DNA from: Terriglobia bacterium
Lineage (GTDB): Bacteria; Acidobacteriota; Terriglobia; Terriglobales; Acidobacteriaceae
Direction of reading: 5' to 3'
Length of the DNA: 64,000 bases
NCBI GenBank assembly: GCA_020072845.1
Contig: JAIQGF010000011.1
Location: forward strand, 186,001 to 250,000
In this document: one piece after another, positions 1-64,000 of the stretch
Layout of the letters: every line of letters begins with the position of its first letter
Numbering within the stretch: the first letter of the stretch is position 1
Made by a program: the position numbers and the translations under genes
The notes under the pieces: generated by a model
What the model saw: only the letters and a program-made list of their open reading frames with translations
Told to the model about the DNA's origin: nothing
The model's database searches: none

Positions 1-279
1 TTGTTTTCGATCGGAGTCCCGTAGGTGTCTGTGTCATAGCTCGATTTCGCGCGTTGCAGTGGTCCAAAAGCGAACCGAAACCAGCCGCGGAGCGGCGAAA
101 TTCGTTAGCCCAGCGCGGCAGCGCTGGGTAAAGTGGACCAAAAAGCGAAAAGCGTGAGCGCCAGCGGCGCGGCACGGCTATGACGCAGACACCGTAGGGA
201 CGGCGCGAACAAGCCTCCGGCTTGAGCGGAGGCCATCGGCCATCGACCATCGACCGTCGACCGTGTTAAAACATTCACC
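1..279. repeat. Intergenic repeat-rich stretch at window start
   Basis: No gene is supported here. The stretch holds two copies of an AGTGG[AT]CCAAA motif (58-68 and 132-142). Positions 75-125 are a reverse-complement copy of the 43-bp unit that is tandemly repeated at 28.5 kb. A GGTCGAT-type heptamer tract (231-264) ends 15 bases before the first gene. Long frames on either strand cross these repeats and look like shadows. Confidence 0.6.
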
Positions 280-822
280 ATGCCCCTCGCGGACAAAGTC
301 GTCTCCGCCAAAAAAATTGAAGGCTTTCTCCGCGCCACCATCGTCAAGGGCGGATTCAAGCTGAAGTACCGCATCACCGTGGACCCGCCCCTGCCCGAGG
401 AGCGCGACTGGGAGCGCCCCGACATCCTGGTCGAACTTTCCGGTCCCGACAGCGACCTGCTGTTGGAGCGCGGCGGCGAACTGCTGCGCTCGCTCGAGCA
501 CCTTGCCCTGGAAATGCTGCGCCTCGGCCGCGAGGAGCACGACCGCGTCAGCTTCGATTGCCGCGGATTCCGCGCCATGCGCATCCAGGAACTGCGCCTC
601 GCCGCCGATGTTGCCGCCGAGCGCGTCCGCAAGAGCGGTGCACCCTACGAATTCGGCCCCATGACCTCGCGCGAGCGCCGCATCGTCCACCTCGCCCTCC
701 GCGACCATGCCGACCTGCGCACCGAAAGCGCCGGCGAAGCCGCCTTCCGCCACGTCGTCCTCTACCCCAAGGACTACAAGGCCCGCCCCGCCGCCCCGCC
801 CCGCTTCGGCCGCCGAAGATAG
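280..822 (+). CDS. Jag/KhpB-like R3H-domain RNA-binding protein
   Basis: This 180-residue protein probably binds single-stranded nucleic acid. The C-terminal half (about residues 115-165) reads as an R3H domain: it contains MTSRERRIVHLAL followed by an HADLRTES segment, the conserved R3H run. The N-terminal half would correspond to the KH-like part of Jag/KhpB, but I see no clear GxxG loop. In many bacteria jag lies directly upstream of mnmE in the rpmH-rnpA-yidC-jag-mnmE cluster, and mnmE is the next gene here. The start is the ATG at 280; the upstream sequence is heptamer repeat with no Shine-Dalgarno (SD) sequence. The Arg/Pro-rich tail is typical of acidobacterial versions. The family call is firm on the R3H domain and tentative on the rest. 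Confidence 0.8.
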   Translation: MPLADKVVSAKKIEGFLRATIVKGGFKLKYRITVDPPLPEERDWERPDILVELSGPDSDLLLERGGELLRSLEHLALEMLRLGREEHDRVSFDCRGFRAMRIQELRLAADVAAERVRKSGAPYEFGPMTSRERRIVHLALRDHADLRTESAGEAAFRHVVLYPKDYKARPAAPPRFGRRR

Positions 823-1086
823 TTTCGCTGATGAACGCGGATCAACGCAGAGCAAACGAATTCATGTGATGTCATCCTGAGCGAGGCATCGCCGCTTTTT
901 GCGATGCCGAGTCGAAGTACCCCTACCCTTGTACTCACATATGTGGGCTGATGACTGCTTGGGTCGCCGTCGCCGGCGCCTGCAACACTTCACCGACCTT
1001 GCGTTTGCTCGGTACTCGGTACTAAGTACTCGGTACTGCTTCACAACTCGCTTGCAACTGGAAACTAGAAACTCGAAACTAGAAAC
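823..1086. repeat. Spacer of dispersed and short tandem repeats before mnmE
   Basis: The spacer contains a GTCATCCTGAGCGAGGC-type dispersed repeat (872-925), a GGTACTC-type tract (about 1010-1040) and a GAAACTAGAAACTC tract (1060-1090). The last tract runs straight into the mnmE start codon. No gene is seen. Confidence 0.7.
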
Positions 1087-2481
1087 TTGCATTTAGACGA
1101 CACCATCGTCGCCATCTCCACTCCGCCCGGCCGCGGCGGGCTGGGCGTGGTCCGCCTCGCCGGCCCCGATGCCCGTTCCATCGCCGCGCCCCTGCTGCGC
1201 CTCAGGAGCGACCTGGAACCCAACCGCGCCCTCTTCGGCGAGCTCATCGAGCCCGGCACGCAACAACGCATCGACGAAGTGGTAGTCACCTTCTTCCAGA
1301 AGCCGCACTCCTACACCACCGACGACATTGTCGAAATCTCCGCCCACGGCTCACCTGTCGTGTTACGACATATTGTCGAGCTCGCCCTGGCCCGCGGCGC
1401 CCGCCTCGCCGACCCCGGCGAGTTCACCATGCGCGCCTTCCTCAACGGCCGCCTCGACCTTACCCAGGCCGAAGCCGTGCGCGACCTGATTGACTCGCAA
1501 ACCCTCTACCAGGCGCGCGTTGCGGCGCAGCAGCTCGGCGGCGCGCTCTCCCACCGCCTCGCGCCCATCAAGCAGAAGTTGGTCGAGTTGATTGCCACCC
1601 TTGAAGCCGGCGTGGACTTCGCCGAAGACGACGTCTCCGTCATGCCCGGCCCGCAGATCTTCGCCGGTATCGACTCGGTCGCCGCTCCCCTGCGCGAGCT
1701 CTGCCGCTCCTTCGCCTACGGCAAGCTGGTGCATGAAGGCCTGACGCTCGCCATCGTCGGCCGCCCCAACGTCGGCAAGTCTTCGCTGTTCAACCGGCTG
1801 GTGGAGCGCGAGCGCGCCATCGTGACCGCCGCGCCCGGCACCACGCGCGATTTGGTCACCGAAACCGTGGCCATCGGCGGCATCCCCGTTCACCTGGTGG
1901 ACACCGCCGGCATCCGCCAGGCGCAGAATGAAGCCGAAGCCGAAGCCGAATCCATCGGCATCCGCAAATCTTGGGAGGCCCTCGCCGACGCCGACCTCGT
2001 GCTCGTCGTCACCGACGCCTCCCAGCCCCTCACCCGCGAAGACCGCGAACTGATCGAACAGGTCAGCGGGCGCACTGCCATCGTGGTGGCCAACAAATCC
2101 GATCTGGTCGACCGTCGACCGTCGACCGTCGACGTCCAAGATCACCCGATCACCCGATCGCCGGATCACCCGATGTTGCCCACCTCCGCGCTCACGGGTA
2201 CCGGCATCGCCGAGCTGCGTGCCGAAATCCTGCAGCGGATGAGCGGCGGCGCTCCCCAGCAGGAAACCGCCTTCCTCACCAACCTCCGCCAGCAAAAGCT
2301 GGTCGAGGACTCCCTCACCGCGCTCGCCGCCGCCACCCGCGCGGTCGAGAGCAACACCCCGCACGAAATGCTTCTGCTCGACCTTTACGGCGCGCTCCGC
2401 CCGCTCGACGAAATCACCGGCGCCACCACCACCGACGACATCCTCAACCTCATCTTCTCCACCTTCTGCATCGGCAAATGA
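1087..2481 (+). CDS. mnmE: tRNA modification GTPase MnmE (TrmE)
   Basis: MnmE works with MnmG to install the (carboxymethyl)aminomethyl group at C5 of wobble uridine in tRNAs. The 464-residue protein has the N-terminal [17 protein letters not shown] formyl-THF-binding segment and a central helical domain. An inserted G domain follows, with P-loop GRPNVGKSS (about residues 225-233), DTAG (about 271) and NKSD (about 335). The C-terminus is the family signature FCIGK. The start is TTG at 1087: an in-frame stop lies at 1066 and the region between holds no ATG or SD sequence, only GAAACT repeats. Residues about 341-362 (bases 2107-2174), just after NKSD, are an in-frame block of repeat sequence that the family lacks. 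The G4 motif itself is intact. Confidence 0.96.
2107..2174 (+). repeat. In-frame heptamer/octamer repeat tract inside mnmE
   Basis: A GTCGACC-type tract followed by a GATCACCC-type tract is read as VDRRPSTVD and then [11 protein letters not shown]. The same two tract types occur in spacers at 231-264, 12768-12800 and 58712-58745. They add about 22 codons to the G domain without a stop. Confidence 0.85.
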
Positions 2482-2520
2482 GTACGTACAATTGTGTCTT
2501 GACATATCAGTACGTATGAA
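2481..2520 (+). promoter_or_regulatory. Candidate brnTA promoter/operator
   Basis: Two copies of AGTACGTA (2481-2488 and 2509-2516) flank a TTGACA hexamer (2499-2504) about 30 bases upstream of the SD sequence of brnT. BrnA antitoxins are known to autoregulate, so these could be operator half-sites. No convincing -10 box is seen. Confidence 0.35.
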
Positions 2521-2549
2521 GCTAGGCTTGCTTGGGGAGAAGGCCGATC

Positions 2550-2837
2550 ATGCGGTTCGCATGGGATGAGAACAAGAGCCGCTTAAATCGCAAGAAGCAT
2601 GGCATCTCATTCGCGTTGGCAAAGGAAGTGTTCACGGACCCGTTCTGTCTGACAATTCCAGACCTGACGGTTCAGCGTGAGGAGCGATTGTGGACGATTG
2701 GCCGCCTGGAAAATCTCGTGATTGTGGTGGTCGTTCATACGACCCGGGATGAACACGGCGAGGAAGTCACCCGCATCATTTCAGCTCGAAAAGCCACCCC
2801 CCGGGAGCGGACATACTATGAGGAAGCTGACCAATAA
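2550..2837 (+). CDS. brnT: BrnT family toxin
   Basis: This is probably the RNase toxin of a type II BrnT/BrnA toxin-antitoxin pair. The 95-residue protein matches the family (DUF497). It has the N-terminal FAWDENKSRLNRKKHGISF segment, the WTIGRL core strand, and a C-terminal RIISARKATPRERTYYEE segment, which is the usual BrnT ending. The ATG at 2550 is chosen over the TTG at 2532 because GGGGAGAAGG (2534-2543) sits 6 bases upstream. The next gene overlaps its 3' end by 20 bases, which is typical of translational coupling in this family. Confidence 0.9.
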   Translation: MRFAWDENKSRLNRKKHGISFALAKEVFTDPFCLTIPDLTVQREERLWTIGRLENLVIVVVVHTTRDEHGEEVTRIISARKATPRERTYYEEADQ

Positions 2838-3162
2838 ACAGCGCCAAAAAGAACTCGACGCCATTGCGGCGATAGCGGACGACCAGATTGATTTGTCCGA
2901 CATTCCCCAACTGATCGACGAGCAACTCAGCCGGGCGATGCGCGGGGCAATGTACAGGCCGGTCAAGAGGCCCGTCACCATGCGGCTCGACGCCGACGTA
3001 CTCGCGTGGCTCAAACGAGATGGACCGGGCTATCAAACCAAGGCGAATGCCCTGCTTCGGAAGGAGATGACCCGGTTCTATCGGGACAGAAAAGGCCCGG
3101 GACGTGCGTCCGAGTCGGGGCGCCGGCTCAACGGCAAAAAGAGAAGCGTTCGCGGGCACTAA
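2818..3162 (+). CDS. brnA: BrnA family antitoxin
   Basis: This is the predicted antitoxin that binds BrnT and represses the operon. The protein has 114 residues. An acidic N-terminal region (IDLSDIPQL) is followed by the ribbon-helix-helix-like KRPVTMRLDADVLAWLK segment and GYQTKANALLRKEM, the DNA-binding end typical of BrnA. The ATG at 2818 overlaps the brnT 3' end in another frame; the longer upstream frame from 2722 is a shadow of brnT. The basic tail (after residue about 90) is longer than usual. Confidence 0.88.
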   Translation: MRKLTNKQRQKELDAIAAIADDQIDLSDIPQLIDEQLSRAMRGAMYRPVKRPVTMRLDADVLAWLKRDGPGYQTKANALLRKEMTRFYRDRKGPGRASESGRRLNGKKRSVRGH

Positions 3163-3206
3163 TTGTTGACAACCGTTCACCCCGAACCTCGCAGGGTCGA
3201 CGCCCC

Positions 3207-3854
3207 CTACGGCAAAATAATCCTGCTGCCCTCCGCCGCCCCCGCCACCGGCTTCTCCGGAAAATTGGCAAACAGGAAATCGAGGAACGCTTTCGATTTC
3301 GGCCGTCCCGACGTTCTTCCCAGCGCCAGCCGCAGCGTGAACACCAGCGCCTTCAGCACCTCGCCGTCCTTCAGCGTCGAGTAGCCGCGGTTCTGCTCTT
3401 CGGTTTTGCGAAACTCCTGCAGCATCTTGGAAATCTCCGCGGCAATGGCGTGCTGCATCGGGCTGGTGGTCGGCTGTTCGTAGATCAGCCCCGAACTCAC
3501 CTGCGTCTCGTACGTCTTGGCCATCGCGGTCAGCGCCTGGATCACATCGCGGTCCCGCGAAGCGGGATCGCGCCGCGCCGCCAGCACAATGGCGAAGCTC
3601 ATCCCGCCCATCAGCGGCTCGCGCTCGTAGAGAAACGTCTCCGCCACCTCCACCTGCGGCATCAACGCCTCGCGGTCCAACTCGCGCAGATGATTCACGT
3701 TTTCATTCTTGCGTGCCTGCTGCAGGTAGGGACACTCGCTGGGACAATCCAGCGTCACCTCGCGCTCGGTGCCGCAGCAGATGGGGCAGATGCGGTCGTG
3801 CACCGCCGGGCAAAAGCGCTTCTCTTTTCGTTCATGACAAATCGCGCAGCTCAC
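3207..3854 (-). CDS. Conserved zinc-ribbon protein of unknown function
   Basis: The protein has 215 residues. The first 45 carry eight cysteines (C3, C6, C15, C23, C26, C27, C37, C41) in CxxC-type spacing plus H7 and H19, so one or two zinc-binding knuckles are likely. The rest is predicted helical with no motif I recognise. There is no signal peptide, so it is probably cytoplasmic. It is transcribed opposite to its neighbours and no operon partner is visible. I know similar proteins only as hypotheticals of Acidobacteriota. The function is unknown. Confidence 0.7.
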   Translation of the reverse strand: MSCAICHERKEKRFCPAVHDRICPICCGTEREVTLDCPSECPYLQQARKNENVNHLRELDREALMPQVEVAETFLYEREPLMGGMSFAIVLAARRDPASRDRDVIQALTAMAKTYETQVSSGLIYEQPTTSPMQHAIAAEISKMLQEFRKTEEQNRGYSTLKDGEVLKALVFTLRLALGRTSGRPKSKAFLDFLFANFPEKPVAGAAEGSRIILP

Positions 3855-4341
3855 GCTTTCATTATCGCATTCGCGGGATTAGCCACAGAGGACACAGAGG
3901 AACAAAGGCGACTTGATCATCGTCAAGCGATTCCTTGAAATCGACAATCAACAATCGGCAATCGGCAATGCATTTCCCTTTCAATTTGTCAGATCCGCGT
4001 TCATCCGCGCAAATCCGCGGTTAGGTTCTTCCTCCGACGCCGCCCCACATCTGCTTGAAATCGACAATCGGCAATGATTCTGCCTTTTTTCCCTCCGCGT
4101 CCTCTGCGTCCTCCGCGACCAATCCTGGTTCAAAACGGGAACTCACCTGCGCCAAAACGCGCTTTCCGCTTGCCTTTCACCCCCAAGGCGCGCAGAATGC
4201 CCGTTTTTCGCAGGTTTTCCACAGCTTGATGCCAGAAACCCGCATAAAATCAGGCTTCCGCGCTTCTCAAGTACGCGGACCCTGTTGTACCATGGCCGCT
4301 GCTGAGTTGCGAATTCGGACTCAAGTTACTAAGGAGGATGC
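3855..4341. repeat. Spacer upstream of the HU gene
   Basis: The spacer holds an ACAGAGGACACAGAGG tract (3886-3902), CGACAATCGGCAATG heptamer tracts (about 3938-3970 and 4060-4078) and a CCTCTGCGTCCTC tract (4093-4120). A TTTTCCACA word (near 4214) resembles a DnaA box, but a single copy is weak evidence. The HU promoter must lie in the last 150 bases; I see no clear hexamers. No gene is supported. Confidence 0.5.
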
Positions 4342-4635
4342 ATGGCTGGCATGACCAAGACGCAGCTTGTACGCCACGTGGCCGAGAAGGTCGGCACCAA
4401 CAACAAGACCGCAGCCGCTTTCCTGGAGACACTGGCTGAGACCGCGGTGAAGGAGACCAAGAAGAATGGCCTGTTCGTTCTGCCCGGCCTGGGACGCTTG
4501 AAGAAGGTGCAGCGCAAGGCGCGCATGGGCCGCAATCCCCAAACTGGCGAGCCAATCAAAATCGCGGCCAAGACCACCGCGAAGTTTTATCTCGCCAAGG
4601 CGGTCAAGGATTCCATCGCCCCCAAGAAAAGTTAG
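4342..4635 (+). CDS. HU-family DNA-binding protein
   Basis: This is a histone-like nucleoid protein that bends DNA as a dimer. The 97-residue product has the family's N-terminal helices (TKTQLVRHVAEKVGTNNKTA), the GLGRLKK strand, and the RKARMGRNPQTGEPIKI arm with the conserved Pro that intercalates into DNA. The ATG at 4342 has a strong AAGGAGG 7 bases upstream, in contrast to the many genes here whose start lies in repeats. A good intrinsic terminator follows at 4674, so it appears to be a single-gene unit. Which HU paralogue it is cannot be told. Confidence 0.95.
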   Translation: MAGMTKTQLVRHVAEKVGTNNKTAAAFLETLAETAVKETKKNGLFVLPGLGRLKKVQRKARMGRNPQTGEPIKIAAKTTAKFYLAKAVKDSIAPKKS

Positions 4636-4673
4636 TTCGTCTTTTTTGCTCGAACGGATCTGCTCGAATCATG

Positions 4674-4703
4674 AAGGCCGGCTTCGCGCCGGCCTTTATT
4701 TTT
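4674..4703 (+). terminator. Intrinsic terminator after the HU gene
   Basis: GGCCGGC and GCCGGCC arms pair around a TTCGC-type loop and are followed by TTTATTTTT. The hairpin ends about 60 bases after the HU stop codon. Confidence 0.85.
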
Positions 4704-4959
4704 CCCGCCAATTGCAATGCAACCAGCCCAGAAACTGAAACCTGTGGCTGACCCTGCGCAGTTTCCCATTGCTCTCGCCCGGCTTTGCGGAATCGTCAAC
4801 CGACAATCGGCAATGCATTTGTGCTTCTTCCTCGGTGTCCTCTGTGGCTGACATTTGCTTTTTCCCATCTTGAAACCGCTCCTCCATCGCGCCCGATTCC
4901 ACCGCGCCGCCCGCCCGCAATCGGCCTACAATTTTCCCGTACTCAGCCGAGGTGACGCC
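4704..4959. repeat. Spacer with short repeats
   Basis: The spacer carries a CGACAATCGGCAATGC tract (about 4796-4815) and a GTGTCCTCTGTGGCTGAC tract (4834-4853). Both recur elsewhere in the window. No gene is supported. Confidence 0.5.
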
Positions 4960-5370
4960 ATGAAGGCCAAGGCTGCTCTCCTGCTTCTCATCCTGCTCCT
5001 CATTTTGCTGTTCCCGGTCCGCGTGACTTCGCAATGGTCTCCGGTGCCGCAGGATCTTGCCGGCGGACGCCCCGGCAGCTTCCGCTTCTCCACCTCCGCC
5101 CAACTGGAGGCGGACCGCGCCGACCTCATCGAACTGCGCGCCAGCATCGAGCGCGTCGAGAACCTTCTGCCCGCCGTCGCCAATCCCGCTACGCGCCAGG
5201 CGCTCCAGGCGGAACTGCAGAAGTGGCAATTGCATGCCGCGCGCTACCAGCAGCGCCTGTCCGCCAGTGCCGGCCACACCGCCGCCACCGTCGAATCGCG
5301 CCTCAACGGCATCAAAGGCCAGCGCCAGTGCGGCGTCTGCCACGGCGGCTTGATCGAACCCGGCCAGTGA
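4960..5370 (+). CDS. Exported coiled-coil protein with C-terminal CxxCH motif
   Basis: I do not recognise the family. The 136-residue product starts with a clear signal peptide: MKAKAALLLLILLLILLFP, then a polar stretch. A predicted helical region (about residues 45-105, rich in Glu, Leu, Arg and Gln) follows. Near the C-terminus lies CGVCHGG, a CxxCH that could bind a c-type haem or a metal. The ATG at 4960 is chosen because the signal peptide begins there; the longer frame from 4855 runs through repeats. A single CxxCH in a small exported helical protein suggests a monohaem protein, but this is inference. Confidence 0.65.
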   Translation: MKAKAALLLLILLLILLFPVRVTSQWSPVPQDLAGGRPGSFRFSTSAQLEADRADLIELRASIERVENLLPAVANPATRQALQAELQKWQLHAARYQQRLSASAGHTAATVESRLNGIKGQRQCGVCHGGLIEPGQ

Positions 5371-5605
5371 AACTGGAGCGCGCCGCAAGAATTATTGGCC
5401 GGTCATCCTGAGCGAGGCGTCGCCGCTGCAGCCTGCCCTGAGCGAAGTCGAAGGACCCCTATACCATTCAAGGCACGCATGGCCCTCACCCGCATCTTTA
5501 CCCGAAATCGACAATCGACAATCAACAATCGGAAATGCTTTTCCGGCCTTGCGCGCGGCTGAACTTGCTTGCCTTTTCCCCACCCGAAACTCGAAACTGA
5601 TCGCA
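5371..5605. repeat. Repeat-filled spacer before rsmG
   Basis: The spacer contains a GTCATCCTGAGCGAGGC...GAAGTCGAAGGACC element (5402-5458), a CGACAATCGACAATC heptamer tract (5508-5536) and a CGAAACTCGAAACTG tract (5585-5600) that abuts the rsmG start codon. No gene is seen. Confidence 0.7.
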
Positions 5606-6283
5606 ATGCAACCCGCCCGCATCGCCGCCCTGCTCTCCCCGTTTCTCGGCGGCGCTTCCCTCAGCGACTCGCAACTGGCGCAGTTCGCCGGCTATCTCGA
5701 CCTCCTCCTGCGCTGGAACGCGCGCATCAACCTCACCGCCGTCCGCGATCCCGAACAGATCGTCACTCGCCACTTCGGCGAATCCCTCTTTGCCGCCCGC
5801 CATTTGTATCCGTTCTGCAGCCTGGCGACTGGCGACTGGCACCTGCTGGATATCGGTTCCGGCCCCGGTTTCCCCGGCCTCCCCATCAAGATCTGGGCGC
5901 CCGCGCTCAGTACGACGCTGCTGGAATCCAACCAGCGCAAAGCCACGTTTCTGCGCGAGGTCGTCCGCGCCCTCCAACTCACCGGCGTAGAAGTCCGCGC
6001 CATTCGCGCCGAGGCCTACGCCGGCCAGATTGCAAATTACAAATTGCAAATTACAAATTCGGTGACCGTCACCCTGCGCGCCGTCGAACGTTTCCACCAG
6101 ATTCTCCCCACCGCCGTCAAACTCCTCCAGCAGTTCCCTGCCGCCAGCCGTCGCCTCGCCCTGCTCATTGGCGCCGCCCAGGTCGAACCCGCGCGCGCCC
6201 TCGTCGGCGCCCTCACCTGGTCCGACCCCGTGCCCATCCCCGCATCCTCGCAACGCGTGTTGCTCGTCGGCAACTCGGCGTAA
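5606..6283 (+). CDS. rsmG: 16S rRNA (guanine527-N7)-methyltransferase RsmG
   Basis: RsmG methylates G527 of 16S rRNA using S-adenosylmethionine. The 225-residue protein has the LRWNARINLTAVRDPEQI N-terminal signature, the SAM motif LLDIGSGPGFPGLPIKI (about residues 81-97) and the LLESNQRKATFLREV motif. The ATG at 5606 matches the family N-terminus; the codons before it are GAAACTC repeat and no SD sequence is visible. At bases 6031-6061 (about residues 142-152) an in-frame tract reads IANYKLQITNS, where the family goes directly into the VTLRAVE strand. The tract lies in a loop and probably leaves the fold intact. Proximity to mnmE and parAB matches the usual origin-proximal cluster. Confidence 0.94.
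   Translation: MQPARIAALLSPFLGGASLSDSQLAQFAGYLDLLLRWNARINLTAVRDPEQIVTRHFGESLFAARHLYPFCSLATGDWHLLDIGSGPGFPGLPIKIWAPALSTTLLESNQRKATFLREVVRALQLTGVEVRAIRAEAYAGQIANYKLQITNSVTVTLRAVERFHQILPTAVKLLQQFPAASRRLALLIGAAQVEPARALVGALTWSDPVPIPASSQRVLLVGNSA
6031..6061 (+). repeat. In-frame AATTACAAATTGC tract inside rsmG
   Basis: A heptamer-type tract identical in style to the intergenic tracts at 33770-33800, 58940-58970 and 62125-62155 is translated as NYKLQITN within the methyltransferase domain. Confidence 0.85.
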
Positions 6284-6547
6284 CGGTTGCTCATTGATAA
6301 AGATTGTCATTCCGAAACACAAGAATTGTCATTCCGAGCGCAGCGAGGAATCTAGGTTTTCTTTGACCTGGAAACGTCTCATCGTAGGCGTGCCGAAATC
6401 AAGACGGCGTCGCAGGTGCCTTGGCGGGTTGCCAACATCAGCGCCGGCGCCATTCATGTGCCGTAGGCACAACCGAAAATAGCCCGGCACTTCAGTGCCG
6501 GGTTACAGACGCGACCAACTGAAGTCCCGTAGGGACGACTGAACACG
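6284..6547. repeat. Spacer with dispersed repeats and a GTGCCGGG palindrome
   Basis: The spacer includes a GTCATTCCGAGCGCAGCGAGG element (about 6328-6350). It also has a perfect CCCGGCAC/GTGCCGGG hairpin with a TTCA loop (6482-6501). The hairpin has no T-tract, so it is more likely a dispersed element than an intrinsic terminator for the convergent genes. No gene is seen. Confidence 0.6.
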
Positions 6548-8362
6548 TCATTGCGAACCCGCCTTCGCCGTTCCCTTCTGTTCCGCGATCCACCCATTCA
6601 CCCGCGTCTCCAGCACGTCCAGCGGCAACGCGCCCGCGCCCAGCACTTCGTCGTGGAATCCGCGCACATCGAACTTCTCGCCCAACTCTTTGCGCGCCCG
6701 CTCCCGCAGCTCCAGGATCTTCAACTGCCCGATCTTGTATCCCAGCGCCTGTCCCGGCCACGCCATGTAGCGATCGGTTTCGCTCTGCACGTCCGGCTCG
6801 TCCACCGCCGAATGGGCGTGGAAGAAGTCCACCACCTGCTGCCGCGTCCACTTCTTGTAGTGGAAGCCGGTGTCCACCACCAGCCGGATGGCGCGCAGCA
6901 TCTCGTCCTGCAGCCGCCCGTAATCGCTGTACGGATCCTGGTAGAATCCGACTTCCTTCCCCAGCTTCTCCGAGTACAGCGCCCATCCCTCCACATATGC
7001 GGTAAAGTGCGCATGCTGGCGGAACGGCGGCAGGCTCGGCATCTCCTGCGCGATCGAGATCTGCATGTGATGCCCCGGCACGCCCTCGTGATACGCCGTG
7101 GATTCCACCGAGATCAGCTTGCGGTGCTCAAAGTCCCCCGTGTTGACCATCACGTGCCCGGGACGCGAGCCGTCCGGCGTGCCCGGGTTGTAGTGCGTTG
7201 ACGCCTCCTTCTCCCGGAATTCCTCGATCGGCCTGACCTCCAGCTTTGCCTTGGGCAGCCGCCCGAACAGTTTGGGCAGCTCCTCCCACATCTGGTCGAT
7301 GTCTTTGCGGTACAAATCCACGATCTGCTGCCGCGAGTGCGCGTACAGCCGCTCGTGCAGTTTGGGATCGTTGTCCATCGCCGCGTTCAGGCTCTTGATG
7401 TCCGCGTACCCGAGCTTTTTGGCGATGGCCAGCATCTGCGTCTCGATCTCCGCCACCTGCCTCAGCCCGAGCTGGTGAATCTCCTCCGGCGTCATCGTCG
7501 TGGTGGTCACTTGCTTCACTGCGAACGCGTACCGCGCCGCCCCGTCGGGCAGCGACCACACGCCCGGCTCGCTTCTTCCCTTGGGCGCGTACTCCTCTTT
7601 CACGAACCTGGCGAATTTCACGTACGACGGCAGCACCGACACCCTCACCTGTTCCAGCACCGCGTCGCGCAGGCGCTTCTGGTCCGCCTCGCCGATCTCC
7701 GCCGGGAATTTCTCCACTGGCTGCGCGAACGGCGTCTTCTCCGCCGGCATGTCGGCGATCGCCTGCGCTTGCGTCACCACCTTCTCCAGCAGGAACTTCG
7801 GCGGCATCAGCCCGTCCCGCATGCCGTTGCGCATCTGCACCATGGTTTCGTCGAACACCCGCGGCGCCTGCTTCATGCGCGCGATGTAGTCTTCGTAATC
7901 CTTCACGTTGGTGAACGGCAACAGGGTGACGAACTGCGGTATCAGAATGTGAATGCCGGAGCCCTGGTTCACCGGCATCTCCCAACCCTTGAAGCGTTCG
8001 CCCTCCACCTCCCGCCGCAGTTGACGCACCATCAGTGCCTTGTTCAGCGCCTCCTGCTCGGGAAAGCCGGTGGTGTCAATCGCCTCGAACTGCGCCAGGA
8101 ACTGCTTCGTCTGCGCCAGCTCGGCGTCGATCGCCTTCTGCGAGAAGTCGCTCAGCTTGTCGTTGTAGCGCTTGTCGCCCAGGATGGTGGCGAACTCCGG
8201 CGACGTCCGCAGGTTGTATTCCCACTGCTCCGTCAGCAGCTCGTTCAGCGCCTTGCGCCGCGCTTCCAGGTCCGACTTCGGCGCGCTCTGCGCCACCGCC
8301 GCTCCCGCCAGCATTATCACCGTCAGCAGCACCACCCCTACCACCGCATTCACTCTTCGCAT
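6548..8362 (-). CDS. DUF885 family exported metallopeptidase-like protein
   Basis: This 604-residue protein belongs to the DUF885 family, whose characterised relatives are zinc-dependent peptidases of the M32/M3 type. A signal peptide (first about 25 residues, ending AGAAVAQ) predicts export. HEGVPGHH (about residues 425-432) is the family's metal-binding motif. YVEGWALYSEKL downstream supplies the conserved Glu, and AWPGQALGYKIG is the usual C-terminal signature. The SD GAGGGAGA lies 5-6 bases before the ATG. It faces rsmG and no operon partner is visible. The substrate is unknown. Confidence 0.9.
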   Translation of the reverse strand: MRRVNAVVGVVLLTVIMLAGAAVAQSAPKSDLEARRKALNELLTEQWEYNLRTSPEFATILGDKRYNDKLSDFSQKAIDAELAQTKQFLAQFEAIDTTGFPEQEALNKALMVRQLRREVEGERFKGWEMPVNQGSGIHILIPQFVTLLPFTNVKDYEDYIARMKQAPRVFDETMVQMRNGMRDGLMPPKFLLEKVVTQAQAIADMPAEKTPFAQPVEKFPAEIGEADQKRLRDAVLEQVRVSVLPSYVKFARFVKEEYAPKGRSEPGVWSLPDGAARYAFAVKQVTTTTMTPEEIHQLGLRQVAEIETQMLAIAKKLGYADIKSLNAAMDNDPKLHERLYAHSRQQIVDLYRKDIDQMWEELPKLFGRLPKAKLEVRPIEEFREKEASTHYNPGTPDGSRPGHVMVNTGDFEHRKLISVESTAYHEGVPGHHMQISIAQEMPSLPPFRQHAHFTAYVEGWALYSEKLGKEVGFYQDPYSDYGRLQDEMLRAIRLVVDTGFHYKKWTRQQVVDFFHAHSAVDEPDVQSETDRYMAWPGQALGYKIGQLKILELRERARKELGEKFDVRGFHDEVLGAGALPLDVLETRVNGWIAEQKGTAKAGSQ

Positions 8363-8490
8363 GGATCTCCCTCAATGCCGTATCGGTTTTCCTTTTGCTA
8401 TACGTAAGACTTTGGCAACCGGTTTCAGGTAGCAGAAAAAATGTGTGTATCGGGCCTTAGCGTTCGGCGCCCTCGCCGGGGCTCGTGGCA

Positions 8491-9918
8491 CTAGAGGTTC
8501 AGGTGTACTTCCCGGGAAAGCCACTCTTCAACTGTCCCACACGCGCTGCCAATCTCTCGCTTCGCTTCCGCCCGAACGGATTCATAATCGGAGGCTCGCT
8601 CCTCAAAAGCATCTAACCAAGGCTGTTTAGGCAATGGCACTCGAACGTACCTTGATAGGTCATCCTTGTAAACATGCCCGCCTCTCAATCCTCTGATGCA
8701 CCGTTGAACCTGATGCAAGCCAGCGGGTGACCGCAAGAACGCAGCAATAAACGAACCGTAAAGACCCTCCGGCTTCTCAGGGCGTGAGCGAATCACCATC
8801 AAATCAGCAACTGCCGCATTCATCTTTCGAATTTTTTCTGGTACGTCTCTCACGAAATCCACCTTGCGACCAACGTAATAAACTTCGTGGGCTGTGCAAG
8901 CTAGCAGAATGTCGCCAGCCCGAACATCGCCAAAAGGCTTGACGGTACCCTGCTCATAGGACACAGCCGACCAATTCACACCTGCATTCGTCAAAACACC
9001 TTGTTTGACAAAGGGAATCAATTCGTTACCGTTCCCCAAGCCACGACCGGGCGAAAGTTTGTAGTAGTCGCGCAAGAGGAAAGTGGGACTTGAAGACTGC
9101 AGCTTCTTGTCGAAGGTTCCGTATTCATGCCTGAAAAACTCAGCATCGAATCTTTCCGCGCCATCTACGTCACTCTTCTCAATCTGTGTCCAGTTAGCTT
9201 TGGTGACATCACCGTCCAAGGGACTCGGCGGGTGACCGAACGGAGCTAGAAAATCCCCCAACACCTGAGCTTGTTTCTCGACGAGCTGAAAAAATCGGGT
9301 CTGAAGAGAGACGCCTCGCTTTACAGACTCGCACACGTTGTAAAGCAGCTTGTCAGGCGGCTTGGGCACCCACACATCAAGCAAATCATCGAACGAGACC
9401 GCTGGATACATTGAGCCACGGCAGCGGCGCTTCATTTGTGTTCTGCCAAATGACGATTTAAGAAACGCAAACAGGTAGGCTTGAGGGGCATTCTTCAGTT
9501 CTTTGTCGCGTAAGAGGCTAAACCCCGAGCTTGCCAAAGCTCCCGCGCGAAGCGTACCGACCAAACTGATGGCTCCCCGATTCGGACGCACGTTGGAAAC
9601 GAGCAAATCGCTTTCCCGTAATTGATACTTTGCTCGTGAAGGACGGTCCCCGTAAAGAAGGTCGTCTGCATAGGCAAGACCATCTGCTGTATCAATGGAG
9701 TCAATGTCAACGTACCCGACGACTGCGTCTTCACTGCAGAAACCATCATTCAGCGTCGGCCCGTTGTATTCCGACACAAGCTCGATGAGGGGCCAGCCGT
9801 CAATACCTCGGACTACCTTCTCTACGTCCCACCAAGACTTCCACACGTATTCAGCATCGAGACGGGCAAACGGGCCTTTCGGGCCGAAGTCAGCTTTTTG
9901 AATGATATTGACTTCCAT
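8491..9918 (-). CDS. Type I-like restriction-modification specificity (S) subunit
   Basis: This is probably the DNA-recognition subunit for the methyltransferase encoded just upstream. The 475-residue protein has two similar halves typical of HsdS. The first target-recognition domain includes YQLRESDLLVSNVRPNRGA (a variant of the GDILxxxxG strand). The second includes VRAGDILLACTAHE and GGHVYKDDLSRYVRVPLP. The ATG lies 7 bases after the stop of the upstream gene, with GGAAG as SD, so the two are translationally linked. The locus is visibly less GC-rich than its neighbours, which suggests acquisition. No separate HsdR gene is nearby. Confidence 0.82.
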   Translation of the reverse strand: MEVNIIQKADFGPKGPFARLDAEYVWKSWWDVEKVVRGIDGWPLIELVSEYNGPTLNDGFCSEDAVVGYVDIDSIDTADGLAYADDLLYGDRPSRAKYQLRESDLLVSNVRPNRGAISLVGTLRAGALASSGFSLLRDKELKNAPQAYLFAFLKSSFGRTQMKRRCRGSMYPAVSFDDLLDVWVPKPPDKLLYNVCESVKRGVSLQTRFFQLVEKQAQVLGDFLAPFGHPPSPLDGDVTKANWTQIEKSDVDGAERFDAEFFRHEYGTFDKKLQSSSPTFLLRDYYKLSPGRGLGNGNELIPFVKQGVLTNAGVNWSAVSYEQGTVKPFGDVRAGDILLACTAHEVYYVGRKVDFVRDVPEKIRKMNAAVADLMVIRSRPEKPEGLYGSFIAAFLRSPAGLHQVQRCIRGLRGGHVYKDDLSRYVRVPLPKQPWLDAFEERASDYESVRAEAKREIGSACGTVEEWLSREVHLNL

Positions 9919-9925
9919 CGCTTCC

Positions 9926-11881
9926 CTACTTGGCGTATGACAGCTTTTGCTTCTTTGCCCACGCTAAGAACGCATCAGCGATTTGGTCCATATCGCAGTC
10001 AAGCGTTACGCCGTCCTTCAGATATTGAGGTCGCCCGAGTTTCGTCTTGCCTGGACGAATCGATACGGCTGTAAAGATGGAATAATTCTCAAGATACTCC
10101 CCTTCGTGCCATTTCTGAAGAAACAAGATCGAAGTCTTCGCCAACGTAAACGGCTTGAATGTGTATGGATGACAACCGACCACGGCAAGCACCCTAGCGT
10201 GTTTATCTACAAAAGTGCGCACGTACTGGTCCGTGATGTTATTGAACAATCCCTGCGGAAGCACAATTGCCATACGCCCGCCTGGTCTCAGCATGTCGAG
10301 ACAGCGTTCCAAGAAAAGAATTGCGCGGACGACGCTCTTTTCAAAGTTCTCTCCACCACCTGTTGCGAGTTCGTATTGGCTCAAAGTTGAAGGTGACTTG
10401 ATTGCGCCAGCAAAGGGCGGATTCGTTAGGATGATATCCACCCCGTCGTTCGGAAGGCGGGTCGTCACCAATCTTGTGCCGTTTGCCTCAGATGCTTTTA
10501 ATGACCGACCCACGATGCAAGACTTCAACGACCTGTCCCACCCCAGCCCGCCATAGTCGAGGGAATCTGCGTAGTGAATGCCTGACCGCCCGTCGTTTTC
10601 CATAATCATGTACGCCTTGGCGACCCGCACCAAACGGGAATCATTGTCCATGCCGAACAGCTTTTCTTGGGCGTAATCTTTCCGCTGTTCCGCTCTATCA
10701 TCCGCATCGTCCCAGTGACGGTCAATAAATCGAAACACCTCACGCATGCCGTAGATGAGAAAACCCCCGGAACCACAAGCGGGGTCACACACCGATTCGT
10801 CCAGTTTTGGGGCCATCATCCTCACCATCATGTCCACTACTTGCCTTGGTGTGAAGTATTGCCCCATGTCGCCTTTCATCTCCTGATTGACCAGAAGCTC
10901 GAAAGCGACGCCTAAGACATCACCGGACCGGATTAAATGAAAGGGTTGGAGTGCCTTAACACAGTACGCGATGTTGTCCTCATTCAAACTAATGCCGTCG
11001 TTCTCGCTGTAAACGTCCTTCCACTTTCGCATGGCTTCACCGAACAATTTGCGAACTTTCACAGCGACTGATGCACTGCCTTCGGTAAGACCGATGCGGA
11101 ATTTCGCTTCCGCCGTGGCACTGTAAAGATTCACCCGCTCATCGTAGAGCTTGGCGAATACAACCTTGAAAATCTCATTAAATGTGTCAACGGTCTGATG
11201 CGAAAGAATCTCTTGTTCGAGGTCCTTGAAAACTGAGTAAAGGTCCCGCACGGGAGTCAACTTGTCTCGGGTCAGCGGTTCATCAAGGTCATCCAGAACT
11301 TCGCCGTGTCGGGGTAGCCGCCAGATTGGTTTGCTGAAATCATTCGTCCCCGTGCGGAGCAAGAATTTCTCATCCAGACCATTCGTCCAGTACCGAAACG
11401 GCGCTCCCGTGGGATTCATGTAGGACTTCAGTTGCTCTACGCCGTCTTTGCGATTCGGCTTCTTCGTTTCGACAATCAGCCACGCTTGCGACTTCGACGA
11501 ATCGCCATACACGATGATGTCAGCAGGCTTCTCGTGGATAGAACTCCCCATCTGAACGCCCACTTCAAGCTCGATATGGTCCTCCGGGTAACCGAAATCA
11601 TCAATTAGCATTCCCAGCACCTTCTGACGAACGACCTCTTCCGGCTTGAAGAGAATGCGCTTCTTGCGCTTTCGGCAGTTGATGTAATACTTACCTTTGT
11701 CCGCTATCAGGGAGATCCCTGTGGGAATCGGAGCCGCGCCGGACGGCACCAAGTACGCTTCGTTCGAGCCATCTGGCAAAATACGAAGCTCGATACTCGC
11801 TCTGCCGGGGGCTCCCGGATAAATGATTGTGGCGGTCGTGGGCTTGCCGGTGTCTTCGGGGGGACTCGCTGTTGCTGACAT
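9926..11881 (-). CDS. Nuclease-methyltransferase fusion: HsdR N-terminal-like domain + N6-adenine methylase
   Basis: The 651-residue protein appears to join restriction and modification functions. Residues about 75-170 match the HsdR N-terminal family (HSDR_N_2), with PD-(D/E)xK-type residues D121 in KPADIIVY and E138/K140 in LIVETKK. A helical HsdM-type region (about 200-340) precedes the methylase motifs: motif I DPACGSGGF (366-374) and motif IV TNPPF (486-490). The ATG at 11881 (MSATASPPED) is chosen because the frame further upstream is low-complexity and overlaps spacer. With the specificity gene only 7 bases downstream and no helicase subunit, the pair resembles the BcgI type (fused RM subunit + S subunit) more than a classical type I system. 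Whether the nuclease domain cuts is not known. Confidence 0.85.
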   Translation of the reverse strand: MSATASPPEDTGKPTTATIIYPGAPGRASIELRILPDGSNEAYLVPSGAAPIPTGISLIADKGKYYINCRKRKKRILFKPEEVVRQKVLGMLIDDFGYPEDHIELEVGVQMGSSIHEKPADIIVYGDSSKSQAWLIVETKKPNRKDGVEQLKSYMNPTGAPFRYWTNGLDEKFLLRTGTNDFSKPIWRLPRHGEVLDDLDEPLTRDKLTPVRDLYSVFKDLEQEILSHQTVDTFNEIFKVVFAKLYDERVNLYSATAEAKFRIGLTEGSASVAVKVRKLFGEAMRKWKDVYSENDGISLNEDNIAYCVKALQPFHLIRSGDVLGVAFELLVNQEMKGDMGQYFTPRQVVDMMVRMMAPKLDESVCDPACGSGGFLIYGMREVFRFIDRHWDDADDRAEQRKDYAQEKLFGMDNDSRLVRVAKAYMIMENDGRSGIHYADSLDYGGLGWDRSLKSCIVGRSLKASEANGTRLVTTRLPNDGVDIILTNPPFAGAIKSPSTLSQYELATGGGENFEKSVVRAILFLERCLDMLRPGGRMAIVLPQGLFNNITDQYVRTFVDKHARVLAVVGCHPYTFKPFTLAKTSILFLQKWHEGEYLENYSIFTAVSIRPGKTKLGRPQYLKDGVTLDCDMDQIADAFLAWAKKQKLSYAK

Positions 11882-12254
11882 TGATTTTCTTGGCTCCGTC
11901 GAGTATGTGACAAGCGGCCACTCGGCTGCAATGCGTTTGTTGCAGGCCCTCGCCGGGGCTGCTCCCGAACCGAGCGAAATCGCGGCTGCAGCGGGCGCCC
12001 TCGCCCCCGCTGCACACCACCAACTCACGCACTCCCGTTGAACCAAGCTCGCCAACCGTGGTCCACCGCGCCGCGAAAACACCTCGAAACTCAGCGCGGC
12101 GTACCTAAACTGTTCAGAAAATCGACCCTCAGGTGGGAAACTCCCAAATCGCCGCCACCGCCCGATTCATCCCGCACCACCGACGTCACGAATCACGAAT
12201 GTAACAAGTGGTCCAAACCGGGCAAGCTGAGAGCTGATAGCTGATAGCTAAGAG
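11882..12254. other. Spacer upstream of the RM locus
   Basis: The spacer holds an AGTGGTCCAAA motif (12207-12217) and a GAGCTGATAGCTGATAGC tract (about 12231-12256). The RM promoter should lie within about 100 bases of 11881, but no clear hexamers stand out. Reverse-strand frames here look like upstream read-through of the RM gene. Confidence 0.5.
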
Positions 12255-13505
12255 CTAGATTTTGATAAATACCTTGTTCCGATACATAACCCACGCCAGC
12301 ACCATGAAAGTTATTACATAGGCGGATGCATACATCACCGACGCATTCTCCGCCCCCGCCAAGGGCGCAAACACCGTCCCATACACCCACGCCTTGTACG
12401 TCACCCCCGGCCGCACGTAGTGCTTGACGCTGAATTCCGCCAGCGCGTCCGACGCCGCGTACACCGTGATGGCGTTGCTTCCATACCAGACAAACGGCGC
12501 GCCCCACCTCCGCCATCCTCGGATTTCCACCATCCAGTAGCAAAGTGCCAGCGCCGCCAGCGCGAACCCGCCGGTGAACAGCACGTACGAGCTCGTCCAC
12601 ATATTCTTGTTGATCGGAAACCACCGCCCCCACACTTCGCCCACCACCATCAACACCGCCCCTGCCACCACCATCCCCTGGACCTTCTGAACTGAAGCTG
12701 ACCCCGGTTGCCCCACCCTTATCGCTCCCGGGTTTGGAGCGATAGGGTGGGGATTTTCTTCACCGATCATCCGATCACCCGATCGTCCGATCACCCGATT
12801 TTCCTGGCTCAACCACTCCCCGGTGAACACTCCAATCAGCGTCGTCACCACCGCCGGGATCGTGCTCAGCAACCCCTCCGGATCGAAGCGGTGCGCGATC
12901 CACAAATGTTCGTACAGGAGCTTACGGTCAACAAATCCCGCCAGGTTTCCATCCATCGTCAGATCGAATCCCGGCACCCGCGTCATCAGCAGCCAATACC
13001 CAAGCAGCAGCCCCGCCGCGATCCCCGCCCGCGCCCGCCGGCCGCAATACAGCACAATCGCCGACGCCACCAGGTAGACCACCGCGATGCGCTGCAGCAC
13101 TCCGTAGATTCTTACCGTGTGCAGGTTAAACGACCTTCCCCAGAACGCCAGCGCTAACCCGATGGCAAAAATAATCGCGCTGCGCTGCACCACATGCCGC
13201 AGCAGTTCGCCGCTCGTCGCCCCGCGCCGCCGCCGCGCCTCGAACGACAGCACCATGGACACGCCCACAATAAACAAGAAGAAGGGAAAGATCAGGTCGG
13301 TCGGCGTCCACCCGTGCCACTTGGCGTGGTCCAGCGGCCAGTACACCGCGTTCCAGTTCCCGGCATTGTTCACCAGGATCATGCCCGCGATCGTCATCCC
13401 GCGAAACACGTCCAGCGACACCAATCTCGCCGGCATCGCTCCCGCGCGTGCGCTTTCCGACTTCGTGTGTGCTACGGACGCTGTCGTTCCCATCGTGGCC
13501 GCCAT
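12255..13505 (-). CDS. Membrane acyltransferase of the HGSNAT/NagX-like family (DUF1624/DUF5009-type)
   Basis: This polytopic inner-membrane protein (416 residues, about 10 hydrophobic segments) matches bacterial relatives of heparan-alpha-glucosaminide N-acetyltransferase, which transfer acetyl groups to amino sugars across the membrane. The family signature [20 protein letters not shown] opens the domain, followed by [21 protein letters not shown] with the conserved His. Residues before about 24 are a hydrophilic leader, so an internal ATG ([13 protein letters not shown]) is a possible alternative start. In the loop near residues 230-270 an in-frame repeat block (bases 12697-12815) interrupts the family sequence. 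It reads GEENPHPIA...AIRVGQP. The catalytic N-terminal half is unaffected. Confidence 0.88.
12697..12815 (-). repeat. In-frame palindromic element and GATCGG tract inside the acyltransferase gene
   Basis: The element has facing arms GCCCCACCCTTATCGCTCC and GGAGCGATAGGGTGGGG (12712-12758). An adjoining tract of GATCACCCGATC type (about 12768-12800) reads [13 protein letters not shown] on the coding strand. Both parts are read without a stop. The same palindrome family occurs at 15171, 33807, 35138, 39043, 45856 and 50833. Confidence 0.88.
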
Positions 13506-13683
13506 TCTAGCCCCGATTGACGTCGATTCCCTGCCCGAATTGCATCAGCTACGAACCAAGCCAGTAAATCGGTGGAACAAACTACCTGTTTCATGGCTTT
13601 AAACTGTCGAAAAATCGCCAATAATAGTTAATAAGTGGACCAAGCGCTCTACCGCTGCTGTCTCAATTTGAGATTTGCACAAT
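13506..13683. other. Spacer on the acyltransferase side of the parA region
   Basis: This moderately AT-rich stretch contains an AGTGGACCAAG motif (13634-13643) and a run AATAATAGTTAATAAG (about 13619-13635). No gene is supported. Together with the sites at 13684-13775 it could form part of a replication or partition region. Confidence 0.4.
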
Positions 13684-13699
13684 TGTTCTACGTAGAACA
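13684..13699. promoter_or_regulatory. parS-like site 1
   Basis: TGTTCTACGTAGAACA is a perfect 16-bp palindrome. It differs from the parS form TGTTCCACGTGGAACA at two symmetric positions. It lies 155 bases before parA and is followed by CTGTGGAAAA. ParB is expected to nucleate here. Confidence 0.75.
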
Positions 13700-13701
13700 T
13701 C

Positions 13702-13757
13702 TGTGGAAAACTTCCATCCCCACCCGGTTATCAACACGCCTCCAAGACTTTTCCACA
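13702..13757. promoter_or_regulatory. Cluster of three DnaA-box-like nonamers
   Basis: TGTGGAAAA (13702-13710, reverse of TTTTCCACA), TTATCAACA (13728-13736) and TTTTCCACA (13749-13757) each differ from TTATCCACA at one base. They lie between the two parS-like sites. This is compatible with DnaA binding at an origin or at the parAB promoter; an origin is not proven. Confidence 0.45.
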
Positions 13758-13759
13758 AT

Positions 13760-13775
13760 TGTTCCACGTAGAACA
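13760..13775. promoter_or_regulatory. parS-like site 2
   Basis: TGTTCCACGTAGAACA differs by one base from the parS form TGTTCCACGTGGAACA. It lies 76 bases from site 1. Both sites sit inside a longer direct repeat that includes AATTG before and TCTGTGGAA after the palindrome. Confidence 0.8.
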
Positions 13776-13854
13776 TCTGTGGAAGACCATTTCGAGATTG
13801 CGTGCCAGCCACGCCCGTCGTACTCTTGACCACGCGAGCTCTCCGCTTAATCCC

Positions 13855-14724
<870 letters not shown>

Positions 14725-14733
14725 AGGTTGAGC

Positions 14734-15993
14734 ATGATCCAAGAAAAGAAGAGAGCTCTGGGCAGGGGACTGGAGTCGCTGATTCCGACGGCGCGGACTT
14801 TCACGCCGGCAGTGTCGGCAGCAGCGGTGGCGGCGCCGGCGGTAGTTGCGGCGCCCGTGGCCGAGATTGACCTGGCGCCGGGGGAGAGGGTGCAGGAGAT
14901 CCGGCTGGAGGAGATCGAGCCCAGCCCGTACCAGCCGCGGCGGCGGCAGGACGAAGCGGCGCTGGAAGAGCTGACGCAATCGATCCGGGCGCAGGGCGTG
15001 CTGCAACCTATCGTAATACGATATATTTCCCGGGTCGACGGTTCCCTCGCTGCGCTCGGGACAGGCTCACGGTCGATGGTCGATGGCCAAACAGTCGATG
15101 GTCAACGGTCGATGGTCGATGGCCAAACAGTCGATGGTCCGCGGTCGATGGTCGATGGCGGGAACGGAGAAAATCCCCACCCTATCTCGCCCCCTCACTA
15201 CGCTTCGGGGCAGGCTCTCCCGGGCGAGATAAGGGTGGGGCAACCGATCAACGCGCTCACGGGCGAGGGCGAGCACGCTCCAACACTTGCAGACGCGGGC
15301 CCTTCGGCTTCGCTCAGGGCAGGCTTAGACGCCCGCGCCACATCGCAGATCAGGTACCAGATCATCGCGGGAGAGCGGAGATGGCTGGCGTCGAGGCGGG
15401 CGGGACGCGCGACGGTGCCGGCGATCGTGCGCCAGGTGTCGAACCAGCAGGCGATGGAGATGGCGCTGATCGAGAACCTGCAGCGCGAAGACCTGGACTG
15501 CATGGAGATGGCGTCCGCGTTTGACCGGCTGGGGAGAGAGTTCGGTTTGACCCAGGACGAGATGTCGAAGCGGACAGGGAAGGACCGCACGACGGTGAGC
15601 AACCTGCTGCGACTGCTGAAGCTGCCGCCGGAGGTGAGGACGTCGCTGGCGCATCACGACTTGAGTTTCAGCCATGCCAAGTCGCTGATGTCGCTGGAGG
15701 ACGCGACGGTGCTGTCGGCGGCAGCGCAAAAGGTGGTGCGCGACGGGCTGTCGGTGCGGCAGACGGAAGAGTTGGTGAGTCACCTGGTGTGGCTGGGGCC
15801 GGTGAGCGAGAAGGAATCGAAGGAGCGGCAGAAGAAGCCGGAAGACCCCAACGTGCGGGCGGCGCGGATGGACCTGGAGCAACGGCTGGGATGCCGGGTG
15901 AAGATCCAGGATAAGAATGGAAAAGGTAAAGTGGTGATCGAGTACAAGACGCTGGAGGACTTCGACCGGATCGTGGAAGCGCTGGGAAGATAG
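14734..15993 (+). CDS. parB: Chromosome partitioning protein ParB with a ~110-residue repeat-derived insertion
   Basis: ParB is the CTP-dependent parS-binding clamp. The protein has RALGRGLESLIP at the start, LEEIEPSPYQPRR and GVLQPIVIR, then the catalytic-loop motif AGERRWLASRRAG, followed by helix-turn-helix segments (LTQDEMSKRTGKDRTTVSNLLRL) and a C-terminal dimer domain. Between GVLQPIVIR and YQIIAGERRW normal ParB has only a few residues; here about 111 codons (15022-15354) of dispersed repeats are read in frame, so the protein is about 419 residues rather than about 290-310. The insert separates strands of the CTP-binding fold, yet all flanking motifs are intact, so function may be retained. 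The ATG at 14734 has AAGG 6 bases upstream; a TTG lies at 14728. Confidence 0.94.
   Translation: MIQEKKRALGRGLESLIPTARTFTPAVSAAAVAAPAVVAAPVAEIDLAPGERVQEIRLEEIEPSPYQPRRRQDEAALEELTQSIRAQGVLQPIVIRYISRVDGSLAALGTGSRSMVDGQTVDGQRSMVDGQTVDGPRSMVDGGNGENPHPISPPHYASGQALPGEIRVGQPINALTGEGEHAPTLADAGPSASLRAGLDARATSQIRYQIIAGERRWLASRRAGRATVPAIVRQVSNQQAMEMALIENLQREDLDCMEMASAFDRLGREFGLTQDEMSKRTGKDRTTVSNLLRLLKLPPEVRTSLAHHDLSFSHAKSLMSLEDATVLSAAAQKVVRDGLSVRQTEELVSHLVWLGPVSEKESKERQKKPEDPNVRAARMDLEQRLGCRVKIQDKNGKGKVVIEYKTLEDFDRIVEALGR
15022..15354 (+). repeat. Composite in-frame insertion in parB built from three repeat families
   Basis: In order: a GGTCGATGG heptamer tract in several imperfect copies (15033-15165, read SMVDGQTVDGQRSMVDG), the CCCCACCCTATCTCGCC palindrome with a CTTCGGGGCAGGCT centre (15171-15245), and a GGGCGAGGGC...GCCCGCGCCACAT element (15256-15352). 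The whole length is open in the parB frame. Confidence 0.9.
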
Positions 15994-16588
15994 GCTACGG
16001 GCTTCGGGCTTCAGGCTTCAGGCTTCAGGAAATTGACGGGGACGGCTGGGGGACGAGGTGGCGAAATCAGGGCGATCTGGGCGGCGGAGGTTAATCCCTC
16101 AGGGGCTAAAGCCCAGTATTCTCGCGGTGTGAGCGGCACGGCTGAAGCCGTGCCCTTCCCAGAAAAGACTATTTAGTCAGCGAGCGGGCGCGGCGAGGGC
16201 CGCGCCTTTGGTGTGTTTGGACCACTGCGGCGTGAATACGGCAGGGAATTGGGCCGCTGGGCGGCTGGGAATGGGGATGTTGTTCCACGCGATGATCAGT
16301 GTGATTCGTAGCGAGGGAGATGCGCCAGGGAAACGGGCGGAATTGGAAGATTGCAGATTGAAGATTGACGATTTGGGGAGCTAGAGCGCTTCCCGAGTCG
16401 GTGTGGCTGTCAACACAAACCCGAGATCCCTCGACTCGGGTGTCCCGCGCACGACCACCCCAGCACGCCGCTTCGACTGCGCTCAGGGCAGGCTCCAGCA
16501 GGCGTGCCGGGGACCCCGGTTACAAAAGCGCGCGGGAGCCCTTTCCTCGCTCGGGATGACACTGAGGTATGTCAGCCATGGAACTGCT
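15994..16588. repeat. Long spacer of dispersed repeats downstream of parB
   Basis: The spacer contains a GGGCTTCAGGCTTCAG tract (16001-16030), the palindrome GGCACGGCTGAAGCCGTGCC (16136-16155, seen again at about 41975), an outer copy of the GTTGTTCCACGCGATGATCA repeat (16273-16323), a GATTGCAGATTGAAGATTG tract (16350-16375) and a CGACTGCGCTCAGGGCAGGCT element (about 16470-16492). No gene is supported. Confidence 0.65.
16205..16323 (+). repeat. Outer direct repeat, left copy
   Basis: The segment runs from a TTTGGACCACT motif to GAGGGAGATGCG. It is similar to 20633-20752, and the last about 50 bases are nearly identical. It lies outside the left copy of the small membrane-protein gene. Confidence 0.65.
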
Positions 16589-17032
16589 CTAGGGGCCAGG
16601 GCGGGCACGGAACGCTTGCGCCGTTTCTGCGCGCGACAAATGCCAGGCGATGATCACGCGCACGATGATTCCCAGGCCGCCCAAGATCAACGCTCCGGGT
16701 TGCACCATGGCGGCCGCGGCTGAGACGGGCGGCACCAGCATCACGATGCCGGCGATGGCAACCAACATGGCCGCGCGCCGGACCAGGTTGATGCGCCGCA
16801 TGAGACCCCAGGCTATCGCGATCGCGACGAGGGCGATCAGCAGAAACATGTAGGCACCGGAGAGTTCCAGTCCGAAGAGCAGAGGTGCGCCGGCGGCCAT
16901 CGAGATCACGCCCGGTCGGAGCAGTATCAGCAGGCCGGCGATTCCCAGGTAGATTCCGCAGAGCGCAAACAGCACCGCGATGGCACGGACGCCGGAGGGG
17001 AAGTGGGTCGCGGTTGAATCGCTCATGCTCAT
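16589..17032 (-). CDS. Small four-helix membrane protein, unknown function
   Basis: I do not recognise the family. The 147-residue protein has a short polar N-terminus (MSMSDSTATHFPSGVRA) and four hydrophobic segments (about residues 17-40, 50-75, 84-103 and 110-130). It is therefore predicted to be an integral membrane protein. Its 5' half plus upstream bases (16853-17066) is duplicated at 20421-20628, on the far side of the restriction gene. This suggests the restriction gene entered next to, or through, a duplication of this gene. This copy is full length and may be functional. Confidence 0.6.
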   Translation of the reverse strand: MSMSDSTATHFPSGVRAIAVLFALCGIYLGIAGLLILLRPGVISMAAGAPLLFGLELSGAYMFLLIALVAIAIAWGLMRRINLVRRAAMLVAIAGIVMLVPPVSAAAAMVQPGALILGGLGIIVRVIIAWHLSRAETAQAFRARPGP

Positions 17033-17066
17033 CCGATTCGGTTCGACGGTCTGTGATTCAATTTGG
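16853..17066 (-). repeat. Direct repeat flanking the type IIG gene, left copy
   Basis: This segment covers the first about 60 codons of the membrane-protein gene and about 34 bases upstream. It is about 90% identical by eye to 20421-20628 and in the same orientation. Similarity stops abruptly at about 17066, where the restriction-gene segment begins. Confidence 0.8.
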
Positions 17067-17134
17067 GAAAGACCGGAATACCTCTGTCGCAGAGGACGCT
17101 GAGGACGCGGAGGAAAGGGCCCACAGTTCTTAGA

Positions 17135-20100
17135 TCAAGCGCCGGTGGCGGCGGTGGAGTCGGCAATCACGAACTCGGGAAGGGATTTGACGATCTGGAC
17201 GGTTTCAAGGCTGACGGTGATGACCTGGCCGATGAGGCGAAGGATGTATTCGCGGTCGTCGGCACGGTTGGGGTCGTTGGTGATGCCGGAGCGCTTGTCG
17301 GTGGAGACCTGGTACTGGTCAATAACCCATTCCAGGGCGGAGCGATTGCCGAGGCGGTATTCGCAGGTTTCCAGGGGAATGCCTTTGAGGGTGAGGGCCT
17401 CGTTGTAGAAGAGGATGGATTTGTCTTTGTTCGCGAGGCGCATCTTGGTGACGCGGTAGTCGAGATTGGCGGTGGGCTTCCAGAGTTTTTCGAGCGGGTA
17501 TTCGGGTTGCTGTTCGTAGTGGACGTGGAGTTCGGCGAGTCGTTTGCCGGCGTCGACGAAGGAACGAAAAACCTTTGTCGCGGAGGACGCAGAGGACGCG
17601 GAGGAAAGAAAAGGAATCCGGGGAAGTTCGCGTTTGAGGTTGGCGGCGTAGCGGGAGCGGTACTCGGGGTGGTGGAGGACGGCGTAAACGTAGTGGAAGA
17701 TGTCCCACTTGGAGATGGAGGGGTCGTGGTAGTGGGAGCGGAATTGTTGGAGGGCCCAGTCGGTGATGTTCTCGCGGCGGCTGGAGCCGTCTTCGGAAAA
17801 CTTGTAGAACGGGAACCACTGAGGAACTGTGCCGGGCCCATAGAAGTTCAGGTCTGGAATGACGTTGACCATCATTGAGGCAAATGGACGCTCCGCGCCC
17901 GGACCAGTTCCACAGATCGCTAGGTTCGTTTTTTCGGTTGATTCGGTGGGGAAGATGCTCCGAAATTTGTACTGTTCTTCGTTCCAAAAATCATCGAAGT
18001 ACAATGAGGTTTTTGTAAATGGCCGGTAGATGGCACGTCTAAATGCTTCCGGCGTGACGCTTGTCTCTGCGCCGCGCCGCAATGCGGCCTTTACTTGGCG
18101 CGTCCATTTTATTGACGTGTCACTTATGTCAAATAAGACGCTTTCCGGTAAATCACGATTCCGACGAAAACGATCCAACGAAGCGGAATAGTGTTCGACA
18201 AGATGCGTCACGCTTCTCTTCAGCGCGTCGCGGTCGAAGTTGTAAGCGTATGCATCGCGACTCGTAACGACACCTAGCGAGAATAGCTCAAAGAGCGTGT
18301 TTGTCCCGCCTGCCGCCCTTTTAACCGCTTTGTCACCGAGCGGCGGCCATCCCTGATATGTCTGGTCGTGGTCACAGGCGAGCCAGGAATTCTTCTTGTC
18401 GGGAACTAGGGGATGCCACTCGATCGAAGAAGGCCGAACAGCAGAGTCCATGAACCTGTATTTCTGTTCCTTAGTCCACCATTCATCCGCTGAAGCATAG
18501 TGCAACTGGCAGCGTCCGTCTGTCCGACGAACATTTCTAACGAATAATGAGACAACTACGCCAATTTGTATGCCGAATACGTTGTGAGTGCTTCCTGACA
18601 ACTTGGGGTTCTTACGGACATTGCCGCCTAGATCTAACATGTAGATGGAGCTGAAATCTGTAGCGAGGTGCTTGCGCATTCCGTCAAATGCGATCTGGTC
18701 TAGGAAGCTGTTATTCGTTATAAATGCGATTAGGCCCTGATTTGGGAGTCTGTCGGTGGCCCACCGCACTGCTCGCACATACGGATCACTTAATTTATTT
18801 CGAAGCGTTGCGATGGAACCCGCGGTGTATGTAGCTGCTATCCGATCATCTACGGCAGGGTATTTCCTATTCTTGTTCTCATCGCTTTCATCCAGTTGCT
18901 TGGAGTTGTACGGCGGATTGCCGATGATGACGAAGATCGGCGCTTGCTTCTGGCGCTTGACGCGCTCGGTGTTCTCTTCCGTCATGAACTCCAGGCCGCC
19001 CTGTTCGGGTTCGGCAAGCTCGAACGTGTCCACGAGGCAGATGCCGTCGAAGGGCTTGTACTCGCCGGTCTGGGCGAGGTACTCGTGCTCGATGTTCATG
19101 CTGGCGATGTAGTAGGGCAGCAGCATGACCTCGTTGCAGTGGAGTTCGTGCTCGTACTTGTAGGGGAGGGCACCCTTGTCGGTTTCGGCGATCTGGCGCA
19201 TGACCCGCGTGATGAAGTTGCCGGTGCCGACGAAGGGGTCGAGGATGTGGACGTTATGGTCGGCCAGCGACCGGCCGAATTCCTTTTTGAGGATGTCCTC
19301 GACGGAGCGGACCATGAAGTCCACGATGGGCTGCGGGGTATAGACGATGCCGTGGGTATCGGCTTCCTTGGGCGAGTAGCCCTGGAAGAAGCGCTCGTAG
19401 ACGGTGTTGAGGAAGGCCTGCTTTTCGGAGTAGTCGTCCTTGTCTTCGGCGGCGCGCTCGATGGCCTTGTAGAAGCGGTCGAGGTCGGAGAGGAACTGGT
19501 CGCGCGAGAATTGGCGGGAGGTCATGGAGGTGATGACCTTCTCGATTTCGGCGGCAATGACGTTGCGGCTGCGGAACTCCTCGGCGTGGAAGACGCGGCG
19601 GAAGATGCGCTCGGTGAGCAAGTGCTGGATGAGCATCTTCTCGACCGCATCCCGAGTCAGGTTGGGATTGATCGCCTGGCGGCAGAGGGCGTAGAAGGCC
19701 TCGAAGCTGTCGCGGAAGGCGCGGTTGGATTTGTGCTCGGCGTCAATGAGCTGTTTGGCGCGCTCGGCAAGTTCGGGGATGCGAAGCTTGAACTCGGCGA
19801 CGGCGGAGTCCCATTCCTCGTGGTCGGGCTCGCGGTATTCGAAAAAGTTCCTTAGCAGTTCGACAAGGTTCTTGGCATCGCGTATGTCTTCGTTGAGCCC
19901 TTTCGGTACGCCCTTCTGGTAGAGGATGGCGCGCTCGGGCATTTGGAAGATTGTGTTGGTGGTTGGATATCCCTGCTCGATCTTCTTGCGGATCTCGCGT
20001 TCGAGTTGGTCGTGGATGTCCTTGGCTTCCCAGAAGCCATGGCGCTGTTTCCATTCGTCGAGGAGGGCGCCGTCAATCGCGATCCGGCCCTGGCGGCCCT

Positions 20101-20278
20101 TCATCGGGTACTCGTCAACGAGCGTCCAATGCAGTTTCTTGCCGTAGCCGGCTAGCACGTCGTGAAAGGCGGTGCGGACGGCGCCTTCGTGGTCGAAGTT
20201 GAGCTGACCGAGGCCGCCGAGGACGTCGTAGTAGCCCTTGATGAGCTTGTCGGCGGGCTTAATGGCAATGTGGAGCAA
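17135..20278 (-). CDS. Type IIG/type ISP-like restriction-methyltransferase (N6-adenine)
   Basis: The 1047-residue single-chain protein combines predicted nuclease, methylase and target-recognition parts. An N-terminal PD-(D/E)xK-like pattern is visible: D69 in IAIDGALLDE and E84/K86 in FWEAKD. A helical region leads to VYTPQPIVDFMV, motif I LDPFVGTGNF (346-355) and motif IV GNPPY (453-457). The C-terminal part (after about 780) has WFPFYKFSEDG, WDIFHYVYAVLHHPEYRSRY and ELPRIPF, typical of type ISP C-terminal domains. The helicase block of LlaGI-type enzymes is absent. Bases about 17850-18900 are clearly more AT-rich than the two ends. A repeat tract (17571-17610) is read in frame as SSASSASSAT. 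The gene sits between direct repeats. Confidence 0.85.
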   Translation of the reverse strand: MLHIAIKPADKLIKGYYDVLGGLGQLNFDHEGAVRTAFHDVLAGYGKKLHWTLVDEYPMKGRQGRIAIDGALLDEWKQRHGFWEAKDIHDQLEREIRKKIEQGYPTTNTIFQMPERAILYQKGVPKGLNEDIRDAKNLVELLRNFFEYREPDHEEWDSAVAEFKLRIPELAERAKQLIDAEHKSNRAFRDSFEAFYALCRQAINPNLTRDAVEKMLIQHLLTERIFRRVFHAEEFRSRNVIAAEIEKVITSMTSRQFSRDQFLSDLDRFYKAIERAAEDKDDYSEKQAFLNTVYERFFQGYSPKEADTHGIVYTPQPIVDFMVRSVEDILKKEFGRSLADHNVHILDPFVGTGNFITRVMRQIAETDKGALPYKYEHELHCNEVMLLPYYIASMNIEHEYLAQTGEYKPFDGICLVDTFELAEPEQGGLEFMTEENTERVKRQKQAPIFVIIGNPPYNSKQLDESDENKNRKYPAVDDRIAATYTAGSIATLRNKLSDPYVRAVRWATDRLPNQGLIAFITNNSFLDQIAFDGMRKHLATDFSSIYMLDLGGNVRKNPKLSGSTHNVFGIQIGVVVSLFVRNVRRTDGRCQLHYASADEWWTKEQKYRFMDSAVRPSSIEWHPLVPDKKNSWLACDHDQTYQGWPPLGDKAVKRAAGGTNTLFELFSLGVVTSRDAYAYNFDRDALKRSVTHLVEHYSASLDRFRRNRDLPESVLFDISDTSIKWTRQVKAALRRGAETSVTPEAFRRAIYRPFTKTSLYFDDFWNEEQYKFRSIFPTESTEKTNLAICGTGPGAERPFASMMVNVIPDLNFYGPGTVPQWFPFYKFSEDGSSRRENITDWALQQFRSHYHDPSISKWDIFHYVYAVLHHPEYRSRYAANLKRELPRIPFLSSASSASSATKVFRSFVDAGKRLAELHVHYEQQPEYPLEKLWKPTANLDYRVTKMRLANKDKSILFYNEALTLKGIPLETCEYRLGNRSALEWVIDQYQVSTDKRSGITNDPNRADDREYILRLIGQVITVSLETVQIVKSLPEFVIADSTAATGA
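17571..17610 (-). repeat. In-frame GAGGACGCAGAGGACGCGG tract in the type IIG gene
   Basis: The tract is read SSASSASSATK at about residues 889-900. The same kind of tract lies in spacers at about 4093-4120 and 17087-17115, so an intergenic repeat type has entered this reading frame. Confidence 0.75.
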
Positions 20279-20420
20279 GAGGTCCTTCGCTTCGCTCAGG
20301 ATTTCGGCGCGCGGCTCAGACGCCGCGCAAGCGCCTCAACATGTTTGGGGCGGAGTTTAGCACTGAGTAAGGCGGGTGGCGGAGAGGTTTCTAGGGTTCG
20401 TGCCGTCCCTACGAGGCGCC

Positions 20421-20628
20421 GGAAAGTTCCAGTCCCGAAGAGCAGAGGTGCGCCGCATCGAGATCACGCCCGGCCGGAGCAGTATCAGCAGGCCGGCGAT
20501 TCCCAGGTAGATTCCGCAGAGCGCAAACAGCACCGCGATGGCACGGACGCCGGAAGGTAAGTGGGGCGCGGTTGAATCGCTCATGCTCATCCGATTCGGT
20601 TGGATGGTCTGTGATTCAATTTGCGAGC
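20421..20628 (-). repeat. Direct repeat flanking the type IIG gene, right copy
   Basis: This is the partner of 16853-17066. Differences include a 5-base deletion and a 1-base insertion within the coding part, plus scattered substitutions. Confidence 0.8.
20423..20590 (-). pseudogene. Truncated, frameshifted copy of the small membrane-protein gene
   Basis: The copy starts MSMSDSTAPHLPSGVRA and follows the 16589 gene through the first hydrophobic helix. A 5-base deletion after GVISM shifts the frame, and the last two-thirds of the gene is missing where the restriction-gene segment abuts. The frame happens to stay open to 20357 but is no longer homologous. It is almost certainly a remnant. Confidence 0.8.
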
Positions 20629-21040
20629 TGAACTCTCGGGTGTTTTGGTCCACTTGTGGGCGAGTTGGGGCCGATTTGAGCGGCGGGCGTGGCGGGAACG
20701 AGGGATGTTGTTCCACGCGATGATCAGCGTGATTCGTGGCGAGGGAGATGCGCGAGGGGAGTCCGTTTCGGAATCAAGGGGGACGGGGTAAGGGTCGCCC
20801 GATCCCACCCTTCGCCCCTTCGACTGCGCTCAGGGCAGGCTTCAGGGGGCGAAAGGTTGGGCCACCCGCGGGAAACGGTGGATCATGTTCCGAAAACAGA
20901 ACAAGACCGTTTTTCAGGACGGGTCCGTCGAGCAATGGTGTTACGGTGCATGAAACTTACGGGGACTTTGTGGGCTGCCATGGAGACGTTCGGGCTGCTC
21001 ACTCGGTCGTCTCTCTTCGGAGCATCGCGAGGTGGTTACC
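20629..21040. repeat. Spacer with outer direct repeat (right copy) and dispersed elements
   Basis: Positions 20633-20752 are the right copy of the outer repeat (TTTGGTCCACT motif at 20644-20654; GTTGTTCCACGCGATGATCA from about 20705). Positions 20795-20870 hold a diverged copy of the CCCCACCC palindrome family with a CGACTGCGCTCAGGGCAGGCT centre. No gene is seen. Confidence 0.65.
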
Positions 21041-21895
21041 ATGAACGCAAAAGCTGAGGCTTCAGCGGGACCAGACATTGAAGTCATATCGGTCGACGAG
21101 CTCTCATGGACGGCGAGCGAGGCTGCGACTTCGGTGAACAAAGTTAGATCGTCTGTCGAAAAGCAGGCGCAAGCCGCTGTGAATTGGTACCTTCGGGAAA
21201 AGCGACCCAAAGCAATGGCTTCGCGTTTTTTGCGGCTGATGGCAATCGGGCTAGCGACAGCGGGTGGTCTTATACCGCTAATCACTAGCCTGCCGGCTGT
21301 GGCCAAGTTGGGGTTAGACAAATGGGGATATGTAGCGTTAGGCGCGGCTGCCGCATGCCTTGCTCTCGATAAGTTTTTCGGCTTTTCGACGGGTTGGGTT
21401 CGTTACATATCTACTGCGCAGTCCATTCAGGATGACCTCTATGGTTTCCAAATTGATTGGGCGCGCGCGATGTCGAAGATCGGGGGAGCGAGCCCGACAC
21501 CAGCTCAGATTGATGAGTTCCTACAGATGGCTAAGGATTTCAGCTCCCGGGTGATGAAAATGGTCAGCCAGGAGACCCAGCAGTGGGTAGTCGAGTTCCA
21601 GAGCAACCTCGCTGATCTTGAAAAAACCACGAACGCGCAGCTTCAAGCTTCTCGACCGGGCTCTCTAGTCGTGAATGTTGACAATCCTGGCAATTCAGAA
21701 CAGCCACTATCGATCAATGTCGACGGAACGGACTACGGAACCATGACTGGGCCCACGTGGTCGATACGGCAGATTGCTCCCGGCCCACACACGGTCGTCG
21801 TCACCGGCAAGAAGTCCGGCAAAGAGTTACAGCAGTCCGGCGTCGTTGTCGTGTCTCCTGCGGCCATCGCGAAGCTGGAGCTCCACTTGCCCTGA
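21041..21895 (+). CDS. Two-TM (SLATT-like) membrane protein with a C-terminal PEGA-like domain
   Basis: The 284-residue protein has an N-terminal helical segment (about residues 25-60), two transmembrane helices (about 62-83 and 95-113), a cytosolic helical region (about 115-205, FSTGWVRYISTAQSIQDDLY onward) and a beta-rich C-terminal domain (about 209-284). The 2TM-plus-helices layout resembles SLATT domains, the predicted pore-forming effectors found with nucleotide-signalling defence systems. The C-terminal domain, ending IAPGPHTVVVTG...LELHLP, resembles PEGA/carboxypeptidase-regulatory folds. Both assignments are by eye. The ATG at 21041 has GAGGTGG 6-8 bases upstream; a GTG lies at 21032. 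No sensor or synthase gene (SMODS, TIR, SLOG) is adjacent, but the restriction gene is directly upstream. Confidence 0.6.
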   Translation: MNAKAEASAGPDIEVISVDELSWTASEAATSVNKVRSSVEKQAQAAVNWYLREKRPKAMASRFLRLMAIGLATAGGLIPLITSLPAVAKLGLDKWGYVALGAAAACLALDKFFGFSTGWVRYISTAQSIQDDLYGFQIDWARAMSKIGGASPTPAQIDEFLQMAKDFSSRVMKMVSQETQQWVVEFQSNLADLEKTTNAQLQASRPGSLVVNVDNPGNSEQPLSINVDGTDYGTMTGPTWSIRQIAPGPHTVVVTGKKSGKELQQSGVVVVSPAAIAKLELHLP

Positions 21896-22013
21896 GCCTC
21901 GCTCAGCAGGGTGGAATGCACTACGGAATTCCTCCCCTTCGGCTCGCTGCCCTCGCTCAGGGTCGGAATGACAATCCTAGTGGATTGTGGAGCGCCAAAA
22001 ACTCGCTACTCCG
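21896..22013. repeat. Short spacer with dispersed repeat
   Basis: The spacer contains a CGCTCAGGGTCGGAATGACA element (about 21954-21974), the reverse-oriented form of the GTCATTCC repeat family. No terminator with a T-tract is seen for the convergent genes. Confidence 0.5.
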
Positions 22014-23162
22014 TCATTTTTGGACTAGAGGAGCAATCGCCGCCTGGGCCTGCTTGATATCGTCGGCATTGCCGTAGAGATCGAAGTTGCCTTGCTTCTT
22101 GCTGGCCAGGTGAAGGTTGCCACCGGAGCCGACTTTGGCCTCCTTCAAGGCGCCGGGAGGGAAAGACAAATGCTCGCAGCGGCCCCTCGGGTCCTCGGTT
22201 TGCGTGCAATCATAGGTGACCGTGCCATCCGCGGAAACGGACAAAGTCCCTGAGCAGTAATAATCAATAATGTTCCAATTCTGGTCCATGAGGCGGTGGC
22301 GATGACGGACGGAAAAGGTCACCTGTCCGGGCGCTGGAGCGGGGGCCGGCGCCTCGCCCTGCTGGGGTTCGGGGGAGGGAGCGGCGGCGGACTCGGCCGG
22401 CGGAGCTTGGGCAGCCGCTTGGGCATCGTTCATCGCCTGGATCACAGGATCACTGACTCCGGCTTCTTTCAGCTTCACCAGGGCGTCAACGCTGGTATCG
22501 AAGTTGCAAGCCGAAGCCTTGATTTTGCTGATGATGATCGAGTCTGCGAGCTTTACCCTCGCCATCTTCACAACATCGCTGTTGGTGAGCACATCACTGG
22601 CAGCTTCGCCCGGTTGCCCGGGTGCCGTCTGGGAGTCGGGAGCTGGTTGCGCTTGCTGGTCGGCGCCGGCGTCAAAGGCGAGGACCTCGGCGATGGTGTC
22701 TTCGATCTGGGAGACGCCGGCTTTTTCGAGGTAACCCTTGGCGAACTGGAAGTCGATCTGAGATTTGTAGGGCGACGATTCACTGCCTTTGTTGCAGGAG
22801 GCGCACTCGATAATCCGGAATGAGATTCTCTCTCTGCCCAGGTCGACGTCGATCTTTGCGGGATTAACCTTCTGCCCCACCGGGAGAGGCCGGGACGAGT
22901 CCTTGAGCGGAGCTGTGCAGGAAGCATCCGGGGGACTGAGTTTGCCGTCCTGGTATTTGGCAGGGCAAGTCTTGCTGCTGGCTAGCACAACCCCAAGAAT
23001 TCCTTCCTTCTGAATCGTGAGGACCTGGTCCGTTGGGAACTGGGCCTCGAGCTGTTCCTTCAGCGAGGGCGGCTTGGGAGCCTGCGCGAACAACGGCATC
23101 GTCGAAACCCAGAGCATTAACAGGGTTAGAGCATGAATTGCGGCAGCGGCTCCCCGCCTCAT
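22014..23162 (-). CDS. Exported acidobacterial protein of unknown function
   Basis: The 382-residue protein begins with a signal peptide (MRRGAAAAIHALTLLMLW to about residue 28, ending PLFAQA). The middle holds LTNSDVVKMARVKLADSIII and LVKLKEAGVSDPVIQAM, a helical repeat-like motif I know only from uncharacterised acidobacterial exported proteins. A Pro/Ala/Glu linker (about 255-280) precedes a C-terminal domain with paired cysteines. The ATG at 23162 is preferred over 23168 because AGGAGG sits 6 bases upstream of it and directly abuts the other. It lies 78 bases downstream of the next gene, probably in one operon. The likely location is periplasmic; the role is unknown. Confidence 0.75.
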   Translation of the reverse strand: MRRGAAAAIHALTLLMLWVSTMPLFAQAPKPPSLKEQLEAQFPTDQVLTIQKEGILGVVLASSKTCPAKYQDGKLSPPDASCTAPLKDSSRPLPVGQKVNPAKIDVDLGRERISFRIIECASCNKGSESSPYKSQIDFQFAKGYLEKAGVSQIEDTIAEVLAFDAGADQQAQPAPDSQTAPGQPGEAASDVLTNSDVVKMARVKLADSIIISKIKASACNFDTSVDALVKLKEAGVSDPVIQAMNDAQAAAQAPPAESAAAPSPEPQQGEAPAPAPAPGQVTFSVRHRHRLMDQNWNIIDYYCSGTLSVSADGTVTYDCTQTEDPRGRCEHLSFPPGALKEAKVGSGGNLHLASKKQGNFDLYGNADDIKQAQAAIAPLVQK

Positions 23163-23240
23163 AAGCATCCTCCTGCAAGGTGCTGAAAGACCCGAGTCAG
23201 ACCGAGAACGCCGGAGCGGCTTGCCGCCCCGGCGGTGTGC

Positions 23241-24845
23241 TTAGGTTCCGCCTCCCGTCGGGGTGGAGGAAGAGTTTTGTTTGACGTCTTGCTCGGCGTC
23301 GTCGGCGTCTTTCTGCAGACCCTGCAATTGGGCCTGCACGTCCTTGTCCGGCTCGGGCGTGGGCACGTCGGCGGCGGCTGAAGTGCTGGTGTCGGGCGCG
23401 GCCGGGAGCCCATTCTTGCCCTGGTTGGCAGCGAGCTGCTGGAGCCCGGCATCGAGCTGCTCGCGGAAGCGGTTGTGCATATCCTGCAAGTCCGCGACCG
23501 CAACCGCCGGCTTGGATCCGGTGGCGCAATCGCCTTCTTTACTGCTGGTGACGCGCACCTGGACTTTGTCGTCGCTGCCCGGAGTGTCGTCGATGCGGCT
23601 GATCACGTCTCCCGGGGTGAGCGCGCACTCGTCGCCTTCAGGGGTAGCCACATCGAGGTTGCTGGCCACCACGAACACCGTGTGTCCAGGATCAAGAGCC
23701 GGCGGCACGGCATCGGTGGGGGTAGCAGGCGAACCTGCCGGTGACGTCCGAGCTGACGCAGCTTTTTCCGCGTCTAGTTGCTGCTTCACTTCCTCGGCGA
23801 TCATCTGCTTGACTTCGGGAGAGAGCCGCACCTCGTCTGGATTTGCCGGCGCCAGGCGGGCGACTGGCGCCCCACCCTCGCTCTGCTGGGCGTCGAAGGC
23901 CATGCGCAGGTTTTCCGCGATGATGAAATCCGTCAGCCAGAGATTGGCTCCCGAATAGAAGGGCGCGGGCGCGAAGTAGTATCCGTAGTAGGGATACCAG
24001 GGATCGCCGGCCCATCCCCAGCGGTAATAAACCGGCCTTGCCCACGGGTTGAACGCCCACCCGTAATAAGCCGGGCGGTAGTAACGGTAGGGGGCGTACA
24101 CGTAATACGGCCGTCCGTGCCAGGAATAGGGGCGATACACAACGGCGCGGTAATGCCCGTGTTCGTAATACGTGCGCATTCTGTAGCCGCGCACGTAATT
24201 GCGCTCCATGTGGCCGTAGTTCCGTCCCGCGTAGACCACGCGGCGGCCTCCCGGCAACTCACGAACGACGCGGCGGTCGCCGTGGACCCCGCGATAGACG
24301 CGCGCGCCACCGCGGGTCTGGATGGTTCTGACTCTGCCGCTGTGGTCGTACCCAACATTGTGCCCACCGACGAGGCGGTTCGTGCGAATCGGCGTTCGGG
24401 CTGCTGTCGTCGTTCGGGGTCCCGTCGTCGTTCGGGGTCCCGTCGTCGTCCGGGGTCCTGTCGTCGTTCGGGGTCCCGTCGTCGTCCGGGTTCCTGTTGG
24501 CGTTCGGGGTCCTGTCGTCGTTCGGGGTCCTGTCGTCGTCCGGGGTCCTGTCGTCGTTCGAGATCGTGTCGGCGTTCGGGTTCCTGAGGGCGCTTGCCTT
24601 GTGTATGTTCCACCGGTTGCCGGACGTTGTCCCGACATGCCTGAGGGCGGCCGGTTCGTGTTCGTCGCCGGCCGTTGTGGCGCGGGCCTGGCCGCTGGCG
24701 CGGGCCTGGCCGCCGGCGCGGGCCTGCTCGGCGGCGGATTTGTTTTCTTGTTGTCCTTTTGCGCACCGGCGAGCACCGGGACCATCAGCAGAACCACTAC
24801 GCAAATTGTGCCTAGCATCTTATGTCTTAGATTGGCGAAGCTCAT
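23241..24845 (-). CDS. Exported low-complexity protein with TTTGPR repeats and Tyr/Arg-rich core
   Basis: The 534-residue protein has a signal peptide (about residues 1-28, MSFANLRHKML...VLAGAQ). A Pro/Ala/Arg stretch follows, then about nine imperfect TTTGPR repeats (about residues 88-148). A Tyr/Gly/Arg-rich core (about 165-310) has many YY, RYYRP and GYY runs. The C-terminal region, including LDPGHTVFVVASNLDV, contains two cysteines. The basic aromatic core suggests binding to an acidic polymer or cell surface, but this is inference. AGGAGGG lies 5 bases before the ATG. It is probably cotranscribed with the exported protein downstream. Confidence 0.72.
   Translation of the reverse strand: MSFANLRHKMLGTICVVVLLMVPVLAGAQKDNKKTNPPPSRPAPAARPAPAARPAPQRPATNTNRPPSGMSGQRPATGGTYTRQAPSGTRTPTRSRTTTGPRTTTGPRTTTGPRTPTGTRTTTGPRTTTGPRTTTGPRTTTGPRTTTAARTPIRTNRLVGGHNVGYDHSGRVRTIQTRGGARVYRGVHGDRRVVRELPGGRRVVYAGRNYGHMERNYVRGYRMRTYYEHGHYRAVVYRPYSWHGRPYYVYAPYRYYRPAYYGWAFNPWARPVYYRWGWAGDPWYPYYGYYFAPAPFYSGANLWLTDFIIAENLRMAFDAQQSEGGAPVARLAPANPDEVRLSPEVKQMIAEEVKQQLDAEKAASARTSPAGSPATPTDAVPPALDPGHTVFVVASNLDVATPEGDECALTPGDVISRIDDTPGSDDKVQVRVTSSKEGDCATGSKPAVAVADLQDMHNRFREQLDAGLQQLAANQGKNGLPAAPDTSTSAAADVPTPEPDKDVQAQLQGLQKDADDAEQDVKQNSSSTPTGGGT
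24400..24580 (-). repeat. 18-bp tandem repeats coding TTTGPR
   Basis: Imperfect 18-base units of the GTCGTCGTTCGGGGTCCC type are repeated about nine times within the exported-protein gene. Unit number may vary between strains. Confidence 0.8.
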
Positions 24846-25748
24846 CGCACCCTCCTACCACCAGAACTTTTTTTCGCATTTGACTGACAAGGACGTAAGC
24901 TGCACATGAATTCCATAAACTTGGCCCGGAGCGTTATTGCTTCGGCGATCGAAGAGCACACGAAAGGCATTCCTGGTCGCCATGCAGGCGGAATTCGCGG
25001 ACGAGTTCGTCGTCCGAGCGCTCCCGCCGAATTGGCGCTTCTGCTGACATAAACGCGCCCGCCGGCAACTTTCCACAAATTTCTTGGAGTTTCTTTTAGG
25101 GGGCCTGAACTCGGGAAACCCAGGGCCGATGGCGAACATGTACGGCCGCTACCAAGTGGAGGAGGCCAGATGGAAGATCTTGTGCAGCCTACATACCTAG
25201 AAATAGGTGGCGACACTATACACCCGAAAGTATGCTTTGAAACCTTGTTATGTGGCGGACTTCCCGAAACGAGTCCGGTAACCCTATTTGGGCTTAAGCA
25301 CTTATAGATATGACTTACCAGCACTTGTGCAACCAACGCAGCGGTAAACTGTAACCCGCTCCCAGTGCTCCCTTCAGTAAGGACTTCCTAGCAGGCTGCT
25401 GAAAAACTCAGAACAGCAGGTTCCTCGCGGGCTGAAGCCCGCTCGGAATGACACAATTAAGGGGCTTGTTCGGCGCGGCTCCCTCGGCTCCGCTCGGGAC
25501 AGGTTCCGCCGCGCCCCTTCAAAACGAGTGTCAATGGAAGATTTTCAACAGCCTGCTAGCCTGATCTCATGACTCAGTGTGGAATTTCCGCGCCCCATTC
25601 GTTATGGAGGACAAAAGTGCCGCTTCGGGAGTTCAAAACGCTTGCCGCTGGCGCGTCGGATGGGGAGCGTGCTCCCCATGGCCGAATGATTGGAGCGAAC
25701 ACGAACTGCTGAGCCCGCGGGCAGAGTCCCGCGTTGTCCCGCGTACGG
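24846..25748. other. Long spacer containing a MITE-like element
   Basis: No reading frame here looks coding. The first 50 bases should hold the promoter of the 24845 gene; an AGAACTTTTTTT run is visible. A 172-base element with terminal inverted repeats occupies 25388-25559. Confidence 0.5.
25388..25559. mobile_element. MITE-like element with CTAG ends
   Basis: The ends CTAGCAGGCTGCTGAAAA and (reversed) CTAGCAGGCTGTTGAAAA match at 17 of 18 bases. The element is 172 bases long and has no coding capacity. Its interior carries GCGGGCTGAAGCCCGC and CGGCTCCGCTCGGGACAGG dispersed repeats. The CTAG at each end may be target duplication or part of the inverted repeat. Such CAGGCTG(C/T)TGAAAA ends are common at transposon-derived short elements. 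Confidence 0.75.
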
Positions 25749-27929
25749 TTACTGCCTACAGCTAGATTTCGTGGCGTTGCTAATCGAAACCGTGACACCT
25801 TGGCTTACCGTGCCCCCCGGGCCTTCTGCCTTAAGCAAATACCGGGTGGGTTGCAGAGGGCGCACGACCTTGTAACCCGAGGCAGCACTAACCTGGCCAA
25901 GGGCGGGCTCGATGGAAGCACGGGCGGCCCCTTTCACGGTCCAACGCAGAATCACCGCACACGGCTCGCCAGGCGCCGGCACAGCTTCAAAAGCTGCAAT
26001 CGTCGGTGGGGCAGCAGGTGGCGCCGCATTCAGCGGAATCTGCTTCGGGATTTGCCCTCCCGAATCGCCAGAGGCACGAGTGCCGGCTGGCGATGGCGTT
26101 GTCGAGTCAGGCGGCTTGCTGCGCGCGTCCGTCACCGGCGAGGCAACAGGCTGCGGATTTTCCTTTCTGTCTTTCCGCGGCGTTGCGAGCGTCTTTTGTT
26201 GTGTCTGGACCTGGTTTACTGGTGCGCTCGGCTCCGGAGAGCCGGGAGCTGTCTTGGTGAACATTGGCCGCGAGTGCCGGTAGTAGATAAGCCCACCCAC
26301 CACCAGCACGGCAATCAATCCCGTCACCGCGACTCCCAGCGACAGCTTCTTCCGCTTCGACCGGGAACGCGCCGTGGCGGCCGTCGTCTGGGCGGTGCGG
26401 AGCTTCTGCGGCAGCTCCGGATTGCCGGCGTCCTCCGTGTACAAGTTATACAGATGGATGCGGACTCCATGCTTGACCTCGGCCTCTCCTAGATCATGCA
26501 AGGCCGTCTTCCACGTGCTCACCTGCTCGAGCACATCTCCTACGGATTTAGAGACCAGGATGTGCCCGCCATCGCCGCAGTCCATGACACGTTGCGCGGT
26601 GTTGATGCCACCCCCGGCCACGTTGTGAGCGGCATTGATGTCCTCGACTCGATACACGGGCCCGGTATGAATCCCCATGCGCAACTTGATCTCCGGCCAG
26701 CGCCGCAGGATGCGGTGCAGTTCCAGCGCGCAGCGCACGGGGGCTTCCACGTCGCCCAGAAAAACCAGCGCCATGCCATCGCCGGTTGGAAGTCGAATGA
26801 GCTGATCGCCGGCTTGGGCGCGAGCGAATTCATGGGTTTGGCGGACCGCTTCCTGCAGGTGAAGCAGCGCCTGCTGCTGCTGATCCATAGGAAGGCGGGA
26901 ATAAGCCACGATGTCGGTGAACAGGACGTGCGCCATCTCCAGAGTGTGGCTGGACCCGGAATCGGATGACGGCACGGCCATGGACGCCAAGGGAAGCGTA
27001 CCGCTGGCGCCTTTTCGGGCGGGCAATTCAGCCGGCGGTGTTGCCAGCAGCCCGGATTCCGTATCGCGCTTGAGCCGTTGCAGGTCGGCGCGCATCTCCG
27101 CCGCACTCTGATACCGCAGATTGCGGTCTTTCTCCAGAGCCTTGTTGATGATGTCTTCCAGCTTGGGCGGCACGTCGTGATTCAACCGAACCACCGCCAC
27201 CGGGGCGCGGTTCACGATGGCTTCACAGATCATCGCCGGACTTTCCCCGTGAAACGGCAAATCGCCGGTCGCCATCTCGTACAGCACTGCCCCAAAGGAG
27301 AACAAGTCGGTACGCGCATCCAGTTCTCTGGCACGTACCTGCTCCGGCGACATATAAGCCACCGTTCCCAGCATGGTGCCGGGACTGGTCAGAGGCTCGG
27401 CGTCCACGGAACCCGGCTGTGTGTGACGAGGCCCAAGGTTGCTCGAAGAACCGCCTGTGACCACGACCTTTGCCAGCCCGAAATCAAGCACCTTTGCGTG
27501 GCCGCGCTTGGTGACAAAGATGTTGGCGGGCTTGATGTCGCGATGAACGATCCCCTTGGCGTGGGCCGCGTCCAGAGCGTCGGCGATTTCAATCGCCAGA
27601 CTAAGCAGGACGTCGACCTCGACCGACTTTCCGCCGATACGATGCTTCAGGGTCACGCCCTCCAGATGCTCCATGGCAATGAAGGAATGATCATCGTGCT
27701 TGCCGATTTCGTAGATGGTGCAGATGTTGGGGTGGTTCAGGGCGGAAGCGGCGCGTGCTTCGCGGCGGAAACGTTCGAGCGATTGCGGGTCTTGAGCTAC
27801 GTCCTCGGGCAGGAATTTGAGGGCGACGAAGCGGCCAAGCGCGGTGTCCTCAGCCTTGTAGACCACGCCCATGCCCCCGCCGCCGAGCTTCTCGACGATG
27901 CGGTAGTGAGAGATGATCTGGTCGATCAT
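25749..27929 (-). CDS. Membrane Ser/Thr protein kinase fused to a class III adenylate/guanylate cyclase domain
   Basis: The 726-residue protein has a Hanks-type kinase domain (about residues 9-275): glycine loop GGGGMG (16-21), catalytic Lys K38, HRDIKPAN (129-136) and DFG (149-151). After a linker a class III nucleotide cyclase domain follows (about 325-480) with [10 protein letters not shown], providing a metal-binding Asp, and [10 protein letters not shown]. One transmembrane helix (about 530-552) leads to a Pro-rich stretch and a C-terminal beta domain (about 635-720). Kinase and cyclase are thus predicted cytoplasmic and the C-terminal domain external. It could couple an outside signal to phosphorylation and cAMP/cGMP production. 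Whether the cyclase is active is not certain from sequence. It looks monocistronic. Confidence 0.9.
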
Positions 27930-28196
27930 GGGGGCAGAACTCAGGCTGCAATATTAGGCCGAAATCTCCTTCTTGACTTCAAATTCGGCGCCGATCTTAC
28001 CCACTGGCCGCCACGGTTGCAATGGCCAGCATCAGCATCCGCCATTCGATCGAAGTCTTAGAATTCCGATTTTGCCAACAGAAAATATGCGTTGGACGCA
28101 GGCCGGTGGCGTCGGCTACGCTTTGTTCACTGGTTGTAGAGGCCGCGCTCTGATGTGGGGTTGAGCAGCGGTCTGCTGGGGAGAAAGCAGTAGCCA
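27930..28196. other. Spacer upstream of the kinase gene
   Basis: The kinase promoter should lie here on the minus strand; no hexamers stand out. No gene is supported. Confidence 0.4.
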
Positions 28197-28370
28197 ATGA
28201 GAAGACGACAACCGCCCGCGCCGCAATGCGGCGCCTCGGAGTATTTTCACCTGGTCGCTGCGGCGGAGCGCTGTGTGCGCAGTGCGCTTGACCGCGAGGA
28301 GCTGCCGCCAGTGAATCCCGAGCCCATCGCGGACTGGCTGCACAGCATGTCTGAAAGTCCCAAGAAATAG
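28197..28370 (+). CDS. Possible small protein (57 residues)
   Basis: An ATG at 28197 opens 57 codons ending at a TAG (28368-28370). Third positions are GC-rich as in real genes of this window. The product begins MRRRQPPAPQCGASEYFHLV and ends SMSESPKK. It has no membrane segment and no family I recognise. GGGGAG lies about 12 bases too far upstream for an ideal SD sequence. This could be a real small gene or a chance frame. Confidence 0.3.
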   Translation: MRRRQPPAPQCGASEYFHLVAAAERCVRSALDREELPPVNPEPIADWLHSMSESPKK

Positions 28371-28497
28371 GGTTGCGCGCGGGAGCGGGCGGGCAGTCCG
28401 GCGGGTGTACCAGCCTCTCTCCGGAGTCTGTGTGAGAACTGTGCCGCGCCGCTGGCGCTCACCGTCATTGTCTTCGCATTCCCACCGCTGCCGCGGT
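28371..28497. other. Short spacer before the tandem repeats
   Basis: Nothing recognisable is seen in this stretch apart from a GCCGCGCCGCTGGCGCTC segment resembling the edge of the following repeat. Confidence 0.4.
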
Positions 28498-28756
28498 GGG
28501 CTAACGAATTCCGCGCCTCCGGCGCTGTAGAGCTGGCGCTGGGCTAACGAATTCCGCGCCTCCGGCGCTGTAGAGCTGGCGGTGGGCTAACGAATTCCGC
28601 GCCTCCGGCGCTGTAGAGCTGGCGCTGGGCTAACGAATTCCGCCGCTCCGCGGCTGTAGAGCTGGCGCTGGGCTAACGAATTCCGCGCCTCCGGCGCTGT
28701 AGAGCTGGCGGTGGGCTAACGAATTCCGCGCCTCCGGCGCTGTAGAGCTGGCCATT
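28498..28756. repeat. Six tandem copies of a 43-bp unit
   Basis: Units begin with CTAACGAATTCCGC at 28501, 28544, 28587, 28630, 28673 and 28716, exactly 43 bases apart, and end with GTAGAGCTGGCG. Most contain GCGCCTCCGGCGC, a small hairpin; the fourth has GCCGCTCCGCGGC instead, a compensated variant. There are no spacers between units, so it is not a CRISPR array. A single inverted copy lies at about 75-125. Confidence 0.9.
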
Positions 28757-29029
28757 TCGACCACTGCTGTCTACGAAATTGAGTTCTCACCCAGACTCTC
28801 GAACGCGTGTTTCTTCTCCAAGTCCTGGCGCGCCATCCGTGCCTATTCCTCAATATTTGTGTGCCATCCGTGGAGCGCGAGTGCGAACCGCAGTCGGTGT
28901 CCTTCCGTAAGTGTCGCGAGGCGATACTTCGGCTCATCCTAGCAAGCAGCAAGACTAAGCGCCGTAAGCAGGGGGTTCGCGAGGGGCCGTGAATGCGCCT
29001 GGGCGCGCGGCACCCGGGGAGGAGGGCAC
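28757..29029. other. Spacer upstream of the PilZ-HisKA gene
   Basis: The spacer carries a GCGCGCCATCCGTGCC / TGTGCCATCCGTGG pair (about 28827-28876), a spacer repeat of the type seen near 32150. A GGGGAGGAGGG SD run sits just before the next start. No gene is seen. Confidence 0.4.
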
Positions 29030-29602
29030 ATGGGCCAGGCAACGGGCCAGAGAGTGGACTACGGGCCGGCGCGGTTGCAGCGGTTTCCACTGGAATTGCC
29101 GATGCGCTACCGGTACGCGGGGGCGTTCCACTGGTACCGCGGGGTGACGAAGGACATCAGTGCCGGCGGGATGCTGTTCCGCGGGCAGGCGCCGATGGAC
29201 TTGTTCGCGCCGGTGGAGGTGCGGATGGCACTGCCGCGGCAGATCACGGGCGATGCGGCGGCGACCATGCTGTGCGGCGGATTTATCGCGCGCGTGCCGG
29301 AGGCGAAGACCTCGCTGGAGGAGTCCGAGCTGGCGGCGACGTTTACCACCTACCGGCTGCTGACCACCAATGGCCATCGCCGAACCGAGGTAAACCTTGA
29401 GGCGAATGCGGTGGAGGCGGCGCGCGACGATCTGATCGAGAAATTCGTGCATGAGTTCCGCAACGCCCTGGAAGTGGTGATCGGGCACGCCGACCTGATC
29501 CTGATGAAAGAAGAACTGGACCCGTCGGTGCGCATGTCGGCGATGCGGATCCGCGATGCCGGTGACCGGGCGGCGACGCTGACCAGGGCGCTGGGGGGAT
29601 GA
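29030..29602 (+). CDS. PilZ-domain protein with a HisKA-like C-terminal helix pair
   Basis: The 190-residue protein starts with a PilZ-like domain (about residues 15-115): LQRFPLELPMRYRY is a variant of the c-di-GMP arginine motif, and KDISAGGMLF is the D/NxSxxG motif. Residues about 138-190 (FVHEFRNALEVVIGHADLI then DAGDRAATLTRAL) closely resemble the H-box and second helix of a histidine-kinase dimerisation domain, with H in HEFRN as the phosphoacceptor candidate. There is no ATPase domain. It could be a c-di-GMP-responsive phosphotransfer or dimer partner; that is inference. GGAGGAGGG precedes the ATG. A second PilZ gene follows. Confidence 0.72.
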   Translation: MGQATGQRVDYGPARLQRFPLELPMRYRYAGAFHWYRGVTKDISAGGMLFRGQAPMDLFAPVEVRMALPRQITGDAAATMLCGGFIARVPEAKTSLEESELAATFTTYRLLTTNGHRRTEVNLEANAVEAARDDLIEKFVHEFRNALEVVIGHADLILMKEELDPSVRMSAMRIRDAGDRAATLTRALGG

Positions 29603-29719
29603 GAGATCGGGGGATCGGGTGATCTGGTCATCCCCGGACGGGCTCGGACTTCAGTAACTTGCCGGTGGAAGAAGAGAAGGATAACTTCGGCGATAGGCAG
29701 GGAACGTCACAGGAGAGCC

Positions 29720-30103
29720 ATGGCGCATTCCGAAATCGCATTCGGGGCAGCGGCAGCGGCATACACGACAATGCGACGCTGGCCGCGGCTGAAGATCCGG
29801 GTTCCGGTGACGGTGATCGTGAAGAAACCGAACAAGACGGTGTACATAGACGGCCGGGGAACCGACCTGAATGAGGGCGGAATCGCAGTGTTTGCGGGAG
29901 CGGAGTTGGGGATCGGGGAAGAAGTGGAGATCAGCTTTACGCCGCCCTATCGCGGCGAGCCGCTGATCGCGCGCACCATCATCCGCAACCGGCGCGGTTA
30001 TACCTACGGGATGGAGTTCGTGAAGGGAACCGGGGACGACGCGGCGCGGGTGGATCGCATCCGGCACGTGCTGAAAGCGCTGGGGACGGAAGAAGTGGCG
30101 TAA
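29720..30103 (+). CDS. PilZ-domain protein
   Basis: The 127-residue protein is a single PilZ domain, predicted to bind cyclic di-GMP. RRWPRLKIRVPVTV supplies the N-terminal basic motif, GTDLNEGGIAVFAG the second motif, and YGMEFVKGT the final strand. GGAGAG lies about 6 bases before the ATG. It follows the PilZ-HisKA gene by 117 bases on the same strand, and a terminator at 30129 closes the unit. The pair may respond to c-di-GMP together. Confidence 0.82.
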   Translation: MAHSEIAFGAAAAAYTTMRRWPRLKIRVPVTVIVKKPNKTVYIDGRGTDLNEGGIAVFAGAELGIGEEVEISFTPPYRGEPLIARTIIRNRRGYTYGMEFVKGTGDDAARVDRIRHVLKALGTEEVA

Positions 30104-30128
30104 GAGTGCAGATTTTCTTGGGGGAGAA

Positions 30129-30153
30129 GCTCGGCGAAAGCCGGGTTTTTTTT
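30129..30153 (+). terminator. Intrinsic terminator after the PilZ genes
   Basis: CTCGGC pairs with GCCGGG around a GAAA tetraloop and is followed by eight T residues. It begins about 25 bases after the PilZ stop codon. Confidence 0.85.
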
Positions 30154-30178
30154 GTTGGCACGGTAGAATACGTCGCGC

Positions 30179-30829
30179 ATGGAAAGCCAAGACAAACCAG
30201 TGTATGTGACCAGGATGGGGCTGCCGCTGAGGATGGAACTGAACTGGCCGGTTCGCCCGTCGCAGTCGGGGGCGGACTTTTACGTGCTGCAGGGCACGGT
30301 GTCGCTGTGCTCCGGCGCGCCAGGGAGCGCGGATGTGCACGCGCTGGTCGCATTGCAATTGACGGTGACGGTGCGCGAGGTGCTGCCGTCGCTGGAGCCA
30401 AAGGACGTGGAGGCGCCGGCGATCAACACGGTGCGCAAGGCGGTGGACCGCAAGGAAATCGAGTTTCTGAAGACGCCGAAGCGGGCGCCGGTAGCGTTCG
30501 GCAGCCGGGCCTACGACTTCAAACGCAACCAGTGGGCGTTCGGCGAGGCGCAGGACGAGGAGAGGGCGTCGCTGCTGCTGCGCAAGGTTTATTGGGCGAC
30601 CAAGCTGGGCGCGTCGCGGGTGCTAGTTGCGGATGCGGCGGACGCACAGTACCTGGACACCACGCCGGAGCACCTGGTGGCGATGGCGCGGGCGTTGCCG
30701 GAGCTGCGGGTTACGGGAGAATACGCTGAGGCCACGCCGGCGCTGATGGCGCGGGGAAGCGAGATGGAAGAGCAGGCGCGGATGGCGCGGGAGGAGTTGG
30801 AGAAGAAGCACGCGTTTGAGAGAGGATAG
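30179..30829 (+). CDS. Conserved hypothetical protein
   Basis: I do not recognise the family. The 216-residue protein has no signal peptide or membrane segment. It is composed of a beta-rich N-terminal half (LPLRMELNWPVRP onward) and a mixed C-terminal half ending in a charged helix (MEEQARMAREELEKKHAFERG). It starts just after a terminator, so it likely has its own promoter within the 25 bases before it or is read through. No SD sequence is obvious before the ATG. The context gives no clear functional hint. Confidence 0.6.
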   Translation: MESQDKPVYVTRMGLPLRMELNWPVRPSQSGADFYVLQGTVSLCSGAPGSADVHALVALQLTVTVREVLPSLEPKDVEAPAINTVRKAVDRKEIEFLKTPKRAPVAFGSRAYDFKRNQWAFGEAQDEERASLLLRKVYWATKLGASRVLVADAADAQYLDTTPEHLVAMARALPELRVTGEYAEATPALMARGSEMEEQARMAREELEKKHAFERG

Positions 30830-30837
30830 AGCAAAAG

Positions 30838-30935
30838 CATTGCCGATTGTCGATTGTCGATTGAAAAACTCGCCGCACGTGCATTCCACCGCAACGCGCC
30901 CAAAAGCGGGGCGCGTTGGACCTCGCTCAGGATGA
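30838..30935. repeat. Heptamer tract and GCGCGTTGGACC element
   Basis: A GATTGTCGATTGTC tract (30842-30865) is followed by a roughly 50-base element (30886-30932). The element begins CGCAACGCGCCC and ends CTCGCTCAGGATGACA. An almost identical copy of it lies inside queC at about 48702-48752. Confidence 0.85.
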
Positions 30936-30948
30936 CACTCAATAGAAA

Positions 30949-32052
30949 TTAGGGAAGAACAGAGATCAGTGGTTTGGTGCGGGGCAGGACCTCGCCGATG
31001 AGGGCGGCGGGGATTTTTTTTGCGCGCAGGGCGGCGAGGAGGTCGCCAGCGGAATCGGCGGCGACGGAGATGAGCAGGCCGCCGGCGGTTTGCGGGTCGA
31101 AGAGCAGGGTGCGGACGTCTTCGGAGATGGCGGCGTCAAATTCGGCGGCACATTCGGCGAAGTCGCGGTTGTTCTTCAGGCCTCCGGGAATGAAGCCGGC
31201 ACGGACACAATCGAGCGCGCCGGGGAGAAGGGGAACGGCGGAGGCTCGGAGGCGGAGCGAGACGTCGCTGGCGAGGGCCATTTCGCGGGCGTGTCCGATG
31301 AGGCCGAAGCCGGTGATGTCGGTGAGGGAGTCGATGGCCGTTGGTCGATGGTCGATGGCAGAGTCGACGGTCGACGGTCGACGGTCGACGGCGTTGAATT
31401 CGGTGATTACTTCAGAAGCGGTCTTGTTCAGCGTGGTCATGGAAACGGTGGCGGCGGAAATCCAGCTTTGCTCGGCTTTGCCCTTCTTAATTGCGGTGGA
31501 GATGACGCCGGTGCCCAGGGCCTTGGTGAAGATGAGCTTGTCGCCGGGGCGGGCGCCGGAGTTGGCGAGGACGTGGCCGGGATGGATGGTACCGGTGACG
31601 GCGTAGCCGAACTTGAGTTCCTCGTCGCGAATGGAGTGGCCGCCAACGATAGTGCAGTCCGCTTCCACCATCTTGCTGAGACCGCCGGCGAGAATCTGCT
31701 CGAGGATGTCGAGATCGCCCTTGTCGGGAAAGCAGACCAGGGTGAGGGCGTTGAGGGGGCGTCCGCCCATGGCGTAGACGTCGCTGAGCGAGTTGGTGGC
31801 GGCGATCTGGCCGAAGGTGTAAGGGTCGTCGACGACGGGGGTGAAAAAATCCACGGTCTGGACGAGGGCGAGGTCAGGAGAAATTTTGTACACGCCGGCG
31901 TCGTCGGCTTTGTCGAAGCCGACCAGAACGTTGGGGTCCTGTTGCCGGGCTAATCTCCCAAGCACCGCGTCCAGCGCCGCCGGACTCAGCTTGGACGCTC
32001 AACCCGCAGCTTTGACGTGTTCGGTAAGGCGGATGGGTTTGGTGTCTGCCAT
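30949..32052 (-). CDS. selD: Selenide, water dikinase SelD, itself a selenoprotein (TGA = Sec18)
   Basis: SelD makes selenophosphate from selenide and ATP for selenocysteine and selenouridine synthesis. Conventional reading stops at a TGA (31999-32001), leaving a truncated frame from about 31965. Reading through it gives 367 residues starting MADTKPIRLTEHVKAAG-Sec-ASKLSP, which places Sec at the catalytic Cys/Sec position followed by the conserved Lys. Downstream are DDAGVY, the ATP-binding TVDFFTPVVDDPY and AATNSLSDVYAMGG, GGHSI, and TDITGFGLIGHAREM. A hairpin directly follows the TGA (31967-31998). An in-frame heptamer tract (about 31330-31392) adds [20 protein letters not shown] before TDITGFG. 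The organism should also carry selA, selB and selC elsewhere. Confidence 0.9.
31330..31392 (-). repeat. In-frame GGTCGATGGTCGACGG tract inside selD
   Basis: The heptamer tract is of the same family as those in mnmE, parB and recG. It is translated between EVITEFNA and SLTDITGFG, where other SelD proteins have a short loop. Confidence 0.88.
31967..31998 (-). promoter_or_regulatory. Candidate bacterial SECIS hairpin in selD
   Basis: Immediately 3' of the TGA, GCGTCCA pairs perfectly with TGGACGC across an 18-base intervening segment that can pair further (AGC with GCG-type contacts). The position within the coding sequence right after UGA is where bacterial SECIS elements lie. Confidence 0.65.
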
Positions 32053-32204
32053 GCAGGAATGATTTAACCACAGAGGACACGGAGGGGGCGGAAAAAGCAA
32101 ACCACGGATTGCCGCGGATTCTCGCGGATCGGATTTTCTTGTCTTTTCTGATCCGGGTCCATCCGTGTAAATCTGTGGCGGGTTATCCTCTGTGTCCTCT
32201 GTGG
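32053..32204. repeat. Spacer with CACAGAGGACACGGAGG tracts
   Basis: CCACAGAGGACACGGAGG (32068-32085) and the opposing CCTCTGTGTCCTCTGTGG (about 32188-32206) form two arms around ATCCGCG-type repeats. This mirrors the two-arm layout of many spacers here. No gene is seen. Confidence 0.6.
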
Positions 32205-33815
32205 CTAAGAACGGGCGCGGGTTTTGATGCGGATGGGGGTGCCGACGAAGCCGAAGGCGCGGCGAAGCTGGTTCTCCAGGAAACGTTCGAAGGAGAAGTG
32301 GAGCTTGACGGCGCGGTCGGTGAAGAGCACGAAGGTCGGGGGCGAGGCGCTGGCCTGGGTCATATACAGGATTTTGACGCGGCGGGAGTGGGGGACGGAG
32401 GCACGGTCAAAATCAACGCTCTGCACGAAGCGGTTGATGGCGGCGGTGGGAATGCGCTTGCGGCGCTCGGCGGAGACCTGGGCGACGAGTTCGAAAATTT
32501 TGTCCACGTCTTTGCCGGACTTGGCGGAGACGAAGACCACGGGGGCGTAGTCGAGGAACTTGAGTTGCTGGCGGAGTTCTTCCTCGTAGAGACGGCGGTC
32601 GGCGGGCTTGTGACCGTTGCCGCTGCCGGCGCGGGCGGCGATGCGGGCATTCATGCTGCCGCGGTGAAATTTGACGCCGCCGTGGTGGCGCGTGGTGGCG
32701 CGGCGGGTCGCCTCATCTTCTTTTCTCTTGGCGATCAGGTCCCACTTGTTGACCACGATGATGACGGAGCGTCCGCTCTCGTGGGCGTAGCCGGCGATAT
32801 TGGCATCGAGCGCGGCGACGCCCTCGGCAGCATCAATGACAAGCAGGGCGATGTCGGCTTGCTCGAGATGCTGGCGCGCCATCACGACGGAAAGTTTTTC
32901 CGCGACCAGGCTGGTCTTGCCCTTGCGGCGGATGCCGGCGGTGTCAATGAAGCGGTAAGCGTGGCCGCCGCGTTCCACCAGTTCGTCCACCGCGTCGCGG
33001 GTGGTGCCGGGAGTGGGGGAGACGATGGCGCGGTCGGTGGAGGTGAGCGCGTTGAGCAGGGTGGACTTGCCGACGTTGGGGTGTCCGATGATGGCGACGC
33101 GGGTCTCGCGCTGTGCACGCGCGTCCTCCGAGCGACCACCTTCGTCCACGGGTTCGGCGGGCTGGCCTTCGATGGCGGTGTCTTCTGTGTGGGGGCGGGT
33201 CTCTGACCCGCCATCCCGGGGAGGAGACCCGGGCCACACGGTCTCGGGGATGGCTTGCATGACAGCGTCGAGCAGGTCGGCGACGTTGAGGCCGTGCTCG
33301 GCGGAAATGGGGAAGAGGTTGCGGATGCCGAGGCTGCGGAATTCTTCGGCATAGGGCTCGAGCTTGGGCGTGTCCACCTTGTTGACGGCGAGGAACAACG
33401 GCTTGCCGCCGCGGATGAGCAGGCGGGCGAGTTCGATGTCGGGGGCGGTGAGTTCGGAGCGGCCGTCCACGACCATGACGATGGCGTCGGCTTCGTCGAG
33501 GGCAACGCGGGCCTGGCGAAAAATCTCCGCCGGGATGTGTTCCTTGTCATCGGGAATGATGCCGCCGGTGTCGATGACGCGGAGGCGGCGTCCGCTCCAC
33601 TCGGTTTCGCCGTAGAGACGGTCGCGGGTGATGCCGGGCTCGTCGGTCACGATAGCGCGGCGGCGTCCGATGAGCTTGTTAAACAGCGTGGACTTGCCGA
33701 CGTTGGGGCGGCCAACGATGGCCAGGGTGGATACGTGAGTCGCGGATTGGGAGGAATTGGACACGGATTTGTAATTTGTAATTGGTAATTTGTAATTGCT
33801 GGTGGAAATCCCCAC
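32205..33815 (-). CDS. der: Ribosome biogenesis GTPase Der (EngA)
   Basis: Der is an essential double-GTPase for 50S assembly. The protein has two G domains: [13 protein letters not shown] and NKVD in the first, and GHPNVGKST, DTAG and NKWD in the second. A C-terminal KH-like domain includes TDRAVKLHFSFERFLENQLR. The ATG at 33815 would translate repeat sequence (SNYKLPITNYKS); a GTG at 33764 (VSNSSQSATHV) is the more natural start, so the true N-terminus is uncertain. The inter-domain linker (bases about 33115-33250) contains a GGGTCTCTGACCC-type element. A basic insertion (GGVKFHRGSMNARIAARAG) precedes the C-terminal domain. Confidence 0.95.
   Translation of the reverse strand: MGISTSNYKLPITNYKSVSNSSQSATHVSTLAIVGRPNVGKSTLFNKLIGRRRAIVTDEPGITRDRLYGETEWSGRRLRVIDTGGIIPDDKEHIPAEIFRQARVALDEADAIVMVVDGRSELTAPDIELARLLIRGGKPLFLAVNKVDTPKLEPYAEEFRSLGIRNLFPISAEHGLNVADLLDAVMQAIPETVWPGSPPRDGGSETRPHTEDTAIEGQPAEPVDEGGRSEDARAQRETRVAIIGHPNVGKSTLLNALTSTDRAIVSPTPGTTRDAVDELVERGGHAYRFIDTAGIRRKGKTSLVAEKLSVVMARQHLEQADIALLVIDAAEGVAALDANIAGYAHESGRSVIIVVNKWDLIAKRKEDEATRRATTRHHGGVKFHRGSMNARIAARAGSGNGHKPADRRLYEEELRQQLKFLDYAPVVFVSAKSGKDVDKIFELVAQVSAERRKRIPTAAINRFVQSVDFDRASVPHSRRVKILYMTQASASPPTFVLFTDRAVKLHFSFERFLENQLRRAFGFVGTPIRIKTRARS
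33115..33250 (-). repeat. Repeat-derived linker between the two G domains of der
   Basis: The segment includes GGGTCTCTGACCC, GGGTCTCCTCCCC-type arms and GCCACAC. The same parts occur at 37008-37070, 39196-39260 and 59463-59487. It is translated as PGSPPRDGGSETRPHTED. Linkers here vary in the family, so insertion is likely but not certain. Confidence 0.6.
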
Positions 33816-33925
33816 CCTATCTCGCCCCTTCGGTTGCGTTCAGGACAGGCTTCACCGGGCGAGATAAGGGTGGGGCAACCGCCGCAAAAGTACCAATTAC
33901 AAATTGCAAATTACAAATGCCCTAA
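33765..33925. repeat. Two-armed AATTTG tract with palindromic element between der and dinG
   Basis: TTTGTAATTTGTAATTGG copies (33768-33800) face CCAATTACAAATTGC copies (33892-33920). Between them sits the CCCCACCCTATCTCGCC palindrome with a GGACAGGCTTC centre (33807-33882). The element nests inside the tract pair. Confidence 0.85.
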
Positions 33926-33957
33926 CAGCTATTATAAGGATTCCGTTCTCTTGACCT

Positions 33958-36024
33958 GTGTCCACATCTTCCCAACCCGCACAAACCGCTGCTTCGGGCT
34001 CGCTATACAGCTTTTTTGCGCCCGGCGGGCTGCTGTCGAAGACGCATCCGGCGTACGAGTTCCGCCGCGGGCAGTTGCAGATGGCGGAAGAGGTGGCCAA
34101 GGCGCTGGAGGAACGGCGTCACCTGATTGTCGAGGCCGGGACGGGCACCGGCAAAACGCTGGCGTACCTGCTGCCGGTGATCCGCTCGGGCAAGCGCGTC
34201 ATTATTTCTACCGGCACGAAGACCCTCCAGGAACAGCTCTTCTATAAAGATGTTCCGTTTCTCGCACAGCACATTGGCCAACTCAAAGTCTGCTACATGA
34301 AGGGGCGGAACAATTACCTGTGCCGCAAAAAGCTCTACGACCTGACCGACCAGCCGGTGCTGAGCGGGCTGGAGGAGATCGAGCAATACCGGGCGATCGC
34401 GGAGTGGGAGAAGACGACGCCGACGGGCGACCGCTCGGAGCTGGTGAAGATTGCGGAATCGAGCCAGTTGTGGCCGAAGCTGGATGCGCGCGCGGAGGCG
34501 TGCATCGGGCAGAAATGCCAGCAGTTCGACCGCTGCTTCATCACCGAGATGCATCGCAAGGCGGCGGAGAGCGACATCATCATCGTCAATCACCATCTGT
34601 TTTTCGCCGACCTGGCGATCAAGATGGCGACCGAGGGCGAAGCGGATGCCGGCATCCTGCCGGATTGCGCGGCGGTGATCTTCGACGAGGCGCATGAGCT
34701 GGAGGACGTGGCCGCGAACTATTTCGGGGTGAGCGTGAGCACGCCGCGGTTCGAGGAGCTGGCGCGCGACGTGGACGGGACGTTGCAGAAGGCGCAACTG
34801 GCGTCGGGGAAGCTGTTGCAGGCCACGGCGGGAGTTCGCGAGCACGCGCAGAGATTTTTCGCGCTGCTGCCGGCGGGAGAGGGAAGGTTTGCGTTTGAGA
34901 ACCGGCCCGAGTTCCTGGAAGAGAACGGGGACGAGTACCAGGCTGTGATGCGGGCGCTGGGCAGGTTGCAGGCGGAGCTGCAAGCGGTGAAGAACAAGCC
35001 CGACGAGCTGCACATGCTGGCGCGGCGGGCGCAGGAATTGCAGGTGCAACTCGGGTTCGTGATGGAGAACCAGGACAAGAACACGGTGTTCTGGATCGAG
35101 CGGAGGGGTGCAGGTTTCTCGACGCGGAGCCGCAAGGAAAAATCCCCACCCTATCGCCTCCAAACCCGGGAGGCGATAAGGGTGGGGCAACCGCGTGCAC
35201 GAGCCACGCAAGGTCGGCAGCATGTCTTCCTGCAAGCGACGCCGATTGATGTGTCGCAAATCCTGCGCCAGTACCTGTTCGACAAGCTGGAAACGTCGGT
35301 GCTGACCTCGGCAACGCTGGCGGTGAGCAACGGGTTCGAATACACGCGCAAGCGGCTGGGGCTGGAGCACGCGCGCGAGCTGGTGGTGCCGTCGCACTTC
35401 GATTACGAGTCGCAAGCCATGCTGTACATCCCGCCGGACCTGCCCGATCCGCGCGTGCCGGAGTTCACGGCGAAAGCGGCGGAGCGCATCCGGCGTCTGC
35501 TGGAGATCACGCAGGGGCGCGCCTTCTGCCTGTTCACCAGCTACGCGCAGATGCACGAAATCCATGACCGGCTGCTGGGCGAACTGGCGTACCCGGTGAT
35601 GATCCAGGGGCAGGCGCCGAAGAACGCGCTGCTGGAGGAGTTCCGCAGTACGCCGAACGCGGTGCTGTTCGCGACGGCATCGTTCTGGCAGGGCGTGGAC
35701 GTGCAAGGCGAGCAGTTGAGCTGCGTGATCATCGACCGGCTGCCGTTCGCGGTGCCGAACGATCCGGTGGTGGCGGCGCGCATCCGGGCGATTGATGCGG
35801 CGGGCGGAAACGCGTTTTTCGATTACCAGGTGCCGGCGGCGGTGATCACGCTGAAGCAGGGATTCGGGCGGCTGATCCGCTCGCTCGACGACCGCGGCCT
35901 GCTGGCATTGATGGATAACCGGATATTGAAGAAGCAGTACGGCAAGGTATTCCTGGAGAGTCTGCCGAAATATCGCAGGACGACACAGATGGCGGACGTG
36001 GAGAAATTCTTTGGAGTGGAATAG
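33958..36024 (+). CDS. DinG/XPD-family ATP-dependent DNA helicase
   Basis: This is a superfamily 2 helicase of the YoaA/DinG type, predicted to unwind 5'-3' with an Fe-S cluster. The 688-residue protein has Walker A VEAGTGTGKTLAY, motif Ia STGTKTLQEQL, and cysteines in CRKK, CIGQKC and CF consistent with the Fe-S domain. VNHHLFFADL, DEAH (FDEAHELED), and the C-terminal motifs FATASFWQGVD and QGFGRLIRS also appear. The GTG at 33958 is the chosen start; no better ATG precedes the conserved YEFRRGQLQMA. In-frame repeat sequence occupies bases about 35108-35222 (residues about 384-421) between WIERRG and VFLQATPIDV, which are adjacent in relatives. Confidence 0.93.
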   Translation: MSTSSQPAQTAASGSLYSFFAPGGLLSKTHPAYEFRRGQLQMAEEVAKALEERRHLIVEAGTGTGKTLAYLLPVIRSGKRVIISTGTKTLQEQLFYKDVPFLAQHIGQLKVCYMKGRNNYLCRKKLYDLTDQPVLSGLEEIEQYRAIAEWEKTTPTGDRSELVKIAESSQLWPKLDARAEACIGQKCQQFDRCFITEMHRKAAESDIIIVNHHLFFADLAIKMATEGEADAGILPDCAAVIFDEAHELEDVAANYFGVSVSTPRFEELARDVDGTLQKAQLASGKLLQATAGVREHAQRFFALLPAGEGRFAFENRPEFLEENGDEYQAVMRALGRLQAELQAVKNKPDELHMLARRAQELQVQLGFVMENQDKNTVFWIERRGAGFSTRSRKEKSPPYRLQTREAIRVGQPRARATQGRQHVFLQATPIDVSQILRQYLFDKLETSVLTSATLAVSNGFEYTRKRLGLEHARELVVPSHFDYESQAMLYIPPDLPDPRVPEFTAKAAERIRRLLEITQGRAFCLFTSYAQMHEIHDRLLGELAYPVMIQGQAPKNALLEEFRSTPNAVLFATASFWQGVDVQGEQLSCVIIDRLPFAVPNDPVVAARIRAIDAAGGNAFFDYQVPAAVITLKQGFGRLIRSLDDRGLLALMDNRILKKQYGKVFLESLPKYRRTTQMADVEKFFGVE
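35108..35222 (+). repeat. In-frame palindromic element inside the dinG-like gene
   Basis: Arms CCCCACCCTATCGCCTCC and GGAGGCGATAAGGGTGGGG (35146-35187) are read KSPPYRLQTREAIRVGQP. A diverged flank (GFSTRSRK... and RARATQGRQ) is part of the same insertion. Confidence 0.88.
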
Positions 36025-36085
36025 GAACTCACCACGGAGACACCCCTCGGCTGCGCTCGGGGCAGGCTCCGGCACGGAGAAAGAA

Positions 36086-36544
36086 ATGCGCAGATCCTTC
36101 AGTCCGGTCATAGTGACACTCGTCGTGGCCCTGCTTTTCACGTCGAGCGCCGCGTTAGCGCAGAACGCGGCCGAGGCAGGAAAATCCGCTATCCGTGCGC
36201 TGCTCGCCCAGCAGGTGGATGCGTGGAACCGCGGCGACCTGGAGGGATTCATGGCGGGGTACTGGAAGTCGCCGGAGTTGTCGTTCATCTCCGGCACCAC
36301 CGAGACGCGCGGGTGGCAGCCGACGCTGGAGCGCTATCGGAAGAAATATCAGGGTGAAGGAAAGGAAATGGGGAAACTGGATTTCTTCGATCTGCGCGTG
36401 GAAATGCTTGCGCCTGACGCCGCATTCGTGCGCGGGCATTGGCGCTTGAAGATGAAGAATGGGGAGGAGCCGGGCGGGATGTTTACGCTTATACTTCGCA
36501 AGTTTCCCGGTGGGTGGCAGATCATTCACGATCACACCTCGTGA
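36086..36544 (+). CDS. Exported SnoaL/DUF4440-like protein
   Basis: The 152-residue protein has a signal peptide (MRRSFSPVIVTLVVALLF, cleavage near ALAQ) and a cone-shaped NTF2-like domain. Its typical opening is IRALLAQQVDAWNRGDLEGFM; it ends with a strand containing FVRGHWRLKMKN and GGWQIIHDHTS. DUF4440 proteins of this form are mostly uncharacterised; ketosteroid-isomerase-like folds often bind small ligands. The ATG at 36086 follows GGAGAAAGAA. The frame upstream of it passes through a GGCTGCGCTCGGGGCAGGCT repeat and is not coding. The gene may be cotranscribed with the helicase gene. Confidence 0.8.
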   Translation: MRRSFSPVIVTLVVALLFTSSAALAQNAAEAGKSAIRALLAQQVDAWNRGDLEGFMAGYWKSPELSFISGTTETRGWQPTLERYRKKYQGEGKEMGKLDFFDLRVEMLAPDAAFVRGHWRLKMKNGEEPGGMFTLILRKFPGGWQIIHDHTS

Positions 36545-36669
36545 GGAGAGAAGTGAGAAGTAAGAATTAAGAAGTCAGAATGAGGAATTCGTCAAATTCT
36601 GTTCTGACTTCTTACTTCTGACTTCTTACTTCTTCATTCGCCACTCGCCAGCGTGATACAAAGCGTTTG
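36545..36669. repeat. Two-armed GAAGTAAGAAGTCAGAA spacer
   Basis: GAAGTAAGAATTAAGAAGTC (36560-36579) faces GACTTCTTACTTCTGACTTC (36603-36622 and on). Each arm is itself an octamer-type tandem repeat. A long stem could form in RNA, but there is no terminal T-tract. Confidence 0.7.
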
Positions 36670-37977
36670 ATGTCCTCTGGCCCCACCCCCGCGCCCGTTC
36701 CTGACACCGAGACCGCAGACGCCGCAGCAGGGCGAAGGCGCGAGTACGTGGTCGTGCTGGGATCGCCGGTGGGAATTCCCCAGATCATTGCAGGAGCGCT
36801 ACTGGCTGCATTCTTGGCGCAATGCTTGTGGCTGGCGGTGCACTCTCCGATGCGCGAGATGGAGCTGGCGCAAATCGAGCGCGGGCAAACGCTGTTTCAC
36901 CAGCACGTGTTCGCGGCGGAAGCGGCGCGCTCGCCGATCATTCCGGTACTGGCGGCGGCGCCGTTGATTGGATCAGGGATCAGGATCGGGGAGGGGTTAG
37001 ACAATCACGGGTCGGAGACCCGTGCCACACAGACCCGTGCCACACAGAACCGTGCCACACGGTTTCCGGGGGCAACACCGTTCTTCTATCCGCATCCGCG
37101 GTCGTGGCGGTGGCGCGCGCGCCTGCCGTTCATCGCCATCGGCGTGCTGCTGGGAGCGTCGCTGTGGTACGTGGCGCGGCGGCTGTACGGCAATGCGGGC
37201 GGATACATTGCGCTCGCGCTGTACGCTTTTTCGCCGGCGATCATCATGCGGGCGGCAGCGATCCAACCGGCGATCGTGGCGGCGTGGGGGGCGTTCGGCA
37301 TGGTGTTTACGGCGATTGCCGTGTCGCACACGCTGTACGCGCCGCGCGAGGTGGTGCTCTGGAACTGGAAACGGATCGGGCTGCTGGGGCTGGCGATGGC
37401 GCTGGCGGTGGGATCGCACCTGGCGCTGGCCGCGGTAGCACTGCTGGCGCTGGGGTTCATGCTGTACCTGGTACCGGAGCGAACAGGGGCAGCAGGGGCG
37501 ATTGTGGCGGTGGCGTGCGCGGTGGCGTTGGTCCTGCTCCTGGCCGCTTATGGCTTTGACGTGCCCGCCATGGCGGCTGCGGTACGCGGGTTGCGGGCGG
37601 CCGACTTCGCGCCGCGGCTGCTCGGGCGCAAGCTGACCTACAACTTGCTGGCGGTGTTCTTCCTGCGCATGCCGGGCGTGCTGGCGGCGCTGGCAGTAGC
37701 GTTGATCGGGTACGCGGTATGGAAACGTCCGCGGTTCTTCGGGGTGACGGCGCCGCTGGTGTCGTTCGGCGTGTTGATCGTGCTGGGAATCACCATGCCG
37801 CATCTGGGCGGCTACGATCTGTTTGTCGCGTCGCTGCCGTTCGCCTTCGTGTTCATCGCCGGGGTCTTTGCCGACCTGCTGGAAACCTCGTATGGGAGCC
37901 TGGTGACAGGCATCCTGACCGGGATCCTGGCGGCGCACGCGGCGTTCAGCGTGGCGGGGCTGGCGAGGATTTCGTAA
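36670..37977 (+). CDS. Polytopic membrane protein, glycosyltransferase-39-like
   Basis: The 435-residue protein has about 10 hydrophobic segments. The layout resembles the membrane part of PMT/ArnT-like (GT39/GT83) proteins: a short cytoplasmic N-terminus, a first TM (about residues 35-55), an external loop starting HSPMREMELAQIERGQTLF, then WYVARRLYGNAGGYIALALYAFSPAIIMRAA. I cannot name a substrate, and the classical DD/DE catalytic loop is not clear. Residues about 110-135 (bases 36997-37074) are an in-frame element read SETRATQTRATQNRAT in the external loop. The ATG at 36670 follows a TTG at 36667. It may be a divergent family member. Confidence 0.65.
   Translation: MSSGPTPAPVPDTETADAAAGRRREYVVVLGSPVGIPQIIAGALLAAFLAQCLWLAVHSPMREMELAQIERGQTLFHQHVFAAEAARSPIIPVLAAAPLIGSGIRIGEGLDNHGSETRATQTRATQNRATRFPGATPFFYPHPRSWRWRARLPFIAIGVLLGASLWYVARRLYGNAGGYIALALYAFSPAIIMRAAAIQPAIVAAWGAFGMVFTAIAVSHTLYAPREVVLWNWKRIGLLGLAMALAVGSHLALAAVALLALGFMLYLVPERTGAAGAIVAVACAVALVLLLAAYGFDVPAMAAAVRGLRAADFAPRLLGRKLTYNLLAVFFLRMPGVLAALAVALIGYAVWKRPRFFGVTAPLVSFGVLIVLGITMPHLGGYDLFVASLPFAFVFIAGVFADLLETSYGSLVTGILTGILAAHAAFSVAGLARIS
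36997..37074 (+). repeat. In-frame GGGTCGGAGACCCGTGCCACAC element in the membrane-protein gene
   Basis: One hairpin unit (CGGGTC/GACCCG, about 37010-37024) is followed by three ACCGTGCCACAC-type copies, read as TRAT, TRAT and NRAT. The same element lies between the secE stop and the nusG start and upstream of gyrA. Confidence 0.85.
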
Positions 37978-38339
37978 TTTGGCAATTGGGTAACTTGGTA
38001 ATTTGAACCCGGACGACGCGATCCGAATGCACGACCGGGAAATTACCAGATTGCCAAATTACCAATCTTCGCAACTCCCCGCTCCCATGCGGGTTTTCAA
38101 GAGTAAGGGCCGGGTCATCGGGGCGGCGGTGGGCCTCCTGTTTCGAGACTGCCGCTCCGGTGGCCTGTATGAGTCGGGAGACCCGAGACGACCCACATCT
38201 GCCAAAGACGGGCAGATGTGGGGCACCATACGAGTTTGAGTTGTGAGTGAGAGTAATCGGGTTCCGATTTGATACGGAACATTGGGATGAATCGGAGCCA
38301 GCGCGTGCAGCAGCGAAGTAACGGGACTATGCTAGGCAT
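37978..38339. repeat. Spacer with two repeat structures
   Basis: A facing pair of AATTGGTAATTTG-type tracts (37976-38008 and 38039-38066) flanks a short unique centre. Further on, CCCACATCTGCC and GGCAGATGTGGGG (38189-38222) form a hairpin found again after rplL. No gene is supported. Confidence 0.7.
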
Positions 38340-39029
38340 ATGAAACGGGCATGGTACATAGCGGCAGTGGTCGTGCTGGTGCTGGTGTTGCCGGCGATGG
38401 GGCAGATTCGGGGAGCACCGGCGTCGGTGACTTCGATGGCGCCGGGGCGGAGCTATAATCCCGGACCTCCGGCGAGCGTGACCTCGCTGGGCCCGAACGG
38501 CTACTCGACACCGTGTTCCGGCTGCACGCAGAACCGGTTTACCAGCGGGTTTTACTTTCCCGGCGCGTACAATGGCGGGCCGGCGAACCTGCGCCCGAAG
38601 CGGCATCGAAATAACAACGCGGGCGCCTATTACCCGATTTACGTGCCTTACGCGTACCCGGTGGCGGTGGCAGCCGAACCTGAGCCGGAGGCGGAAGCGG
38701 AACCCGATCCGCCCGCGCCCACGATCTTCGAACATCGCGCCACCAGCGAGCGTGTGCACGATTCGTCGCACTACGCGAACCCGCCGACAGTCGCGGATGA
38801 TCAGTCTCCGGCAGATGCACGGGAGCAGATACCGGTGGTGCTGGTGTACCTCGACGGCCACGAGCAAGAGGTCAAGAACTATGCCATCGTGGGGCCAACG
38901 CTGTACGACCTGGGCGCGTTTGTGGCGCACAAGATTCCGCTGGCGGAGCTGAATTTGAAGGCGACGATCAAGGCGAATGACGATCGCGGGGTGGAGTTTA
39001 GCGTGCCGTCGTGGGTGAAGATGGAGTAG
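38340..39029 (+). CDS. Exported protein of unknown function
   Basis: The 229-residue protein has a signal peptide (MKRAWYIAAVVVLVLVLPAMG). A Gly/Pro/Ser-rich segment follows with CSGC (about residue 59-62). After a Tyr/Pro-rich stretch and an acidic PEPEAEAEPDPPAP run (about 112-127), the C-terminal domain (about 160-229) begins VVLVYLDGHEQEVKNYAIVG. This arrangement is known to me only from acidobacterial hypothetical proteins. The location is probably periplasmic. It starts about 260 bases before gyrA on the same strand. Confidence 0.68.
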   Translation: MKRAWYIAAVVVLVLVLPAMGQIRGAPASVTSMAPGRSYNPGPPASVTSLGPNGYSTPCSGCTQNRFTSGFYFPGAYNGGPANLRPKRHRNNNAGAYYPIYVPYAYPVAVAAEPEPEAEAEPDPPAPTIFEHRATSERVHDSSHYANPPTVADDQSPADAREQIPVVLVYLDGHEQEVKNYAIVGPTLYDLGAFVAHKIPLAELNLKATIKANDDRGVEFSVPSWVKME

Positions 39030-39288
39030 GCGTGCTTACGGAAAATCCCCACCCTATGTCGCCACCTGGGTCCGCTTCGGGGCAGGCTTCCGCAGGCGAC
39101 ATAAGGGTGGGGCAACCGCGCTCAATTCTGCTATAATGAGTCGTGCTCTTCTTGGGCGTAACTTCCTGCAAATTAAGAAGGTTAGCTTGTATGGCGCGGG
39201 TCTCTGACCCACCCTTTCCAGCCCCTGCGAAAACACGGGTCGAAGACCCGTGCCACACAGGCTGAAGCTGAAAGCTGAGAACTAATTC
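39030..39288. repeat. Spacer upstream of gyrA with three repeat types
   Basis: It carries the CCCCACCCTATGTCGCC palindrome (39043-39117), CGGGTCTCTGACCC and CGGGTCGAAGACCCGTGCC elements (39198-39255), and a GCTGAAGCTGAAAGCTGAG tract (39263-39281) just before the start codon. TATAATGAG at about 39132 resembles a -10 box, suggesting the gyrA promoter is between the repeats. Confidence 0.7.
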
Positions 39289-41943
<2,655 letters not shown>

Positions 41944-42233
41944 CGCACGTTGTTGCGAGACAGCACTGGGAAGGGCACGGCATCAGCCGTGCCACTCAGG
42001 CCAGAAGACTAGACGGCTTCAGCCGCTGAGGGTATCCGCTATGACGGTGTGGAGTGCAATAAACGCGCAGCCGACCGGCCAGGTCCCAAGAAACGATCGC
42101 AGCAGCCCGCAGGCGTTTCTAGCGTTCAGGGGTTCAATTCCGCAGGAGGACGTAGCGGAGATGCAGCAAAGCATCCAAAGCGGATGCGAGTCTAATTTTG
42201 TCGATTCGCTCGATACGACGAATGCAGCAGAAA
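41944..42233. other. Spacer between gyrA and the AAA-TOPRIM module
   Basis: A GGGCACGGCATCAGCCGTGCC palindrome (41974-41994) lies 30 bases after the gyrA stop. It could act in termination, but it lacks a T-tract and recurs at 16136. The rest shows nothing recognisable. Confidence 0.5.
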
Positions 42234-42839
42234 TTACCAGACAGGGGTGAAGGTGCGCAGGGCGCGCATCGCGCGCGCCAAGCTGGGAGAATGCTGCTCT
42301 GCCACGCGAACATCCCAATTTGTATGTACATAATGCGTTAATCGGCCGTTGTAGTTTGGACCGATCTTGCTGGTACTTCCTTTCCGCGGAAGCAAATCTA
42401 TCTTCAGCTCTCGTTTTCGGGATTTCGCCGCGATTGCCAACAACTTTTCCTTGGGATCGGGCAGGTCATCAACGCTTTCGGGAACGGCCGCCTGCCTGAC
42501 CGAGACATACTTAGCAAACCCGCGCCTGTCCGCCAGCACCCAAGCTTCGACCTCCCGAACCGCCACACGGAAAAGAAAGTTTGGGTGCCTCGGTACTTTT
42601 AGCCACTCGGCGAGTAGGTCCGGTGCGCAATTCCCTAAGTCCAGATCTGTTAGAAGTATGAACGGAGTGCCCTTTGCCGCATTATTAAGCCCGGGCGTTA
42701 TCTTCTTCAGATATCCAAAGCCACCGCGACCGTACACAAACCCAATCGCGTAGTTTCTACCGGTCGCAGCAACCATACGCCGTAGAACTGCCTCGCTGAG
42801 AGCGTCCTCGACCGCAAGATTGACTGGAATTGGTGGCAT
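42234..42839 (-). CDS. TOPRIM-like (DUF4276-type) partner of the AAA ATPase
   Basis: This 201-residue protein looks like a small TOPRIM nuclease-type protein. E11 (AVED) fits the motif-1 acidic residue, and D65-L-D67 in FILLTDLDLGN fits the DxD motif. VREVEAWVLADRRGF is typical of DUF4276/DUF4435-like TOPRIM partners. The ATG directly follows the TAA of the ATPase gene with no intervening base, so translation is coupled. By analogy with OLD, Gabija and PARIS-type systems, the ATPase would sense or gate and the TOPRIM protein would cut nucleic acid. The exact family is uncertain. Confidence 0.7.
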   Translation of the reverse strand: MPPIPVNLAVEDALSEAVLRRMVAATGRNYAIGFVYGRGGFGYLKKITPGLNNAAKGTPFILLTDLDLGNCAPDLLAEWLKVPRHPNFLFRVAVREVEAWVLADRRGFAKYVSVRQAAVPESVDDLPDPKEKLLAIAAKSRKRELKIDLLPRKGSTSKIGPNYNGRLTHYVHTNWDVRVAEQHSPSLARAMRALRTFTPVW

Positions 42840-43988
42840 TTATTCGAATAGGTCGAGTTGATGGACCTGCTCAGGTACGGTGCGCGGGAGTGCGGCATCC
42901 GCAACACTAATACCATGCTCCAGCATCATTCGGACCTCTTTGATGGAAGACGCAAGCTCTACCTTCGTGCCCTCCACGCTGGGTGTAAGCAATAAGACCT
43001 CATCACCTCCTATACCCATATCAGAAAGTAGGTCAGCGCTGTGGGTGCTAAGAATGACCTGGCGCTCTTTTTGGCGTTGGAGTCGGTGAATGAGTGCGGG
43101 AATCTTTCTTACGATTCCAGAGTTCAGGGACAATTCTGGCTCCTCAAGGAGGAGGAGCGAATCGCCTTCAAGAAGCGACCAAAGCAGCCCAAGCAGCCGC
43201 AGTGTGCCATCAGAAAACTGATCTTCTCGCTGTTTCGCGCCGGTTGACCGCCAATGTTTGTATTCGGCTTCCAAATGAGGTGTTCCCGTTTGGTCGACAA
43301 CGTCCGTCAGGCCCTTCAACTGAGGTACTGCCAGCAACAATGCGCCTTCAATTTTCTTCAGCCGCGATCTGCGAGTTTTCTCTGGCGTTTTCACCACCCT
43401 CTCAAGGAAATTACGCCCAAATGGATCACCAGGAATGCCTGGACCGACGAACGCCTCCGGGTGTTTGAGCAATTGAGGAACGAGATGTAGGTAAAGCACT
43501 GTCTCGAGAAAACGTGCTATATCGCGGAATGATCGGTTCGCATTGATTTGTTCAAGGTGTGTCTGCGTAAGCCGTAATGGATCGCTCTTGTCATCTTCGT
43601 CGGGGCGGTTAATCAACTGACGCTCGCGGTGCCAAACGCGCTCGTAGGCGAGATAAGGTAGGCGACGTCCGCGGGGTGCCTGTTTAATTCCAAGCGCGTA
43701 CTTCCATTCTGCCGAGGCATCCGGCGAGTTAGCCAAGTCGATCTGAATTTCGATGTCCGGGTGTTGGCGAGCCGCTAGACAACGAATTTTGGAGATGCCG
43801 CCGCGGTCTTCAACCGCTTTCTGCAACCCACCCCCAGGCTTCGCAATGTCCCGTAAGAATCGAAACACGTCCAGGAAGTTCGATTTTCCGGAAGCATTTG
43901 GCCCCGCTAAGAATACCCGCTCGCGAAGTGGAGCATCGACGTAGCGGAAGTTACGCCAGTTCTTGAGTTGTATGTGCTTGACGATCAT
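42840..43988 (-). CDS. AAA/ABC-type ATPase of the OLD/RecF-like family
   Basis: The 382-residue ATPase has Walker A GPNASGKSN (29-37), an ABC-like signature DQFSDGTLRLL (about 257-267), Walker B LLLLEEPELSLNSG, and the switch His in STHSADLL. This is the arrangement of AAA_15/AAA_21 proteins in OLD-family and PARIS-like defence systems. The N-terminus MIVKHIQLKNWRNFRYVDAPL is the usual beta strand-loop. It is followed without a gap by the TOPRIM gene. The pair lies alone between gyrA and the VKOR fusion and is less GC-rich than its surroundings, which fits horizontal acquisition. The trigger and target are unknown. Confidence 0.85.
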   Translation of the reverse strand: MIVKHIQLKNWRNFRYVDAPLRERVFLAGPNASGKSNFLDVFRFLRDIAKPGGGLQKAVEDRGGISKIRCLAARQHPDIEIQIDLANSPDASAEWKYALGIKQAPRGRRLPYLAYERVWHRERQLINRPDEDDKSDPLRLTQTHLEQINANRSFRDIARFLETVLYLHLVPQLLKHPEAFVGPGIPGDPFGRNFLERVVKTPEKTRRSRLKKIEGALLLAVPQLKGLTDVVDQTGTPHLEAEYKHWRSTGAKQREDQFSDGTLRLLGLLWSLLEGDSLLLLEEPELSLNSGIVRKIPALIHRLQRQKERQVILSTHSADLLSDMGIGGDEVLLLTPSVEGTKVELASSIKEVRMMLEHGISVADAALPRTVPEQVHQLDLFE

Positions 43989-44103
43989 CCACCGTCATTC
44001 TAGCTGCGTTGGCGCTCATTGCAAGCAATGACTCTGAGCGCTGCGCACTGCAGCCCCTCAGCCTGCCCGCCCGCTCTCTCCCGATGACAGCCGCTGAGAA
44101 ACG

Positions 44104-45690
44104 CTAGTGGCCTATGGGCAGCGATTGTTTTTGCCAGCCGCTGAGACCGTCCTGGTAGACGACGACCTTGTTGTATCCGCGGCTAAGCAGAACGCGGCCG
44201 ACGGCGCGGCTGGCGGCGCAGGCATCGGCACTGCCTCCGGTTCCACCTTCGTAGAGGACGATGGTTTTGTCGCGCGGCAGCTCGGTCGAGCGGCGCTGAG
44301 CTTCGAGCAGGGGAATGTTGACCGCGCCCGAAATGTGGGAGGCGCGGAAGTCGTCGGCAGAGCGGACGTCCACGAACACGGCGCCGCTGTGGAACAGCTT
44401 CTCGGCTTCCGCGGTGTGGATCATCGGCGGTTCAGGTCCCCGGGAGGCGTCTTCGGAGCAATCGGTGGAGTTGCCGGCGACGTTGAGGAAGGGATTGGAG
44501 GCGGCGCCGAATGCGCCCAGCGAAGATGATGCTTGCTGTTGTTGCGCAGGCTTGCTCGACCCTCCGAGCGGGGCAGGGGCCGAAGCGGCCGGAATTTGAG
44601 CAGAGGCGGATGAGGAAGCGAGCGCCTGGTTCAGCATCTGCTGGAATCGGGCCATTTCGGGCGCGCCAACGATGCGCTGGTTGGCGAGAAAAAACGTCGG
44701 CGTGCCGCGAACACCGAGGGCGTGGCCGTCTTCGCGGTCACGCTGAATTACCGCCAGCGTTGCGCCGCTGCCGAGGCAGGATTGGAACATCGCGGTATCC
44801 AGGCCAAGCTCTCCGGCGTAGCGCAGCAGCGATTCGTCCTTGAGGTCCCCGTTGGCGGAATATAAGCGATCCATCGACTGCCAAAACTTTCCCTGCTGGG
44901 CGGCACACTCGCTGGCCTCGGCGGCCTTGAGGGCATAGACATGAATGCTTTCCAGGGGAAATTGGCGGAAGACGAAGCGCACGCGGTCGTGGTAAAGGCG
45001 GCGCAATTCGCGCATCTCGGGCTCCGCGGCGACACAGGACGGACACTGCAGGTCGGCGAATTCGACCAGCGTGACCGGGGCTTGCGGATTGCCGGTGCTG
45101 TGGCTGTCCGGACGCACCAGGCGAGAGGCAACGTCGGCGGCGGTGGGCGCGGCGGCCTCGACGGGGACTTGTTCGCGGCTTTGGAGCCAGGTGAAGGCGC
45201 GAGAGCCGACGACGATGGCCAGCACCAGCACCAGCGCGTGACGCCAGAAGGCGGCGCGGGAGCGGGCGCGATCGTCGAAGCGCGAGCCCAACAGCGTGAG
45301 GGAAAGAATAAAGATGAGCGTGACGGCGACGGCCTGCACTACGCACCAAACGCACCAGGCGCGGATGATGAAGGCTTCAATCGCGGTCAGCGCGGCGGAG
45401 GCGATCACGCCCAAGGCGGCGATGACGGCAACGGCGCGGCGCAGCAGCGCGCCGGATGCAGGCGCTACCAGCGGCTCGGCGAAGATGAGAAGCGCAAGAA
45501 TGCCGTACATGACCACGCCGTACAGGGGAGTCGGCACTCCGGCGATGTGGGCAAAGCGGCTGGCGCGGACCTGGTCGCAGCCACCGCCCAGGCAGACCAT
45601 GGGATGCGCCGGCGAGGCGTAGACCCAGAGCAGGTAAAGGGAGTCGAACAGACCCAGGAGGGAAAGCGCAAATGTGATGGAGCGACGCAC
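44104..45690 (-). CDS. VKOR - DsbA-like thioredoxin - rhodanese fusion
   Basis: This 528-residue protein appears to carry a whole disulfide-forming relay. An N-terminal vitamin K epoxide reductase (VKOR) domain of about five membrane helices has C33/C38 and the CVWC redox motif (C113, C116). It would reoxidise the following DsbA-like domain (about residues 190-375; CPSC at 216-219, cis-Pro in RGTPTFFL). After a Ser/Ala/Gln linker comes a rhodanese-like domain (about 430-528, DVRSADDFRASHISGAVNIP). Its active-site loop reads VLYEGG, with Glu where rhodaneses have Cys, although a Cys follows six residues later (ADACAAS). The periplasmic domains presumably fold secreted proteins. The third domain's role is unclear. 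Confidence 0.88.
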   Translation of the reverse strand: MRRSITFALSLLGLFDSLYLLWVYASPAHPMVCLGGGCDQVRASRFAHIAGVPTPLYGVVMYGILALLIFAEPLVAPASGALLRRAVAVIAALGVIASAALTAIEAFIIRAWCVWCVVQAVAVTLIFILSLTLLGSRFDDRARSRAAFWRHALVLVLAIVVGSRAFTWLQSREQVPVEAAAPTAADVASRLVRPDSHSTGNPQAPVTLVEFADLQCPSCVAAEPEMRELRRLYHDRVRFVFRQFPLESIHVYALKAAEASECAAQQGKFWQSMDRLYSANGDLKDESLLRYAGELGLDTAMFQSCLGSGATLAVIQRDREDGHALGVRGTPTFFLANQRIVGAPEMARFQQMLNQALASSSASAQIPAASAPAPLGGSSKPAQQQQASSSLGAFGAASNPFLNVAGNSTDCSEDASRGPEPPMIHTAEAEKLFHSGAVFVDVRSADDFRASHISGAVNIPLLEAQRRSTELPRDKTIVLYEGGTGGSADACAASRAVGRVLLSRGYNKVVVYQDGLSGWQKQSLPIGH

Positions 45691-45951
45691 GGGAAGTCTA
45701 GAGTCATTCTAAAACACGGAGTGAGGCATTGCCGATTGACGATTGTTGATTGTTGATTGCAGACAGCCGACTGCGTGGTTGCATTCATCCCAAGGTCATT
45801 CCGCGGACTTGCCAGTTGTTGGTTGTTAGCGAAAGATATTGACGATTGTCGGTTGAGAAAAACCCCACCCTATCTCGCCAACCCCGGGCGAGATAAGGGT
45901 GGGGCAACCACGACAAGGGCGGGACAACCGCGACCCGCCGGAGGAGGAACG
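45691..45951. repeat. Repeat spacer between the VKOR fusion and the cupin gene
   Basis: It holds a GATTGACGATTGTTGATTG tract (45730-45760), a GTTGTTGGTTGTTAGCG tract (45818-45834), and a short CCCCACCCTATCTCGCC palindrome (45864-45906) with almost no centre. A second CAACCACGACAAGGGCGGG run follows. Divergent promoters must lie here but are not evident. Confidence 0.7.
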
Positions 45952-46323
45952 ATGGAAGTCGTGAATGTGGCGCAGAAGCTGGCGCAGTTTTCCGAGTACT
46001 GGTCGCCGAAGATAGCCGGCGAGGTGAACGATTCCTACGTCAAGCTGGTGAAGTTCAAGGGCGAGTTCGTCTGGCACCACCACGAGCAGGAAGACGAACT
46101 GTTCCTGGTAATTCGCGGAAGGTTGCGGATGAAGTTTCGCGAGCAGGGCGTGGAGCGGGAGGAGACGGTGCTGCCGGGGGAATTTATCATCGTGCCGCGC
46201 GGGCTGGAGCACATGCCGATCGCCGACGAGGAAGTCGAGGTCATGCTGCTGGAACCGAAGACGACGCTGAACACGGGGAACGTGCGGAATGAACGGACGA
46301 GGGAAGTGCTGGGGAGGGTGTGA
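45952..46323 (+). CDS. Cupin-domain protein
   Basis: The 123-residue protein is a single cupin barrel. GEFVWHHHEQEDELFLVIRG provides the HxHx(n)E metal-binding motif, and PGEFIIVPRGLEHMP provides the second motif with a Pro-Gly turn and His. It therefore probably binds a divalent metal. No function can be named. The ATG at 45952 has GGAGGAGG 6 bases upstream; the frame from 45757 crosses repeat sequence and is not coding. It may be cotranscribed with the methyltransferase-like gene after it. Confidence 0.85.
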   Translation: MEVVNVAQKLAQFSEYWSPKIAGEVNDSYVKLVKFKGEFVWHHHEQEDELFLVIRGRLRMKFREQGVEREETVLPGEFIIVPRGLEHMPIADEEVEVMLLEPKTTLNTGNVRNERTREVLGRV

Positions 46324-46491
46324 AAAAGCAGTTGTCAGTTGCCAGGTGTAAGTTGTTAGCGAAACGCAGATCACAGTAGGAGTGAAGCCCGGCACAACCA
46401 GGTTCCAAATCGGCCCGCTGGCGCCACTCGCCGACGTTTTTTCCGGCAACTCAGTGCCGCCGCGGAGTAGCGTACCTGCAGGAGAGTCGCC
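46324..46491. repeat. Short spacer with CAGTTGTCAGTTGCC tract
   Basis: A GTTGTCAGTTGCC tract (46330-46345) is followed by AGTGAAGCCCGGCAC and GGCAACTCAGTGCC (46380-46458). These recall the GTGCCGGG element at 6482. No gene is seen. Confidence 0.5.
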
Positions 46492-46983
46492 ATGATGGTC
46501 CTGCGGGTGTTGTGGCTGCCAATGTCGGTTTTGCTCGTCACGCTGGGCTGGATCTGGCTCGACCGGCTGATGGGCTGGCGTGGTCCAAAGATCGTGTGGC
46601 TGGGCGCGAGTCTGGCGATTGGCGGTCTACTGCTGATGCTGTGGTGTGCCGGCCTATTCCTGCTGAAAGGACGGGGTTCACCGCATCCGTTCGTCGCCAA
46701 GACAAAGCGCATTGTGGACAGCGGCCCGTACGGGATCGTGCGCAATCCGATGATGGTAGGCGTGGGCATGGGCCTGATTGGCCTGTGCTTCTGGTTCGGC
46801 TTGGCCGGTCTGTGGCTCGGCTTCATCGGCTTTCTGGCGTTTCTGCACTGGTGGGTGCCGCTCTGTGAGGAGCGCGACATGGAGCGGCGCTTCGGAGAGG
46901 AATACCGCGATTACTGCCGCCGCGTGCCACGCTGGATCCCGCGCCTGCGTCAAACGGGAAGACCCAGGGCTAAAGCTGCCTAA
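46492..46983 (+). CDS. Isoprenylcysteine carboxyl methyltransferase (ICMT/PEMT-like) membrane protein
   Basis: The 163-residue integral membrane protein has four hydrophobic segments and the ICMT/PEMT family core. SGPYGIVRNPMMVG and a C-terminal EERDMERRFGEEYRDYCRRVPRWIPR are the SAM-binding features. Bacterial members methylate unknown small molecules or lipids. The substrate cannot be inferred. The ATG at 46492 follows AGGAGAG; ATG at 46495 is also possible. It ends about 48 bases before queD on the same strand. Confidence 0.85.
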   Translation: MMVLRVLWLPMSVLLVTLGWIWLDRLMGWRGPKIVWLGASLAIGGLLLMLWCAGLFLLKGRGSPHPFVAKTKRIVDSGPYGIVRNPMMVGVGMGLIGLCFWFGLAGLWLGFIGFLAFLHWWVPLCEERDMERRFGEEYRDYCRRVPRWIPRLRQTGRPRAKAA

Positions 46984-47031
46984 TTGCTTCCGGACAGCGT
47001 TTTTCCTGCGCGCAAGCTACAATAGAAGTGC

Positions 47032-47409
47032 ATGTTTGAGATCAGCGTAGAAGATTCGTTTGCGGCGGGGCACGCGCTGCGCGGGTATCGCGGCAAGTGC
47101 GAGAATCCGCACGGGCACAACTACAAGGTCCGCATCACCCTGGCGGGCGAAGAGCTCGACGGAATCGGACTGCTGTACGATTTCAAGGACCTGAAGCAGG
47201 CCATGAACCAGATCATCGATCGGCTCGATCACCAGTTCCTCAACGACATCGAGCCGTTCCGGCAGCTCAACCCCTCGGCCGAAAACATGGCGCGCTACTT
47301 CTACCAGGAGGCCACGTCGCACCTGAAGCAGGCGACGGGCGGGCGCGTGCTGGTGAAGCAGGTCAAGATCTGGGAGACGGATACGACGACCGCGACGTAC
47401 TTCGAATAG
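47032..47409 (+). CDS. queD: 6-carboxy-5,6,7,8-tetrahydropterin synthase QueD
   Basis: QueD converts 7,8-dihydroneopterin triphosphate to 6-carboxytetrahydropterin, the second step to preQ0. The 125-residue protein has the zinc ligands H14 (AAGHAL), H27 and H29 (NPHGHNY), and the catalytic Cys C23. RLDHQFLND supplies the conserved Asp-His. It is followed by queE and a broken queC, so the full preQ0 module was once here. No SD sequence is obvious before the ATG. Confidence 0.96.
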   Translation: MFEISVEDSFAAGHALRGYRGKCENPHGHNYKVRITLAGEELDGIGLLYDFKDLKQAMNQIIDRLDHQFLNDIEPFRQLNPSAENMARYFYQEATSHLKQATGGRVLVKQVKIWETDTTTATYFE

Positions 47410-47537
47410 TCTCCAGTTTCCGGTTTCTAGTTTCCAGAAGGTCTGTCGGTCTATCAGTCTTTCTGTCAAACCGAGGAATCAGAAGCACACGACCGACAGA
47501 CCGATAGACCGATAGACCGAAAGACCCTTGCAGGCTC
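47410..47537. repeat. Two-armed GGTCTATCGGTCTGTC spacer between queD and queE
   Basis: A TTTCCGGTTTCTAGTTTCC tract is followed by GGTCTGTCGGTCTATCAGTC (47440-47459). This faces GACCGACAGACCGATAGACC copies (47490-47525). Each arm is an octamer-type tandem repeat, and together they can fold into a long stem. Confidence 0.75.
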
Positions 47538-48218
<681 letters not shown>

Positions 48219-48341
48219 TCACGATGTGTTGGTCTGACAGCAACCCCATTTCCGATTGTCGATTGTTGATTGTCGATTGGGCCGGAGCGTCGCGAAATCG
48301 GCAATCGGCAATCGGAAATGGGGTTTCGGAGATCGTAGGAA
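48219..48341. repeat. Two-armed GATTGTCGATTG spacer between queE and queC
   Basis: CCATTTCCGATTGTCGATTG (48247-48266) and its continuation face AATCGGCAATCGGCAATCGG (48296-48315) followed by AAATGGGG. The outermost bases CCATTTCCGATT/AATCGGAAATGG pair perfectly. Confidence 0.8.
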
Positions 48342-49291
48342 ATGGTTATGCCTGGACGAGCCCAGTCGATTGGAAGAGCGCCAGGCCGTGAACGTGCGGT
48401 GGTGCTGCTGAGCGGCGGGATGGATTCGTGTGTGTGCGCGGCACTGGCGGCGCGCGACTATGACGCGGCGGCGCTGCACGTGATGTACGGCCAGCGGACG
48501 GAAGAGCGCGAACGGCGGGCGTTTGAAGAAGTGTGCCAGCGTCTGGGGATTAAGCGGCGGATGGTGATCCGGAATGAAGCGCTGCGGCAGATTGGGGGAT
48601 CGGCGCTGACGGATCGTTCGTTGGCGGTGCCGCGGGCGGCGGGAGAGTTTGAGGGTCGCGACCCGGAAGGTGCGGGTGGGAGTAGGGGGCCTTCGACTCG
48701 GTCGCAACGCGCCCAAAACCGGGGCGCGTTGGACCTCGCTCAGGATGACAACCGGAAGAATGTTGATGCACACGCGGGGGCGCGTGTGCCACACCAGCCC
48801 CGCGGTTCTACCCAGCCCGGCGGTTCCACCACCGAAAATGCCGGCGCTTCAAACGCGGGCGAGGGCGCCCGCGCCACATCCGATGTTCCGATCAGGAAGT
48901 GCTGGGGGCGGAAAAGATCATGATTGGGGCGGTGGAACAGGACAGCTCGGGGTACCCGGATTGCCGGCCGGCGTATTATCGGGCGTTCAATGAGGTGATC
49001 CGCGCCGGGACCCGGGAAGGGAAGATCGAAATCGTGACCCCGCTGATCGGGATGCGAAAGGCGGAGATTGTGACGCTCGGCCTTGAATTGGGCGCACCCT
49101 TCGATTTAACGTGGAGTTGCTACAGCCGGGAAGACCGGGCGTGCGGCGTGTGCGAAAGCTGCGTATTGCGGCGGCGCGCGTTCACGGCGGCAGGTGCGCG
49201 CGATCCCATACCGTACGAGCAAGAGAGCGCGTGCGAGCACCCCAGCAAGCCATCAGCAGGCCTGCCGGGGACCCGGTGCGACCGGCGGTAA
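48342..49291 (+). pseudogene. queC: Disrupted 7-cyano-7-deazaguanine synthase gene
   Basis: QueC makes preQ0 using ATP. The 5' part (frame of 48342) has the PP-loop VVLLSGGMDSCVCAALAA, LHVMYGQRTEERE and SALTDRSLAVP. The 3' part (another frame, from about 48890) resumes at [24 protein letters not shown] and ends with the zinc-binding cysteines C...CGVCESC. Between them are about 230 bases of dispersed repeats, and the conserved segment with the VPFRN-type motif is missing. The frame differs by one base across the junction. A frameshift from sequencing error would not restore the missing motif. The gene is probably inactive, leaving queD and queE orphaned unless another queC exists. Confidence 0.8.
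48650..48885 (+). repeat. Repeat block within the broken queC
   Basis: It contains CGACTCGGTCGCAACGCGCC and GGCGCGTTGGACC (48694-48752, nearly identical to 30886-30932). A GCGCGTGTGCCACACC element and a GCGGGCGAGGGCGCCCGCGC element (48857-48876, related to one in parB) follow. Confidence 0.85.
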
Positions 49292-49348
49292 GTAATAAGA
49301 TTTGGCCGCGCGCGGGACATGCGCGGAATTCATAACGGGAGATTGGCA

Positions 49349-50419
49349 ATGAAACGCAGAATTATTCTGTGCGTGTTAGCGGCGGTGATGGCGGTGTTGT
49401 CGGCTCCGGCGGCATGGGGCCAACTGGCTGCGATTAAGGGTTATGTGAAGGACAGCGAGGGCAAAATGGTTCCGTTCGCCGTGGTCCAGTTGACGAACCG
49501 AGAGAACGGGCGGCGGTACGATTTGAAGACCGATAAGAACGGCAATTATTATTCACTCGGCATCATCTCCGGCCGATATGACGTGAAGATCAGCAAGGAC
49601 GGGAAACTGCTCTTCAACTTGACCAACGTCCCGGTGACGCTGGCGGTCGGCGAAGAGACCGTAGTCAACATTGACCTCACGCAGGAGAAGCCGCAGGTCA
49701 GCGAGGAACAAAGAAAGCAGCAGGAGTCCGTCCAGCAAGAGAACCTCAAGATCAAGGGGCTGAACGAGAAGCTGGCGGCAGCTGCGGCGGCGGAGCAGGC
49801 GGGCAATTACGATCTCGCCATCCAGACGCTGGCCGAGGCGACGCAGCTTGATCCGACACGCGACGTGCTGTGGTTCAAGCTGGCCGATGCGGAGCGCCAG
49901 AGCGCGGCCAAGATCACGACGCCCGCCGACAAAACCGCTCGCTATCAGAAAGCCGCCGAGGATTTCAGGAAAGCCATCGCCATCAAGCCGATGGGGGCTT
50001 ACTACAACAATCTCGGCGATGCGCAGGCCAAGTCGGGCGACACCGCAGCTGCGATTGCTTCATACAGCCAGGCGGCGCAGATCGATCCACAGAATGCCGC
50101 GATGTATTACTACAATGAAGGCGCGGTGCTAACCAACACGGGCAAGGTGGACGAGGCTACGCAGGCGTTCGACAGGGCGATCCAAGCTGATCCCACCAGA
50201 GCCGAGGCCTATTACCAGAAGGCGATGAATCTGCTGAACAAAGCGACTCTGAAGGGGAATAAGATGGAAGCGCCTCCGGGAACTGAGGAAACGCTGAAGA
50301 AATACCTGGAACTGCAGCCGACCGGCGAACACGCCGAAATCGCGAAACAAATGCTTGCCCAGTTGGGGGCAGAGGTGGAGACCTCGTTCGGCAAGCAGAA
50401 GACCAAGACCAAGAAGTAA
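49349..50419 (+). CDS. Exported TPR protein with N-terminal carboxypeptidase-regulatory-like domain
   Basis: The 356-residue protein has a signal peptide (MKRRIILCVLAAVMAVLS to about residue 24). A carboxypeptidase-regulatory-like beta domain follows (about 28-115: GYVKDSEGKMVPFAVVQLTN, GRYDVKIS). A Lys/Gln-rich coiled stretch then leads into four or five tetratricopeptide repeats (about 150-340, e.g. AAIASYSQAAQIDPQNA). It is probably periplasmic and a protein-protein scaffold. The ATG at 49349 marks the signal peptide; GGGAGA lies upstream. It is closed by a terminator and is not in the same unit as queC. Confidence 0.85.
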   Translation: MKRRIILCVLAAVMAVLSAPAAWGQLAAIKGYVKDSEGKMVPFAVVQLTNRENGRRYDLKTDKNGNYYSLGIISGRYDVKISKDGKLLFNLTNVPVTLAVGEETVVNIDLTQEKPQVSEEQRKQQESVQQENLKIKGLNEKLAAAAAAEQAGNYDLAIQTLAEATQLDPTRDVLWFKLADAERQSAAKITTPADKTARYQKAAEDFRKAIAIKPMGAYYNNLGDAQAKSGDTAAAIASYSQAAQIDPQNAAMYYYNEGAVLTNTGKVDEATQAFDRAIQADPTRAEAYYQKAMNLLNKATLKGNKMEAPPGTEETLKKYLELQPTGEHAEIAKQMLAQLGAEVETSFGKQKTKTKK

Positions 50420-50438
50420 CGGCGGTTTCGTGAGGATC

Positions 50439-50474
50439 CGGCCCGGGGCGAGAGCTTCGGGCCGTTTTTGTTTT
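50439..50474 (+). terminator. Intrinsic terminator after the TPR gene
   Basis: CGGCCCG (50439-50445) pairs with CGGGCCG (50458-50464) and is followed by TTTTTGTTTT. It lies about 20 bases after the TPR stop codon. Confidence 0.85.
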
Positions 50475-50564
50475 AGCTGTCAGCTCTCAGCTATCAGCTT
50501 TCAGCCGACGAAAGTAATGAGCGGCCTTGAAAGTTGACTCTCAAGACTTGAAACTAGGGAGCAC
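50475..50564. repeat. Short spacer with AGCTGTCAGCTCTCAGC tract before recG
   Basis: A TCAGCTCTCAGCTATCAGCTT tract (50481-50503) is followed by CTCTCAAGACTTGAAACTAG. No separate gene is seen; AGGGAGC supplies the recG SD sequence. Confidence 0.6.
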
Positions 50565-52943
50565 ATGCTCGAACTGAATACTCCGGCGCAGTACGTGAAG
50601 GGGATAGGTCCGCGCCTGGCGGAGGTGGTGGCCACCAAGGGCATCACCACGGTCGAGGACCTGCTGTACTACCTGCCCTTTCGCTATGAAGACCGGTTGA
50701 ATCCGCGGCGCATCGGAGAATTGCGGCCGGGCGAGATGGCGAGCGTGATCGCCGAGGTGAGAACGTCGGCGCTGTTTCGAACCAAAAGGATGCCGCTGTT
50801 TGAGCTGACGGTGGGGGATCCGGTGCTGGGCAGAGAAAACCCCCACCCCTTCGACAAGGTCAGGGCAGGCTCTGCCGCTCCCCTTCGACTGCGCTCAGGG
50901 CAGGCTCCGGCGGGAGCGACAAGGGTGGGCCACCCAGGAGGCGAGATAAGGGTGGGGCAACCGGCGGGCTTGTTTGGGGCTGGCGCGCGGGCGATGCTGA
51001 AGTGCATATGGTTCAACGGCACCTATTTAAAGGACCGGTTTCAGCCGGGGCAGTTGGTGGCGCTATACGGGAAAGTTGAACAATCGAAGCGGGGGCGCGA
51101 GCGGCTGCAACTGATCAACCCGCAATTCGAAATCCTGGATGATGGCGACGCGCTGGAGTCGATTGCCGAGTCAACCGAGATCGGGCGGATCGTGCCGGTT
51201 TACGAGTCGGCAGGCAGCGGCAAGGTGACGTCGCGCTGGTTCCGGCGAGTGATCCACGGCGCGCTGGAAAACCTGACGCCGGACATCGTGGACGCAATCC
51301 CCGGGGCGGTGCAGCGGCGGATGGGGCTGATGCCCCGCCGGGAGGCGTTCCGGAGGGCGCATTGGCCGGAGGAGTCGGCGGGGCTGGAGGACCTGCAGGC
51401 GGCACGGACCCCGGCGCAGATCCGGCTGATCTTCGAAGAACTGTTTTTCCTCGAGCTGGGATTGGAGCTGAAGCGGAAACGCATGCGGGCGCTGCCGGGG
51501 ATCGCGTTCGGCATTGACGACCGGGTGCGGGAGGCGATCAAGCGCATCCTGCCGTTTCATCCCACGGCGGCGCAGAAGCGGGTGCTGAAGGAGATCGCCG
51601 AGGACATGAAGCAGCCGGCGCCGATGCGGCGGCTGTTGCAGGGCGATGTCGGGTCGGGGAAGACGATTGTGGCGCTGGAGGCGGCGATCATCGCGATTGA
51701 GAACGGCTACCAGGCGGCGTTGATGGCGCCCACGGAAATCCTGGCGACGCAGCATTACCTGTCGGCGCGGCGGATGCTGGAAAAGGCGGGGTATCGCATC
51801 GTGCTGCTGACCGGGTCGGTGGAGGAGGGGAGGAAGCGCGACATCCGGCGGCACATCGCGCAGGGCAACGCGCAACTGGTGATCGGGACGCACGCCTTAA
51901 TAGAAGAGAAGGTCGAATTCGACAACCTGGGGCTGGTGATCGTGGACGAGCAGCACCGGTTCGGGGTGATGCAGCGGCTGAAGCTGATGAAGAAGGCGCT
52001 GGCGGCGGAGGAAGAACAGTCGACGGTCGATGGTCGACGGTCGATGGCCGGGACGCGAAGCACGGATGTTGCAACCGGTCCCCAAGACCTTCAGCCGGAC
52101 ACGCTGGTGATGACGGCGACACCGATTCCGCGGACGCTGGCGCTGACCCTGTATGGCGACCTGGACGTCAGTGTGCTCGACGAGATGCCGCCGGGACGGA
52201 CGCCGATCATGACCCGGCGCGTGGGCGACGAGCGGGCAGAGGAAGTCTTCGCCTTTGTGCGCAAGCAGGTGGCGGCAGGGCACCAGGCGTACGTGGTCTA
52301 CCCGGTGATCGAGGAAAATGAGGAGAAAGAGATCAAGGCGGCAACCAAGATGTACGACGAGATCCGGCGGCGGATCCTGCCGGACTTGCGGATCGGGCTG
52401 CTGCATGGACGCCTGGATGCCGAGCAGAAGGACGAGATCATGCAGCGCTTCCAGGCGGGGCAGATAGACGTGCTGGTTTCGACCACGGTGATCGAGGTGG
52501 GGGTGGACGTTGCCAACGCCACCGTGATGGTGATCGAACACGCCGAGCGCTTTGGGTTGGCGCAATTGCACCAGTTGCGTGGCAGAATCGGGCGGGGAGC
52601 GGCCAAGTCATTTTGCGTGCTGGTGACCGGCGGCAAAGTGACGGCGGAGGCAGAGCAGCGGCTGGACACCATGGTGCGTACCACCGACGGATTCGAAATC
52701 GCCGAAACCGACCTGCAACTGCGTGGGCCGGGAGAGTTCTTCGGTACCCGGCAGGCCGGACTGCCGGGATTTCGGGTGGCCAACCTGCTCCGCGACCGGG
52801 AACTGCTGGAGGCGGCGCGTCGGGAGGCGGCGGTGGTGGTATCGGGCAAAGACCCGGAAGTTTCACCGCTGGAGGTATCGCGAGCGTTGGTGCATCTGCG
52901 GTCGCACTGGCAGCGGAGGTACGGTCTGGTGGAAGTTGGGTAG
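50565..52943 (+). CDS. recG: ATP-dependent DNA helicase RecG
   Basis: RecG remodels stalled forks and Holliday junctions. The 792-residue protein has the N-terminal wedge/OB domain (KGIGPRLAEV, YYLPFRYEDR) and Walker A GDVGSGKTIVAL (about residues 359-370). DEQHRFGV (motif II), VMTATPIPRTLALT (motif III) and DVLVSTTVIEVGVD and RGRIGRG (motifs V and VI) follow. Two in-frame repeat insertions are present: bases 50815-50991 in the wedge domain and 52016-52085 between motif II and motif III. All motifs remain intact. ATG at 50565 with AGGGAG upstream. Confidence 0.96.
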   Translation: MLELNTPAQYVKGIGPRLAEVVATKGITTVEDLLYYLPFRYEDRLNPRRIGELRPGEMASVIAEVRTSALFRTKRMPLFELTVGDPVLGRENPHPFDKVRAGSAAPLRLRSGQAPAGATRVGHPGGEIRVGQPAGLFGAGARAMLKCIWFNGTYLKDRFQPGQLVALYGKVEQSKRGRERLQLINPQFEILDDGDALESIAESTEIGRIVPVYESAGSGKVTSRWFRRVIHGALENLTPDIVDAIPGAVQRRMGLMPRREAFRRAHWPEESAGLEDLQAARTPAQIRLIFEELFFLELGLELKRKRMRALPGIAFGIDDRVREAIKRILPFHPTAAQKRVLKEIAEDMKQPAPMRRLLQGDVGSGKTIVALEAAIIAIENGYQAALMAPTEILATQHYLSARRMLEKAGYRIVLLTGSVEEGRKRDIRRHIAQGNAQLVIGTHALIEEKVEFDNLGLVIVDEQHRFGVMQRLKLMKKALAAEEEQSTVDGRRSMAGTRSTDVATGPQDLQPDTLVMTATPIPRTLALTLYGDLDVSVLDEMPPGRTPIMTRRVGDERAEEVFAFVRKQVAAGHQAYVVYPVIEENEEKEIKAATKMYDEIRRRILPDLRIGLLHGRLDAEQKDEIMQRFQAGQIDVLVSTTVIEVGVDVANATVMVIEHAERFGLAQLHQLRGRIGRGAAKSFCVLVTGGKVTAEAEQRLDTMVRTTDGFEIAETDLQLRGPGEFFGTRQAGLPGFRVANLLRDRELLEAARREAAVVVSGKDPEVSPLEVSRALVHLRSHWQRRYGLVEVG
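50815..50991 (+). repeat. In-frame composite palindromic element in recG
   Basis: Left arm CCCCCACCCCTTCGAC is followed by two CTTCGACTGCGCTCAGGGCAG-type centres, a GGGTGGGCCACCC arm and the GGCGAGATAAGGGTGGGGC arm. It reads RENPHPFDKVRAG...GEIRVGQPAG. The normal wedge strand sequence resumes at GARAMLKCIWFNGTYL. Confidence 0.88.
52016..52085 (+). repeat. Second in-frame GGTCGATGG tract in recG
   Basis: The heptamer tract is read [16 protein letters not shown] between EEEQ and TLVMTATPIPRT. It is the same family as the tracts in mnmE, parB and selD. Confidence 0.82.
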
Positions 52944-53010
52944 GGCAATGTCAGTGACGCCAATCACTTAAGGAGGGGTAACTCTGAGGTTAAGGGGATC
53001 CTCGCATTCT

Positions 53011-53054
53011 AATCTGGAATCCAGATTGACACTCGTGTAACACTCTGGTAACTT
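53011..53054 (+). promoter_or_regulatory. Candidate promoter with overlapping palindrome upstream of the M23 gene
   Basis: AATCTGGAATCCAGATT (53011-53027) is a perfect palindrome with a central A. It overlaps TTGACA (53026-53031), a perfect -35. TAACTT (53049-53054) lies 17 bases later as a weak -10. A repressor binding the palindrome would block the promoter. The regulator is not known. Confidence 0.6.
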
Positions 53055-53114
53055 TTGACGTTCCGATCTAGCTCCTTTGTTTGCAGTCAGGAGCGCAGGA
53101 CTGTTCCGCACGAG

Positions 53115-54119
53115 ATGCACCACTCCGAGGCAAACCAGCCTCAACGCGGGACATCGAACCAGGCTAGGGACAGTCTTCCGGCCAGGTACTTAGCGGAGAG
53201 AGATTTGCGCAAGCGCTTCTACATACTTTTTGTAGCCCGAGACGCCGAAGGCCAACTCCGCAAGATTCCCATTCCCTTACATTACGTCCAAGTATTTCTC
53301 GCCGGGGCGCTGATCGGCATGCTGAGCATCACCGGGATGGCGGGCTCGTATGGCCGCATGCTGATGAAGACCATGCGCTTCAATCAGGTACGAGCGGAGA
53401 AGGAACAGCTCAAGACGCGCTATAACCGGCTGGAGAAAGTGGCGCAGGAAAAAGATATCCAGGTAGCGTCACTGGGATCCCTCGCCAGCGAGGTAACGGC
53501 GTTGTACGGGCTGAAGTCGCAGCCGCTGCTGGCCATGTCGCGTCGCGATGCTTCCATGCCGGACGAGCAGGTGAAGAAGTCGCTGGACCAGTTCTGGATG
53601 TTGAAAACTTCAGCACTGAACGGCGGGGCGGCAATCGGGATCAGCATGATGGGCCGCCGGAACTTTACCGCGGCCGACTGGCTGAGGCTTTCCGAAGAGC
53701 CGAACTTGTGGCCGGTCGAGGGCCGGATCACCGGGTCGTTTGGCGAGCGGATTGATCCGTTCAACGGAGAAGGCGCGTTCCACAGCGGGGTGGACATCTC
53801 GACCGAATTCGGCAGCCGGGTAGTCGCGCCGGCCGATGGGGTGGTGACCTTTGCCGATTTCTACGCCGGCTACGGCCGGATGCTGGAAGTCGAGCATGCC
53901 CAGGGGTTCACCACGCGCTATGGGCATCTGTCGAATTTCGCGGTGACACCGGGGCAGAGCGTCCACCGCGGGCAGGTGATCGGGTACGTCGGGCTCAGCG
54001 GGCGCAGCACCGGCCCCCACCTCCACTACGAAGTCTGGCTGCACAACAATCCGGTGAATCCTTACCATTTCCTCCGCACAACAATGGCAAGTGTCACGCC
54101 CACCAACGCGGGAGAATAA
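53115..54119 (+). CDS. M23 family metallopeptidase (LytM domain)
   Basis: This is a membrane-anchored murein endopeptidase or a regulator of one. The 334-residue protein has a hydrophobic segment (about residues 62-84, HYVQVFLAGALIGMLSITGM) and then a coiled coil (about 95-130). The C-terminal LytM/Peptidase_M23 domain has HSGVDIS (the HxxxD zinc motif) and HLHYEVW as the HxH motif, both intact. The ATG at 53115 is chosen because a TTG at 53055 lies one base past the predicted -10 box, so it could not be in the transcript leader. A strong SD-like run (52968-52978) upstream has no start codon in range. Confidence 0.85.
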   Translation: MHHSEANQPQRGTSNQARDSLPARYLAERDLRKRFYILFVARDAEGQLRKIPIPLHYVQVFLAGALIGMLSITGMAGSYGRMLMKTMRFNQVRAEKEQLKTRYNRLEKVAQEKDIQVASLGSLASEVTALYGLKSQPLLAMSRRDASMPDEQVKKSLDQFWMLKTSALNGGAAIGISMMGRRNFTAADWLRLSEEPNLWPVEGRITGSFGERIDPFNGEGAFHSGVDISTEFGSRVVAPADGVVTFADFYAGYGRMLEVEHAQGFTTRYGHLSNFAVTPGQSVHRGQVIGYVGLSGRSTGPHLHYEVWLHNNPVNPYHFLRTTMASVTPTNAGE

Positions 54120-54392
54120 TCTTCAGTCGCCAGTCTTCGGTCGTCAGTCTTCAGTCTCCAGTCCTCAGTCGCCAGTCGTCAGGAAAGCCAAGTAGTCTCC
54201 AGGCGCCAGTCGCCAGTCGCTAGGAAAGCCAGCCGATAATTCCCCAGGAAACGCAAGGTCCCTCGACTCGCGCGCCCCTTCGACTTCGCTCAGAGGCAGG
54301 CTCCTGCGGGTGCGCTCGCTCGGGATGACAACCGCAATCATTCTGGCGAGTTAGCGACCCAAGACTGACGACTGAAGACTGAAGACTGGAGA
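54120..54392. repeat. Two-armed CAGTCTTCAGTC spacer
   Basis: CCAGTCTTCGGTCGTCAGTC and further copies (54128-54180) face GACTGACGACTGAAGACTG copies (54363-54391). A CGACTTCGCTCAGAGGCAGGC element lies between them (54283-54303). No gene is seen. Confidence 0.8.
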
Positions 54393-55463
54393 CTATTTCT
54401 TCGTTCTTCCCCTGCGTCTCGGTGTCTTTGGGGTGGGTTTCTTTTCGGGCTGGGGAGCGGCGCCGATGGCTTCGACCGGAGGCTCGGAGACGAGTTTTTT
54501 GACGAAACCGGGAGGGATGGTGGCGTTCAGTTCGGCGCGATCGGGAAACTGGCTGATGCTGATGCTGTCGAAAAAGGCTTTGAGGTCGGGATCGACGGCG
54601 CCGGCCTGGGCGCGGTATTCGACGGTGCGCGCGATGGCGAGAAAGGCGTTGAGCTGGTCGGAGACATGCTGTGCGTCTTCCTGGGTGCGAGTAAAGGCGT
54701 CGGCGCGGACCTGCACCGAACCGAGATAGCGGACGGCAGCGACGATCACGGTGTCGGGCGGAAAAAACAGGTCGAAGCCGCCGGGCAGGACGAATCTCGC
54801 GTTGCCCTGCTGGTCGGCGGAGGCGGTGCGCGCCACCGCCCAGGCCAGGCTGGCGAGCGGGACGTGGCGGTAGTAGCGGCGGAGCAGATCGGGACCGCCG
54901 CCGGTGAAGGTCTCGGCGTGGCGATCAATGATTTCCTGGATGGCGAACGGGCTCTCGGCGTTGGACGAGGCCACCATGCGCTTGTTGAGCACGGCGACGC
55001 GCAGCGTCCGGCCGGGCAGCGGGATGGAGTAGATGAGGGTGTTGCCGTAGGGACGGATGGAATCGGCGGTTCTGCGGAGATAGGCGGCGAGCTTGGCGCC
55101 ATCGAAGCGGCCGACAAAAACTTCCGAGTAGCGCGTTTCCGGCGGGGTCCTGGAACTGGCCAGGTCAGCCGCGGAGGGCAGGTGAACGGCGAACGCGGCC
55201 TGGTCGAGGTCGCGCTCGAACTGGAAGCCGGTGTCGCGGACGAACTGGGCGTAGTCGGGATCTATGTTTGCCGGAGCATTCTTGAACAGGCCGGCGGCGC
55301 GCAGGGGCGTCAGGTCAACGTAGAAGTAGGCGTCGGCGGCGGGCAGCAGGCGCGCGGCCTGGGGCGCGTTGCCGCGTCGCAGCAGCAGCGCGGCGGTGAT
55401 GGCCGCAGCGGCTACCAGGACGACGGCAATAATGATGATGTGGCGGCGGCGCATTTGCACCAT
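54393..55463 (-). CDS. Membrane-anchored protein of unknown function
   Basis: The protein (about 356 residues from the ATG at 55463) has a single N-terminal transmembrane helix (IIIIAVVLVAAAAITAALLL) and a large extracytoplasmic domain. Its opening, ADAYFYVDLTPLRAAGLF, is typical of acidobacterial hypotheticals. A Lys/Arg/Pro tail (TPKTPRRRGRTKK) ends it. I cannot assign a function. The start is uncertain: the frame continues upstream through an AATTTGCAATTTGC repeat, with alternatives at 55454 and 55553. No SD sequence is visible. Confidence 0.65.
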   Translation of the reverse strand: MVQMRRRHIIIIAVVLVAAAAITAALLLRRGNAPQAARLLPAADAYFYVDLTPLRAAGLFKNAPANIDPDYAQFVRDTGFQFERDLDQAAFAVHLPSAADLASSRTPPETRYSEVFVGRFDGAKLAAYLRRTADSIRPYGNTLIYSIPLPGRTLRVAVLNKRMVASSNAESPFAIQEIIDRHAETFTGGGPDLLRRYYRHVPLASLAWAVARTASADQQGNARFVLPGGFDLFFPPDTVIVAAVRYLGSVQVRADAFTRTQEDAQHVSDQLNAFLAIARTVEYRAQAGAVDPDLKAFFDSISISQFPDRAELNATIPPGFVKKLVSEPPVEAIGAAPQPEKKPTPKTPRRRGRTKK

Positions 55464-55558
55464 TTGTAATTTAGTAATTTGCAATTTGCAATTTAGAACG
55501 TAGTTCGTGGGTGGCAACACAGGCCGGCGTAACTTGCGACAAGGGGATTTCACAACAG
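55464..55558. repeat. AATTTGCAATTTGC tract and short unique spacer
   Basis: The tract (55465-55495) abuts the start of the 54393 gene. The remainder shows nothing recognisable. Confidence 0.6.
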
Positions 55559-56092
55559 TTACAGCCGCTGGATACCGCTCACTACAGCGTAGAAGTCATC
55601 GCTGAATCGGCGATCTCCGTTGAAAAATACCGAGAGATTGCGGGTCGCGGTCATGCACCGAATCACGATGTGGTCGGCTTGCAGAGGGTCGCTGAACTGG
55701 AAGCAATAATTGGTACCCGCAGTGCTCTCGACGATCTTCCGTTGCCCCAAAACGTATCCATCGGTTCTCGCGACTGTTACTACCGCTGATTCGATTTGCT
55801 GCGGCGAGACAGCGGGTAACGGCGTGTGCGGATATACGTAAACGGAAGCGTAGCGCCTGTTGATAAACGGTGCGCCAAACGAGAACGCATAGAACGAGTT
55901 ATCGCCCCAGAGCCGCGAGTAGCCTTTCGGAACACGCACCCGCCACTCAGCGACCGATACCGAATTGCCTCGCATTGCGTGCCACAATGGCGGCATTAGA
56001 TGGGAGATGAAGAATAGTGCGATGAGCACGGAGATGAAGAGCGCCGCGAGGCAACCTCCGACGGATCGTAATAGCCTCGTGCCATTGGGCAT
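55559..56092 (-). CDS. Membrane protein with one TM helix, unknown function
   Basis: The 177-residue protein has an N-terminal hydrophobic helix (about residues 13-33, GCLAALFISVLIALFFISHL) and a C-terminal extracytoplasmic domain with paired cysteines (YCFQF, IRCMTA). I do not recognise the family. It is moderately less GC-rich than its neighbours. It may share a unit with the gene after it, 95 bases away. Confidence 0.6.
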   Translation of the reverse strand: MPNGTRLLRSVGGCLAALFISVLIALFFISHLMPPLWHAMRGNSVSVAEWRVRVPKGYSRLWGDNSFYAFSFGAPFINRRYASVYVYPHTPLPAVSPQQIESAVVTVARTDGYVLGQRKIVESTAGTNYCFQFSDPLQADHIVIRCMTATRNLSVFFNGDRRFSDDFYAVVSGIQRL

Positions 56093-56445
56093 GCGGGACC
56101 GCCAGCCGCATTATCCTCCTGAATAACTGCTGATAACAGCACTTAGCGTAAGTTACGGCCCGAACCATTTCGGCGATTGGGTAATGCAAGAAGCTCGAAG
56201 ATGGAGTCTTTCCCGGCTGGCGCTTGGCGCGTGATTTCGGTAAAATAAGTTTTGGACTGGAATTCCAGGCTTTTGCCGTCATGTCCACTCCCTTGCTGCT
56301 GATTCCGAAATAAACCCAGGCAAGCGGAAGTGTGCCGGAGGGCGGAGGCGGCGGAAGTGTGTCCGGCGAAAGAGGTTCTCTGCTTGCACGCGGAGTTCCG
56401 TTGTGATAACTTTTATAGTTTGTGCCGGGCGGCGGGAAGGATTTT
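56093..56445. other. Spacer with promoter of the tRNA cluster
   Basis: No gene is supported. TTGCAC (56384-56389), a 17-base gap and TAACTT (56407-56412) form a plausible promoter about 34 bases before the first tRNA; the -10 matches that proposed for the M23 gene. Further upstream nothing is recognisable. Confidence 0.45.
56384..56412 (+). promoter_or_regulatory. Candidate promoter for the tRNA-tuf cluster
   Basis: TTGCAC and TAACTT are separated by 17 bases. A start near 56419 would leave a short leader before tRNA-Thr. The -10 is weak. Confidence 0.45.
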
Positions 56446-56521
56446 GCTGGCGTAGCTCAGCTGGTAGAGCATCTGATTTGTAATCAGAGGGTCAGGGGTT
56501 CGAATCCCTTCGCCAGCTCCA
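56446..56521 (+). tRNA. tRNA-Thr (anticodon TGT)
   Basis: Acceptor arms GCTGGCG/CGCCAGC pair fully. The anticodon loop is TTTGTAA (anticodon TGT, reads ACA) and the T arm has GGTTCGAATCC. CCA is encoded (56519-56521). Confidence 0.97.
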
Positions 56522-56690
56522 TAAGCACGAACAAGAAACCCAGGCGTGTGGCGGTACGCCAGGGAGTAGTCACGGTTGCGGCGCGCGCTCCTCAAGAGAT
56601 CGAACTCCTACAGGATGCTTCCCGTAATGCGGTGGTGAGGCGCGGAAGTATGTTTGCGCCGAGTGCTTTTCCTTCCGCACTGGCCGACAT

Positions 56691-56778
56691 GCACAGGTGG
56701 CCGAGCGGTTAATGGCAGCAGGCTGTAAACCTGCCGCTCCTTGGAGCTACGGAGGTTCGAATCCTCCCCTGTGCACCA
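56691..56778 (+). tRNA. tRNA-Tyr (anticodon GTA)
   Basis: Acceptor arms GCACAGG/CCTGTGC pair. The anticodon loop CTGTAAA sits between GCAGG and CCTGC. It has a long variable arm (GCTCCTTGGAGCTACGG), as expected for bacterial tRNA-Tyr. CCA is encoded (56776-56778). Confidence 0.96.
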
Positions 56779-56789
56779 GGATTAGCAAG

Positions 56790-56968
56790 GTGTCTCGTTT
56801 CTCGATCGCGCTGGCCGTATACGGATTGCTGGGACTGGTGGCGTGGCTGACCTTGCCGGACCAGAAAATCCGCGGCGTAACGCTGGCTTTGCTGGCGATG
56901 TTTGCGGTGAAGTCGTGGCTGCACCATCGGCGAGTGGCGCTGGAGAGGAACGAAAACAAAGGTCAGTA

Positions 56969-56969
<1 letters not shown>
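56790..56969 (+). CDS. Small hydrophobic protein between tRNA genes
   Basis: A GTG at 56790 opens 59 codons: VSRFSIALAVYGLLGLVAWL, then LPDQKIRG, then a second hydrophobic run LALLAMFAVKSWL and a basic tail. Two transmembrane helices are likely. The stop codon overlaps the first base of the next tRNA. I know no function for it. Its location inside a tRNA-tuf transcript implies high transcription. A real gene is more likely than not. Confidence 0.5.
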
Positions 56970-57044
<75 letters not shown>

Positions 57045-57079
57045 GGGATTGCAGTAGTTGCGCGGACGTCCAACAGAGA

Positions 57080-57154
57080 GCGGGAGTAACTCAGTGGTAG
57101 AGTCACAGCCTTCCAAGCTGTTGGTCGTGGGTTCGATTCCCATCTCCCGCTCCA
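57080..57154 (+). tRNA. tRNA-Gly (anticodon TCC)
   Basis: Acceptor arms GCGGGAG/CTCCCGC pair. The anticodon loop is CTTCCAA (TCC) between ACAGC and GCTGT, and the T arm has GGTTCGATTCC. CCA is encoded (57152-57154). Confidence 0.96.
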
Positions 57155-57175
57155 GATTTTGGGTGGTGACCTGCG

Positions 57176-57511
57176 GTGGGTTTTGAACGGGCGGCGATTC
57201 CGGTCGAGAAGGAAAAGGAATTCGCGGAACTCCGTGGCGCGATTGAAAAGATCTTTGGCTCCGGGCGGGTAGAGAAATTTCTGGCGGCGCTGAAGAGCAA
57301 GGGCGTGCGGATACGCGATTTCGAAACGGTGCTGGCGAAGAGGATTTTGGAGAGCGCGGCGCCGGAGCTGAAGGGATGCGGGGCGCAGGCGCTGTACGAG
57401 GCGCTGACGGTACCCGACAAGGGCCAGATGCGGGAGTTCTACCTGGGGCAAGTGGAACAGGTGCCGGGGGAGTTGCGGCACAAATTTCATCACGTCTATC
57501 GAGATTCTTAG
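57176..57511 (+). CDS. Conserved small protein before tuf
   Basis: The 111-residue protein begins at a GTG (57176) 22 bases after tRNA-Gly and ends 12 bases before tuf. It is helical and charged (VEKEKEFAELRGAIEKIFGSGRVEKFLAALKSKGVRIRDFE) with one Cys. I do not recognise the family. Its place between tRNA genes and tuf suggests constitutive expression. A translation-related role would be speculation. Confidence 0.6.
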   Translation: MGFERAAIPVEKEKEFAELRGAIEKIFGSGRVEKFLAALKSKGVRIRDFETVLAKRILESAAPELKGCGAQALYEALTVPDKGQMREFYLGQVEQVPGELRHKFHHVYRDS

Positions 57512-57523
57512 AGGCACGCAATC

Positions 57524-58711
57524 ATGGCGAAAGAAAAATTTGCGCGCACCAAGCCGCACGTAAACGTGGGCACGATCGGTCACATCGATCACGGCAAGAC
57601 GACGTTGACGGCGGCGATCACGAAGGTTTTGGGCAAGAACAATCCGAACGTGAAGTTCCGCTCGTTCGACTCGATTGACAACGCGCCGGAGGAGAAGGCG
57701 CGCGGCATCACCATCGCCACGGCGCACGTCGAGTACGAGACCGTGAACCGGCACTACGCGCACGTCGATTGCCCGGGCCACGCCGACTACATCAAGAACA
57801 TGATCACCGGCGCGGCGCAGATGGATGGCGCGATCCTGGTGGTGGCGGCGACCGACGGTCCCATGCCGCAGACGAGGGAGCACGTGCTGCTGGCGCGCCA
57901 GGTGGGCGTGCCCTACGTGGTGGTATTTCTCAACAAGTGCGACGCGGTGGACGATCCGGAGCTGCTCGACCTGGTGGAGCTGGAAGTGCGCGAGCTGCTG
58001 AAGGGCTACGGCTTTCCCGGCGACGAGGTGCCGGTGATCCGCGGCTCGGCCTTGGGCGCGCTCAACGGGGAAGCCAAGTGGGAAGCGGAGATCGACAAGC
58101 TGATGGCGGCGGTGGACAAGAGCGTGCCGATGCCGACGCGTGAACTGGACAAGCCGTTCCTGATGCCGATCGAAGATATTTTCTCGATCTCGGGACGGGG
58201 CACGGTGGTGACCGGACGAATCGAGCGCGGCAAGATCAAGGTAGGCGAGGAAGTGGAGATCGTGGGGTTCCGCGAGACGCGCAAGACGGTGGTCACGGGC
58301 GTGGAGATGTTCAAGAAGCAGTTGGACGAAGGCATGGCGGGGGACAACGCCGGGCTGTTGCTGCGCGGCACGCCGAAGGAAGACGTGGAGCGCGGCATGG
58401 TGCTGGCGAAGCCGGGCTCGATTACGCCGCACACCAAGTTCAAGGGCGAAGTGTACGTGCTGAGCAAGGAAGAAGGCGGGCGGCACACGCCGTTCTTCAA
58501 CGGCTATCGTCCGCAGTTTTACCTGCGCACCACCGACGTGACCGGGGTGGCGCACTTGCCGGCGGGCACGGAAATGGTGATGCCGGGCGACAACGTGAAC
58601 CTGGAAATCGAGCTGATCACGCCGGTGGCGATGGAAAAGGGGCTGCGCTTTGCGATTCGCGAAGGCGGCCGCACAGTCGGCGCGGGAACGCTGACCGAGA
58701 TTATTTCCTAG
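57524..58711 (+). CDS. tuf: Elongation factor Tu
   Basis: EF-Tu delivers aminoacyl-tRNA to the ribosome. The 395-residue protein has the P-loop [10 protein letters not shown], switch/[12 protein letters not shown] ([10 protein letters not shown]) and the domain II/III signatures ([19 protein letters not shown]-like YLRTTDVTG). Length and motifs match the family. The ATG at 57524 has GAGGC upstream. As usual it follows tRNA genes and precedes rpmG-tRNA-Trp-secE-nusG. Whether a second tuf exists cannot be told. Confidence 0.98.
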
Positions 58712-58773
58712 ATCGGGTGATCCGGCGATCGGCTGATCGGGCGATCTGAAGACAAGTTTGGAAGGAAGAAGTG
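58712..58773. repeat. GATCGGGTGATCCGG tract between tuf and rpmG
   Basis: A GATCGG octamer-type tract (58712-58745) occupies most of the gap; related tracts lie after rplK, before rplL and in mnmE. Confidence 0.75.
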
Positions 58774-58926
58774 ATGCCACGGGAAATTGTTCAGTTGCAG
58801 TGCACGACGTGCAAAGACAAGAACTACTCCACGACGAAGAACCGGAAAACGACACCGGACCGTTTGGAGATGAGCAAGTTTTGCCGGAAGTGCCGCAAGC
58901 ACACCCCTCACAAAGAGGTGAAGTAG
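58774..58926 (+). CDS. rpmG: 50S ribosomal protein L33
   Basis: The 50-residue protein starts [10 protein letters not shown] and has the zinc-ribbon form of L33 ([15 protein letters not shown] and [13 protein letters not shown], four cysteines). It is a component of the large subunit. The order tuf - rpmG - tRNA-Trp - secE - nusG is the common bacterial one. The ATG at 58774 follows GGAAGGAAG. Confidence 0.96.
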
Positions 58927-59039
58927 GGGCCGCAACGGATTTGTAATTTGTAATTTGCAATTTGTAATTTGCGAAAGCGGGCCGGAAGCATCGGCTCGAT
59001 CAAATTACCAATTACCCAATTACAAATTACCAATGAGAC
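58927..59039. repeat. Two-armed AATTTG spacer between rpmG and tRNA-Trp
   Basis: TTTGTAATTTGTAATTTGC (58939-58957) and on faces AATTACCAATTACCCAATTAC (59002-59022) and on, around a short GC-rich centre. The arms could pair as RNA. Confidence 0.8.
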
Positions 59040-59115
59040 AGGGGCGTAAGCTCAACGGTTAAACTGCCGGTCTCCAAAACCGGACTTGGGGGTTCGAATC
59101 CCTCCGCCCCTGCCA
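59040..59115 (+). tRNA. tRNA-Trp (anticodon CCA)
   Basis: Acceptor arms AGGGGCG/CGCCCCT pair. The anticodon loop is CTCCAAA (CCA) between CCGGT and ACCGG; the T arm has GGTTCGAATCC. CCA is encoded (59113-59115). Confidence 0.96.
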
Positions 59116-59188
59116 GTTTGCAGAGCCGGGCAGGAAACGGGTGAGCGTTCGACAAGGGCCCGCGGAAACAAGAGAAGGGCAGTAACGA

Positions 59189-59452
59189 ATGGGAAAGTCG
59201 GCAGCAGTGACAGCGATGAGCGAAGGCAGCTTCACGGAACGAATGAAGTCCTGGCCGCAGCGCATCAAGGCCTTCTACAGCGACGTGCGCACGGAGATGA
59301 AGAAGGTCACCACGCCCAGCCGCAAGGAAGTGCAGGGCACGACGGTGGTGGTGATCATCACGGTGTTTCTGTTCGGCGCGTATTTCTGGTTAGTGGACAA
59401 CACGATCGCGCGGATCATTGACACGGTCATGCGCCACTTTACCCACCGATAG
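59189..59452 (+). CDS. secE: Preprotein translocase subunit SecE
   Basis: SecE stabilises SecY in the Sec translocon. The 87-residue protein is the short single-TM form: a cytoplasmic amphipathic helix (FYSDVRTEMKKVTTPSRKEVQGTT) leads into one membrane helix (VVVIITVFLFGAYFWLVD). The ATG at 59189 has AAGGG upstream; an internal ATG at 59216 is an alternative. Confidence 0.95.
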   Translation: MGKSAAVTAMSEGSFTERMKSWPQRIKAFYSDVRTEMKKVTTPSRKEVQGTTVVVIITVFLFGAYFWLVDNTIARIIDTVMRHFTHR

Positions 59453-59454
59453 TG

Positions 59455-59491
59455 AAGGAGTGCACGGGTCAGAGACCCGTGCCACATAAGA
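59455..59491 (+). promoter_or_regulatory. SD sequence separated from the nusG start by a hairpin
   Basis: AAGGAG (59455-59460) is the only good SD sequence. Between it and the nusG ATG lies CACGGGTC/GACCCGTG with an AGA loop (59463-59481), the same dispersed element as elsewhere. Linear spacing is 31 bases; folding out the hairpin leaves 12, a usable distance. Confidence 0.65.
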
Positions 59492-60163
59492 ATGGAAGAA
59501 GAGCAGAAAAACGAAGCCAGCGCGGAACCGGTTCCTCCTCAAGCTCCGGTTGAAGCGGGCGGGGTACCGCCGGAAGGAACCGAGCCGAGCCCGATCCCGC
59601 CTCCGACGAACCCGAACATGCGGTGGTACATCATCCACACCTATTCGGGATTCGAGCGCAAGGTGAGGGAGTCGCTGGAATCGCGCAAAGCCGCGTATGG
59701 GTTGGAGCACAAGATTGGGCAGGTGGTGATCCCCACCGAGCCGGTGACCGAGATCCGCGGCGGCAAGAAGTACACCACCGAGCGGGCATTTTTGCCCGGC
59801 TACGTGCTGGTGGAGCTGGACATGGATTTATCCAGCCCGGAGGGGCAGAACCTGTGGCACGTGGTGAAGTCCACGCCGCGGGTGACCGGGTTCCTGGGGG
59901 CGGGCAATCAGCCGACGCCGATGTCGGAAGACGAAGTCAACACCATCATCTTCCGCGTCGCCGAAAGCAAGGACAAGCCGAAGCTCAAGGTCAAGTTCGA
60001 GAAGAACGAGTCGGTGCGCATCACCGAAGGGCCGTTCGCGACCTTCACTGGAATCGTGGACGAAGTGAACGAAGACCGCGAGACGCTGAAAGTAATGGTC
60101 ACCATCTTCGGGCGCTCGACGCCGGTGGAGTTGGAGTTCGGGCAGGTGGAGAAAGTGGCGTAA
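59492..60163 (+). CDS. nusG: Transcription termination/antitermination protein NusG
   Basis: NusG binds RNA polymerase and links it to Rho or the ribosome. The 223-residue protein has an acidic, Pro-rich N-terminal extension (about 40 residues) before the NGN domain MRWYIIHTYSGFERKV. Then come the family segment ERAFLPGYVLVELDM and the C-terminal KOW domain (VRITEGPFATFTGIVDEV). It is the transcriptional partner of the secE gene. The unusual start region is described separately. Confidence 0.96.
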   Translation: MEEEQKNEASAEPVPPQAPVEAGGVPPEGTEPSPIPPPTNPNMRWYIIHTYSGFERKVRESLESRKAAYGLEHKIGQVVIPTEPVTEIRGGKKYTTERAFLPGYVLVELDMDLSSPEGQNLWHVVKSTPRVTGFLGAGNQPTPMSEDEVNTIIFRVAESKDKPKLKVKFEKNESVRITEGPFATFTGIVDEVNEDRETLKVMVTIFGRSTPVELEFGQVEKVA

Positions 60164-60246
60164 CAGTGGTCAGTGGCTAGTGGCCAGTGGCCAGAAACAC
60201 CGGGCCGAAAATCTTAGACCCGGCGTAAAGCAGAGGTAGAGGCGAA
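60164..60246. repeat. Short spacer with GGCCAGTGGCCAGTGG tract
   Basis: A GTGGTCAGTGGCTAGTGGCC run (60166-60190) precedes the rplK leader. GAGGTAGAGGCG is the rplK SD sequence. No gene is seen. Confidence 0.6.
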
Positions 60247-60675
60247 ATGGCGAAAAAAGTAACAGGATCAGTGAAATTGCAGATCGCGGCGGGCAAGGCG
60301 ACGCCGGCGCCGCCGGTCGGCCCCGCGCTGGGCCAGGCGCAGATCAACATCATGGAGTTCTGCAAGCAGTTCAACGCGCGCACCAGCGCCAAAGAACTGG
60401 AAGGGCTCATTATCCCGGTGGTGGTGTCGGTCTATAGCGACCGCAGCTTCACCTTTATTACCAAGACGCCGCCGGCGTCGATTCTGCTGAAGCGCGCGGC
60501 CGGGATCGCCAAGGGCTCGGGCACGCCGAACAAGGACAAAGTCGGCAAAGTGACCGAGAAGCAGGTGGAAGAGATCGCGCGGCAGAAGATGCCCGATCTG
60601 AACGCGGCGTCGCTGCAAGCGGCGATCAACAGCGTGAAGGGCACGGCGCGGAGCATGGGAATTGAAATCGGGTGA
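60247..60675 (+). CDS. rplK: 50S ribosomal protein L11
   Basis: L11 sits in the GTPase-associated centre. The 142-residue protein has the N-terminal [28 protein letters not shown] signature, [14 protein letters not shown], and a C-terminal RNA-binding domain. The ATG is at 60247. It begins the rplK-rplA-rplJ-rplL-rpoB operon. Confidence 0.98.
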
Positions 60676-60779
60676 TCTGGTGATCGGATGATCTGAAAAA
60701 CACAGCCGAAAAGGGTAGCAAGTCGAAAACACCACGGCACGGCGAGTAAGCCGTAGCGGTGGGAGACGAGGAAAAGGAA
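60676..60779. repeat. Spacer with GATCTGGTGATCGGATG tract before rplA
   Basis: A GGTGATCTGGTGATCGGATG run (60672-60691) after rplK; the rest shows AGACGAGGAAAAGGAA before the rplA start. No gene is seen. Confidence 0.6.
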
Positions 60780-61490
60780 ATGGCAATCAAGGCAGGAAAA
60801 AACGTTACCAAGGCGCGTGCCGCGGTCGAGAGCCGTGCGTATCGGCTGGACGAAGCGGTACCGCTGCTGCAGAAGGTGAAGTACGCCAAGTTCGACGAGA
60901 CGGTGGACCTGACGATGCGCCTGGGCGTGGATCCCAAGCACGCCGACCAGATGGTGCGCGGCACGGTGGTGCTGCCGCACGGACTGGGCAAGACCAAGAA
61001 AGTGCTGGTGATCGCCAGCGGCGAAAAGGTGCGCGAGGCGGAAGCCGCGGGCGCGGATTATGTCGGCGGGGAAGACATGGTGGAAAAGATCCAGAAGGAA
61101 AACTGGGTTGACTATGACGCCGTGGTGGCCACGCCGGACATGATGAGGTCGGTGGGAAAACTGGGCAAAGTGCTGGGACCACGCGGCCTGATGCCGAACC
61201 CGAAGACCGGGACGGTGACCACGGACGTGGCGCGAGCGGTGATGGAAGTGAAGGCCGGCAAGGTGGAATTCCGCACCGACAAGACGGCGCTGGTGCACGT
61301 GCCGGTGGGCAAGATTTCCTTTACGCCGGACAAGCTGATCGAGAACGCGACGACGGTCCTGACCAGCGTGATCAGGGCCAAGCCCGCGGCCGCGAAGGGC
61401 AAGTATTTGAAGGGCGTGTACCTGAGCTCGACCATGGGCCCGGGGATCGCGATTGACACCGCGGCGGTGGAAGCGGCGGCGAAATTGTAG
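60780..61490 (+). CDS. rplA: 50S ribosomal protein L1
   Basis: L1 binds 23S rRNA at the L1 stalk and its own mRNA. The 236-residue protein has [37 protein letters not shown] (family signature) and [15 protein letters not shown]. The ATG at 60780 gives [14 protein letters not shown]; an upstream GTG at 60759 is in frame but unlikely, as AAGGAAA precedes the ATG. Confidence 0.97.
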
Positions 61491-61568
61491 TTTCGAGTTT
61501 CAGTTTCAGTTTCAGTCGCCGAGGTTGAGCGTGAGCTCCCGAGCGGCGGAATCGGAAGGGATCGGACG
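61491..61568. repeat. Short spacer with GTTTCAGTTTC tract before rplJ
   Basis: A TTTCGAGTTTCAGTTTC tract (61492-61515) opens the leader. The remaining bases may include the L10 leader, but no canonical structure is recognised. Confidence 0.5.
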
Positions 61569-62123
61569 ATGGCGGTTACGAGAGCGAAAAAGATCGAGCA
61601 AGTGGAAGAGCTGAGCCAGGACATGAAGCAGGCGACGACGGCCATCCTGGCGACGTTTTCCGGGTTGAAGGCGGCGCAGACGGAAGATCTGCGCAAGACG
61701 GTGCGCGGCGCGGGCGCCAAGTTCCAGGTGGTGAAGAACACGCTGGCAGAGCGGGCGGCGCAGGGCACGGCGCTGGAGTCGGTGCTGAAGGACCTGACCG
61801 GCGTCACCTCGATCGCCTACACGACCGGGGATCCGGTCACGCTGGCCAAGGTGCTGCAGAAATACGCCAAGGACAATCCGGAGCTGAAGTTCAAGGTGGG
61901 CGTGGTGGAAGGGCGCGTGATCCAGGTGAAGGAGATCGAGGCGCTGGCGACCATGCCGTCGAAGGAAGAGATCTTCTCGAAGCTGCTCTTCCTGATCAAT
62001 GCTCCGGCACAGCGGCTGGTAACGGCGATGGGCGCCGTGGGCCGCAACCTGGCCGTGGTGGTGAACCAGGGCGTGAAGGAGAACAAGTTTGCCGGTGGCG
62101 GAGAAGCTGCCGCCGGAGCGTAG
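61569..62123 (+). CDS. rplJ: 50S ribosomal protein L10
   Basis: L10 anchors L7/L12 dimers to the stalk. The 184-residue protein has [20 protein letters not shown], the family's [12 protein letters not shown], and a C-terminal helix for L7/L12 binding ([26 protein letters not shown]). The ATG is at 61569. Confidence 0.97.
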
Positions 62124-62397
62124 GCATTTGTAATTTGCAATTTGTAATTTGTAATTTGCCGTTGGGGCGCATCGGCTCTCGACCAAATTACTCAATTACA
62201 GATTACCGATTACCAATTTCATTATCGGTTGTCAGGGGTTGCGGAACGGAAATCGTAGTCGCGTAGTCTGGCGCGACGGCGGACCCAGCCGCACTGGAAA
62301 CCTGGCAAGGGATAACAGGAAATCGGGCGATCGGGTCATCTGGTGATCGGGTGATCTGAGAATCCGAAACAACTGATAACAAAAGGTGGAGACTGAA
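62124..62397. repeat. Repeat spacer between rplJ and rplL
   Basis: Facing AATTTGTAATTTGC (62128-62160) and CAATTACAGATTACCG (62192-62220) arms surround a short centre. A GATCGGGTCATCTGGTGATCGG tract (62324-62356) follows. It is unusually long for the rplJ-rplL gap. GGTGGAG is the rplL SD sequence. Confidence 0.7.
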
Positions 62398-62784
62398 ATG
62401 GCGGATCTGCAACAGTTGGAAGAGCAAATCGTAGGGCTGTCGCTGCTGGATGCGGCACAGCTGGTGAAGAAGCTGGAAGAGCGGCTCGGCGTGTCGGCGG
62501 CGGCTGCGGCCCCGGTGATGGTGGCGGGCGGCGGCGCCGGTGCAGGCGCGGTGGCGGCTGCGGTGGAAGAGAAGACCGAGTTCAGCGTCATCCTGAAGGA
62601 AGTGGGCGCGAACAAGATCAACGTCATCAAAGCGGTGCGTGAAGTCACCAGCCTGGGCTTGAAGGAAGCCAAGGACCTGGTGGACGGCGCGCCCAAGGCG
62701 ATCAAGGAAGGCGTCAACAAGGAAGAAGCGGAGAACATCCGCAAGAAATTCACCGACGCCGGCGCAACGGTTGAAGTGAAGTAG
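62398..62784 (+). CDS. rplL: 50S ribosomal protein L7/L12
   Basis: L7/L12 recruits translational GTPases. The 128-residue protein has an N-terminal dimerisation helix pair ([20 protein letters not shown]), an Ala/Gly hinge, and the C-terminal domain [20 protein letters not shown] with [13 protein letters not shown]. The ATG at 62398 is chosen over the in-frame GTG at 62386. Confidence 0.97.
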
Positions 62785-63182
62785 AGATAGGTGTCGCCCA
62801 CATCTGCCAAGAAACAGGCAGATGTGGGGCACCAAGGATCGAAGTAACTGGGCTGAGGGTGCACGGGCCGGGAGGCCGGTGCACACGAGTCAATTCTGAA
62901 TCAGGACGGGGCCGGGGGACATCCAACGGAGTACACCGGCCGTGTCCTGAACAGGTGACACACAACAGGCGGGCGGTCCTCGCGGGACCGTAGGAACAGG
63001 CCAACTACTGGCGCGGAATACAAAATTTAGATAGCTGAAGTGCCGCACGCGGCGCCCACGGAGAGACTTGTCCCCGAGGGCGCTGCCGTCTTTCGTTCGC
63101 CCCGCCCAGCCGAACAGGGGCGATCAACGGGACGAAGCACGGGCGGATTCCAGGCCGCCGTTCGCAGAGCTGAGGAGTTCTA
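62785..63182 (+). promoter_or_regulatory. Structured rplL-rpoB intergenic leader
   Basis: In order: a CCCACATCTGCC/GGCAGATGTGGGG hairpin (62798-62829, a dispersed element also at 38189), GTGCAC...GTGCAC arms with inner GGCC pairs (62859-62884), and CGGTCC/GGACCG with a 5-base loop (62974-62990). No reading frame is supported. In other bacteria this gap holds an attenuator and an RNase III site; the hairpins here could serve that role. Confidence 0.5.
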
Positions 63183-64000
63183 ATGCCGACAAAGAAGCAT
63201 AATGCTTTCCGTAAGCGCCTTGATTTTTCCAAAATACCGGCGACCATCCAGATTCCTAACCTGATCGAAGTGCAGAAGCGCAGCTACGACCGCTTCCTGC
63301 AGATGGACCGGCTGCCGAGCGAGCGCGACGACGCCGGGCTGCAGGCGGTGTTCCAGTCGGTGTTCCCGATCAGCGATTTCCGCAACGTCTCGCAGTTGGA
63401 GTTCGTGGACTACGCGATCGGCAACTGGGAGTGCAAGTGCGGACACCTGAAGGGGCTGCACCACCTGCGTACGACCTGCCGGAACTGCGGGTTCACGGTG
63501 ATCACCGACCCGTTCCATCCCGGCGAGGTGCTCTGCCAAAAGTGCGGAACGTATAACGCCAACACGCCGGACTTCTGCAACAAGTGCGGCGACCCGGTGG
63601 GGCTGCAGTTGAAGTACGACGTCAGCGAGTGCGAAGAGCGGGGCATGACCTACTCGGCGCCGCTGAAGGTCACGATGCGCCTGACGATCTTCGAGAAGGA
63701 CGCGGAGACCGGCAACCGCTCCATCCGCGACATCAAGGAGCAGGAAGTCTTCTTCGGCGACGTGCCGCTGATGACGGCGAACGGAACCTTCATCATCAAC
63801 GGCACCGAGCGCGTGATCGTCAGCCAGTTGCACCGCTCGCCGGGGGTGTTCTTCGAAACCGCCAACAACCGCACCTACTTCCTGGGCAAGATCATTCCCT
63901 ACCGCGGCTCGTGGGTGGAATTCGAGTACGACCAGAAGAACATCCTGTACGTGCGCATTGACCGCAAGCGCAAGTTCCTGGGCACCATCTTCCTGCGCGC
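63183..64000 (+). CDS. rpoB: DNA-directed RNA polymerase subunit beta (partial, 5' end)
   Basis: The first 272 codons are present; the window ends inside the gene. It begins [19 protein letters not shown], with the beta protrusion segments [13 protein letters not shown] and [36 protein letters not shown]. Between VDYAIGNWE and [24 protein letters not shown], where most RpoB have about 10-15 residues, there is a segment of about 55 residues (about 80-137) with eight cysteines in CxC and CxxC spacing (CKC, CRNC, CQKC, CNKC). It is a probable pair of zinc ribbons. The ATG at 63183 follows GAGGAG. Confidence 0.97.

Follow-up and report, generated by a model that had tools for sequence, protein, structure and literature searches.

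An in-frame REP-type palindrome in conserved genes of a Terriglobia lineage and its bias towards one reading frame

The window considered here (the whole stretch of DNA analysed, 64,000 nt) comes from the genome of a soil bacterium of the Terriglobia (Acidobacteriota) and carries a dispersed palindrome that begins with GGAAAAT, continues as a hairpin with a bulged A and ends with AACC, the usual unit being 54 or 78 nt. An earlier note, made from the window alone, had described such copies, and they are real. The exact right arm, GATAAGGGTGGGGC, occurs at 15228, 33863, 35175, 45892 and 50945 on the plus strand and at 12710 on the minus strand. A copy with one mismatch lies at 39100 and a diverged copy at 20803 (Table 1). 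An Rfam scan recognizes five tRNAs and three Acido-Lenti-1 RNAs in the window; the palindrome matches no family in that scan at the gathering threshold.

Table 1. Palindrome copies in the window and the genes that carry them
Feature	Position	Strand	Remarks
Host gene, HGSNAT_cat / NagX-like membrane acyltransferase	12255..13505	-	PF07786 50.2 bits, above cut-off; NF046061 179 bits, below cut-off
REP copy, 54 nt	12706..12759	-	inside the NagX-like acyltransferase gene; translated as 19 residues
Host gene, parB	14728..15993	+	PF02195, PF17762, PF23552; TIGR00180 above cut-off
REP copy, long-loop type, 78 nt	15168..15245	+	inside parB; translated GENPHPISPPHYASGQALPGEIRVGQP
Diverged palindrome	20803..20863	+	lacks the TATC/GATA stem and the AACC tail
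REP copy, long-loop type	33803..33880	+	13-nt overlap with der/engA at its called 5' end (33815, minus strand)
Host gene, DNA repair helicase of YoaA/DinG type	33958..36024	+	NF053712 758 bits, above cut-off
REP copy, 45-nt core	35137..35192	+	inside the dinG/yoaA helicase gene; left arm KSPPYR, right arm IRVGQP
REP copy, long-loop type	39040..39117	+	outside called genes, between a gene ending at 39029 and gyrA
REP copy	45856..45909	+	outside called genes, just upstream of a cupin gene called at 45952
Host gene, recG	50565..52943	+	NF008168 and TIGR00643 above cut-off
Composite copy	50834..50962	+	inside recG; has a left arm and two loop repeats, with the right arm present twice, once diverged and once exact

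Four of the copies lie within conserved genes, which Pfam and NCBIfam models name as those for a NagX-like acyltransferase, ParB, a DinG/YoaA helicase and RecG. What the earlier note had observed in these four holds. None brings an internal stop, all have the same orientation relative to the host gene, and each lengthens its protein at a place where aligned orthologues have a shorter or different loop. The right arm is always read as IRVGQP, the two residues before it being GA, GE, EA and GE. The left arm gives ENPHP in three of the proteins but not in DinG, where the 45-nt core shifts it. In parB, GTCGATGG repeats stand before the element and are likewise translated.

Copies were catalogued from three congeneric genomes, giving a partial set of 157, from which the recG composite is left out on account of its irregular build. 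The catalogue places 76 copies within called genes, 15 at gene edges and 66 between genes; with a coding density of 0.80, the palindrome avoids genes overall. Its stem has 17 pairs and the bulged A, and 96.6 per cent of cells are paired in 19 copies. The inner stem co-varies (21 cells altered on both sides), with a covariation score that none of 500 shuffles reached, while two of the five measures of covariation did not rise above shuffled sequences (pairs changed on both sides, 64/500; further pair types, 327/500). In the window, a 13-mer with up to three mismatches gives 32 matches, against 14.7 expected by chance and a level attained by none of 100 shuffles. Genome-wide, the exact 14-mer of the right arm occurs 11 times and a reversed control 14-mer not at all. 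Short, imperfect and present in many dispersed copies, the palindrome is a REP-type element. It lacks the tetranucleotide head of the GTAG or CGTC superfamily of REPs, its own head being mostly GGAA or AGAA in the catalogue. A second palindrome family has 10 copies in the stretches examined, none of them in called genes.

A gene for a RAYT-type transposase lies between inverted copies of the palindrome in two of the genomes (C9 and C7 in G000, C96 and C15 in G002), and a partial one is accompanied by a 3' copy in the third (G001, C108). The protein scores 112.1 bits against NF047646 (cut-off 80), its best match among solved structures is TnpA_REP 4er8 (E 7e-11), and it carries HVH at residue 61 and a tyrosine at 119, which we take to be the HUH motif and the catalytic tyrosine. 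Its relatives were found at 51 loci, all from Acidobacteriota as judged by title or genus, and a palindrome stands on both sides, inverted, at 14 of the 43 loci examined. The arrangement suggests that the palindrome is probably moved by the RAYT that lies between inverted copies. In the same 43 loci and a hand-picked part of 96 matches, copies overlapping the 3' end of the gene are in frame 0 or 2 and others lie downstream of it, so the frame of the RAYT tail is not supported as a constraint fixed throughout the phylum. Single-strand transposition is not expected to duplicate the target site. MITEs of insertion sequences, by comparison, have terminal inverted repeats and a target duplication. 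Here the transposase flanked by copies is of the Y1 type, and no clear duplication stands out from shuffled flanks; the one marginal signal is a single 4-nt offset, out of 30 per length, exceeding all 200 shuffles (4 vs a mean of 0.84).

How the palindrome is read within genes was judged from 49 insertions flanked left and right by coding signal, orthologous sites having been merged by hand. One of these, event 30, has stops in the orthologue match and may reflect a wrong gene call; it was retained and counts against frame 0. The orientation shared by the four window copies, which the earlier note had pointed out, proves to be a small-sample accident: over the three genomes the two orientations number 25 and 24, and reversed elements also have a favoured frame. 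Any orientation bias is thereby rejected. The repeated choice among open frames, in contrast, is upheld. Frame 0 (one frame per orientation) is used in 37 of the 49 insertions (38/50 when one tandem neighbour is scored as a separate event), where 19.7 would be expected from the stop-free frames, and none of 100,000 simulations reached 37. The bias is seen in each genome (17/20, 15/19 and 16/23), with one event per gene family (31/42) and with the window copies left out (35/46). The equality of frames and orientations that the earlier note had named as telling against its claim is therefore found for orientation and not for frame.

Avoidance of stop codons, then, does not by itself account for the bias. 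Nor is it credible that copies simply landed in whatever open frame was available. Most frames are indeed open (121 to 141 of the 157 copies are free of stops, depending on the frame), but of the 26 elements free of stops in every frame, 21 use the favoured one (p 9e-7), and with 37/49 overall this notion is refuted at the present sample.

The explanation that we consider reasonably probable is that the palindrome was spread by the RAYT and that selection then retained the copies that encode harmless loop peptides. The hairpin unit, mostly of 54 or 78 nt, would be copied round the genome by the single-strand transposase between inverted copies. Since the length of the unit is in most cases divisible by three, and stops are missing from most frames of most copies, a landing within a gene would often leave it open. 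Copies in loops that are read as a flexible peptide rich in proline and glycine would persist and those read otherwise would mostly be lost, a filter that would leave a frame bias behind. What the favoured frame encodes is consistent with this. On a residue scale of disorder propensity, the mean for frame 0 exceeds that of the other frames in all four classes of element (short or long, + or -; 129 of the 157 copies), and the frame used is the most disorder-promoting open frame in 29 of 44 rankable events, against 17.7 expected (binomial 5e-4). By Kyte-Doolittle hydropathy or share of hydrophobic residues, however, frame 0 is not the best for short + elements. Copies with the top consensus score use frame 0 less often (10/16) than the remaining copies (27/33); this is the direction predicted by selection, at a p of 0.17 that is not significant.

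Perhaps, however, insertion itself favours one codon phase, so that targets chosen in step with the codon period would give the bias with no selection on the peptide. We think this rather unlikely, but several observations speak for it. With the unit written GGAAAAT...AACC, both favoured readings begin at codon position 3, so that in either orientation the native codon XY|Z is turned into XYG ... CCZ; such agreement in phase would arise by chance with a probability of one third. Among short + elements, frame 1 was used in 2 events and frame 0 in 13 despite a harmless-looking peptide (disorder 0.311 vs 0.324), and the bias is present also in events found in a single genome (29/39). Against a phased insertion stand the flanks, which show no strong consensus between -12 and -8, and the lack of a clear target duplication described above.

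The element is absent from many orthologues. In 88 comparisons with orthologues, covering 45 of the 49 events, the site was classed as empty in 43, as holding other sequence in 23, as keeping the REP in 12 and as holding a remnant in 10. The REP is thus unrecognized in 66, the classes being rough: at least two sites were wrongly called empty, since event 19 has a remnant in G001 and event 47 a copy in G002, and one called other is the composite recG copy of the window. In G003, from which the family is absent (one weak match), 23 of 33 sites are empty, 10 hold other sequence and none a REP. Where the REP is missing, many sites carry a small number of different residues instead, and a clean cut-in is therefore not what the alignments show. 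The three related genomes together offer some fifty natural insertions in conserved proteins, and for many of them there are orthologues without the REP. With such a set, insertion preference versus later selection becomes directly testable for mobile DNA that turns into protein.

Ten of the 49 events are common to two or three species, and proteins with no relation to each other contain a similar peptide, ENPHPv(s/a)P...TRVGQP, as if it served as a tag, linker or interaction motif and were selected for that function. We regard such a positive function as highly improbable. Shared inserts differ at 47.8/487.5 non-synonymous and 20.2/190.5 synonymous sites (13 pairwise comparisons of 9 shared events), a dN/dS of about 0.9, while that of the alignable flanks (15 of 26) is about 0.19. 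The same sites, moreover, also hold remnants and unrelated sequences.

Synonymous differences are fewer in the shared inserts than in those flanks (142.9/370.2; Fisher 3e-13), stems change less than loops (34/540 vs 46/357, p 0.001), and two species share a 67-nt variant without any difference. In-gene copies might therefore be kept as DNA or RNA hairpins (a binding site, an mRNA structure or a transposase target), with coding incidental, although we judge this quite improbable. The stem and loop counts come from 18 ungapped pairs of equal length among the 23 of 140 position pairs in which both flanks matched (many others being artefacts of neighbouring copies), and pairs from one event depend on each other. 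Furthermore, the catalogue takes in only copies with good arms and so favours well-kept ones; given this ascertainment and the 10 remnants beside 12 kept copies, the true divergence of inserts is higher, and the similarity of shared copies could stem from gene conversion as well as from constraint. Preservation as a hairpin also leaves the frame bias unexplained.

A further idea, tentative and rather unlikely, is that the element itself is a selfish palindrome, shaped so that proteins tolerate it as an insert and adapted to life inside genes. Its unit, usually divisible by three in length and free of stops in almost every frame, would give a disordered linker in the favoured reading in either orientation. 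The master copy would itself supply the tail of its own transposase, again by translation in the favoured frame.

The earlier note knew of no element that inserts peptides in this way in these genes, a claim that does not survive comparison with the available parts of the literature: intragenic REPs and Rickettsia palindromic elements (RPEs) have been published (PMC3733652, PMC10969869, PMC2229807), so the kind of phenomenon is known. To it are added the lineage, the scale and the frame bias. In the portions available of the literature on REPs and RPEs, no description of a repeated frame choice by intragenic palindromes was found, and the sections and passages of PMC3733652 consulted do not discuss it (the encoded residues are listed in its Additional file 3).

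As far as the same portions tell, REPtrons (PMC3733652, Di Nocera et al. 2013; PMC2817692, Nunvar et al. 2010) resemble the present element: an imperfect palindrome of small size is repeated some tens of times, and a RAYT gene is enclosed by inverted copies. In both, some copies overlap the transposase gene (the "3'ov" class of the figure legends in PMC3733652), and some lie inside ORFs, many of these for DNA repair. REPtrons differ in their GTAG or CGTC head, GGAA here, and in being mostly intergenic, whereas about half of the catalogued copies here are intragenic. "Extragenic" palindromes can thus routinely enter genes in an Acidobacteriota lineage, and gene alignments from it should be read with the warning that they contain repeat-derived loops. 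The TIRYT of Acidobacteria (PMC3733652) share the phylum, a tyrosine transposase and inverted flanking repeats, some self-complementary and sometimes a repeated family; their GGGGWSAS motif misfits, by eye, the termini of the element studied here. RPEs (PMC10969869, PMC2229807, PMC3767692), in the parts consulted, are likewise palindromes that have entered unrelated genes in frame, at places exposed to solvent, and are absent or different in some orthologues. They measure about 100-150 bp, occur in Rickettsia and Wolbachia and have no transposase named in these accounts, and the element here, which has a RAYT, measures mostly 54 or 78 nt and belongs to Acidobacteriota, is by size and host not one of them. 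PARCELs (PMC2996958, in the portion available) are also protein-coding palindromic DNA dispersed among genes, but they form tandem amphipathic repeats of 25 residues, some in surface lipoproteins, where the inserts described here are single loops in core enzymes.

The palindromes that the earlier note reported in the window are real and had been placed correctly to within a few bases. Four do lie inside conserved genes, which family models name as those of a NagX-like membrane acyltransferase, ParB, a DinG/YoaA helicase, and RecG. None of the four introduces a stop; all give IRVGQP when translated, and three also give ENPHP. The note's further claim is that each copy lengthens its protein where relatives have a short loop; orthologues have either a shorter loop or other sequence there. 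By orthologue alignment, the ParB insert is absent in two other genera of the family, and the acyltransferase has no insert in one congener (G002) and a long-loop copy in a second (G001). At the RecG site, the window has a composite copy (left out of the frame counts below), G002 a plain copy, and G001 what looks like a remnant. The helicase copy is scored as frame 1 from its left arm, although the translation of its right arm agrees with that of the other copies. A variant with GATA arms is local: of its 11 catalogued copies in the window's genome, 6 are clustered in 33 kb of the window, a concentration suggestive of local spread or homogenisation.

The palindrome is a REP. Its unit consists of GGAAAAT, a 17-pair hairpin with one bulged A, and AACC. 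The commonest cores (the inner part of the unit) are of 43 nt (84 of the 157 catalogued copies) and 67 nt (35), and the corresponding units of 54 and 78 nt are each a multiple of three. Raw counts of covariance-model matches (E up to 0.001), opposite-strand echoes included, were 70 for the window's genome, 89 and 69 for two congeners, and 1 for a third congener. Matches were present in 16 of the 31 genomes searched and in none of the 12 searched from another family. Stretches round the matches listed yielded a catalogue of 157 copies (55, 52, and 50 by genome), a lower bound for the family. One 67-nt variant is identical in two species, outside called genes in both, with flanks 87 per cent identical; the nearest other catalogued copy in either genome is no closer than 83 per cent.

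The loop of many long copies contains a second repeat, CCCTTCGACTGCGCTCAGGGCAGGCT, which often occupies the loops of hairpins whose stems differ. Outside catalogued REPs the repeat has 39 matches, and 12 of these (31 per cent, versus 3.7 per cent at random places) sit within an outer stem of at least 6 pairs. There are 11 different stems among these 12 hairpins, at least three of which are uncatalogued or composite REP copies. The repeat may insert into hairpin loops.

Nine Y1 transposase matches were found in the window's genome, and two of the genes (on contigs C9 and C7) are flanked by inverted copies of the REP, as are two more in G002. The protein scores above the cut-off of the NCBIfam model for REP-associated tyrosine transposases (RAYTs) and matches TnpA_REP. 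It also contains an HVH motif and a tyrosine where the HUH motif and catalytic tyrosine of such proteins are expected. All 51 relatives from named genomes belong to Acidobacteriota by title or genus, and 14 of the 43 inspected have model-recognised palindromes on both sides, inverted. We infer from this gene arrangement, the published hallmark (PMC2817692), that the RAYT moves the palindrome. Three RAYT genes end just beyond their own 3' palindrome, so the REP, read in the favoured frame, encodes the end of the protein. Elsewhere in Acidobacteriota, the 3' palindrome overlaps the gene in frame 0 or 2, or sits downstream.

With genes called by a dicodon caller trained on 386 long ORFs, 76 of the 157 copies are inside genes; a further 66 are intergenic, and 15 lie at gene edges. 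Coding sequence makes up 80 per cent of the loci, so the copies avoid genes overall. Coding signal is present on both sides of 61 of the 76. Orthologous sites were grouped manually on the basis of a similarity graph, which left 49 insertion events (50 if one tandem neighbour is kept separate). Six genes contain two palindromes each; by eye, one looks like valyl-tRNA synthetase (L140) and another like DNA polymerase I (L166).

The reading frame, counted along the gene from the first core base, is far from even. For frames 0, 1, and 2, the events number 17, 4, and 4 with the REP in the orientation of the gene (+) and 20, 2, and 2 in the other (-). Frame 0 thus has 37 events versus 19.7 expected if each element chose among its own open frames, and none of 100,000 simulations reached 37. 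Elements open in all three frames use frame 0 in 21 of 26 events (p 9e-7). The count is 31 of 42 with one event per gene family, 35 of 46 without the window, and 17/20, 15/19, and 16/23 by genome. The frame bias is well supported, and the repeated choice among open frames proposed from four genes is borne out. The uniform orientation proposed with it is not, as orientation is even over all events (25 + and 24 -).

What might cause the bias? Frame 0 encodes ENPHPvaPnPGaTRVGQP forward and VAPPLSrPGlerQGGD backward, and its mean disorder propensity is the highest in each of four classes. In 29 of the 44 rankable events, versus 17.7 expected, the gene reads the open frame that promotes disorder most. 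This agrees with a filter that would remove insert peptides harmful to folding. Against the filter, + frame 1 is rare even though its disorder comes close to that of frame 0, and for short elements frame 0 does not stand out on a hydropathy scale. Perhaps instead insertion prefers one codon phase. That would account for the rarity of + frame 1, since both favoured frames start the unit on the third position of a codon, but neither a strong flanking consensus nor a clear target duplication was found. Selection is rated ahead of a phase preference, short of proof.

Orthologues sought in G001, G002, and a third congener, G003, gave 88 comparisons covering 45 of the 49 events. The site was classed as empty in 43 and as other sequence in 23; the REP was retained in 12, and a remnant was recognised in 10. 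These are rough automatic classes, at least three of them wrong on inspection, each concealing a REP or remnant. In G003, where the family is absent, none of 33 comparisons fell in the REP class. Shared inserts have dN/dS near 0.9 (13 pairs, 9 events), a ratio that speaks against selection for peptide sequence. They have changed little overall, however (20.2 per 190.5 synonymous sites versus 142.9 per 370.2 in flanks, 15 of 26 flanks being alignable), and the loops of shared copies change more than the stems. Both hint that shared inserts are conserved as DNA; copies in good condition are over-represented in the catalogue, and there are also remnants, so nothing is built upon this.

The presence of palindromes in genes is confirmed, but the suggestion that no such element had been described is not supported. 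Di Nocera and colleagues (PMC3733652) report intragenic REPs from several genomes, many of them in genes for repair, and regard flexible linkers or loops as possible sites of insertion; reviews and a genome paper place Rickettsia elements in frame, in exposed regions (PMC10969869, PMC2229807, PMC3767692). Among the literature matches listed, with a key supplement outside the comparison, no paper treats this REP family or the frame bias of intragenic REPs. The REP belongs to a known kind of element, but no description of it from this lineage was found.

Two further features recur in the window. Repeats of GGTCGATGG are translated within ParB at the first of their locations, in a loop whose sequence differs in each of three species. 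Acido-Lenti-1 RNAs occur three times, and the last of them is close to where a tandem array begins.

Locations of repeats, genes, and RNAs (L, locus label for stretches taken round REP matches; C, contig of the genome named)
Feature	Sequence	Position
GATA-arm cluster	window	12710-45905
CCCTTCGACTGCGCTCAGGGCAGGCT	window	15300, 16469, 20816, 25480, 33826, 36043, 50881
GGTCGATGG repeats	window	15069-15176, 31326, 52015
Acido-Lenti-1 RNAs	window	83-128, 6457-6502, 28481-28526
43-nt tandem array	window	28450-28793
Identical 67-nt variant	G001:C331	7095
Identical 67-nt variant	G002:C14	57911
Gene with two palindromes	L140	2636-5743
Gene with two palindromes	L122	4256-6355
Gene with two palindromes	L168	2063-3688
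Gene with two palindromes	L166	3568-6516
Gene with two palindromes	L203	5617-6858
Gene with two palindromes	L236	3040-5889
RAYT gene with REP-encoded end	L142	12425-13015
RAYT gene with REP-encoded end	L200	2135-2725
RAYT gene with REP-encoded end	L202	831-1445
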